DNA of 32,942 nucleotides. Source: Verrucomicrobiota bacterium (lineage in GTDB: Bacteria > Verrucomicrobiota > Verrucomicrobiia > Limisphaerales > J093). Positions 1 to 32,942 of this stretch are shown one piece after another. The translations under genes and the position numbers were made by a program. The notes beneath the pieces are model-generated. The model saw only the letters and a program-made list of their open reading frames with translations, did no database searches and had not been told where the DNA came from. The stretch's first letter is position 1. Each line of letters starts with the position of its first letter. The stretch is from positions 1-32,942 of the forward strand of contig JAAYVR010000077.1 of assembly GCA_012517065.1 (NCBI GenBank), read 5' to 3'.

Positions 1-147
1 ACGATTCTGGACATGCAGTGATAGACGACGGTTTTACCCTGAAGTTTGATTCTGGGCAGTCTCATTACAACCTCCTTGATTTGTCTTGTTGTTCTCCTTG
101 CAACAGAGCGACAGGCACGCAGCCGTGCCTCCCATTGGCCGACTGCT

Positions 148-180
148 TGGGCGGGTCCGGGTCAGAACCCGGGTCGCCCA
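148..180. repeat. imperfect inverted repeat (hairpin)
   Basis: TGGGCG at 148-153 pairs with CGCCCA at 175-180, and CCGGGT at 157-162 pairs with ACCCGG at 167-172, leaving a small internal loop and a short terminal loop. No T-tract follows, so a Rho-independent terminator is not supported. It lies just before a GTGTCTGTCCC motif. Confidence 0.4.
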
Positions 181-183
181 AAT

Positions 184-204
184 AACGTGTCTGTCCCTCT
201 ATTT
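184..204 (+). repeat. solo copy of GTGTCTGTCCC-type dispersed motif
   Basis: The sequence ACGTGTCTGTCCCTCTATTT occurs here, matching related motifs at 5007, 17841, 17936, 18053, 22475, 22569 and 29977. It is in non-coding DNA like the other copies. No partner motif is seen within 120 bp. Confidence 0.6.
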
Positions 205-537
205 GGGGGTAAAATCGCACAACACACTCCGGGAGTCAAACGGAGCCGGGGTGTTGGCGAAGCGTCGTGGTGTAGTAGGGCTATCTTGGGGTAGTGTGTC
301 ACCATCCCAATCCAGCTCCCAGAAAAATCCCGAGAACGACAGCCCTCCAAGCCATAAGCTGCTGTGCAGCGTTGCGAGACAGAAGTGTTCATTGTGAGGA
401 GCGGCCTGCTGCTTTTTCCCAAGGGGTGCCGTCAAGGGCAGGGCACCAACTTGCGAGGCGTTCTGCGTGAGAAAGATGCTCTTGCTCAGAGGTGATTCAG
501 GAAACTGAGGTTGTCTGCTCTGTGCGCGTCTTCACAC

Positions 538-601
538 AAGCCGCTGAAATCCGCCGGGCAAAGGTACGTTTATCTGGGAGAGGCCTCAGGTTTCCCGGCT
601 A
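538..601 (-). repeat. palindromic stop-codon repeat, copy A (3' of acpS)
   Basis: On the minus strand the copy begins with TAGCCGGGAAACCTGAGG, where TAG is the acpS stop codon. It ends with GGCGGATTTCAGCGGCTT, a degenerate inverse arm. Length (64 bp) and arms match the better-preserved copies at 5327, 11052 and 15371. It may act as a transcript 3' end, but it has no U-tract. Confidence 0.55.
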
Positions 602-1003
602 CCGAGCTGCAATCGACGGCTCTTGCACGCCCTCAATCACAGCAACAGCAGCAGCGTGGCTCTCAGTATGCGTCAGGCTAAGATGCACAAGTCTTCCGCC
701 TCTTGCCTCAAGGAGTCTGGCGCCCTTACCGTGAAGAACGACGTATGGTTGGCCCGATTCACGCCTGCGCACCTCGATATCCTGCCAGCCAAGATGCGGT
801 CCTATGCCGGTGCCGAAAGCTTTTGAGACCGCTTCCTTGGCGGCAAAACGAGCCGCAAGATGCGGACTTGGGTCCGCAAAACTCTGGCAATACCGAATTT
901 CCTCCTCCAAAAACAGGCGACGCAAGAAACGATCGCCGAAGCGGTCACAGGCTCTGGCAACACGGGCAACCTCGACAAGGTCAATTCCCACCCCAACAAT
1001 CAT
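599..1003 (-). CDS. acpS: holo-[acyl-carrier-protein] synthase
   Basis: Transfers 4'-phosphopantetheine from CoA to the serine of acyl carrier protein, activating it for fatty-acid synthesis in the cytoplasm. The 134-residue protein has the family's usual length. The N-terminal GVGIDLVEVARV segment contains the Mg-binding Asp8; FAAKEAVSKAFGTGIG at 53-68 contains Glu57; HLSLTHTESHAAAVAVIE lies at 107-124. The ATG is preceded by TAAAGGAGTCCGCA, in which AAGGAG is the ribosome binding site and TAA is the stop codon of pdxJ, so the two genes are probably translationally coupled. The pdxJ-acpS order is also known from E. coli. The TAG stop is the first codon of a palindromic repeat. Confidence 0.95.
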   Translation of the reverse strand: MIVGVGIDLVEVARVARACDRFGDRFLRRLFLEEEIRYCQSFADPSPHLAARFAAKEAVSKAFGTGIGPHLGWQDIEVRRRESGQPYVVLHGKGARLLEARGGRLVHLSLTHTESHAAAVAVIEGVQEPSIAAR

Positions 1004-1014
1004 TGCGGACTCCT

Positions 1015-1755
1015 TTACCCCTTGTACGACTCCAGTAAAGCCAGCATCTCGCGCACCGCGGCGGCCAGACCCACAAAGACGGCCCTGCTTATGATGCTAT
1101 GACCGATGTTCAGCTCAACAAGGTGCGGCACGGTAAGCAAATGCGGCAGGTTCGAATAGTTCAGTCCGTGACCTGCATTGACAAGCAACCCTAGAGCATG
1201 CGCCCTTCGCGCAGCAGTTATAAGGCGGTTCAGTTCGGCATCCCGTTTTTCCGGTTCTGAGAAACTGTTTGCAAACGACCCCGTATGCAACTCGACGAAC
1301 TGACTTCCAACCCGCGCTGCAGCTTCTATTTGCTCAATATCCGGCGAAACAAACAGGCTCACCTGAATGCCCATTTGGTTCATGCGCCGTCGCGTCTCCG
1401 CGATCTCACCCTCTGCCGCCAGAACGTTAAGACCTCCTTCCGTCGTAACCTCCTGTCTGCGTTCCGGGACGATACAAACTATTTCCGGTTTCAACCGCAG
1501 TGCGATTTCAACTATCTCGGGAGAATTTGCCATTTCGAGGTTCAACCGGGTCCGCACCACCTCGCGAAGTTTCCAAACGTCCCGGTCTTGTATGTGGCGG
1601 CGATCCTCCCTGAGATGCACCGTGATGCCGTGCGCACCGGCACGCTCACATTCAATTGCCGCTGCCACCGGGTCGGGTTCGCCAAAAGATTGTCCCCTGT
1701 AACGCGCCTCGCGAACAGTGGCAACGTGATCGATATTGACACCGAGCTTGAGCAT
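1015..1755 (-). CDS. pdxJ: pyridoxine 5'-phosphate synthase
   Basis: Condenses 1-deoxy-D-xylulose 5-phosphate with 3-amino-2-oxopropyl phosphate to pyridoxine 5'-phosphate, the last ring-forming step of the DXP-dependent vitamin B6 pathway. The protein has 246 residues, typical of PdxJ. It opens with [18 protein letters not shown] and contains [28 protein letters not shown] and [10 protein letters not shown], all characteristic of the family's TIM barrel and phosphate-binding regions. The frame stays open upstream to 2079, but the ATG at 1755 is chosen because TTAATCAGGAGTCAA precedes it, with a good AGGAG, and because homologues begin at [10 protein letters not shown]. Eleven bases separate it from the upstream lipoprotein gene. 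Confidence 0.96.
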
Positions 1756-1766
1756 TTGACTCCTGA

Positions 1767-3488
1767 TTAACGCCTGGGTGAAGGCACTTGCGGAACAGCC
1801 CTGCTTGCCGGCGCCGTGCGTATCGCGGAAGAACGCGCCGGGGCCGGATTGGTTGCAGCCGGCTTTGTGCGGTCGAGCCTGAGAAACGACGGGTTTATTT
1901 GCGGCGTGGTGAGCCTCGGGAACCCGGGGTCTTCCAGCCAACGCGCAATCAAGACCAACTCGAGGCTCGTGAATCCAACCGATGAGGACCGCACAAGATT
2001 CAGCTCGGCCGGGCTGGTGCACGTGACCTCTGTCACCGCGTTGTCCATGTGCCGAAACACGTTGGTGTCGGCCAGCCACAATCGCACCGCGCTGTTCGTT
2101 GGCAATGATTCGTAACCGGCGATCATCCAGTAAACTTCTTTCATCCTGCGCCAGTCATCGACTCGGACCTGGCTCAGTTCCCAATCGTAATACAAAAGAT
2201 TTGTCCGCCCGATAATCTGCGCATACAACTCTTGCGGCGCGGGCACAACCTTTGTATCAGGAGGGAAAATCCCCGCCATCACAAACCCTTTGTCGGCTGT
2301 GGGAGCTTGTTGGACGAATGGTTCGACAATGGGGAGACGGCGCCACACGTACCTGAGCTTGTTAGTCTCCGAATCGATGAATGCGAACCTCGTCCAATAG
2401 AGATGGTTCGTTACAGCAGAAGGTAAATACCGCGCCAGCCGTTGCAACGAGTCGCTCATGTCTTCCATTTCCCAAGCCATGTACGTGCGAAAAGGAATGT
2501 GCGCCTGCCCCCAGACAAAAAGCTGATTGGGAACAGATTTCACGCCGCTATCTTTGACCCACTGCTGAGAGCTCAGCCACGGCCTGAGCCCTTGGATTGC
2601 CGTAAACGAAACCAGCGGCTCGCTTATTGTGTTGGTCGGTATTCGCCATGGCTCAACACGAAAACCCGGTGGCCGCGAATAAGTCATCTGCGCTACCGTG
2701 CGCAAATTGGGACCACGGCCGACGACTTGCAGCTTCGTCTGCGGCCACGCAATTGTGCGCGACCAATTCAGCAACTCCGCGGTTCTCTCAAGGTCCGCTT
2801 GAATCGCAAGCCACGCCTCCTTGTCGGGTTGAACAGGACGGCCTTCTGACTTGATTCTGGCGAGCCATGTCGCTGCCATACTCTGAGCGCCGCTGCCCCA
2901 CGATAGAAGCAGCCAGTTGCCAGCTTCCAACACTCGTACCGTGCAAGCTGTTCCATCCCATTTGGCCTCGATCCCTTTGTACACTTCAAATTGCACTTCC
3001 GATGGCGCAGTGGCTCCGAGCATGCCGAGCGCTTTCTTCAGGTTTGCAAGCCAGACGGATGCCCGTTGCGGCGGCAGCTTGATCGCGAGATCAAGCTGCA
3101 GAGAGTGGCCGGCGACGTCCAACGACACCACCCCGGCCGATTCATGATCGAGTATGTCCCGGATCAAGGGCGCAATCAGCGAAGTGTGATCGCCGCCCGG
3201 CAACCGGGCATTGGCCGGAACAAGATTGGTCGTAGCACGCGCAAATTTCTTGACCACATCGTCAACCAGATTGCGAGTTGACGGTTCTGAAAGGACCTTC
3301 TGCAAACGAGTGGCGTTGGTATTCCCAGAGAGCGATGCAGCGCCAACAAAATGCCAGCTCGCCAAAGGCCCGGCTTTTATTGGTCCCGATTGCCCTGTGC
3401 CTGTCCCCAAAATGCCAGCCGTGTTGCGGGCGTCGCAACCGACAACCACAAACATGAACAGCACAGTGAATTGAATGCAGCGTGTCAT
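1767..3488 (-). CDS. putative lipoprotein of unknown function
   Basis: Not a recognised family. The 573-residue product starts [18 protein letters not shown], a short lipoprotein signal with lipobox VVGC and Cys18 as the probable acylated residue, so it is expected to be membrane-anchored and outside the cytoplasm. The rest is a soluble, tryptophan-containing sequence without obvious catalytic motifs; the last 30 or so residues are a Pro/Ala/Ser-rich tail. The frame is open 54 bases further upstream, but the lipoprotein signal decides for the ATG at 3488. It is followed after 11 bases by pdxJ, with the pdxJ ribosome binding site next to its TAA stop, so the genes probably share a transcript. 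It is divergent from the SurA-like gene across 147 bp. Confidence 0.8.
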
Positions 3489-3635
3489 AGCGCGCTCTTT
3501 TGAATGCCAGATAAAACCGCGATTAGCAAACGGAAACAGCATCGGCCATGCCCCGTCTCGGACCAGCTCCCTCTGGGTAGCATCGGATTCCTTGACCCCC
3601 TGTGTTTGTGCGTTTACTCTCCGAACTCACATTTG
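3489..3635. promoter_or_regulatory. divergent intergenic region (lipoprotein / surA-like)
   Basis: This 147-bp gap separates two divergently read genes and must hold the start signals for the plus-strand SurA-like gene and probably for the minus-strand lipoprotein-pdxJ-acpS operon. No convincing -35/-10 pair was identified by eye, and no clear Shine-Dalgarno precedes the ATG at 3636. Confidence 0.4.
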
Positions 3636-4607
3636 ATGAGGCGTTCTTGGATCAACATCATCGCCGCCACAACGGTGGCGGGTATCTCGGGTGCATGGGC
3701 CGCAACCACAGCCAATGGCCTTGTTGCCATCGTAAACGACGAAGCCATTACATGGAAGGAAGTGGCGCAGCAAGCCGCGATGGCAGTCGAGGCACGCATG
3801 GCTTCTCTTGCCGCCAGGTCTGCAAAACTCGAAGAGGAGATCAAGAAAGCCCAGCAGGATGCACTCGAAATGCTCGTGCAACGCAAGCTGATCCTGCACG
3901 AATTCAAACAGGCAGGATACAACCTGCCAGAAAGCCTGATCGAAGACAGGGTGCGCAGCAGGCTTCGTGAAAGGTGGGGCGGCGATAGGGCAACCATGAC
4001 GCGCGACCTCCAAAGCCGCGGAATGACCTTCGAGAAATACCGTGAAATGATTCGAGAAGAGATTATCTGGGAGGCAATGCGCGTCAAGAACGTCGCCCGC
4101 GAAATCGTTATCTCACCCCACAAAATCGAAAAGTATTACGCGGAAAACTTGGACAAGTTCAAGGTGGCCGACAGTGTCAAACTGAGAACCATCATGATTG
4201 CAAAGCCCGCGTCGGGTCCACCGGAACAGGCCCGCCGCCGCGCACTCGAAATCCTCAAGAAACTCGACGAGGGCGTGCCTTTTGCAGAACTCGCCGGCGT
4301 ATATTCCGAAGACAGTTTCCGCAACCAGGGGGGCGACCGCGGCTGGGTCGAATTGGAACGTGAACACTATCAACCGGCCCTTGACCAGGCCATCCGCGCC
4401 CTCAAACCCGGCGAGCACAGTGGGGTTGTGGAAACCGACAGAGCATTCTGGATCGTTCTGGTCGAGGATTCCAAGACAAGCCATATTCGCCCGCTTCCCG
4501 AAGTCCGGGCCGAAATCGAGCGCATTCTGACCGAACAGGAGAGAAACCGACTCGAAAAGGCTTGGATTGACCGCCTCAAATCCAAAGCTTTCATTCGGTA
4601 CTTCTAG
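3636..4607 (+). CDS. SurA-like periplasmic peptidyl-prolyl isomerase/chaperone
   Basis: Predicted exported folding factor for envelope proteins. The 323-residue product has a signal peptide (about 1-22, ending GAWA), a SurA N-terminal chaperone region (about 26-180, opening GLVAIVNDEAITWKEV) and one parvulin-type rotamase domain (about 181-280, with LRTIMIAKPA, FAELAGVYSEDSFRNQGGDRGW and LKPGEHSGVVET-like segments). E. coli SurA has two parvulin domains; one is common elsewhere. The frame extends upstream to 3504, but the ATG at 3636 immediately precedes the signal peptide. The stop codon TAG is followed at once by CCCGGAAGCCTCACC, an arm of the stop-codon palindrome family. The symbol surA is not assigned because other parvulin chaperones share this layout. 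Confidence 0.85.
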   Translation: MRRSWINIIAATTVAGISGAWAATTANGLVAIVNDEAITWKEVAQQAAMAVEARMASLAARSAKLEEEIKKAQQDALEMLVQRKLILHEFKQAGYNLPESLIEDRVRSRLRERWGGDRATMTRDLQSRGMTFEKYREMIREEIIWEAMRVKNVAREIVISPHKIEKYYAENLDKFKVADSVKLRTIMIAKPASGPPEQARRRALEILKKLDEGVPFAELAGVYSEDSFRNQGGDRGWVELEREHYQPALDQAIRALKPGEHSGVVETDRAFWIVLVEDSKTSHIRPLPEVRAEIERILTEQERNRLEKAWIDRLKSKAFIRYF

Positions 4608-4671
4608 CCCGGAAGCCTCACCTCCCCACAGACACACCCAAGCCTGCAGTCTCGCGAGAGTCACCGGAGCC
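4605..4671 (+). repeat. palindromic stop-codon repeat, copy B (3' of surA-like gene)
   Basis: The left arm TAGCCCGGAAGCCTCACC begins with the in-frame stop codon of the SurA-like gene. About 45 bases on, GCGAGAGTCACCGGAGCC is a degenerate match to the inverse arm GTGAGATTTCCGGGCTA. The total of about 67 bp fits the family. The left arm is clear, the right arm weak. Confidence 0.5.
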
Positions 4672-4932
4672 CGCAGGTTGCTGGATCCTAAGCAGCCGGC
4701 CGCTTTGCAGGCAACTCACGGTGTTCAACCGCATATTTCGTAGCCCGGCGTAGCCGGAACCAAAGTCGCCCCACGGGCCGTGCCCGGCTCTTGCACCCCA
4801 TGGACCTTCAGCCACGTCGGGCAGGGGAATATGCCCAGCGACTCCGTCGCAAGCAACAGCACGCTGATCCCAGTGGTTTCTCCGCGCTGCCGCATATGCA
4901 GTGGGCGTTGGTGGGCGCGAAGCGCTTGGAGT

Positions 4933-4950
4933 GCGGCAGCTTGCTGCCGC
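4933..4950. repeat. short perfect hairpin GCGGCAGC-TT-GCTGCCGC
   Basis: An 8-bp perfect stem with a 2-base loop, preceded by GCGCGAAGCGCTTGGAGT and followed by TTTG. It could form a tight RNA hairpin. As it is 325 bp beyond the nearest gene end, it looks more like a dispersed repeat unit than that gene's terminator. Confidence 0.5.
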
Positions 4951-4967
4951 TTTGTCTTCATGCACAA

Positions 4968-5212
4968 ACAACGTGCCTGGAACCATATCGGCATGATGGA
5001 GAGAACAACGTGTCTGTCCCCATATCGGCATCCGAGGGGTTCCTCCGCACACTTCGGCAGCCCCCGATTGGAACAAGGGGCAATTTGCAGGCCACGCCGC
5101 AATCCGGGGGCAAAACCCAAACAACGAGCCTGTCACTCTATTCGGGGCCACACTCAGACAACGGGCCTCCCAGTTTATGCGGAGCCTCGAGGCAACTACG
5201 TGTCTGTCCCCA
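4968..5212 (+). repeat. cluster of GTGTCTGTCCC-type motifs including a 138-bp block
   Basis: Motif copies start near 4968 (degenerate, ACAACGTGCCTGGAACC), 5007 (AACGTGTCTGTCCCCATATC), 5123 (AACGAGCCTGTCACTCTATT), 5160 (degenerate, AACGGGCCTCCCAGTTTATG) and 5198 (ACGTGTCTGTCCCCACGTGC). The segment 5007-5144 is a full-length relative of 29977-30113, sharing long stretches such as GGCCACGCCGCAATC and AACCCAAACAA. All motifs point the same way. Confidence 0.7.
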
Positions 5213-5326
5213 CGTGCATTCCAAGAATCGCCTTGCTGCCGCCAGCGCGTTGGCGGAATCGGTTCCGCCGGGGAGCGCGGCGTGCGGTCCGATAATTGAG
5301 ATTCTCTCGTCTGGGCGGGGGTTTCC

Positions 5327-5400
5327 TTGACCCGGAAATCTCACTGGAGTAAAGGCACGGGCGAATCCGAGGGGGCTGACCGATGAGATTTCCGGGTCAA
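5327..5400 (+). repeat. palindromic stop-codon repeat, copy C
   Basis: A perfect 17-bp inverted repeat: TTGACCCGGAAATCTCA at 5327-5343 and TGAGATTTCCGGGTCAA at 5384-5400, separated by 40 bases. The centre contains GAATCCGAGGGGGCTGACC, also found in copy D. Here the trinucleotide before CCCGG is TGA on both strands instead of TAG. No gene end abuts this copy; it lies 110 bp before the GH42 gene. Confidence 0.8.
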
Positions 5401-5509
5401 ACATGCGGGCTGATGCCAAATAGCCGTCTTTGTGAATCTGCGGAGTTTTTTGGTTTGCAGAGTTTCTGTTGGTGGGTATTTTCATCACGTAACCAACCAG
5501 AAAACAGCC

Positions 5510-7582
5510 ATGTACTTCGGAGTCGATTATCATCCAGAGCATTGGGTTTACCCCTACGCGGGTACACCTGAAGAACCAGAGACCCGCTGGGAACGCGATG
5601 CCCAGCTCATGGCAGCAGCCAGCGTCAACGTGGTGAGAATGGGCGAGTTCTGCTGGGGACTCTACGAACAAGAAGAGGGGAAATACGACTTCGAATGGAT
5701 GCGGCGTGTCATGGACATAATGAAAAAGCACAACATACAGGTTGTGCTGGGCACGCCGACAGCGGCACCGCCACTTTGGCTCGCTCACAAACACCCTGAA
5801 ATACTCCCTCTTGATGAACAGGGCCTGACGCTCCACGAAGGCACGCGACATGCCTATTGCATGAACAGCGACGTTTACTGGGACTACTCCAGAAGAATCA
5901 TCACGGCGCTCGCAGGGGCACTCGGAAACCACCCGCAATTGATCGCGTGGCAAATCGACAACGGCATCGGAGGCCATCGCACAGAGTTTTCGTTCAATGA
6001 AGAATCCAAGCACGACTGGCATGCATGGTTGAGAGCAAAATACGAGACCATTGACCGCTTAAACGAGTGTCTTGGGTTGAGGTTTTGGGGCCAGGTGGTC
6101 AACCGGTGGGAGGATGTCCCGATGCCCATGATGGCACCAACGGTCCACAACCCCGCTTTGGTCCTTGACTGGATGCGCTTCGCAAGCGACACCTGCATCG
6201 CATACGTCAAAATGCAGGCCGACCTCCTCCACGAACTTACCCCGGGCATTCCGGTGACGACAAACCTCCGCGCCCTTTCCAGACATTACGATCACTTTGA
6301 CATGGCAGAAGTGCTGGACTTTGTCTCGTTGGACACTTACGCAACCCTTCAAAGACGCCCATCAGAGAACGCTGCCGAGTACGACATCATGCGTTCCCTC
6401 AAAAAATCCGGAATCAAGACACCGGACGGACAGGAAGGTTTCTGGGTGATCGAACAAAAAGCGGGCAATGTGAACTGGCAGGAAGTCAATTCCCTGTTGC
6501 GGCCCGGCGTGGTTCGGCTCTTCACATATCAGCTTCTGTCGCGTGGCGCAACGGGCGTGCTCTATTTCTTCTGGAGATCACCGAGAATAGGTTCCGAGAA
6601 GTTTTACGGCGGCGTCCTCACGCACGACGGACGTGGCGACAACCGCGTTTATCGCGAAATCTGCCAGATCGGCGAAGAGATGAAATTGCTGGCGCCAATA
6701 CTGCGCGATACCAAGGTCGTGGCCGAAACTTGTATCCTGTTCAGCCACGCCAACGATTGGAAACTCAAACAGCCGCAGCAGCATACGGCCCATTTCAAGC
6801 TGCGCGATCATATCATGCTATTTTACAACGCCTTGCACGACCTTAATATCCCGGTCGATTTCGCACGGCCGACCGATGATTTATCTGGTTACAAGGTGGT
6901 GTTTGCTCCGTCCCTGCACCTGCTGGCCGGCGGCGAAGCTGACCTACTCAAATTGTATGTCCACAACGGCGGAACCCTCGTCGCCACATTCAACACCGGC
7001 CTTGTGGACGAGCACGATATCGCCCCTGACAACGGTTTTCCCCATGACATGACCGACATGTTCGGGCTGGAGGTTCTTGAATTCGATCCCATCCCGCCCG
7101 AGGAAGAAAACCACCTGCTTTTCAAGCCGCAATTCCCGGCCACGCACTCGCATGCAGGCCGAATCTGGTGCGACGTTATCGAGCCAAAAGAATGCCAGGT
7201 TCTTGCAACGTTCACCCGGGACTTTTACGCCGGACGTCCCGCGCTCACCATCAACGGCTTCGGCGCCGGCCGGGCGGTCTATATTGGCACAATGTGCAAA
7301 CAGAACTTCTATTACGACCTCGTCAACTGGCTCCGCCAAATCTGCAACATAACCCAGCCCCTCAAAGTCCCGGAATCTGTCGAGGTAAGCATGCGCCAAA
7401 AGGGCGACACACGAATCTATTTTCTGCTCAATCATCAAAGCAGCCCTGTCCGAGTCAGCTTTTACAAACCAATGCACGACTACTTAACCGGCAGCACATT
7501 GACCGGTCACCACGACATCCCGCCACACGGGGTGTTAGTCCTTGATGAACGGCTCCCGCAGTCCCAGACAGCCCCCGCCTGA
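5510..7582 (+). CDS. GH42 beta-galactosidase-like protein, acid/base Glu replaced
   Basis: Glycoside hydrolase family 42 enzymes remove terminal beta-galactosyl (in some members other) residues from oligosaccharides. The 690-residue length and the order of TIM barrel (about 1-380), trimerisation-like domain (about 390-600) and C-terminal beta domain fit GH42. Diagnostic segments are FGVDYHPEHW, VVRMGEFCWGLYE, GTPTAAPPLWLAHKHPEILP and FWVIEQKAGNVNW, whose Glu315 matches the nucleophile. The usual acid/base segment WQxDNE reads WQIDNGIGGH, with Gly152 (GGC at 5963-5965) in place of Glu. The protein is therefore either inactive, uses another acid, or belongs to a subgroup with altered chemistry. 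The start at 5510 fits homologues (MYFGVDYHPE); no Shine-Dalgarno and no signal peptide are visible, so it is probably cytoplasmic. Confidence 0.9.
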   Translation: MYFGVDYHPEHWVYPYAGTPEEPETRWERDAQLMAAASVNVVRMGEFCWGLYEQEEGKYDFEWMRRVMDIMKKHNIQVVLGTPTAAPPLWLAHKHPEILPLDEQGLTLHEGTRHAYCMNSDVYWDYSRRIITALAGALGNHPQLIAWQIDNGIGGHRTEFSFNEESKHDWHAWLRAKYETIDRLNECLGLRFWGQVVNRWEDVPMPMMAPTVHNPALVLDWMRFASDTCIAYVKMQADLLHELTPGIPVTTNLRALSRHYDHFDMAEVLDFVSLDTYATLQRRPSENAAEYDIMRSLKKSGIKTPDGQEGFWVIEQKAGNVNWQEVNSLLRPGVVRLFTYQLLSRGATGVLYFFWRSPRIGSEKFYGGVLTHDGRGDNRVYREICQIGEEMKLLAPILRDTKVVAETCILFSHANDWKLKQPQQHTAHFKLRDHIMLFYNALHDLNIPVDFARPTDDLSGYKVVFAPSLHLLAGGEADLLKLYVHNGGTLVATFNTGLVDEHDIAPDNGFPHDMTDMFGLEVLEFDPIPPEEENHLLFKPQFPATHSHAGRIWCDVIEPKECQVLATFTRDFYAGRPALTINGFGAGRAVYIGTMCKQNFYYDLVNWLRQICNITQPLKVPESVEVSMRQKGDTRIYFLLNHQSSPVRVSFYKPMHDYLTGSTLTGHHDIPPHGVLVLDERLPQSQTAPA

Positions 7583-7626
7583 ACATCGCCGGCAATTGCC
7601 CCCAATTCGATGCCCGCTCTCTCACT

Positions 7627-8037
7627 ATGACCAGTTCACCGGCAAACCGGCCAAGGCGAAAACACCCGGCTGAACCATCACCTCGAGACAAGGTGTTGGC
7701 CGAGTGGCGCGGCGTTGACCTGTCCCCCTTGGAACGAGCAAATGCAATGGCTGCACGCTCAACAGCCGAGATCATGCCCAAGGTCCTGAAAAAACTCAGG
7801 ATCGATCAGCGGCAACTCGAAACCGAAATCCTCAAAGTCTGGAATCACCTCATAGATCCGTCGGTGGTTGCACACGCACAGCCAACAGGCCTTCACAAGG
7901 GAACCCTGTTCGTCTCGGTTGACAGCAGCGTTTGGCTGGACGAAATAGTGCGCTATCGCAGGGAAGAAATCCTCGCCCGCCTTCAGCACAGTTTCGGAAG
8001 CGACCAAATCAAGAGAATTTCATTTAAGATCGGGTGA
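7627..8037 (+). CDS. DUF721/DciA-like protein, possible replicative helicase operator
   Basis: The 136-residue protein matches the DUF721/DciA pattern: a basic, disordered N-terminus (1-25), then a compact KH-like domain with VWNHLIDPSVVAHAQPTGLHKGTLFV, SSVWLDEIVRYR and a closing IKRISFKIG. DciA proteins assist loading or activity of the replicative helicase DnaB in bacteria that lack DnaC. The function is inferred from family resemblance only. It follows the GH42 gene by 44 bp on the same strand and converges on def. Confidence 0.75.
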   Translation: MTSSPANRPRRKHPAEPSPRDKVLAEWRGVDLSPLERANAMAARSTAEIMPKVLKKLRIDQRQLETEILKVWNHLIDPSVVAHAQPTGLHKGTLFVSVDSSVWLDEIVRYRREEILARLQHSFGSDQIKRISFKIG

Positions 8038-8065
8038 TTGCCACCGCACCAGTTCCACAATCACT

Positions 8066-8098
8066 CAGTTCGTGAAATGCGCGGGCCAGATCGAACTG
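8066..8098. terminator. weak hairpin between convergent genes
   Basis: CAGTTCG at 8066-8072 and CGAACTG at 8092-8098 form a 7-bp stem with a 19-base loop in the 69-bp gap between the converging DciA-like gene and def. There is no T-tract on either side. A bidirectional terminator role is possible but poorly supported. Confidence 0.25.
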
Positions 8099-8106
8099 GA
8101 ATAAGG

Positions 8107-8694
8107 CTACGCCATTACCTTGACCTTGGCGCCCTTGAGTTCGGCCTGTGTGCTGGCTTGTAACTCGTCAAGGGCGGAACGAAGTTGCCGCTTCGTTTCC
8201 CCCGACATGCGGTCTATGAACAGCACGCCGCGCAAATGATCGTACTCATGCTGAATTGCCCGAGAAAGCAGACCGCCACACCGGAAGGCTATCGGCTTGC
8301 CGTGCTCATCGATGGCTCGCACTGAGACAACAGCGGGGCGTGCTATATCCGCAAAAACCTCCGGGAAACTCAGGCAGCCTTCGGGGCCGGTCTCGCGATC
8401 TCCCTCGAGCTCGAGGCTGGGGTTGATTAATACCAACGGCATGATGGTTGCAACGTCGATTCGAACGCCGTCTTTCTCAACCCATGAAGGTCTGTCTTTG
8501 GCTTCGCGCACGTCGATCACGCACATTTGAAGCGCCTGTCCGACCTGTTGGGCTGCGAGGCCAACTCCCTGTGCCGCGTGCATGGTTTCAATCATGTCCG
8601 CCGCCAACTGTCTGATTTCAGGCGTAACAGTTTCTATCCGTGCACCGGGTTTGCGCAGGGCCGGGTGACCATATTTTACAATCGGCAGAATCAT
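8107..8694 (-). CDS. def: peptide deformylase
   Basis: Removes the formyl group from the N-terminal methionine of new proteins. The 195-residue sequence has all three family motifs: GVGLAAQQVG at 43-52, EGCLS at 105-109 with the metal ligand Cys107, and QHEYDHL at 148-154 with ligands His149 and His153 and catalytic Glu150. A loop between motifs 1 and 2 (about 64-86) is somewhat longer than in E. coli. It follows the PfkB-family kinase gene by 9 bases on the same strand, suggesting co-transcription with parB and the kinase. Its 3' end faces the DciA-like gene. Confidence 0.95.
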   Translation of the reverse strand: MILPIVKYGHPALRKPGARIETVTPEIRQLAADMIETMHAAQGVGLAAQQVGQALQMCVIDVREAKDRPSWVEKDGVRIDVATIMPLVLINPSLELEGDRETGPEGCLSFPEVFADIARPAVVSVRAIDEHGKPIAFRCGGLLSRAIQHEYDHLRGVLFIDRMSGETKRQLRSALDELQASTQAELKGAKVKVMA

Positions 8695-8703
8695 TCTATG
8701 AAA

Positions 8704-9834
8704 TCAGTAGGCTATGGATGCATCCTGAAGCATTTGTGCCAGCTCGGTCACGCTTGGGCTTCGTGCGTTCCGCACATAAAAACCGCTGCATGTCACTCCC
8801 GTCAGCAGACAATCCAGATTGTCCAGGCCAAGCAGCTTGCCCAAACAAAAACCCGAGTTGAAATGATCGCCCGCACCGGTCGTGATCAGCGGTTTGTCGG
8901 TCACGGGGCCGGCTGTAATTGAGACTTCACCGTCGGACACAGCCAGAGCGTACCGCACCGGGTGAATCACAACAGCTTGAACAGGCACGCGACTGTGAAT
9001 CTCCCGACCGAGCCTCGAGAGGCCTTCCGGCGATTGATCCGATACGTCCAAGCCAAGCGCTCTGCCGCCGACTTCGACGGCTTCCTTCTGGTTCAGTCCC
9101 AGCGTCACATCAAAGTATTTCTCAAACCGCACAATCAACTCGAGCGCGCGCCGAATGTCTTTGGCCGTCCTCTTTTCCGGATCGGCAAGATCAATGAAAA
9201 GCTTTCGCCGTCTGCCGTCGATGCCAGGGCAAATCTCATTCAGAACCGCCTCCCAAATATCGCTCATGTAGGTCAGCATTGTCCAGTTGACAAAACCCAC
9301 CAGGTCGGCCGACCCGAACCTTGCGGCAAACTTGTCCCGGCCAAACCTCTCGACAATGTTACGCCAGTTCATTTCTTTCAGCGACTGGTGTTTGCCGAGC
9401 ATGACTTTTCCATTCTCGAACTCGACCGCGTATGTGTAGCCTGGTTCGGCTATGGACGATACTTCAGCGCGTTTGCAGAACTCGTCGAACACGGGATGGA
9501 TGCTCGGATGTCCCAAAATGCCAAGATAAGAGACTTTCAGTCCAAAGCTTGTGAGTGCATTGGCCATGATTGGTCCGTTGCCGCCAAGCTTGACCATCTG
9601 TGGCACCAACTCGATGTTCGTGCTCTTGTCAGCAGCATCCATGATGCGCTTTCCCCATTGTTCCATTCGGGCAAGGCGCGTGTAATGTTCAGCGTCCTGC
9701 CGCGTATCAACCACGTGGAGAATCTCATCCACAAACCCGTCCAGCCCGATAAAAGCCGTCAATTCCCTTGCCTTTTTGGCAGCGGCAAGCAGCTTCCGAG
9801 CACACTCATTACGACGTTCTTGCGTTACAGTCAT
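8704..9834 (-). CDS. PfkB-family carbohydrate kinase, substrate unknown
   Basis: Predicted ATP-dependent sugar or nucleoside kinase of the ribokinase/PfkB superfamily. The 376-residue protein contains an N-terminal substrate-binding half with AFIGLDGFVDEI and KLGGNGPIMANALTSFG, and the ATP/anion-hole signature TTGAGDHFNSGF at 318-329, in which Asp323 would be the catalytic base. The substrate cannot be read from the sequence; the N-terminal FIGLDGFVDEI element and overall length differ from classical ribokinase or fructokinase. It lies between parB (45 bp upstream) and def (9 bp downstream) on one strand. No clear Shine-Dalgarno precedes the ATG. A long open frame on the opposite strand is a shadow. 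Confidence 0.87.
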   Translation of the reverse strand: MTVTQERRNECARKLLAAAKKARELTAFIGLDGFVDEILHVVDTRQDAEHYTRLARMEQWGKRIMDAADKSTNIELVPQMVKLGGNGPIMANALTSFGLKVSYLGILGHPSIHPVFDEFCKRAEVSSIAEPGYTYAVEFENGKVMLGKHQSLKEMNWRNIVERFGRDKFAARFGSADLVGFVNWTMLTYMSDIWEAVLNEICPGIDGRRRKLFIDLADPEKRTAKDIRRALELIVRFEKYFDVTLGLNQKEAVEVGGRALGLDVSDQSPEGLSRLGREIHSRVPVQAVVIHPVRYALAVSDGEVSITAGPVTDKPLITTGAGDHFNSGFCLGKLLGLDNLDCLLTGVTCSGFYVRNARSPSVTELAQMLQDASIAY

Positions 9835-9879
9835 GTTGTTAACAAACGATCAGGTTATCAGCCCCGAAAATCAACAGCG

Positions 9880-10812
9880 CTAATCTTGCACGACTCCAAT
9901 GATCTGCAAGATTCTTTCCAGTTCGTCATCGGAGAAAAACCGTATTTCGACAGAGCCCTTGCCGCGTTTGTATCTGAGGCGCACTTTTGTTCCCAGCCTC
10001 TCCATCAGCCTGTTCTCCAACGAAACCACGTGCACATCAGGCTGCTCTCCAACCTTCGAAGACGCAGCTTCGGATTCCTTGGCCGCGCGCCCGCGCGCAA
10101 GCCACCTTGCCACGAGAGCCTCCGTTTGACGCACGTTTAGATTGTCGCGTATGACCTGCACTGCTGCCAATTGCTGTTCTTCAGGCCGACCGAGCCCGAG
10201 AATCACTTTTGCATGGCCAACGCTTATCTGGCCGTTTCTCAAATACGCCTGCACTTCGGCGGGCAGTTTCAACAGGCGCAACGCGTTTGCCACCGTGGCG
10301 CGGTTTTTCCCAACCTTCGCTGCCACGTCTTCCTGCTTGAGTTTGAATTGATCGATGAGCTGTTGGTAGCCTTGCGCTTCCTCGATCGGATTCAAGTTCT
10401 CGCGCTGGAGATTTTCGATCAACGCCATTTCTAATGCGGCCGTGTCGTCCGCCTCGCGCACAAGGACCGGAACCTCTGAAAGCCCGGCCAACTGGGCCGC
10501 ACGCCAACGCCGTTCCCCGGCGATCAATTCGTAGTGTTCACCGCGCATCCGAACCACCAACGGCTGTACGATGCCCTGGCTCCTGATCGAGTCGGCCAGT
10601 TCACGCAGAGATTCTTCGGGAAAGTCTTTTCTGGGTTGAAGCGGGCAGGGGCGAATGCGCGTCAAAGGGACAATATCCACCCGTTCCCCTTTCGGAGGGG
10701 TTTCCTCGACTTTCGTTGTTTCATCCGCGGCTGCCGGTTGCGGTGGCTTGACAGATGTCGAAACGTCACCGAGCAAAGCGCCCAGACCGCGACCCAATGC
10801 CGGTTTGGCCAT
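9880..10812 (-). CDS. parB: ParB/Spo0J-family chromosome partitioning protein
   Basis: Binds parS sites near the replication origin and spreads as a CTP-dependent clamp to organise and segregate the chromosome. The 310-residue protein begins MAKPALGRGLGALLGD, the canonical ParB start and the ParA-interacting segment. It continues with a CTP-binding N-domain (PLQPRKDF at 58-64, GERRWRA at 99-105), the ENLQRENLNPIEEA box at 133-146, a helix-turn-helix (about 157-181, EDVAAKVGKNRATVANALRL) and a C-terminal dimerisation domain. The frame is open to 10842, but the start at 10812 is the conserved one. No parA gene lies beside it in this window, which is unusual for a chromosomal parB. No consensus parS site was found. 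Confidence 0.93.
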   Translation of the reverse strand: MAKPALGRGLGALLGDVSTSVKPPQPAAADETTKVEETPPKGERVDIVPLTRIRPCPLQPRKDFPEESLRELADSIRSQGIVQPLVVRMRGEHYELIAGERRWRAAQLAGLSEVPVLVREADDTAALEMALIENLQRENLNPIEEAQGYQQLIDQFKLKQEDVAAKVGKNRATVANALRLLKLPAEVQAYLRNGQISVGHAKVILGLGRPEEQQLAAVQVIRDNLNVRQTEALVARWLARGRAAKESEAASSKVGEQPDVHVVSLENRLMERLGTKVRLRYKRGKGSVEIRFFSDDELERILQIIGVVQD

Positions 10813-11201
10813 GCCCACCCAGTGTCCAGAAGGACAACCCAATTGTCAACGCAGAGGATTTGTGAGACCATCACGCGCCGTTCAATCGCAGGTTTTCAGC
10901 CGCAAACCAATCAGAGCAAGCGAAACCGACGTTGCAACCTTGGGTTTGCCCTGCGGCACGCATAGTATCCCGCTATTGGCCCCGTCTGAGACAGAGCTTC
11001 GTCCACGGGCGGACGCCAACCTTTGCGTTTGCTATTTGCGTTTGCTTCGTCTTAGCCCGGAAATCACACTCGAATACAGGAATGGGTGAATCCGAGGGGT
11101 GGCTGGCCAGATTTCCGGGAGTGAGCTTGACACCACAACAGGTCGCGTGTTATTACTCTGCCGACCACATTTAGCTGTATGGTCACCAACCAAACTCGAT
11201 A
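10813..11201. other. divergent intergenic region parB / nrdR
   Basis: No gene is supported in this 389-bp gap. It must hold the promoters of the parB operon and of nrdR. The only distinct element is palindromic repeat copy D (11052-11120). A short plus-strand frame ends at the TAG edge of that repeat but is open for only 20 codons, so it is not called a gene. Confidence 0.5.
11052..11120 (+). repeat. palindromic stop-codon repeat, copy D
   Basis: Left arm TTAGCCCGGAAATCACACTC and right arm CCAGATTTCCGGGAGTGAG flank a centre containing GGTGAATCCGAGGGG and GGCTG, which matches copy C. It lies 80 bp upstream of nrdR and no recognised gene ends at its edge. Confidence 0.7.
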
Positions 11202-11687
11202 ATGCGTTGCCCGAAATGCCATGGCAGGGAAGACAAGGTGATCGATTCCCGTGCTTCTCGCGACGGGACCGCAATACGCAGGCGGAGGGAGTGTGTGAAG
11301 TGTGGACACCGCTTCACCACCTATGAGTCGGTTGAAACCCGTGATTTGTTGGTCATAAAGCGAGACGGCCGACGCGAGCAGTTCTCGAAGGAAAAACTCC
11401 GGAACGGGATCCTCAAGGCCTGCCAAAAGCGCCCGCTGAGCCACGAAGTAATCGATGAAATCGTGGACCGGATCACCACTGAGTTGCACGATCAGTACGA
11501 CCAAGAGGTTCCGTGTGTGGTTATTGGCGAGCGTGTCATGGATGAGTTGCGCGAGTTGGACCCGGTCGCCTACGTGCGGTTTGCGAGTGTTTATCGCCGA
11601 TTTGAAGAAGCAACAGATTTTGTTCTGGCTGTCAAACGACTTGAGGTGCCACGTGACACCGCGACCTTTCGCCTGCCTGGTTTTTAG
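11202..11687 (+). CDS. nrdR: transcriptional repressor NrdR
   Basis: Zinc- and nucleotide-binding repressor of ribonucleotide reductase genes. The 161-residue protein has the N-terminal zinc ribbon with Cys3, Cys6, Cys31 and Cys34 (MRCPKCHG and RECVKCGHRFTTYE) and an ATP-cone domain (about 49-139, starting VIKRDGRREQFSKEKLRNGI). The tail after ATP-cone includes FASVYRRFEEATDF, as in typical NrdR. No ribonucleotide reductase gene is in the window. The next gene may start inside the last 35 bases of nrdR. Confidence 0.96.
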   Translation: MRCPKCHGREDKVIDSRASRDGTAIRRRRECVKCGHRFTTYESVETRDLLVIKRDGRREQFSKEKLRNGILKACQKRPLSHEVIDEIVDRITTELHDQYDQEVPCVVIGERVMDELRELDPVAYVRFASVYRRFEEATDFVLAVKRLEVPRDTATFRLPGF

Positions 11688-12207
11688 GTCTGACGCGGAC
11701 CAGATTTCGTGCGAGGCTGACCAGGTCTCGATCGAGCTGGTGGGCGCAGAACAGCATGGTGTCACCCAGCAGGTGCTCGAGAACGCCGCAGCAGCCGTGC
11801 TGCATTACTTCAGGACCGAGAAAGGGCTCAAGAACGTGTCGTTGAATGAGTTTGCGCATGCGATGGTGTTGGTGCTGCGCGGCTTTGGGTTCAACGTGCG
11901 TGTAGAGGATGAAGAGCCACCGCCGGTTCGAGTAATGGAAACTGACCTTGAAGGAATCGCCAAAGAATGTGGAGGCGCGTTTGAACTTGGGTTTTTCCCG
12001 AGATTGCGGCGCGAACTTGAAGTGCACCTTGAACAGGAACCGGAGGTCATACGTTTCACCGGCCTGCGTTCGTGTGTCATGCGGCTGTCGGGATCGCAGC
12101 GGTGGGGCCAGCGTTGCCAGGCGTTGAACGATCAAATAGTTGATTACATGCGTGATTGCCTCGGGCGTTTGCCCGGGAAAATCCGGTGCGCAGTAGTTGT
12201 GGAGTAA
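11653..12207 (+). CDS. hypothetical protein overlapping the end of nrdR
   Basis: I do not recognise this family. The frame is open well upstream inside nrdR, so the start is uncertain. GTG at 11653 is proposed because GAGGTG lies 5 bases before it, giving 184 residues and a 35-base overlap with nrdR. GTG at 11740 (155 residues) is the alternative. The product contains VTQQVLENAAAAVLHYFRTE, NEFAHAMVLVLRGFGFNV, an acidic stretch EDEEPPP and a C-terminal QRCQALNDQIVDYMRDCL, with mixed helical character and no signal peptide or membrane span. Continuous coupling to nrdR suggests a nucleotide-metabolism or regulatory link, but that is inference from position only. Confidence 0.65.
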   Translation: MTPRPFACLVFRSDADQISCEADQVSIELVGAEQHGVTQQVLENAAAAVLHYFRTEKGLKNVSLNEFAHAMVLVLRGFGFNVRVEDEEPPPVRVMETDLEGIAKECGGAFELGFFPRLRRELEVHLEQEPEVIRFTGLRSCVMRLSGSQRWGQRCQALNDQIVDYMRDCLGRLPGKIRCAVVVE

Positions 12208-12262
12208 ACCGAACCCCGGTGATTTGCTTCGTCGGACGGGCACCCCTTGTTGAATCATACCA

Positions 12263-12604
12263 ATGAGCAAGACATTGTTCGAAAGAATCTGCAATCGTGA
12301 GCTGCCGGGAGATATTGTTTGGGAGGATGACCTCGTAGTTGCTTTCCGGGATATCAACCCGCAGGCACCCGTTCACGTGCTTGTCGTGCCACGCAGGCCA
12401 ATCCCACGCCTGTCAGATGCCAAACCGGAAGACAAAGAGTTGCTCGGGCACGTGTTGCTGGCAGCAGCGAAGGTGGCAGAGGTTCTCGGGCTCAAAAACG
12501 GATATCGCCTTGTGCTCAACACTGGCCACGACGCTGGAGAAGCCATTCCGCATCTTCACTTTCATCTGATTGGAGGGCGGAGGATGCGTTGGCCTCCCGG
12601 GTGA
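12263..12604 (+). CDS. HIT-family (HinT-like) nucleotide-binding hydrolase
   Basis: Histidine triad proteins hydrolyse nucleoside phosphoramidates or related AMP-linked substrates. The 113-residue protein starts LFERICNRELPGDIVWEDD, contains FRDINPQAPVHVLVVPRRPI, and ends with the triad HLHFHLIGG, in which His97, His99 and His101 form the active-site motif (His99 and His101 catalytic by analogy). Length and architecture are those of HinT/protein kinase C inhibitor-like proteins. It sits 55 bp after the unknown gene and 63 bp before hisC on the same strand. No Shine-Dalgarno is apparent. Confidence 0.93.
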   Translation: MSKTLFERICNRELPGDIVWEDDLVVAFRDINPQAPVHVLVVPRRPIPRLSDAKPEDKELLGHVLLAAAKVAEVLGLKNGYRLVLNTGHDAGEAIPHLHFHLIGGRRMRWPPG

Positions 12605-12667
12605 AAGCGACGTCCTGCGGTTTGACTTGTGTGCGGGTTTGGTGGACCATAGCCGCTGTAGCTTTCT

Positions 12668-13819
12668 ATGAGCATCAAAGATAAACCAGAGCACCGCCAA
12701 ACCCAAAGTGGCAACACCACACCCCTCCGGCTGAACTCGATGTTGGAAAACCTGCCCGTGTATCAGCCGGGCAGACCCATTGAAGAAGTCGCGCGCGAGC
12801 TCAATCTGCCGCCGGACGATCTGATCAAGATGGCTTCGAACGAAAACCCGCTCGGGCCATCGCCAATGGCACTTGAAGCTCTGGGCCACGCTCTGTCAAA
12901 ACTGCACCTTTACCCCGACGGGAACTCTTATTACCTCAAACAAAGGCTTGCGCGGCACCTTGATGTTGATCCTTCGTGCATCGTTTTGGGGAACGGATCC
13001 AACGAGGTGCTTGAACTGGTTGGCCATGCACTGATAGCACCAGGAAGCGAGGTCGTGGTGTCCCAGTATTGTTTTGCCGTTTATCCAATCGTGACCCACC
13101 TGTTCGGCGGCAAGCTGGTCATGGTACCCGCACGTGGACTCGCTCACGACCTCCACGCAATGCGAGTTGCCGTGACGACCCGGACAAACGTGATGTTCGT
13201 GGCAAATCCAAACAACCCAACCGGAACTCTGGCCAGCCATGGCGAAGTAATGGAACTGATCGAGTCGATGCCCGCCGACGTGTTGTTGGTAATAGACGAG
13301 GCTTATATCGAGTACCTCGAAGACCCGCTGGATTTGCTCCCATTGGTGCGCGCAGGCCGGCAAAACCTCTTGCTTACGCGCACATTCTCGAAAATCCACG
13401 GCTTGGCAGGCCTCCGCGTGGGATATGGCATTGGACATCCAACCCTGATCGCCGCTCTCGAGAAAGTCCGCGAGCCGTTCAACATCAATTCCGCCGCGCA
13501 GGCGGCCGCAACTGCGGCTTTGGATGACAGCGCGCACATGAAACGCACACGCGAGAACAACAAAGCGGGCCTCGAGTTTCTCGAGCAATCATTCCGCAAG
13601 CACAATATCGAGTACGTGCCTTCCTCGGCGAATTTCATTCTGGTGCGTGTGGGCAACGGCCAGCGCGTGTTTGTCGAAATGCAGAAACTGGGCGTGATTG
13701 TTCGTCCGATGGGCGGGTATCAACTGCCCGAATACGTCCGCATTTCGGTGGGAACACCTGCGGAGAATCAGCGATGCGTTGATGCCCTGTGCAAGGTTTT
13801 GGGAATCGCGACCGGTTGA
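12668..13819 (+). CDS. hisC: histidinol-phosphate aminotransferase
   Basis: PLP-dependent class I/II aminotransferase, predicted to convert imidazole acetol phosphate to histidinol phosphate in histidine synthesis. Over 383 residues it shows KMASNENPLGPSP (54-66), GNGSNEVLELVGHA (108-121), ANPNNPTGT (179-187), the VIDEAYIEY box with Asp210, and RTFSKIHGLAGLRVGY, whose Lys242 should bind PLP. It ends with a conserved VRISVGTPAEN segment. Some HisC homologues act on aromatic amino acids, so substrate is inferred. Homologues usually begin near residue 25 (MLENLP), so the N-terminal 24 residues may be an overcall. No other his gene is in the window. Confidence 0.92.
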   Translation: MSIKDKPEHRQTQSGNTTPLRLNSMLENLPVYQPGRPIEEVARELNLPPDDLIKMASNENPLGPSPMALEALGHALSKLHLYPDGNSYYLKQRLARHLDVDPSCIVLGNGSNEVLELVGHALIAPGSEVVVSQYCFAVYPIVTHLFGGKLVMVPARGLAHDLHAMRVAVTTRTNVMFVANPNNPTGTLASHGEVMELIESMPADVLLVIDEAYIEYLEDPLDLLPLVRAGRQNLLLTRTFSKIHGLAGLRVGYGIGHPTLIAALEKVREPFNINSAAQAAATAALDDSAHMKRTRENNKAGLEFLEQSFRKHNIEYVPSSANFILVRVGNGQRVFVEMQKLGVIVRPMGGYQLPEYVRISVGTPAENQRCVDALCKVLGIATG

Positions 13820-13922
13820 CGACAGCGCAACCCGCGCAGGGAATCCAGCCGTATCGCGGCTCAGGCCCAAGTCAACCACGGTGCTATGTCGTATCCCCCG
13901 GGCTCGTCCCGTTGCAGAGATT

Positions 13923-15332
13923 ATGAACTACTGTTCTGCCTTAACGGCTCGGCCTTTTCGCGGAAAGCGCCAGCTCGGGTCGCAGTGCAATCCGATTTGC
14001 ATTGCGCCGAAGCGTTTACTGATTCTGATTGCCCTGGTTGGCGCGACGAGCTTTCCGGCCAATTGGTTTGGCATCGAGGTGAAAGGCGGTGAAATTTCTG
14101 AGACCTCGAACGGAACCGACCATGGGACTGCAACTTGGAAGCAGGCGGTTGACTCATGGGTGCCGTCATGGTTGGCCAAAGCACCGGCATTGCCACCGCC
14201 AAAAGGACAAGTGATCCGCGTTGCCAACGCGGACGACTTGTTGGCAGCGGTGGATCGCATCGAACCCGGCGGAACGATCCTCCTTGCCGACGGGCATTAC
14301 CGCGTCCCACATGTCATTGTTCTTGAAGGAAAGACTGACGTCGCCATCAGAAGCGCTTCCGGAGACCCTTCGAACACCGTTCTCAGCGGCAAAGGTTGGG
14401 ACAGGGGGAACGGTGGCGATGACATTCTGCACATCGGTCACTGCAACGGTGTGACGATAGCGGACCTCACGTTTGCGGATTGCCGTTCCTACGGAATCAA
14501 GGTCGAGGCAGAAAAAGGTCCGAAGAATGTTCACATCTACAACTGCCGGTTCCGGGACATCGGTGTGCGTGCCATCAAAGGGTCGGCCAGCCAAGACCCC
14601 AACCTCAGGGCGGTGAAGGGCTCGGTTCGCTACTGTGTGTTCGAGAACACGCGGATTCCGCCCGCAGACTGGTTGTTTGGGGGCGATTACATTTCAGCCA
14701 TTGACATGATGGCGCTCGAAGACTGGACCTTTGCCGACAATGCCTTCAGAAACATCCGCGGACGAAATGGCGGCGGGCGCGCAGCAATCTTCATCTGGGT
14801 TCGATCGAGGGATATTGTGGTGGAACGAAACCTGATCCTCGACTGTGATCGAGGTGTGGCATTTGGCAATCCCGGCCAGTCAACTGCAAATCTCCCCGGA
14901 GAGCGCATTGTGCACGTAGTTGACGGTGTCATCCGCAACAACTTCATCAGTGGTGGTCATGATTGTGGGATCGAACTGTGGTATGCTCAGCGCATCAAGG
15001 TCCAACACAACAGTATCTGGCGCCCGGAACAAAACTGGCGCCGCGGCATCCGCATCGGAACCGGCACGGCACAAGCCGATATCGTGAACAACCTTGTGCA
15101 TGGTGACATCCTGGCCGAGGGCGGCGAGGCGCAGCTCAAGAGCAACCTTGTTGGCCGGCTGGAAGGTTATTTCGCCGCCCCATCACGTGGCGACCTTGCT
15201 TTGACTTCCGATGCGAGTCGCGCGATCCACCAGGGCGTGCGCTTGCCCGAGGTCGAGGAGGACATCCGCAGACGACCGCGCTCAGAACATCCAGATTTGG
15301 GCGCATGGGAATCTGAAGCGAGGCCTCGCTAA
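13923..15332 (+). CDS. secreted right-handed beta-helix protein
   Basis: Predicted exported protein of 469 residues with a hydrophobic N-terminal segment (about 29-45, RLLILIALVGATSFPANW). The body resembles parallel beta-helix polysaccharide lyase/NosD-type proteins: GGTILLADGHYRVPHVIVL, then a ladder of short strands (VTIADLTFADC, VHIYNCRFRDIG, WTFADNAFRNI, IVVERNLILDC, VIRNNFISGG, IKVQHNSIW, ADIVNNLV). It ends HPDLGAWE, a common closing motif in such proteins. No catalytic residues can be assigned; polysaccharide binding or cleavage is inference. The frame is open upstream to 13698 inside hisC, but the ATG at 13923 precedes the signal-like region. Its TAA stop is directly followed by CCCGGGGAAACC. 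Confidence 0.82.
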   Translation: MNYCSALTARPFRGKRQLGSQCNPICIAPKRLLILIALVGATSFPANWFGIEVKGGEISETSNGTDHGTATWKQAVDSWVPSWLAKAPALPPPKGQVIRVANADDLLAAVDRIEPGGTILLADGHYRVPHVIVLEGKTDVAIRSASGDPSNTVLSGKGWDRGNGGDDILHIGHCNGVTIADLTFADCRSYGIKVEAEKGPKNVHIYNCRFRDIGVRAIKGSASQDPNLRAVKGSVRYCVFENTRIPPADWLFGGDYISAIDMMALEDWTFADNAFRNIRGRNGGGRAAIFIWVRSRDIVVERNLILDCDRGVAFGNPGQSTANLPGERIVHVVDGVIRNNFISGGHDCGIELWYAQRIKVQHNSIWRPEQNWRRGIRIGTGTAQADIVNNLVHGDILAEGGEAQLKSNLVGRLEGYFAAPSRGDLALTSDASRAIHQGVRLPEVEEDIRRRPRSEHPDLGAWESEARPR

Positions 15333-15350
15333 CCCGGGGAAACCTTCCTG
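15330..15350 (+). repeat. half copy of the stop-codon palindrome (3' of beta-helix gene)
   Basis: TAACCCGGGGAAACCTTCC starts with the TAA stop codon of the beta-helix gene and matches the arm seen in the ICMT-like gene copy (TAGCTTGGAAACCTTGCC on its strand). No matching inverse arm follows before copy E begins at 15371. Confidence 0.45.
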
Positions 15351-15370
15351 CCTGACCAGACCAAGACACC

Positions 15371-15442
15371 TAACCCGGAAATCTCACCGCGATGAAAGCT
15401 TTGGTCGTCTTTGGCCAGTCAGGCGGTGAGATTTCCGGGCTA
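15371..15442. repeat. palindromic stop-codon repeat, copy E, between convergent genes
   Basis: TAACCCGGAAATCTCACCGC at 15371-15390 and GCGGTGAGATTTCCGGGCTA at 15423-15442 are inverted copies (19 of 20 match) with a 32-base centre. On the minus strand the outer TAG (15442-15440) is the stop codon of the zinc ribbon gene. It could act as a terminator-like hairpin between the converging genes; there is no long T-tract. Confidence 0.85.
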
Positions 15443-15664
15443 AAACTTGTACACATCGTTCGTCTGTCCGCATTGCGGACACCGGGATCGGTCCACATCC
15501 GGATCGTCTGTGTAAACATATCCGCAACCCTCGCAGCGGAAGATGTGGTCTGCTGACCCCATGAAACCAAAGCTGCGTCTTCGGATTTGACGGAGAAAAG
15601 AAAGCACCCCAACGCAGGTCAACAGCGTCAGCATGTACAGAAAAATGATCTTGCCAATGCTCAT
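15440..15664 (-). CDS. small membrane-anchored zinc ribbon protein
   Basis: The 74-residue product has one N-terminal transmembrane helix (about 5-24, KIIFLYMLTLLTCVGVLSFL) followed by a basic stretch and a C-terminal zinc ribbon with CEGC (Cys44, Cys47) and CPQC (Cys62, Cys65), presumably cytoplasmic by the positive-inside rule. No family name is known to me. Its ATG overlaps the TGA of the TonB-like gene (ATGA), implying translational coupling and a role connected with the ExbB/ExbD/TonB-like cluster. The stop codon lies inside the palindromic repeat. A rubredoxin-like electron-transfer role is less likely, because the knuckle context and spacing differ. Confidence 0.8.
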   Translation of the reverse strand: MSIGKIIFLYMLTLLTCVGVLSFLRQIRRRSFGFMGSADHIFRCEGCGYVYTDDPDVDRSRCPQCGQTNDVYKF

Positions 15665-16494
15665 GAGACCGGCGGTGAAGCATTAGTTGAAGACGGCGCC
15701 GGAGCTGAGACAGGCGCAGGCTCGCGGGTCATCCAAACAAATGTTATGATCCCCCATTGGAGCCCACCTGAGGAGGCATCATTCGCCCGCGCAAACGTCA
15801 ACCCCCTGGCAAATTCGAGCGCGCGTTCGTCCGCTGCAGCAAGACCGCTCCGGCTCAGAAGAGTCGCATTGATAACATGACCGTATTCGTCCAACAGCAC
15901 CTGAACCGAAGTGGGAAGAAGAACATCGGTGAATTCCCATGTCGGCAGCGCTGGCGGATTCAGCAGTTGTCTGCGCGCCAGATTGCCTTCGAGTCGAATT
16001 GTGGAATTCGTCAGCAATGGCCTGATTTGAACCCCGCCAATCTCAGGCGGAACCGGCCGCACGAGGGGAATTTGAAGAGGCGTGGAATCAACCTGTGGCT
16101 GGCCACGGCTTCCCTTGATCTGAATGCTGATCTGGTCGGGCTGCAACCAGCGGTACGGCTCGGCAATGGCTGGCCGGTCTTGTCCAACATCAGTCAAACC
16201 GAACCACAAACGCCCGGAAAAACCATTTGAGCTCACGAGGGCATTATTGGCCGGGTCCCTCATTACAAACAGCTCAGCATGCGGGTCAGCTTGGTCAATC
16301 GCTGTCAGCAGGCAGATGCCCGTTCCCAAGTCAGTCAAATGGTCGGATTTGTGTTCGGGCTTGGCAGATAAAAGAGAGATAAACGTCAATTGCGCAACGA
16401 AAACGGCCGCGACCACCCCCATCCACCTGCGCGTGGACCAATCCCTTTTCTGGTTCGGCGGATTTCTGCCGTTCTGCCGAGTATCAGCAACCAT
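15661..16494 (-). CDS. TonB-like energy transducer, divergent
   Basis: A 277-residue protein with a single N-terminal membrane span (about 24-44, RWMGVVAAVFVAQLTFISLL), a long linker with proline-rich stretches (about 140-155) and a TonB C-terminal-like domain around residues 195-262: SVQVLLDEYGHVINATLLSR, then AADERALEFARGLTFARA. TonB proteins couple the ExbB/ExbD proton channel to outer-membrane transporters. The central part (50-135) is not recognised. It follows the ExbD-like gene by 69 bp and overlaps the zinc ribbon gene by 4 bases. The C-terminal tail is Pro/Ala/Ser-rich. Confidence 0.72.
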   Translation of the reverse strand: MVADTRQNGRNPPNQKRDWSTRRWMGVVAAVFVAQLTFISLLSAKPEHKSDHLTDLGTGICLLTAIDQADPHAELFVMRDPANNALVSSNGFSGRLWFGLTDVGQDRPAIAEPYRWLQPDQISIQIKGSRGQPQVDSTPLQIPLVRPVPPEIGGVQIRPLLTNSTIRLEGNLARRQLLNPPALPTWEFTDVLLPTSVQVLLDEYGHVINATLLSRSGLAAADERALEFARGLTFARANDASSGGLQWGIITFVWMTREPAPVSAPAPSSTNASPPVS

Positions 16495-16563
16495 GGCGTT
16501 TCATCTGATTTCGCACGAGCCTGTTCTTGACCCCTTCTCCGGCTCGCGTCGGCGCAACCGGTC

Positions 16564-17010
16564 TCATTGTGTTCCCTGGCTCTCCGGCCGCGTTGGAAAC
16601 AGCGGCTGGCGCACTGCCATTATCACTTCGCTTATCCCAGACCGCTTTGCAAGCGTTGCGAGGCGGAGCACTTCGCCTTGTCGGACGTTCTCGTCCGCCA
16701 TCAGAACCAATTGAACCGGGTGTTTGCTCGCCGCCACTCTGTCAGCGAGCTTGTCTCTGAGCTGCTTTTCACCTATGACCTGATGCTCGAAATAGATCAA
16801 GCCGTTCTGGTCTATTGCGACAACCAATTCTGGAGCAATCGAGGTTGGGCGGGGCATTGGCGGCACTTCCGGGAGTTCAATTCGGACGCCTGGCGCAGGC
16901 GCCAGAGACGAGTGCAGGACCAACATCAACAGCAACAGCAGAAAAACCGCGCAGAATGACCCAACATCCAGCACGTCGTCCATCGGCTTTATCGAACAAC
17001 GAAACTTCAT
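16564..17010 (-). CDS. ExbD/TolR-family protein lacking the membrane Asp
   Basis: 148 residues with one N-terminal membrane helix (about 17-35) and a periplasmic domain containing GVRIELPEVPP, LVVAIDQNGLIYFEHQVI and VQLVLMADENVRQGEVLRL, as in ExbD/TolR. These proteins form a proton-driven channel with ExbB/TolQ. Aligning backwards from the SSLAPAPGVRIELP segment to typical ExbD places an Ala (in FCAVFLL) where the strictly conserved, proton-carrying Asp is expected; the nearest acidic residue, Asp15, lies at the membrane edge. The start codon follows the ExbB-like stop by one base. A non-energised or altered role is possible. Confidence 0.85.
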   Translation of the reverse strand: MKFRCSIKPMDDVLDVGSFCAVFLLLLLMLVLHSSLAPAPGVRIELPEVPPMPRPTSIAPELVVAIDQNGLIYFEHQVIGEKQLRDKLADRVAASKHPVQLVLMADENVRQGEVLRLATLAKRSGISEVIMAVRQPLFPTRPESQGTQ

Positions 17011-17011
17011 T

Positions 17012-17632
17012 TCAAGACGATTTCGGTGGCTCCGTCAGGAACCGTACTATTTCGGTCGCTGCCTTTTCCATGTCCCGAACAATGTCTCGAACCCGGCTCA
17101 GAAGATAACTGTGACCCGCTATGCACGGGATTGAGATGGCCAGTCCCATGCCAGTGTTCACAAGGGCCTTCCACACTCCGCCTGCAAGTTGGTTCATGGG
17201 CGCTGACACGCCCTCATGTTCGAGCACCTGGAACACGTCGATAAACCCCAACACTGTTCCCAAAAGCCCCATTACAGGCGCAATTCGAGCAATCGTGACC
17301 AGCAATGGCAACCGTTCTTCCAATCTCGGAATCTCGTCATTGGCGATCTCTTCCAACACCTGGCGGATTTGTTCCTTGCCTCGATCACGGTTCAGTATGG
17401 CGCTCTTGACCAAACGCGCGACCGGCCCGGCAGTTGCGTCACAGATCGATATTGCTTCAACCACATTATCCCGTTTCAAGACATTGCGCACCCCGTTGAT
17501 GAAATCCAAAGAGTTGATCTGCTCACGGTGATAATGGAGCATTCGCTCAATGAAAACAGCTACTGCAACTGCCCCAACAACCAACAGCAGCCACATCATC
17601 ACACCGCCATGCTTGATCAACTCAGGTAACAT
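17012..17632 (-). CDS. ExbB/TolQ/MotA-family proton channel protein
   Basis: 206 residues with three membrane spans: about 11-29 (VMMWLLLVVGAVAVAVFIE), about 109-132 (LLVTIARIAPVMGLLGTVLG) and about 155-178 (ALVNTGMGLAISIPCIAGHSY). The APVMGLLGTVLGFIDVF and NTGMGLAISIPCIA segments are the family signature. ExbB/TolQ proteins build the pentameric inner-membrane channel whose proton flow drives TonB or TolA. A good ribosome binding site (GAAGGAACGT before the ATG) is present, so this is the probable first gene of the exbB-exbD-tonB-like-zinc ribbon operon. Whether it serves a Ton or a Tol system cannot be decided from this protein alone; the TonB-like neighbour favours Ton. Confidence 0.93.
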   Translation of the reverse strand: MLPELIKHGGVMMWLLLVVGAVAVAVFIERMLHYHREQINSLDFINGVRNVLKRDNVVEAISICDATAGPVARLVKSAILNRDRGKEQIRQVLEEIANDEIPRLEERLPLLVTIARIAPVMGLLGTVLGFIDVFQVLEHEGVSAPMNQLAGGVWKALVNTGMGLAISIPCIAGHSYLLSRVRDIVRDMEKAATEIVRFLTEPPKSS

Positions 17633-17836
17633 ACGTTCCTTCTATACCCCGAACCGCCCGCCAGCAGCAACGATCAAATGGCCGCAAAACCTAACCAACA
17701 GCGGCAGACCTCAGTAAAACTCGGCTCTTTGACAGGATACATTCGCAGCTTCAATGCCCTCCCCGTTGTCCAAATGAAGCCTTAACCGGCACCCTGATCC
17801 CTCCGGCTTGACCAGGCCAGTGACATCGAGTCCGGC

Positions 17837-18148
17837 AAATATCGTGTCTGTCACCCTATTTGCTCCGCAGCCGCAAGAACCCCACTAACGGCATTCAACC
17901 CTCCTCGGAAACTTCAGACCTGACGCGCCAATAACATCGTGCCTGTCCCTCTATTCGTTCAGCCAGCGCCAACCCGCGGCAGCCCCTCCTCGGAAACCGC
18001 ACTCAGGCTGCCACGATGCCTGCCCAGGTCGGTTCGACGCGGCCGCCACAACATCGTGCCTGTCCCTATATTCGTTCAGCCACCACCAAACCCCAGCCAA
18101 CACCTCACAACGATCCCCGGAAACTTCAGGTATGACGCGAGAATACGT
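17837..18148 (+). repeat. three imperfect tandem units of the GTGTCTGTCCC-type repeat
   Basis: ATCGTGYCTGTC occurs at 17841, 17936 and 18053 (spacing 95 and 117 bp), each followed by a TATTYG end. Near the end of each interval there is a CGGAAACTTCAGACCTGACGC-like segment (clear at 17906 and 18117). The layout repeats at 22475-22569. Confidence 0.7.
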
Positions 18149-18416
18149 GCCCGGCCACCTTCAACACCTCTGCCCCCTTGGCTCGACTTCGGCCTTCCAC
18201 CCCTTACTCGATCGCTCTCACCTTCTGATCACGCAACACATAAACTTAACGAGGCTCAGACTTCCTGACCCCGCCGCACAGAGGTCCTCGAACCAGAATT
18301 TGGGCTGATACCAATTCCCCAAAACTTTGCCTTATTACCAACGGTTTATGTGCGCAAACCTCGTCGTGGTGGGTAAGGAAAGGTTCAGCGCTTTTTCCGC
18401 GACGTCATGGGGTCTG

Positions 18417-18456
18417 AGGCTCCGCCTCGGACCGACCGGCCATGTCGTGCCACAAT
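18417..18456 (-). repeat. third dispersed repeat, copy 1 (GGCAC..CATGGCCGGTCGG)
   Basis: On the minus strand ATTGTGGCACGACATGGCCG continues as GTCGGTCCGAGGCGGAGCCT; it aligns with 30266-30304 at roughly three quarters of positions. It also forms a partial hairpin (GAGGCTCCGCCTC at 18416-18428, plus strand). Confidence 0.5.
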
Positions 18457-18590
18457 ACCCAACTTGGTACTCGCAGCCATGCGTACTTGGTTCGCCTCGC
18501 CAGAATGTGGCTGCGCCGCGGCCATTCTGTTCCTCGGCAGAGGGAATTGAGTCAGCACGTGCCACTGCCATGGCCGTGTTTCCCGGTCCC

Positions 18591-18661
18591 AACCCGGGAA
18601 TCTAACCGGGAATAAAGCGTCGGGTGTCTTGGGCAGGTTGGCCGGCAAGGTTTCCAAGCTA
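18591..18661. repeat. palindromic stop-codon repeat, copy F (3' of ICMT-like gene)
   Basis: On the minus strand the copy opens with TAGCTTGGAAACCTTGCC, whose TAG is the stop codon of the ICMT-like gene. The far arm, plus strand AACCCGGGAATCTAACCGGG, is degenerate. The interior GAATAAAGCG...GGGTGTC...GGTTGGCCGG aligns with copy D. Confidence 0.6.
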
Positions 18662-19126
18662 AACCAGCCATGGAATCACACTCTTAACACGTTTCCTGTA
18701 AGCTGCGTACTGTGGAAACTTGTCGCACAGCCATGCCTCTTCTCTGCGGGCCTTTTCTCTCAGTACAAACGCCAATGCCAAAGCCAGCACCATGCCGATA
18801 ATGCTCCGCCAGAACAGGCTCCAACCGAGAACAAGGAAACCCACGCTTCCATAAAGTGGATGCCGTACAAATCGATAAATACCTTTCTCCACCAACTCTG
18901 CATCGGCTTTTGGGCTTGGGAATACAGTGCGGTTCTTGCCCAGAGCAATCACACCAGCCACCCCGTACACGGCGCTGATCGCCATAAACAGCCCACCAAT
19001 CCACCGCCATACAGGGGCCCAGCCCATGGCGCTGCTTAACGGCGAAACAATCATAATCAGCACCATCAGCGTGTTCTGGGCAATCACCCATGAACCACCG
19101 CGTTCCCAAAAGCCCGCTCGTTGCAT
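18659..19126 (-). CDS. ICMT/PEMT-like membrane methyltransferase
   Basis: A 155-residue integral membrane protein with four hydrophobic segments (about 13-32, 40-62, 95-105, 106-122). It carries the isoprenylcysteine carboxyl methyltransferase-like signature: KGIYRFVRHPLYGS at 81-94 (SAM-binding RHP), then REKARREEAWL and a KFPQYAAYRKRVKSVIPWL ending. Bacterial members methylate small or lipid substrates that mostly remain unknown; isoprenylcysteine is unlikely. Its start lies 24 bp after the stop of the DUF4091 gene on the same strand. The TAG stop is the first codon of palindrome copy F. Confidence 0.85.
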   Translation of the reverse strand: MQRAGFWERGGSWVIAQNTLMVLIMIVSPLSSAMGWAPVWRWIGGLFMAISAVYGVAGVIALGKNRTVFPSPKADAELVEKGIYRFVRHPLYGSVGFLVLGWSLFWRSIIGMVLALALAFVLREKARREEAWLCDKFPQYAAYRKRVKSVIPWLV

Positions 19127-19150
19127 CTGTCGCGCAATATGCCCAGAAAC

Positions 19151-22100
19151 TCAATCGGATAGTCTCTCGATCATTTCGGCAACACGCGCTCGGTGTTGAA
19201 GCATCTTGCGTGGATCAAGCGTGAAATGTGTCAGGTCACGTGAGACATCCTCTGGGACCTCGAGCAATTTGCGTGCTTCTTGGACAAGAGAGCTCTTCCT
19301 GCCGGTTTGCGCGCGTTCAATGCGTTGCTTCAGAAGCCAGAAATACTCGTAGTCCTCCATGCCGTCCCTGAGGTTCTCCCATCTGATCGAGTTGATAGGG
19401 CCGTCGAGGCATGGTTCGCTTGACGCATTTGGATCGCGCCGCGGCGGGTAAAGGAACCGGCCGTCGCCGTTCCCCCATGGATTTCGGGTGCCAACCGGCG
19501 TTCCGTAGCCGCTCACCCAGCTCATAGGATCTTTCCATGGGTCTTGGAGCTGGGGTGGCGGATATGCAACCGAGCTGTTCCAGTAAATGGTGGCCCAAAT
19601 AAGGATCCCGTTCACGCCGTATTGCCACGACTGCCACGGCCAGAGTCGCAACTCGGTTCCGGGATGATCGATGAATTCGGTAACATAAGGCGCTTTTGGG
19701 CCGGTGCAGATGTACCACCAAACCTCTTCGCCAGCCCGCTGGCGTTCACGCACTCGTTCTGGTGTCCATTCGGGCGTCAACGCGCACCAGATGTCAACGT
19801 GCCCGATCAACTCCTTCTCGGGTTGTTCAGTCAGCATTCTCTTGATTCCCGGGGCAGCGTCTTTCAGCCTTTTCATCCCGGCCACGACAAACTCGTAGTC
19901 TTTAGGATCAGGTTCGTCGAACCAGTACGTGAACGCCTTGTCAATCCAGCCACGTTGCCTCAGATGATCTTCGATTTGCCCCAGATAATCTCTGAACAAC
20001 CGCGCGTGCTCGGGCGTACCTTCTTGATATCCCGCAATGTTTCCGAGATGACGTGAATGGAACGTTCCGCCACCCATTCCCTGCAACGGAAGGACAAAAC
20101 TGTTGAATCCTCCTTTGCCAAGCCAGCGCTCGGCGGCAGGGTCAAACTTTGAGAAATCAACCACTGCTCGGGCGTTTGTGCCTTCCCCAACAAACCGCAC
20201 GTCAATTGGAGCATGGTCGTAGAACGAGTACGGACTGATCCGATGTTCGACGAAATTCTGAAGATATTTCTCGAAGACAGCCAGTTTGTCGTCCTCATTG
20301 GTGAGTTTGTGATAGGCGTTAATTGCGCCTGCGCCAAGGCCGAGTGCACTTCGCAGATGTGTTTCCCGGGGCAGCTCGAAGTCGTACACATGAAGCACCA
20401 GAGGGACTTCCACGCCGCCCGCTGTTGTGCGCAGCTTGATCGACGACTTGTAGTCGCCCGCGACCGTTTCCCTTGGCACCCAAAAGGTCAACCACAAAGG
20501 TTGGTTCGAGTATCGCCTCAGCGACAGCGGAGTTTTCAACGGTGGCAGGGGATCTGGATACCAGCCCCGCACACACGTGTCGTCGGTCGGCTGGGTCACA
20601 TGAACGTAAGCCACTTCTTCGATCCGTACCGTGGGCAAACTGCTTGCCTTTCGAGGCGCGCGCCACGGGCCGAATTCAACATGTAGCAAATCCAAATCCT
20701 GTGACGGTTGCAGGACAACTTGTGCAGCTTCGTACTCACCGCGCGCTGCGGTGATGCGCACCGGCGGAGTGGGCCGGCCATTGGAAGGGCGCGACGGAGC
20801 CGGTCTGTTGCGTCCAACCTTCCAACCGCTCTCGCACCACCAAACAGTCAAACCATCCTTCTCTGCCAGCCAGTATCCGTAGCTTGCGTCCTCCAACATT
20901 GCTGCCTGCACTGTGCTTTCGCCGGACCAAAGCGTGCGTCCATCGGCATCGTGTAACGCCAGATAAACCGCATTCTCAACCCCGCCGTCGAATTTGAGGT
21001 CGAACCAGAACACCGAGTCTTCGCCGGGCGCACGTTTGTGGTGAAACGGGAAAACCCCTTCGTGACGCGTTGCTTCCTTTCTCGGCTTTGATGTTAACGG
21101 TTCCTTCCGTTCCGTGCGCCACGTAGCGTCACCAATCCACACCGTTTTGCCCGTCAGATTGGTCAGACACATCTGGATCATATTAAGGCTGCGCGCTGAA
21201 CGTGGAAGTGCGCGCACTGCCAACCCTTCCAAGCATTTCGTGGTCGCAATGAATACCGTGGAACCTTCGCCTTCGGGCGCTTTCCCTTCAAGCGCGGCTT
21301 CGTAGTTGTAAACGTTCACTTGGAATCCTGCCCCATTGCTATTCTGTGCAAGCCGCACAAATACCTCGCGGGCGGGAAATAGTTCACTCGGCAGAGCAAC
21401 AGTACCGCCGCGTCGCTGACCATCAAACTCCGCGACTTTCACCCAGTTCGATCCTTCGACGCTCGCGTCAACCCGTAAGACGCCTTCCACGTGATGGTTG
21501 ATTTGCACGCTCAGTTTGCCGTTTAGTTGCCGGAAACCTTCAACCCGATGACGGTAAATGACCTCTGCTCCGGGTGAGAAAAGCCATCGATTTGAGTTGA
21601 ACCCTGCGCGGCTCTTTAGCAACGGCCTGTGATAGTTGGCCCCGCGCCAGTTGTAATCCGGGGCAAAGTGATAACGGTTTTCGGCGATCCATTCGGCTTC
21701 GCCAAGCTCGACGCCGGGCGGCACGACAACGTGTGATGCCATTACCCGCCGCAAAAGCGGTCTTGCGAAGAATAGTTCCCCTTTTGCCTGCCATTGGCCG
21801 AGCCGAACATAGTCTGCGCGAGAGTCATCCGGCATGACGAATACGAATTCGTGCCGACCCCAATCGGTTCCGACCCCAAAATCCCTGTTAACCCTTGTTG
21901 GTCCCGCCACTGCGCACCCGCCACTGCCGCCCGGGGCTCGTCGCGCCTGAAAAACAAGCTCGTAGAGACCGCCCGGTTCGAAACTGAGGTCGTCGGTCCG
22001 CCAATAACCATGGTCGCTTCCGCTTCCAACGACGCTCACAGCAGGGCTTCCATCGAAAGCCGCGTCATGTTTCTGCCCTTGGCAACCCACGAGTTTCCAT

Positions 22101-22252
22101 CCTTCAAGTCCCGCTTCGCCTCGAGCGAATCCAGGATTTGGCAAGAGGTTTGGCCCGGAAATGTCGTCTGCGGCAGGCAGATCAACCACGGCCGCAACCG
22201 TCAAAAGCGCAAACGACAGCCGCATTAAACTGCAGAGAAACGAGTCTTTCAT
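19151..22252 (-). CDS. large secreted DUF4091 glycosidase-like protein
   Basis: 1033 residues with a signal peptide (about 1-28, ending in LPAAD), an N-terminal carbohydrate-binding-like beta domain (about 35-170, opening NLLPNPGFARGEAGLEGWKL), middle beta domains, a catalytic-type barrel and a C-terminal DUF4091 segment (INSIRWENLRDGMEDYEYFW at about 953-972). The barrel holds FTYWFDEPDPKDYEF; the Asp-Glu pair at 779-780 matches the position of the catalytic pair in the related GH123 family (N-acetylgalactosaminidases). Predicted periplasmic or surface glycan hydrolase; substrate unknown. The ATG at 22252 is chosen over an in-frame GTG two codons earlier, because AGGAG overlaps that GTG and lies 5 bases before the ATG. 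Confidence 0.85.
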   Translation of the reverse strand: MKDSFLCSLMRLSFALLTVAAVVDLPAADDISGPNLLPNPGFARGEAGLEGWKLVGCQGQKHDAAFDGSPAVSVVGSGSDHGYWRTDDLSFEPGGLYELVFQARRAPGGSGGCAVAGPTRVNRDFGVGTDWGRHEFVFVMPDDSRADYVRLGQWQAKGELFFARPLLRRVMASHVVVPPGVELGEAEWIAENRYHFAPDYNWRGANYHRPLLKSRAGFNSNRWLFSPGAEVIYRHRVEGFRQLNGKLSVQINHHVEGVLRVDASVEGSNWVKVAEFDGQRRGGTVALPSELFPAREVFVRLAQNSNGAGFQVNVYNYEAALEGKAPEGEGSTVFIATTKCLEGLAVRALPRSARSLNMIQMCLTNLTGKTVWIGDATWRTERKEPLTSKPRKEATRHEGVFPFHHKRAPGEDSVFWFDLKFDGGVENAVYLALHDADGRTLWSGESTVQAAMLEDASYGYWLAEKDGLTVWWCESGWKVGRNRPAPSRPSNGRPTPPVRITAARGEYEAAQVVLQPSQDLDLLHVEFGPWRAPRKASSLPTVRIEEVAYVHVTQPTDDTCVRGWYPDPLPPLKTPLSLRRYSNQPLWLTFWVPRETVAGDYKSSIKLRTTAGGVEVPLVLHVYDFELPRETHLRSALGLGAGAINAYHKLTNEDDKLAVFEKYLQNFVEHRISPYSFYDHAPIDVRFVGEGTNARAVVDFSKFDPAAERWLGKGGFNSFVLPLQGMGGGTFHSRHLGNIAGYQEGTPEHARLFRDYLGQIEDHLRQRGWIDKAFTYWFDEPDPKDYEFVVAGMKRLKDAAPGIKRMLTEQPEKELIGHVDIWCALTPEWTPERVRERQRAGEEVWWYICTGPKAPYVTEFIDHPGTELRLWPWQSWQYGVNGILIWATIYWNSSVAYPPPQLQDPWKDPMSWVSGYGTPVGTRNPWGNGDGRFLYPPRRDPNASSEPCLDGPINSIRWENLRDGMEDYEYFWLLKQRIERAQTGRKSSLVQEARKLLEVPEDVSRDLTHFTLDPRKMLQHRARVAEMIERLSD

Positions 22253-22793
22253 GTGCACTCCTGATCTAAATTCTTGTTTCCTGGGCTCGGGTTCGCATCT
22301 CCATTCCGTTTACTCGAGATTGGCGTCAAAGTCCAAACATTGTTCGTGTTGAGTCGCACTTAGCCCCGGAGCGCATTGCACTGGCCAGCAAACGAATGCG
22401 CGCCGAATGTAACTCCTTCTTTCCCAGCCCACTGCATAATAGGCAGGGCGCTCCGTCTCTGCCGCGCTGCGAATATCGTGTCTGTCACCCTATTTGTTCC
22501 AGCACCGCCAAGAGCGGGCCAACGACACCCACCACCAGCGGCGACTTCAGGTCCGATGCGCCGCAGACATCGTGTCTGTCACCCTATCCTTAAATCACCT
22601 AAACCCTCCGCCAGAAGATTCGCCGTTTGATGGCAGGACGCCGGGCCCCTGGCGCGCCAAATACGATCAGCACATGCGCTGGGTTTGGCTTGCGGGGACC
22701 GTGAGCCCCACCTTTCACTACACATTGCATCAGGTAGGGCACCAGCTTCGTTTTCGCGCTTGCTCACAGTTCCAGACTTCATAACCTTCGCCC
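22253..22793. other. divergent intergenic region DUF4091 gene / galE-like, with repeats
   Basis: The 541-bp gap contains the AGGAG ribosome binding site of the DUF4091 gene (22258-22262) and two GTGTCTGTCACC-type motifs (22471-22590). No gene is supported; no promoter was recognised with confidence. Confidence 0.55.
22471..22590 (+). repeat. paired GTGTCTGTCACC-type motifs
   Basis: ATCGTGTCTGTCACCCTAT occurs at 22475 and again at 22569, 94 bp apart. The interval includes CGACTTCAGGTCCGATGCGCC, resembling the segment before the second motif in the 17.8-kb array. Confidence 0.7.
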
Positions 22794-23765
22794 ATGCACG
22801 TATTGGTAACAGGCGGCGCTGGATACATTGGTTCCATTTGCGCCGAACAACTGCTCAACTCCGGCCACACGGTCACCGTGCTCGACAACCTCAGTGAAGG
22901 ACACAGGTCGGCCGTTGACCCGCGTGCCCGATTTCTTCAGATGTGCTTGAGCGATCGGGAAGGGACACGGCGCGCATTGGCCGAGCTGGGGCCGGATGCG
23001 GTCATCCACTTCGCCGCAAATGCGCTCGTCGGCGAGTCAATGCAAAACCCCGGCAAGTATTTCCGCAACAATGTCGGGTCGGCGCTGAATCTCCTGGACG
23101 CCGCGCTGGAAGCAAAGGTCAAGAAGTTCGTGTTCAGCTCCACCTGCGCCACTTATGGGGTGCCGGATAGAATCCCAATCACTGAGGACCTGCCGCAGCG
23201 CCCAATCAACCCGTACGGGGAATCCAAGCTCATGTTCGAACGGATTCTGCACTGGTACCACAAGATTCACGGTCTCGAATTTGTTGGATTCAGGTACTTC
23301 AACGTTGCGGGCGCCACTGACCGCTTCGGTGAGCATCACAAACTTGAAACTCATCTCATCCCGCGTGTGCTATCCGTCGCTGCCGGAAAAGAGGCCGCAT
23401 GCGAGGTATATGGAACCGATTATCCGACGCCGGATGGCACGTGCATCCGTGATTTCATCCACGTAACCGATCTGGTAACGGCACATATGCTTGCGCTTGC
23501 ACCTGGCATCACAGGTTTCTACAACCTCGGCAACGGCGAAGGTTACTCGGTTCGACAGGTCATTCGCGCTTGCGAAGTCGTCACCGGACGCAAAATCCCC
23601 GCCGTCGAGCGACCGCGCCGCCCGGGCGATCCCCCGAGACTGGTTGCGTCAGCGGAAAAAGTCGCACGCGATCTCGGCTGGAAACCTGCTTGCCCGTTGA
23701 TCGAGGACATCGTCGCCTCCGCATGGGCATGGCACCAAAAGCACCCGAACGGTTACCCCGATTGA
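22794..23765 (+). CDS. galE: UDP-glucose 4-epimerase-like protein
   Basis: Interconverts UDP-glucose and UDP-galactose, feeding galactose into metabolism or surface glycans. The 323-residue extended short-chain dehydrogenase has VTGGAGYIGS for NAD binding at 5-14, DNLSEGH, HFAANALVGES (72-82), FSSTCATYG and the catalytic YGESK (Tyr141, Lys145; Thr117 in the Ser/Thr position). It is slightly shorter than E. coli GalE (338). The symbol is given for the best-matching function; epimerases acting on N-acetylated sugars or uronates look similar. It begins 541 bp from the divergent DUF4091 gene and is followed by the metallo-beta-lactamase-fold gene after 78 bp. Nearby glycosidases fit a galactose connection. 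Confidence 0.85.
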   Translation: MHVLVTGGAGYIGSICAEQLLNSGHTVTVLDNLSEGHRSAVDPRARFLQMCLSDREGTRRALAELGPDAVIHFAANALVGESMQNPGKYFRNNVGSALNLLDAALEAKVKKFVFSSTCATYGVPDRIPITEDLPQRPINPYGESKLMFERILHWYHKIHGLEFVGFRYFNVAGATDRFGEHHKLETHLIPRVLSVAAGKEAACEVYGTDYPTPDGTCIRDFIHVTDLVTAHMLALAPGITGFYNLGNGEGYSVRQVIRACEVVTGRKIPAVERPRRPGDPPRLVASAEKVARDLGWKPACPLIEDIVASAWAWHQKHPNGYPD

Positions 23766-23843
23766 GACCCTTATAGCGCTCCGTTTTTGCTGGCGCATGA
23801 TCGCGCGCCGCCTGATAGTAATGGGCAACAGGCAGATTCCATC

Positions 23844-24824
23844 ATGAACTTGCGCAGGACCGCGTTGATTTGTTCGGCTGTCATGGCAGGTGCGGTTTCG
23901 ACCTCTATTGGCCAATCCGAGCTCCAGTTCACCCGATGTCAGATATCTACCAACAGTGAGTTGCTTCTCACTCTGAGCGCTCCGGTCGGTGCGGTTTGCC
24001 GGATCGAAACCAGCTCAAACCTTGTTGACTGGCGGGCCCTGCTCACCCTTGCCAGTCTTGGCTCCAACCAACATACGGATTCGGCTGCCCCTTTTCTTCC
24101 ATTGCGCTATTACTCTGCCCATCGAGTTGCTGAAACAAACGCCCTGACAGGTGATCACATTCAATCCGACGACGGTGACATTATCATACACCCTGTGAAC
24201 CATGCTTCCGTCGTGATCGCGTGGAAAGACCTTGTTGTGTCGATTGATCCCGTGAATTCCGCCTATTACAGGTCGCTGCCAAAAGCAAACCTTGTGCTGA
24301 TCACGCACGATCACAGCGATCACCTCGATGCGGCTGCGATTGTCCAAAACCTTGCCACGAACGGAGTGATAGGCGCGCCTCTCGCCGTTTACAACAATCT
24401 GACCGCGTCGCTGAAGAAAACCGCTTGCGTGCTAACCAACGGCACGCGCACAAACCTGGCCGATATCCTCGTTGAGGCAGTGCCCGCTTACAACACAAAC
24501 TCAAGCCCGTTTCATCCCCGCGGCGCCGGCAACGGATATGTGCTCGAGCTTGGTCGCCGCCGAATCTATGTAAGCGGCGATACTCACAACACACCAGAAA
24601 TGTGTGCACTGCAAAACATCGACGTTGCGTTTCTCGCCATGAACCAACCATACACAATGACCGTCGCCATGGCAGTAAGCGCCGTTCGCCAATTCCGTCC
24701 GCAAATCGTGTACCCTTATCATTACAGGGCCGGCTCGGGATACCCGTCAACTGACCTTGCGAGCTTCAAGCGTCAGGTGCTGGCTGACCCGGGACTCGAG
24801 GTTCGATTGCGCCAGTGGTATTGA
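23844..24824 (+). CDS. secreted metallo-beta-lactamase-fold protein
   Basis: 326 residues: a signal peptide (about 1-23, ending STSIGQ), a small beta module (about 25-95) with the IETSSNLVDW signature seen in many Verrucomicrobiota secreted proteins, and a UlaG/RomA-like metallo-hydrolase domain from about 115. That domain contains VNHASVVIAWKDLVVSIDP, the metal-binding THDHSDHLD at 154-162, an ISVSGDT-like segment (RIYVSGDTHNTPEM) and a final His-containing YPYHYRAG. Its substrate is unknown. The frame opens at 23787, but the ATG at 23844 precedes the signal peptide. It converges on the GH28-like gene. Confidence 0.85.
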   Translation: MNLRRTALICSAVMAGAVSTSIGQSELQFTRCQISTNSELLLTLSAPVGAVCRIETSSNLVDWRALLTLASLGSNQHTDSAAPFLPLRYYSAHRVAETNALTGDHIQSDDGDIIIHPVNHASVVIAWKDLVVSIDPVNSAYYRSLPKANLVLITHDHSDHLDAAAIVQNLATNGVIGAPLAVYNNLTASLKKTACVLTNGTRTNLADILVEAVPAYNTNSSPFHPRGAGNGYVLELGRRRIYVSGDTHNTPEMCALQNIDVAFLAMNQPYTMTVAMAVSAVRQFRPQIVYPYHYRAGSGYPSTDLASFKRQVLADPGLEVRLRQWY

Positions 24825-25061
24825 GCCGGCCAATCCGCGGTTGCGGTTTGGTCATCGGCATGTCCCCCAATTGACCGGGCGGCGCTGAGCTGGGACGAGT
24901 AAATGAATTCCTTGAGACAATCGCCTTGAACAATCACACAACTTGCGATTCTTGCGCGAATTCTTCGAGACAGCACTGCAGTAAAGAAACATGGCGCATC
25001 GCAGGTGCAGCCAAATCGCACCAAGTTCGTCACGAACGATGCTCGTGGGCGAGGTCTCGCG

Positions 25062-26561
25062 TCAACGAACTGGCCTCTGACCAGATTCTGCTGCAGGCCG
25101 CGGCCTGTAGATATGCCCGTCGGTGTCGGTCTCCCGAACGTTGGCGTTGGTCACGTTTGTGAGAACAATAGGCGTGGTCACACCCGGCACGCGCGTGTAT
25201 TTCACTGCGTCCAGATTCAGACACCCGACCTTTTCGGCTGTGATGACGGGCCGCGCGTCGTCGCGCGCAAGTGTCAACCTCACGTTCTCCAATGTCAGTG
25301 TCGCCACATTCCGCGCATAGAACCCCCACACAGGCAACGAGCGCGCATCAACACCGGGAGACGCGACCTGCTTGACGGCATTGGCCAGTGAAACACCGCC
25401 GTCATACTGAACGGTCACATCACGAAACACCACATTTGTGACGGGAGATTCCCACCAACTCTCTACCGAGATGGGCGCCCGGTAAACACCGCTCGCACTG
25501 AGTCGCTCCACGGTAACCCGGCCTGCAGTGTTCCCTCGCTTGAGCCAAAGCGTGACTGGCGATGCCACAGATTGCATCGTGACATCTGAAATCAAGACGT
25601 CATCCAACTGGCCGATGGTTGCATCCCACGCGCCGGGCTGAAGGATTATGCCCGACAACATGTTCGTTCTCCGAGTAGCGCCGGATGTCCTGTGCGGTTG
25701 TTCACCCGGCCCGTAGAACAGACAATTGTGTACGATTAATCGTGTCGCCGGGCCGATCAGTCGCAGTCCGTTGCAAGACGAGTTCACAATACAGCCTGAA
25801 ATGACAACGTTGTCCCAGTATCGCCCCGCGATCGAATCGTCGCCGGTCTGAAACACACACCCGGTTATCATCACCCCGCGGCATGGACGGTGTGGCGCGC
25901 CTCGGAAATGAATGCCATCCCAACCTCCAATGAACTTGACGTTCTGCACCTCGACCTGATCGCTCACCTGAAAGAACACGGCATAATTGGCCGAATCAAC
26001 GATCGTAACGTCGCGCAGTCTGAACCGCTTGCAATTTACAAACACAATCGTGTGCGGCCCGCGCATTCGTTCTTCCCCGGTCGGATCAAACACCTTGTTG
26101 CCATCAATCACGCCTGGACCGGCAATCGTGACGTCTTCGAGGTTCTCACCCACAATCAGGCCGTTGTGCCATTTGCCCCACTTCGCCTCGGGCATGTAAT
26201 CCGGCGGTTGCGGCCGGCTGTACATCGCAAGGTTTGTCGTGCCCACCAAGGTCGCTCCCGCATCCAAGAAAACTGTTACACGGCTCTCCAGACGGACTGT
26301 GCCAGTCAAATACCTTCCCGGCGGGAACAACACCTTGCCACCCCCGGCTTCCGAACAGGCGGCGATCGCCCGATTTATGGCGTCGGTATCCAAACCAATT
26401 CCATCACCGCGGGCGCCGTAAGTCCGAACGTTGAATGTGCCATCGGAGTCCTCCGAGCTGCGACCAGTTGGCTCGCTCGAGTGAAGCTCGGCCATTGCAA
26501 CCGGCAAAACGAGCGCCAGAAGAGCCCTCAAAACCCTTAATACGAACACGGTGTTTCTCAT
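25062..26561 (-). CDS. secreted GH28-like (pectate-lyase fold) protein
   Basis: 499 residues with a signal peptide (about 1-24, ending AMAEL). The body is a right-handed beta-helix with the polygalacturonase-type opening FNVRTYGARGDGIGLDTDAI, GGGKVLFPPGRYLTGTVRL and DGNKVFDP. Asp215 (GWDGIHF) and the pair Asp241-Asp242 (TGDDSIAG) correspond to GH28 catalytic carboxylates. The usual GHG histidine is replaced, reading SSCNGLRLIG, and no RIK motif is evident, so activity on polygalacturonate is uncertain; other exo-acting or lyase relatives look alike. The start at 26561 is chosen for the signal peptide. It is downstream of the Tat-exported protein on the same strand, 137 bp away. Confidence 0.83.
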   Translation of the reverse strand: MRNTVFVLRVLRALLALVLPVAMAELHSSEPTGRSSEDSDGTFNVRTYGARGDGIGLDTDAINRAIAACSEAGGGKVLFPPGRYLTGTVRLESRVTVFLDAGATLVGTTNLAMYSRPQPPDYMPEAKWGKWHNGLIVGENLEDVTIAGPGVIDGNKVFDPTGEERMRGPHTIVFVNCKRFRLRDVTIVDSANYAVFFQVSDQVEVQNVKFIGGWDGIHFRGAPHRPCRGVMITGCVFQTGDDSIAGRYWDNVVISGCIVNSSCNGLRLIGPATRLIVHNCLFYGPGEQPHRTSGATRRTNMLSGIILQPGAWDATIGQLDDVLISDVTMQSVASPVTLWLKRGNTAGRVTVERLSASGVYRAPISVESWWESPVTNVVFRDVTVQYDGGVSLANAVKQVASPGVDARSLPVWGFYARNVATLTLENVRLTLARDDARPVITAEKVGCLNLDAVKYTRVPGVTTPIVLTNVTNANVRETDTDGHIYRPRPAAESGQRPVR

Positions 26562-26698
26562 GTGGCCATGTTCCGGACGGTTCCCGACCGTGAATGATTC
26601 CGACGAACCATCGCTCGACCCGAGAACCAAACTCAGGGTTCACAAACGCCCATCGGATGGCGCGCAACAAATCGACAAAACAGAGGGCGTCAGCCCGT

Positions 26699-27670
26699 TC
26701 ATGACCGCCACGGGCGCGTGCGTTTGACGTCCGCAAGCACTTCCTTGACGATCTTTACGTCCTCTGCAATCTGCCAGTCAAACATGCCGACGAGAATAAA
26801 ATCAGCTCCGCCCTCGAACGCGAATCGGAAACCGCGTTGGGGCGGAATTGCGCCCGCCGCAAGGACTTTGAAAGCAATCCACGGCTGCTTCACATTGAAC
26901 ATGAAATCAGCCACTTCCTCAGGGTCTTTACACCACGAGTTGTCGTGTTTTCCCAGATCGTCCGTTTCGTCTTCCCTGGGTGCAGTGTAATAATCGTGAG
27001 AATGGTAGGTCTTGACATAGAAATCCGGATTCAGACCCGCCTTTTCAACAGCCACAACTGTCCCAAGGCCGTGCGCGCCAACACCCGCAATGCACTTCTG
27101 ATCGCGAATGAATGAAATAATCTTTGCAATTGTCTCGATCTTTCCTTGCTTGACGAGCGCGTCTGCAACATCGCCCGTCACGTGCACCGCCGTCGCGCCA
27201 AGATCGATCGCCTGCTTGAATTGATCCAATCCACCCTCCGCTGTGAGACGCGCTTGGGCGATCCACTTCATTTTCCCGCCGCGTTTCCAGTGCTTTTGAA
27301 GCTGCGATATTCCGTCTCTGACCCAACTGTTCATGGCGTTGATGCCGTGAGTCTCGGCCAGCTCGAGCGTTTCCAGTATCTTTGCATCGGTGTTGTACCG
27401 CTGCATGAGGGCGGACACATACGCCAAATCGCGTGAATGGGCGTACCCGCCCATAAGATTCCCGCCGAGAATAAGACGGCTGAACTCAACACCGCGAATC
27501 TTCCCTTGCGGCAAGGTTTCTTTCGGCGGCGGCAACGGCCCAAGGTCTGTGGGTGCCGACTTGTCATTGTTCGCTCCTTGACCAAGCGCGACCGTGGGCG
27601 CAACCACAGCCGCTGTCGCCGAAACCTTGATAAACTGTCGCCTGCTCTGCTTGCCGATGTTCGGTTTCAT
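26699..27670 (-). CDS. Tat-exported aldo/keto reductase-like TIM-barrel protein
   Basis: A 323-residue protein with a twin-arginine signal (QSRRQFIKVSATAAVVAPTV, Arg10-Arg11), implying export in a folded state, often with a cofactor. After a Pro-rich linker the body begins GVEFSRLILGGNLMGGYAHS, like the N-terminal strand of aldo/keto reductases, followed by ILETLELAETHGINAMNSW, AIDLGATAVHVTGD, KCIAGVGAHG and GGADFILVGMFDWQIAED, consistent with a TIM barrel. The canonical D-Y-K-H tetrad was not identified. Relatives occur in Verrucomicrobiota and Planctomycetota as uncharacterised exported proteins. The start at 27670 is chosen for the Tat signal; the frame is open 63 bases further. Confidence 0.75.
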   Translation of the reverse strand: MKPNIGKQSRRQFIKVSATAAVVAPTVALGQGANNDKSAPTDLGPLPPPKETLPQGKIRGVEFSRLILGGNLMGGYAHSRDLAYVSALMQRYNTDAKILETLELAETHGINAMNSWVRDGISQLQKHWKRGGKMKWIAQARLTAEGGLDQFKQAIDLGATAVHVTGDVADALVKQGKIETIAKIISFIRDQKCIAGVGAHGLGTVVAVEKAGLNPDFYVKTYHSHDYYTAPREDETDDLGKHDNSWCKDPEEVADFMFNVKQPWIAFKVLAAGAIPPQRGFRFAFEGGADFILVGMFDWQIAEDVKIVKEVLADVKRTRPWRS

Positions 27671-27877
27671 AATAAAAACAGCTCTTACCGTAACGGGCAG
27701 CGGCAATATGTCACTTCGACGATTATCCAGCAAGCCGGATCATAACAACGAAATCGCGGCATTGCTTTGCAATCGCAATGCAAGGACCAAAATCGTGAAT
27801 GTGTTGTTGCGGTGCCAAAATGACTGTTGACTTCGCCGATCTCCGTGGTAAATTTCCCGCTCTTTTGTCGGACGCGA
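27671..27877. promoter_or_regulatory. divergent intergenic region (Tat protein / rplM)
   Basis: This 207-bp gap must contain the promoters for the ribosomal protein operon on the plus strand and for the exported protein on the minus strand. No consensus promoter was recognised with confidence; no Shine-Dalgarno is seen before rplM. Confidence 0.4.
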
Positions 27878-28312
27878 ATGAAGACGCATGTTCCTAAAGT
27901 TGATTTGGACGAACGCAAGTGGCACGTGGTAGATGCCGAAGGCAAGGTATTGGGCCGTTTGGCCGCTGAAATAGCCAATATCCTGCGCGGCAAGAACAAA
28001 CCCATTTTCACGCCATTCCTCGACACCGGCGATTTTGTCGTCGTGGTCAACGCTGAAAAGGTCCTCCTGACAGGCAAGAAGGAAACTGACAAGAAGTACA
28101 TGTCTTATTCCGGCTGGAAAGGGGGCGAGAAGTATGTTTCTGTTGCCAAGTTGCGCGAAAAGCACCCCGAACGACTCGTCTATCACGCCGTAAAGGGCAT
28201 GCTGCCAAAGAACCGCCTCGGTGACCGATTGCTCACGAAGCTGAAGGTCTATCGTGGCAGCGCCCATCCACACACGGCTCAGCAACCGAAACCTCTGGAC
28301 ATCAGCGCCTGA
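27878..28312 (+). CDS. rplM: 50S ribosomal protein L13
   Basis: Early-assembling protein of the large ribosomal subunit. The 144-residue product has the family's length and motifs: [72 protein letters not shown] and the terminal [15 protein letters not shown]. The frame is open from 27827, but homologues begin at MKTHVPK-like sequences, supporting ATG at 27878. It is 15 bp upstream of rpsI, the conserved rplM-rpsI operon. Confidence 0.97.
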
Positions 28313-28327
28313 AGATTTGATTGAGCA

Positions 28328-28723
28328 ATGAACCAAGTCACTGAATTCGCAGCTACCGGGCGCCGCAAAACATCAAGCGCTCGAGTCAGGCTCATCCCCG
28401 GTTCTGGCAAGGTCACGGTCAACAACCGACCTTTTGAATCATACTTTCCGGTGGAGTCGCAAAGAACTCACGCTCTCCAGCCACTGGTTGCCACTGATAC
28501 CGTCTCGAAATACGATGTGGTTGTCAACGTCCACGGCGGTGGACAATCAGGCCAGGCCGGAGCAATGCGCCATGGCATCGCAAGAGCACTCTTGCAGGCC
28601 GATCCTACACTCAAAGCGACTTTGCGCGCAGGCGGCTTCCTTACCCGCGACCCCCGCATGCGCGAACGCAAAAAGTACGGCCAGCCAGGAGCACGAAAAC
28701 GCTTCCAGTACAGCAAGCGGTAG
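28328..28723 (+). CDS. rpsI: 30S ribosomal protein S9
   Basis: Small-subunit protein whose C-terminal tail contacts P-site tRNA. The 131-residue product contains [54 protein letters not shown] and the characteristic basic end [18 protein letters not shown]. It follows rplM by 15 bp as in most bacteria. A possible hairpin lies just after the stop codon. Confidence 0.98.
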
Positions 28724-28729
28724 TTCCAG

Positions 28730-28756
28730 ACCGGCGCCAAATGCGATTCGGCCGGT
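28730..28756 (+). terminator. weak hairpin after rpsI
   Basis: ACCGGC (28730-28735) and GCCGGT (28751-28756) form a 6-bp stem with a 15-base loop, 6 bases after the rpsI stop codon. TTCG follows but no T-tract. It is well placed for a transcript end, yet weak. Confidence 0.3.
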
Positions 28757-28942
28757 TCGTGGCCACGCCAAAATGGCAGCGTTGGCGTTTACATTGTCGT
28801 CACGGGTTTGCCAATCGGCAGAACCGCGGGTTGTCGGAACCAAACGGGAAAGCGCCGACCAAGCGCAGTTCGACCCTTGTGAGGTGTGTGCTGAAGTAGT
28901 TGGGCGTTGGCCCAGCACGAGACTCTTGTTCCATTCCCAACC

Positions 28943-29773
28943 ATGTCAAGACAGGCCTTTATCGCAGCGGCCATAATCACCGCGTTGCTGCTTTACGCCG
29001 CCCTCGGATTTCTCCTCTGGCATCGCGGCCTCGAATTGAAGCAAGCCAATGCCCAACTTGAGGCCGCAATCGCTGACCTCAATACCGCCCGCACAACCAC
29101 GGAAACCAATCTGGCGCAAGCGCGGGTTCTCCAAGAGCAACTCGATAACGCACATGCGCGTATCGCCGAGCTCGAACGCCAAACAGAGGAAGCCACACGC
29201 AGCCAGAAACTCCTCGAAACCGAAATGCGCCGCGCAATCGAATCCAAAGACGTCACAATCTCGGAACTGCAAGGAAAGCTCACCGTCAATATCGTGGACC
29301 GAATACTGTTTGATTCCGGAGAAGCAACACTCAAACCCGAAGGCGAGGAAATGCTCCGCAAGATCGCTGCCGTGCTGGCCAGGTTTCCCAATCGACAGGT
29401 GCATGTGATTGGCCACACCGACAACGTCCCAATACGCGCTTCGGCACGGCATCGCTACCCGAGTAATTGGGAACTTTCAACCGCCCGCGCCACCGCAGCA
29501 GTTCGCTTCCTGACAGAACAGGGCGGCGTGGACCCTCGTCGCATCGGCGCTGTTGGCTATGGCGAATTCCGTCCAATTGCAGACAACAGCACACCCGAAG
29601 GCCGCGCCCAAAACCGCCGAATTGCGATAGTTGTGCTCTCCGAAGAGCTTGTGGGGCTGGACGCAGCGCCAACAGCAAAGCCGTTCACTGCGCCCGCACC
29701 TGACGCAGCAACCGTGTCGCCAACGGAAACAAACGCGCCTCCCGCGAATACCGAAACGGCAAAGCCAGAGTAA
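28943..29773 (+). CDS. OmpA/MotB-like peptidoglycan-binding protein
   Basis: 276 residues: one N-terminal membrane helix (about 5-26), a coiled coil rich in Leu, Glu, Ala and Gln (about 30-112), an OmpA C-terminal domain (about 116-232) and a Pro/Thr/Ala-rich tail. The OmpA domain shows RILFDSGEATLKPEGEEML, VHVIGHTDNVPI, NWELSTARATAAVRFL and GYGEFRPIADNSTPEGRAQN, the usual diaminopimelate-binding pattern. The layout of inner-membrane helix, coiled coil and OmpA domain resembles MotB-type or chemotaxis-independent anchor proteins, but no MotA partner is adjacent. The ATG at 28943 is chosen because it directly precedes the membrane helix. Confidence 0.88.
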   Translation: MSRQAFIAAAIITALLLYAALGFLLWHRGLELKQANAQLEAAIADLNTARTTTETNLAQARVLQEQLDNAHARIAELERQTEEATRSQKLLETEMRRAIESKDVTISELQGKLTVNIVDRILFDSGEATLKPEGEEMLRKIAAVLARFPNRQVHVIGHTDNVPIRASARHRYPSNWELSTARATAAVRFLTEQGGVDPRRIGAVGYGEFRPIADNSTPEGRAQNRRIAIVVLSEELVGLDAAPTAKPFTAPAPDAATVSPTETNAPPANTETAKPE

Positions 29774-29976
29774 ACCTTTGCCAAGGTTCTGCAGCCACTC
29801 CGGTCCTTGCCAAACGGAATTCATTCGGCACATGACACCCACCGTGCACACGAGCTCGGCTGTCTCCTCAGCCAAATCAACCTGAAGATCAGTCGTACCC
29901 AACGGTCCAATCTCCCAAGCCCGCGGCCCGGACCTCTACGGGTTCGCAACCCCGAGCCTGGCACTTTATCGAAAAC

Positions 29977-30113
29977 AATGTGCCTGTCCCCATATCAGCA
30001 CGCGAGGAGTTCCCCACAGACCTCGGCAGCCGCGGGTTGGAACAATGGACAATCTGCGGGCCACGCCGCAATCAGGGGGTACAACCCAAACAATGAGCCT
30101 GTCACCCTATTTG
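29977..30113 (+). repeat. 137-bp GTGTCTGTCCC-type block, relative of 5007-5144
   Basis: Starts AATGTGCCTGTCCCCATATC and ends near AATGAGCCTGTCACCCTATT, with the motifs 115 bp apart. The interior shares CGCGAGGAGTTCC-like, CTCGGCAGCC, GGTTGGAACAA, GGCCACGCCGCAATC and AACCCAAACAA stretches with the block at 5007. Confidence 0.75.
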
Positions 30114-30265
30114 CGTCCTGGTTGGATGTGCGTGGGTGGCGGGCTCGAGATACCGAATCAAGTCATGTGCCGCTGCATTCGATTGGCAATGGTGGGAGTG
30201 CCCGCGGAGCGACCACATGGTAATGAGTAGGGCCAGGCACCCAAGACGGCGGCGTCCCATTGGTC

Positions 30266-30304
30266 ATTATGGCACCGCATGCCCGGTCGGACTGACGTGA
30301 AGCC
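30266..30304 (+). repeat. third dispersed repeat, copy 2
   Basis: ATTATGGCACCGCATGCCCG followed by GTCGGACTGACGTGAAGCC aligns with the minus strand of 18417-18456 at about three quarters of positions. Both copies are in gene-free spacers. Confidence 0.5.
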
Positions 30305-30430
30305 TCGCTAACGATCTGCGATGCGGAGACTCTTGGCGCGGCGAGGAAGGCGCCGCAACTGTCGGCAGCCCCAGCGGATGCATCACGGTGGCGCGCCCGG
30401 TTTGCCCGAGGCGAAACCTCGCCAAGGTTC

Positions 30431-30477
30431 GCTGCGCCGCGCTGCGCTTGGCCGCCTTGAAGCAGGCGCGGCGCAGC
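30431..30477 (-). terminator. 11-bp perfect inverted repeat 3' of the Calx-beta gene
   Basis: GCTGCGCCGCG (30431-30441) and CGCGGCGCAGC (30467-30477) pair perfectly with a 25-base loop. On the minus strand the hairpin begins 6 bases after the TAA stop of the Calx-beta gene. The stem is very GC-rich. No T-tract is present, so it may protect the transcript 3' end instead of ending transcription by itself. Confidence 0.45.
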
Positions 30478-30483
30478 TTCTGG

Positions 30484-32942
30484 TTACCAGCTCGCCCGCT
30501 GCTCCGAGGCAACAACCCGCAACCTCAGAAAACGAGCGTCTCCCCCGGCGAGCGGTTCAAGGTAATAGGCCTCAACCACCTCCCGGCCTTCAGCCGGTTG
30601 GGTGACGATTTCGCGAACGTTCGATCCAGCAGGCTCCCAGTTGATCAAATCACGGCTCACTTCGATCAAGTATTCAAAGCCTGGATTCGGCGTCACTCGT
30701 TCGTACGTTAACACGAGATACCCGGCCTGCACCTGAACAACCGGCGCACTCAACAACCCCAGACTCAACAAGTGCGCTCCATTCTGTCCTGATGCATTCT
30801 CGAGAATCGCTTTACCATCGACGAGATCGCTGTCGCGGACTTGCGACGCTGCCGCAAGGCCGGCCCTCCCAGTAGTTGCCGTTGCCAAATGCAGCCCGCC
30901 ATCGCCGAACCCAAGTTCGACATCGTTGTCGAGAATTCTCACCGTGGCCGGGCTTGCGAACCGCTCGTCGTAAACGCCTCCTTCCAGAATTGTGACAGTG
31001 ACTGTCTCATCCCCTTCAACTTCATCATCGTCAATCGGGGTTACCACAACGGAGACCGTGTTTGCGCCTGCGGGGAACGTAACGGACTGGCCAATGTCCA
31101 CGTAATCTACGCCCGCTTGCGCAGTGCCGGTTACACTGAATTGCACGGTAAGCGGATCAACCAACGATCCTGCACGCCCGAAGCGAAACACAGCCGTACC
31201 GGGGCCATATTCTGAGGCGGTGTCGTCCACTGCCCAGACAGTAACAATCGGCACATCGTCATCCATGATGGTCACCGTAGCACTGTCTGGCGAGGCAACG
31301 TTATAGCTTGCGTCAGGCTTGAGCGTAACAATAACGGTCCTGTCGCCGTCCACAGTTTCATTGTTGATCGGCTCGACAACCTTGACGATTTCTGTCGCAC
31401 CTGGGGGGAAAGTGACTGTGTTCCCGAGCGCAACATAGTCAGTCTCAGGCGTAGCCGTGCCGCCCACTTCAATGTTCACAGTCAATTCAGCGCCGATGGA
31501 CTCTGCTCGCCTGAACACAAACACCCCTTTTCCCCCGTTCTCGTCCGCAGTCGAGTCAGCCGCGGTTACGGTCACAACCGGAAGAATCAGCGGGTCGTCA
31601 TTCTTGATCGCGACCGTCGCAGTGTCCGGGCTGCCAACGGTGTAGCCGGCTCCCGCTTGAAGTGTCAAAACCAAGGTCTTGTCTTCCTCCCACACAGCAT
31701 CGTCGATAGGGCTGACCAGTAGTGTTGCCGACGATGCACCAGCAGGCAAAACAACCGTCCTGCCAATTGGGACGAAGTCCTCCCCTTCTACGGCGGTGCC
31801 GCCCACGGCAAATGCAACAGCAAGCTCGTTCTTGGCAAGACCGAGACGTGTAAACTTGAACTCAGCGGTGCCTTCACCTGTCCCCGATTCTCCGGCCGCC
31901 GGGTCGGTAGCGGTCACTGAAACCACGGGCGTCTCGTCGTCCTTGATCGTAATCGTGGCATGCGAGGGTTCGCCAACGACGTAATCATTGCTCGGCTCGA
32001 TCGTTATTTCCACGGTCTCGTCGGGTTCAGCAATGGTGTCGTTCGATATGTAAACAATGAGATTGGCGCTGGTGGTTCCACTCTTCACTGTCAAACCATT
32101 CGTGAGAGATGACGGATAAAGGTACCAGTCGCCACCGTTGGCTGCTGTTCCGTATCGAGCTGTGCCGTTGAACTTGAACCGAACCAACACGTCTCCTGTC
32201 AACAAGCCCGAACGTTTGATCGTGAAGACTCCTTTGCCGTAACCGCTGTTTAGTTCGCCTGCAATGGCTGTTGACGCCTCAACGGTGATAAGCGCAACAG
32301 AGTTCAAGTCGTCATCCAAGATCTTAACAGTCGAGCGCGCGGGACTTCCAAGTGCAGCACCAACCGCATTACTCAACTCGACACTGAACTCCTCGTCGGC
32401 CTCATAAACACCATCGTTGGCAATGCTGATCTCGATCACCTTGTCCTGCGCATCCCCGCTTGCCCAGCTCAATGTCCCACTGGCAGCAGTGTAATCCTCG
32501 CCCCCTTTCGCACTACCATCCACCGTGGAATAACTCACACTGGCTTCACCGTCAGACCCACCAACCCGGCTCACAACCAACTGAACCGTGGCGCCATTCT
32601 CAGTGACGTCGTATGTGGCAGAAACAAATGCAATCGTCCCAGGCGCCGGTTGATCGTCATCAACAATCGTCACCTCCGCGCTCGATGGACTCCCAAGACT
32701 CGCCCCGCTGGCGTTGCTCAAGACAACGCTGAACTGTTCGTTGCCTTCATACACCGAATCGTTCAGCAGCGGCACGTCAATGTACTTGTCCTGTGCATCC
32801 CCGTTTGCCCAGCTCAATGTCCCACTGGCAGCAGTGTAATCCTCGCCCCCTTTCGCACTACCATCCACCGTGGAATAACTCACACTGGCTTCACCGTCAG
32901 ACCCACCAACCCGGCTCACAACCAACTGAACCGTGGCGCCAC
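30484..32942 (-). CDS. Calx-beta domain repeat protein, C-terminal part
   Basis: The 5' part lies beyond the window; at least 818 residues are visible and the frame is open to the last base. It holds six Calx-beta-type beta-sandwich repeats, the first partial. Each closes with an acidic segment such as VTIVDDD, VKILDDD, ITIKDDE, VAIKNDD, VTIMDDD or VRILDND, likely Ca-binding loops. The first two are a separate subtype (DYTAASGTLSWA), the last three share VDYVDIGQSVTFPAGA-like cores. The C-terminus has a YLIEVSRDLINWEPAG module, as in many Verrucomicrobiota surface proteins. A secreted adhesin or surface-scaffold role is inferred. No sorting signal is evident at the C-terminus. Confidence 0.9.
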   Translation of the reverse strand, partial: GATVQLVVSRVGGSDGEASVSYSTVDGSAKGGEDYTAASGTLSWANGDAQDKYIDVPLLNDSVYEGNEQFSVVLSNASGASLGSPSSAEVTIVDDDQPAPGTIAFVSATYDVTENGATVQLVVSRVGGSDGEASVSYSTVDGSAKGGEDYTAASGTLSWASGDAQDKVIEISIANDGVYEADEEFSVELSNAVGAALGSPARSTVKILDDDLNSVALITVEASTAIAGELNSGYGKGVFTIKRSGLLTGDVLVRFKFNGTARYGTAANGGDWYLYPSSLTNGLTVKSGTTSANLIVYISNDTIAEPDETVEITIEPSNDYVVGEPSHATITIKDDETPVVSVTATDPAAGESGTGEGTAEFKFTRLGLAKNELAVAFAVGGTAVEGEDFVPIGRTVVLPAGASSATLLVSPIDDAVWEEDKTLVLTLQAGAGYTVGSPDTATVAIKNDDPLILPVVTVTAADSTADENGGKGVFVFRRAESIGAELTVNIEVGGTATPETDYVALGNTVTFPPGATEIVKVVEPINNETVDGDRTVIVTLKPDASYNVASPDSATVTIMDDDVPIVTVWAVDDTASEYGPGTAVFRFGRAGSLVDPLTVQFSVTGTAQAGVDYVDIGQSVTFPAGANTVSVVVTPIDDDEVEGDETVTVTILEGGVYDERFASPATVRILDNDVELGFGDGGLHLATATTGRAGLAAASQVRDSDLVDGKAILENASGQNGAHLLSLGLLSAPVVQVQAGYLVLTYERVTPNPGFEYLIEVSRDLINWEPAGSNVREIVTQPAEGREVVEAYYLEPLAGGDARFLRLRVVASEQRASW
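32451..32942 (-). repeat. near-identical 147-bp internal duplication in the Calx-beta gene
   Basis: The segment 32451-32597 recurs at 32796-32942 (offset 345 bp, 115 codons) with apparently one mismatch (CCGCTTG versus CCGTTTG) and the second copy is cut by the window end. It encodes the DGSAKGGEDYTAASGTLSWA region of two consecutive Calx-beta domains, whose other halves differ more strongly. Confidence 0.85.

Follow-up and report, generated by a model that had tools for sequence, protein, structure and literature searches.

The window analyzed here, a 32,942-nt stretch of a Verrucomicrobiota bacterium (J093) genome (GCA_012517065.1, contig JAAYVR010000077.1, positions 1 to 32,942 of the forward strand), holds five genes beside which copies of a dispersed palindrome had been noted: an acpS-like gene for a 4'-phosphopantetheinyl transferase (599..1003, minus strand; Pfam PF01648), a SurA-like peptidyl-prolyl isomerase gene (3504..4607, plus strand; PF13616/PF13624), a gene for a right-handed beta-helix protein (13698..15332, plus strand; PF13229), a small rubredoxin-like zinc-ribbon ORF whose product ends in CPQCGQTNDVYKF before the stop (15440..15652, minus strand; PF21349, below the curated cut-off), and a PEMT/ICMT-like methyltransferase gene (18659..19126, minus strand; PF04191/PF04140). 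The initial annotation proposed that in five cases the edge of the palindrome is the in-frame stop codon of the neighboring gene. This is borne out for the SurA-like gene (TAG, 4605-4607), the beta-helix gene (TAA, 15330-15332), the zinc-ribbon ORF (TAG, 15440-15442, minus strand), and the methyltransferase gene (TAG, 18659-18661, minus strand). The acpS-like gene does have its in-frame TAG at 599-601 (minus strand), but the element beside it is doubtful.

The palindrome, here termed element A, is 65 bp long, with an asymmetric core, no coding capacity, and terminal inverted repeats of 15-16 nt that begin with CCCGGAAATCTCACC. A search of the window with this arm at up to 3 mismatches returned 11 matches, against 1.03 expected from shuffles; eight fall in the copies discussed here, and those at 14088, 22154, and 29270 look like chance. 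A profile built from copies across the genome recovered 15374-15439 (E 7e-16), 5331-5396 (6e-13), 11056-11119 (1e-9), and 18593-18655 (9e-9), with no match at E<1e-3 in reversed sequence; the copies at 15374, 5331, and 11056 were among those offered to the profile, and that at 18593 was not. The best copy (15374..15439; copies are given without strand) has perfect 15-nt arms and a fold z of -8.6, and is bounded by a target-site duplication, a direct repeat of CTAA (15370..15373 and 15440..15443), whose right copy holds the minus-strand stop of the zinc-ribbon ORF. The same-genus genome G001 has an A element at this same stop. The best copy sits where an older half copy ends (15333..15370); this half copy lies directly after the beta-helix stop and matches 21/21 bases of a common family core (15350-15370), with a weak profile score (E 5.8). 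The copy at 5331..5396, recovered by arm search and profile, has edges TTGA and TCAA, neither of which is a gene stop in the gene calls, and the profile-detected copy at 11056..11119, common to G001, has a left edge TTAG and a decayed right edge. An older copy (18593..18658) is edged by CCAA on the left and by CTAA on the right; the latter holds the methyltransferase stop, and at this stop G001 carries an arm resembling that of A. The SurA-like TAG (4-mer CTAG, 4604-4607) is followed immediately by a decayed copy (4608..4660), with one clear arm (2 mismatches) and a decayed other half (profile E 1.6). The stretch beside the acpS stop (538..598) has no profile match at E<10, has a fold score at the level of shuffles (z 0.03), and resembles A only in the few bases adjoining that stop. 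Thus, where at least six elements and a half copy had been counted, four of the copies hold up, as does the half copy; the one at 4605 is a decayed arm, and the one at 538 is unsupported as an A element.

Genome-wide, A is represented by 131 two-armed copies in 1.61 Mb (arms of 15-16 nt) and by 773 arm matches, against 5 in the control, and it is found in three relatives as well. It also occurs joined to a second palindrome, B, in a 133-bp composite that is mobile as one unit; the CCCG-ended palindromes of the genome are A, B, and C. The insertion counts below comprise 124 scored insertions, that is, the two-armed copies minus seven with a B-like flank and no clear B edge. Single-armed copies, which account for 42 arm matches in 1.09 Mb, were left out of these counts. 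Element A was rejected as a known RNA family, since an Rfam scan of the window at gathering scores gave no match. Its terminal inverted repeats, fixed-length duplication, high copy number, shortness, and presence or absence between related genomes (L094/L253 and L078/L135) are features of MITEs, and A is a new family of this known, MITE-like kind of element.

The suggestion that the palindrome is mobile is supported by filled and empty sites. At L094, the 133-bp composite has TTAG on both sides where G001 has a single TTAG; at L154, in a same-genus MAG, a 65-bp A has CTAA on both sides where a related own copy of the repeat, L059, has a single CTAA; and at L078, TCAG stands on both sides and the empty site in G001 is gapless. 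L079, L336, and L265 fit 4 bp when compared with repeat copies bearing a single CCAG or CTGG, with a mismatch in one of the two edge copies; L079 and L336 have the same flanks and perhaps reflect one event. Insertion of element A duplicates a 4-bp target. Both edges carry exactly the same 4-mer in 10/24 composites and 8/100 single copies (permutation P 0.026 in each case), identical edges surviving in only 18/124 copies. The per-base excess of edge matches peaks at a length of 4 (+25.1), followed by 5 (+14.5); none of the other five lengths tried gives a positive value. A first test on 92 copies, which predates the recognition of composites and includes them, was weak, with 6 exact duplications against 3.2 expected and, with one mismatch allowed, 18 against 17.8.

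The edge had been described as varying mostly within the set of stop codons. This does not hold as a genome-wide rule: the 184 edges of 92 copies read TGG (26), TAA (25), TAG (24), CAG (21), GGC (18), TGA (12), and others. The genome-wide rule is a 4-bp YTAR-like target. Among the 124 insertions, edge 4-mers are enriched over background 324-fold for CTAG, 175-fold for CTAA/TTAG, 27-fold for TTAA, and 16-fold for CTGG/CCAG, the last pair being among the 4-mers besides YTAR that are used as targets. Non-stop insertions taken alone give the same YTAR-like weights.

Insertions do lie at in-frame stops far more often than a flat null expects (19/124 against 0.7-1.9). These 19 are probably an undercount because our home-made gene finder misses small genes (the zinc-ribbon stop at 15440, for example, is uncounted); five gene calls overlapping elements were left out of this test. 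Identical 4-mers flank 5/19 at-stop insertions, and in 14/19 the two are no longer identical. When 4-mers are weighted by their use in non-stop insertions, 17.7 at-stop insertions are expected among the 34 within 20 bp (P 0.39), 16.2 among the 52 within 50 bp (P 0.24), and 13.8 among the 69 within 100 bp (P 0.08), with 10.3 expected at 200 bp (P 0.005). A position-weight null, likewise built on the targets of non-stop insertions, expects 11.7, 9.1, 7.2, and 5.2 over the same reaches (P 0.008 to 6e-7), leaving stop use 1.6- to 3.7-fold above this null and also above the 4-mer null at 200 bp. Counted per stop codon, insertions occur at 11/141 YTAR stops vs 8/818 other stops (Fisher P 1.3e-5): YTAR stops represent 15% of stops, yet 11/19 at-stop insertions, and the remaining 8/19 targets are not YTAR. 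The base before the stop is Y in 14/19 cases vs 44% (P 0.008), and TGA, the commonest stop, is disfavored. A role for the preceding base is not predicted by a mechanism that recognizes stops. Most, perhaps all, of the enrichment is therefore attributable to the YTAR target preference, and the palindrome can be said to target stop codons only indirectly, the YTAR 4-mer being preferred whether or not it contains a stop.

Relatives indicate whether the stop preceded the element. Of 24 at-stop genes, 15 lack a homologue in the relatives' DNA that extends to 12 or fewer residues from the C-terminus; two matches to L125 of low identity (27-28%) were disregarded. For three of the nine comparable genes, a relative has a stop at the same codon with no element beside it: L078 in G001, L125:4107 in G001, and the SurA-like gene of the window in RA.bin27 (L184), where TAG occupies the same codon and no element follows. 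The L125 empty site is not clean: about 180 bp beyond it, G001 carries an A copy whose right junction is the same. The element is shared in four of the nine, and the last residues differ in two, both in other genera. L111:4455/L257 was rejected as an empty at-stop site: the own-genome sequence behind the TGA holds an apparent right-arm remnant, so the locus probably represents a copy that is shared and has decayed. The suggestion that the element supplies the stop fits one copy, L126:13106, which landed inside the end of a gene and gives it a new C-terminus and stop; it does not fit the three genes whose relatives have the stop without the element.

We consider it probable (roughly 0.87) that A is a MITE-like non-autonomous transposon with a YTAR-like 4-bp duplication, and that its stop-codon edges are, as a rule, duplicated pre-existing stops. 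A DDE-type transposase acting in trans, which we infer and did not find, would recognize the CCCG-starting terminal repeats and insert the element at 4-bp YTAR-like sites (CTAG, CTAA, TTAG, less often CTGG or YTGA), duplicating the four target bases as seen at the filled and empty sites. Since TAA and TAG are contained in YTAR, insertion at a stop would duplicate it and spare the gene. The stop would be the first YTAR-like site downstream of the reading frame that tolerates insertion harmlessly: the duplication would leave the gene side with a complete stop, so the insertion would be neutral and persist, while insertions within reading frames would mostly be lost. This would make a stop-codon edge, as a rule, one of two copies of a stop that was already there. 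The 133-bp A+B composite, whose movement is itself observed, may be moved by this transposase or a related one.

It is also conceivable that, over and above any sequence preference, A is directed to stop codons or the 3' ends of genes themselves, for example via the transcription or translation machinery. The residual over the position-weight null (19 vs 5.2-11.7) and the 4-mer result at 200 bp point in this direction, as does genomic context: among 98 placed insertions (the other 26/124 are not between two called genes), convergent intergenic regions hold more than their length predicts (27 vs 17.5), and divergent ones fewer (16 vs 25.0). However, the excess over the 4-mer weights is not significant at the three shorter reaches, the choice among stops follows the preceding base and disfavors TGA, the same kind of target is used away from stops, and selection that purges insertions from promoters accounts for the convergent bias just as well; we regard direct stop targeting as quite unlikely. 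Retention of A at gene ends as an RNA 3' hairpin, a terminator or stabilizer of mRNA ends that brings its own stop, would accord with the many copies downstream of genes, with the stop supplied by the L126 copy, and with two of six folded window stretches that score better than every one of 200 shuffles (z -8.6 and -4.8). But the other four range from z -1.5 to +1.5 (the weak or doubtful copies at 4605 and 538 among them), and stops pre-exist where visible in relatives. Across the 101 copies that yielded a 65-nt A part, 16/16 arm pairs have a count of paired copies within about 3 of the independent-column expectation, broken pairs are about as frequent in at-stop copies (14.5%) as in copies distant from gene ends (15.3%), and the sense strand shows no surplus of wobble pairs (31 vs 51). 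The composition of 184 flanks reveals no T-rich tract (U-tract) in the first 8 bases. With arms that lack compensatory pairing, a selected 3' hairpin, as the initial annotation envisaged, is not supported, and we judge it very improbable.

Movement of A as a REP sequence by a RAYT (Y1 tyrosine transposase) is very improbable, the least plausible of these alternatives. The genome has 8 Y1_Tnp (PF01797) matches, 2/4 loci of the multi-copy Y1 gene have an A copy or composite some hundreds of bp away (L109:508-640 and L128:648-712), an A arm occurs in 1/12 Y1 loci of the family search (L207), and GTAG-tagged REPs are reported to lend genes TAG stops (PMC3733652). At the other two loci of the multi-copy gene, L090 has no A nearby and L302 has one 1.9 kb away. 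Against this reading, the A copies lie outside the repeated Y1-bearing stretch of L109 (1-383) and L128 (1-498), which carries a different repeat, of CGTGTCTGTCCC type, and A measures 65 bp, not 20-40. A has no fixed GTAG or CGTC tag at one end, its edges being YTAR-like and site-specific. As the edge varies by copy and is duplicated, it is a target and not a fixed GTAG tag; insertion of the IS200/IS605 type is not known to produce a target duplication.

No transposase with A ends was found in the four families searched, in incomplete drafts. IS1380 (PF13701) was rejected as a partner, its one full copy in the own genome having other ends. PF13546, presumably IS701-type, yielded no transposase with A ends in 15 genomes and is absent from the own genome and G001, and at 22 PF01609 loci in 4 genomes A or B ends were matched only in part. 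A scan of 1.61 Mb for YYRR-CCCG end pairs that share a 4-mer and stand 500-3500 bp apart found none. Of 12 genes from 1.09 Mb that are repeated or flanked by arms, none is, in translation, evidently a transposase bounded by A ends; one of them, at a contig end in L058, is, by eye, a candidate rve-type transposase. On other contigs, two pairs of arms lying about 1.3 kb apart were rejected as full insertion sequences because they proved to be distinct A copies or lone arms, and any genes between them were ordinary ones; a 1577-bp A-like end pair in L274 was likewise set aside as a mosaic of genes. The partner transposase gene would be expected between CCCGGAAATCTCACC or CCCGCATATT ends.

The initial statement that no named family has this property was too strong, as Di Nocera et al. 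(PMC3733652) report TAG-ended palindromes: the TAG end of GTAG-tagged REPs is reported to furnish flanking ORFs with stop codons. These REPs and BIMEs resemble A as dispersed palindromes, often just after genes and forming dimers of two palindromes. They differ in their fixed tag, where A has a variable, duplicated YTAR-like edge and a length of 65 or 133 bp, and A has no firm link to a Y1 gene in its own genome. IS5 reportedly makes a 4-bp duplication with the motif YTAR (PMC10359306), as A does, and bacterial MITEs, in particular IS5-type ones, are, like A, short, non-coding, mostly intergenic, and present in high copy number with terminal inverted repeats; A differs in its CCCGGAAATCTCACC ends and asymmetric core, in moving either by itself (65 bp) or joined to B in a 133-bp unit, and in that no partner IS with the same ends was found. 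IS711 of Brucella shares the target consensus YTAR and is reported to prefer palindromic repeats (PMC2266754), but it is a full insertion sequence whose target duplication is limited to the central TA. In Coxiella, QMITE2, a gene-end MITE that in one strain contributes C-terminal residues and a nearby stop (PMC5896051), is comparable to the L126:13106 copy; it is unrelated to A, and target duplication at stops is not described for it in the excerpted part of that paper.

A broader possibility, which we hold unlikely, is that the transposase target evolved or was retained for self-repairing insertion at stops, together with a direct 3'-end bias, so that A, B, and C are specialized on gene ends; if true, gene ends would be a safe harbor for the whole group of CCCG-ended palindromes. 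On the reading preferred here, that of a MITE-like transposon, a dispersed palindrome edged by stop codons would have a simple reason, the duplication of a 4-bp YTAR target in which TAA and TAG are contained. Other elements with YTAR targets may be open to the same argument, which should be checked before a stop-edged repeat is called regulatory. With A and its companions, abundant MITE-like families are now also on record for a verrucomicrobial lineage that has received little study.

The arm of the dispersed palindrome under study (element A), CCCGGAAATCTCACC, matches the window 11 times at up to three mismatches, against 1.03 expected, and eight of the 11 lie in the copies discussed here. 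Across the window's source genome (5,258,718 bases in 298 contigs, the window being contig C205), there are 773 arm matches at up to two mismatches, against five for the reversed pattern. Element A consists of 15–16-nt arms around an asymmetric core, which occurs as several types and in both orientations; its length is very uniform, at 65 bp in 74 of 92 copies from the first 1.09 Mb. The initial annotation proposed six window copies (starting at 538, 4605, 5327, 11052, 15371, and 18591). A profile built from genome copies recovered four with strong E-values—three of these having been among the copies offered to the profile—while 4605 was weak and 538 was not detected. The half copy at 15330 was likewise weak by profile, and 21 of its 21 core bases match a family consensus. 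A search of the named genome collection, which may not include the window's own genome, gave the strict two-arm pattern in 58 stretches, all from the Verrucomicrobiota MAGs A05DMB-I-23, RA.bin27, and ADurb.Bin006. Among 39 relatives, G001, of the same genus, carries 34 copies, G010 carries 23, and G002 two; the pattern is absent from the remaining 36.

Comparison of occupied and empty sites shows a mobile element with a 4-bp target duplication. A composite of A and a second palindrome, B (L094:6900-7032), is missing in G001, which has a single TTAG where the source genome has one on each side, within flanks of 97–98% identity. In A05DMB-I-23 (L154), a 65-bp A lies between two CTAA, and a related repeat copy in the source genome has one; at L078, TCAG flanks both sides and the G001 site is empty and gapless. 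Set against repeat copies, L079, L336, and L265 are also compatible with a 4-bp duplication, although one of the two edge copies is mismatched in each case; L079 and L336 share flanks and may represent one event. Of 211 joined-flank queries, five gave a clean match, most having no counterpart in the DNA compared. An earlier duplication test that pooled composites with single elements gave a weak result; when the two groups are treated separately, identical edge 4-mers are more frequent than in permuted edges in both, at 10 of 24 composites (P 0.026) and 8 of 100 single elements (P 0.026), and the excess is highest at length 4. Over 124 insertions, the edges are enriched for CTAG (324-fold), CTAA/TTAG (175-fold), TTAA (27-fold), and CTGG/CCAG (16-fold); the duplication motif of IS5 is reported to be YTAR (PMC10359306). 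One shared site, window 15374-15439 and its G001 counterpart (contig C5, L260), has the asymmetric core in opposite orientations, as if it had been flipped between the arms, or converted. At this same site, adjoining window 15440, a deletion in G001 ends within the element.

The initial annotation suggested that the palindrome might target stop codons. Exact insertion at an in-frame stop is indeed frequent, at 19 of 124 scored insertions in 1.61 Mb (TAA 7, TAG 7, TGA 5), where a null treating all downstream positions as equal predicts 0.7 to 1.9. When positions are instead weighted by the 4-mers of non-stop insertions, the number expected at a stop is 17.7 out of the 34 insertions within 20 bp, 16.2 of 52 within 50, 13.8 of 69 within 100, and 10.3 of 81 within 200 (P 0.39, 0.24, 0.08, and 0.005); smoother position weights give 11.7, 9.1, 7.2, and 5.2 at those reaches (P 0.008, 9e-4, 6e-5, and 6e-7). 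The enrichment is thus mainly, perhaps wholly, due to target sequence, and there may be an extra bias to stops of up to a few-fold. Stops matching YTAR make up 141 of 959, yet receive 11 of the 19 insertions at stops, and the base preceding the stop influences the choice among stops, which fits a 4-bp target rather than recognition of the stop codon as such.

Nor does the element seem, as a rule, to supply the stop, the alternative proposed, although it can do so. For nine of 24 genes with an insertion at the stop (the 19 plus five in the window), the relatives' DNA that was compared contained a homologue extending to no more than 12 residues from the C-terminus. In three, a relative has its stop at the same codon without an adjoining element: L078 (GAG GTC TGA; in G001, GAG GTT TAG), the window SurA gene (its RA.bin27 homologue, at 63% protein identity, ends CGG TAT TAT TAG before unrelated sequence), and, less cleanly, L125:4107, where G001 reads CGT TAG and an A with the same right junction follows some 180 bp on. 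Four have the element at the same stop in both genomes (L094:3429, L111:18342, zinc ribbon, ICMT), and the other two (acpS, beta-helix) have homologues from other genera that differ in their last residues. The counter-example is L126:13106, where the element entered the end of the reading frame and the protein, unlike that of G001, now ends in element-encoded residues, with a new C-terminus and stop. Stop-providing palindromes have precedent in GTAG REPs (PMC3733652).

A role as a transcript 3' hairpin finds no backing here. Two of six folded window stretches beat all 200 shuffles and four were unremarkable; over 101 copies, the number paired at any one of the 16 arm positions differs by no more than about 3 from what independence predicts, pairing is no better kept at stops than away from genes, and sense-strand G.U pairs are not favoured. 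With no sign of maintained pairing, the arms look like transposase sites decaying after insertion. Among 98 insertions, convergent regions are over-used (27, 17.5 expected) and divergent ones under-used (16, 25.0 expected), as would follow if promoter insertions are lost.

Palindrome B, CCCGCATATTTCATACC...GGAATATGCGGG, adjoins A in composites of which 24 have a clearly defined outer edge, and 20 of these 24 are 133 bp long; the GGGC edge of many A copies is this internal junction and no target. A third family, C (CCCGCATATTTCCCAGCCCGGCG..., about 112 bp; for example L071:3943, L059:11443, and window 4728-4870), frequently begins at TTAG or CTAG. In 15 of its 86 arm hits it coincides exactly with a called stop codon; A is thus not alone in showing the stop-edge pattern. 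A further dispersed repeat, of AACAACGTGCCTGTCCCTATTCG type, occupies window 170-205, 4993-5144, 17827-18105, 22461-22587, and 29971-30118; at contig ends, sequence of this kind also lies upstream of a Y1 (RAYT-like) transposase gene present in multiple copies. Separately, window 31256-32676 and 32440-32941 hold units repeated about 339-375 bp apart, including a 157-nt direct repeat (99% identical), within one minus-strand ORF (30484-32925).

No partner transposase for the ends of A was found in the families and genomes searched. At two of four loci of the multi-copy Y1 gene in the source genome, a copy of A lies at a distance of a few hundred bp, beyond the repeated stretch that carries the gene, which we read as shared intergenic space, though a link may also exist. 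G006, of the same family as the source genome, has 56 Y1_Tnp matches, of which many lie at the ends of contigs; this is a strong expansion of RAYT or IS200 type. The literature covered, a partial selection, holds no account of A or of a duplicated stop codon as a general cause. Element A is a MITE-like element, very probably a non-autonomous DNA transposon, with an IS5-type target.

Follow-up and report, generated by a model that had tools for sequence, protein, structure and literature searches.

What becomes of a GH42 protein that carries glycine where the acid/base glutamate is expected? The question is raised by the gene at 5510..7582 (+) of the window (the whole stretch of DNA analysed, 32,942 nucleotides), which encodes a protein of 690 amino acids without an apparent signal peptide. 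Its open reading frame begins at an ATG at 5510, likely the true start, and its stop codon ends at 7582; the start methionine is common to 147 of 149 aligned orthologues. Since the first barrel strand runs from residue 2, no room is left for a signal peptide, and the protein is most likely cytosolic. Pfam matches delimit the GH42 barrel domain (PF02449, 5525..6685, +), the trimerisation domain GH42M (PF08532, 6722..7333, +) and the C-terminal domain GH42C (PF08533, 7379..7546, +), with the PF02449 profile covered over positions 1-374 of 376 (E 3.5e-118, 395.6 bits, with 21 as the cut-off). In sequence, the solved structures nearest to the protein are those of GH42 beta-galactosidases, and the best structural matches of an AlphaFold2 model with a mean pLDDT of 93.7 are all GH42 proteins (Z 40-46). 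By catalytic-domain profile, three-domain architecture and fold, the protein therefore belongs to GH42. What it lacks is the general acid/base Glu of the W-x-x-x-N-E motif by which a GH42 retaining beta-galactosidase is recognised.

Residue 152 across an order

The original prediction placed a glycine at the acid/base position, within the motif WQIDNG, next to an intact nucleophile, and both observations were borne out. Gly152 (GGC, 5963..5965, +) aligns on the acid/base Glu of 3tts (WHVSNEYGG) and 9ta3 (WHVNNEYGC), at the position equivalent to Glu160 of BiBga42A, while the nucleophile position is occupied by Glu315 (GAA, 6452..6454, +) in the motif VIEQKAG. An orthologue is present in 199 of 320 genomes of the same order at E <= 1e-150, nearly always in single copy, and our clade alignment comprises 149 distinct, essentially full-length members, window protein included, with 57-97% identity to that protein. 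Among the 388 phylum genomes sampled, nothing lies between this clade and matches at 37% identity. The clade forms one group on a long stem in the FastTree phylogeny (support 0.98), and its neighbour on the tree is a GH42 lineage with a WQxDNE motif. A single contig scan, of a kind that finds close relatives only, returned 15 loci, all belonging to this clade, under titles naming Verrucomicrobia/Verrucomicrobiota groups or simply "bacterium".

Not one of the 149 aligned orthologues from the order has Glu at residue 152, which is Gly in 112, Ser in 24, Asn in 6, Ala in 5, and Lys and Asp in one each. Outside the clade, Glu stands at the acid/base position of all 68 GH42 proteins examined: it is found in each of the 28 nearest from elsewhere in the phylum (~31-37% identity), and in the 40 more distant ones it aligns directly in 35, the N-E motif of the other 5 being gap-shifted in the pairwise alignment. 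Furthermore, 32 members use a GGG or GGA codon at 152, one base away from a Glu codon, and Glu appears in none. Whether relatives conserve the glycine, a point raised with the original prediction, therefore has a divided answer, as Gly gives way to other residues and the lack of Glu is shared throughout. Judged from these alignments, the conserved feature at 152 is the absence of Glu, not Gly, and glycine itself can be ruled out as the functional residue, given that Ser, Asn and Ala substitute for it repeatedly. Our literature searches, confined to an open-access library, turned up no account of a GH42 protein lacking the acid/base, nor of a Glu315-dependent, acid-free GH42 lineage.

One genome holds two clade members. 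The second copy (L120, G049:C21:1-14500, 3758-5803, - strand) is the more divergent, at 57% identity, and its motif reads WQVDDK, with Lys where the acid/base would stand and Asp instead of the Asn just before it.

Selection and the loss of the acid/base

The idea that Gly152 reflects a sequencing error, a recent mutation or a decaying gene has next to no probability, and we rule it out: the residue belongs to a group of 149 orthologues without Glu152, one of which carries the same residue at 97% identity, and dN/dS is low. The estimable pairs that include the window gene give dN/dS values of 0.04-0.06, and two further pairs 0.08-0.09, with synonymous sites saturated in several of these comparisons. 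The clade is under strong purifying selection. Decay, which the original prediction had thought unlikely, can accordingly be set aside, and the case it named in favour of an error or single mutation, with close homologues all carrying Glu, is not what the order contains; the subgroup is real.

Parsimony on the clade tree separates two kinds of active-site position. Residue 152 changes 15 times, the median of all sites, and the position of Tyr277 changes 24 times; Glu315 and Glu46 change once each, and Arg113, Gln148, Trp49 and Arg356 not at all. Because 152 and 277 change at or above the median rate, neither appears to be under catalytic constraint. Taken together, the lack of Glu152 in every member and the variability of 152 and 277, as opposed to the frozen nucleophile and pocket, indicate that classical two-glutamate, double-displacement hydrolysis was most likely given up a single time, by the clade's ancestor. 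On the simplest reading of the sequences the acid/base was also lost once, in that same ancestor. The clade protein is thus probably no longer an ordinary sugar-cutting enzyme.

The pocket and its possible functions

Residue equivalences with BiBga42A were assigned from sequence alignment and motif position, and the subsite -1 set compared was Arg121, Asn159, Asp285, Tyr287, Trp326, Phe356, Glu366 and His369. In that enzyme O4 is held by Arg121 and Glu366, O6 by Trp326 and His369, and O2 by Asn159 and Asp285, while Phe356 stacks on the ring (PMC10688820). Most of these contacts persist in the 149 clade members, with Arg in 149, Trp in 147, Phe or Tyr in 148, Glu in 145, Asn in 128 and, at the Asp285 equivalent, Asp or Glu in 138. 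Two are poorly kept, the Tyr287 equivalent (Tyr in 23 of 149) and the His369 equivalent (His in 40 of 149, Tyr in most members). The window protein has Arg113 (5846..5848, +) at the invariant arginine, Tyr366 (6605..6607, +) in place of the O6-binding His369 (PMC10688820), and Tyr277 (6338..6340, +) at the Tyr287 equivalent, a tyrosine retained in its own lineage and replaced mostly by Asn or Thr in the clade. The residues that are nearly unchanged across the clade are Glu315 (Glu in 148 of 149, Asp in one), Arg113, Trp147, Gln148, Trp323, Glu363, Arg356, Trp49 and Glu46. Other residues stand in for the cysteines that normally bind Zn. Asn163 (5996..5998, +) is invariant in the clade at a position that a Zn-cluster Cys occupies in many GH42 proteins. 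The earlier view that the surrounding barrel motifs are intact therefore holds only in part, and gives way at Tyr366, at the Zn cysteines and, clade-wide, at Tyr277.

Two insert regions are specific to the clade. The first (residues 13-25, 5546..5584, +) has invariant Pro15 and Gly18 and a Glu24 kept in 148 of 149 members; the second (residues 300-308, 6407..6433, +) lies just ahead of the nucleophile strand and has a near-invariant Pro305. These conserved positions bear on the suggestion that the protein is still a hydrolase in which Glu46 (5645..5647, +), Glu24 or Asp150 would replace Glu152 as general acid. Glu46 and Asp150 are found in 148 and 145 of the 149 members, respectively, and Glu24 sits in an insert exclusive to the clade. 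However, Glu46 and Asp150 are also common to the WQxDNE lineage, where the normal acid is present and their role must be a different one, while Glu159, the nearest conserved acid of the following loop, changes 11 times. Moreover, a relocated acid leaves the lost constraint on Tyr277 unexplained, and on these sequence grounds we consider it unlikely.

A sugar-binding role or an acid-independent transfer fits the data best. Of the other mechanisms once proposed, nothing in the analysis points to a lyase-like one. The reading that we tentatively place first is that the clade protein is a mostly single-copy, cytosolic protein that binds or senses a galactose-type ligand, in other words a conserved pseudo-galactosidase. 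In this model the ancestor of the clade gave up classical hydrolysis, the subsite -1 pocket would still bind a galactose-type sugar or a derivative, Glu315 would serve mainly as a polar contact, and the space vacated by Glu152 could take a substituent of the ligand; the protein would mainly bind or sense. We prefer it because constraint has been lifted from the two residues whose roles are chiefly catalytic, the acid/base and the nucleophile-assisting Tyr, and persists on the binding residues. Mutagenesis of BiBga42A supports this preference, as kcat on pNP-Gal falls 170-fold in E160A and 2,900-fold in E318A, and Y287F lowers kcat 80-170-fold (PMC10688820), so that the clade has dispensed with Glu152 and has not maintained Tyr277, two residues whose loss is costly. 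The contrast of 0/149 with 68/68 for Glu152, the purifying selection and the lack of recurrent sugar-utilisation neighbours also count for binding. Against it stand the near-invariance of Glu315, beyond what bare binding seems to require, and the retention of Tyr277 in the window lineage. Furthermore, E160A of BiBga42A keeps measurable activity, and the E160A/E318A double mutant still hydrolysed substrate within two days during crystal growth (PMC10688820), which shows that acid loss alone does not end the chemistry.

In a close rival reading, possible if somewhat less probable, the protein is an acid-independent enzyme. Glu315 would attack C1 and form a glycosyl-enzyme from a donor with a leaving group that departs unprotonated, such as a glycosyl phosphate or nucleotide, or an acyl, aryl or thio glycoside. 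The glycosyl group would then pass to an acceptor, or the intermediate would be resolved with a base that comes from the substrate or from a small anion lodged in the Glu152 gap. Such chemistry would account for the retention of Glu315 and the frozen subsite -1 residues, and is consistent with E160A losing no more than a factor of 170 when the substrate is an activated aryl galactoside (PMC10688820). GH1 myrosinases provide a clan GH-A precedent for an enzyme without acid/base (PMC6522968). Residue 152 is, moreover, almost exclusively small, the single Lys and Asp being the exceptions; this restriction is no proof of a needed cavity, however, as 20 of 93 sites of similar rate are likewise restricted. 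The failure to maintain Tyr277, a residue important for GH42 kcat (PMC10688820), also counts against acid-independent catalysis, as does the lack of any donor suggested by the neighbouring genes. The fuller proposal, of an order-wide cytosolic GH42-derived enzyme that transfers glycosyl groups through Glu315 without a protein acid/base, possibly within one transcription unit with dciA, a helicase-loader gene, we regard as doubtful.

Profile-based annotation would label genes of this clade as beta-galactosidases, probably in error. Should the clade prove catalytic, it would be a natural counterpart of engineered glycosidases stripped of their acid/base. If it is not, the clade would represent a bacterial pseudo-glycosidase maintained in many genomes, and its ligand could be tested for directly, since nucleophile and pocket are still in place.

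Known systems and genomic neighbourhood

The clade protein resembles WQxDNE-type GH42 enzymes (Thermus A4, 1kwg) and BiBga42A (8ibr) in its three-domain architecture, its nucleophile Glu and the subsite -1 contacts made by Arg, Trp and Glu, and its predicted fold superposes on theirs over 627-655 residues (Z 42-46). It differs from both in the absence of the acid/base Glu, the unmaintained Tyr277, the loss of the Zn Cys cluster, the two inserts and, in most members, the change of the O6 contact from His to Tyr. GH1 myrosinase, a plant thioglucosidase, belongs to another family and offers a parallel of mechanism, not of membership, the clade having no known link to thioglycosides or ascorbate. 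One report describes beetle pectin-degrading enzymes as conserved glycoside hydrolase pseudoenzymes that arose in expanded multigene families (PMC6549527). Set beside that account, the clade would similarly have kept the fold and lost catalytic function; unlike those families, it mostly has one gene copy per genome throughout an order, and its nucleophile is kept. The next match to the predicted structure after GH42 is IaSGT, the Ignavibacterium GH35 beta-1,2-glucosyltransferase (7vkw, Z ~35), which is likewise cytosolic and transfers without hydrolysis. IaSGT retains both catalytic Glu residues and is thereby ruled out as a precedent for acid loss (PMC8861115).

Neighbours of the gene in the window are mostly housekeeping (PdxJ, PPIase, DciA, peptide deformylase, ketohexokinase, ParB and an aminotransferase). 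Pfam and clustering of neighbourhood open reading frames identify a dciA-like gene (PF05258, 7627..8037, +) as the sole recurrent neighbour. It occurs beside the GH42 gene in 27 of 40 neighbourhoods of the order, in 26 on the same strand, directly downstream; of the 13 neighbourhoods without it, 2 have a contig end within ~500 bases. Most of the other large clusters lie antisense to the GH42 gene, and no recurrent sugar-utilisation genes were found beside it in the 40 neighbourhoods. Since only dciA recurs, a dedicated sugar-utilisation locus is argued against, and gene neighbourhood was dropped as a clue to substrate. The link with dciA may be an old shared gene order, and co-transcription of the two genes is possible.

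A short intergenic repeat containing ACAACGTGTCTGTCCCC lies at 4967-5031 and 5120-5147. Allowing up to 2 mismatches, this 17-mer has 689 copies genome-wide (380 + 309), compared with 3 for a reversed control, and the repeat is a dispersed family, possibly mobile. A perfect 17-nt inverted repeat, TTGACCCGGAAATCTCA, is found upstream of the GH42 gene, with arms at 5327-5343 and 5384-5400 and 40 nt between them. Elsewhere in the window, 19151-22258 (-) encodes a large protein whose C-terminal half matches GH123-type catalytic and N-terminal domains, and 30484-32925 (-) carries six Calx-beta matches in an open reading frame that starts 18 bases from the window end and may be longer.
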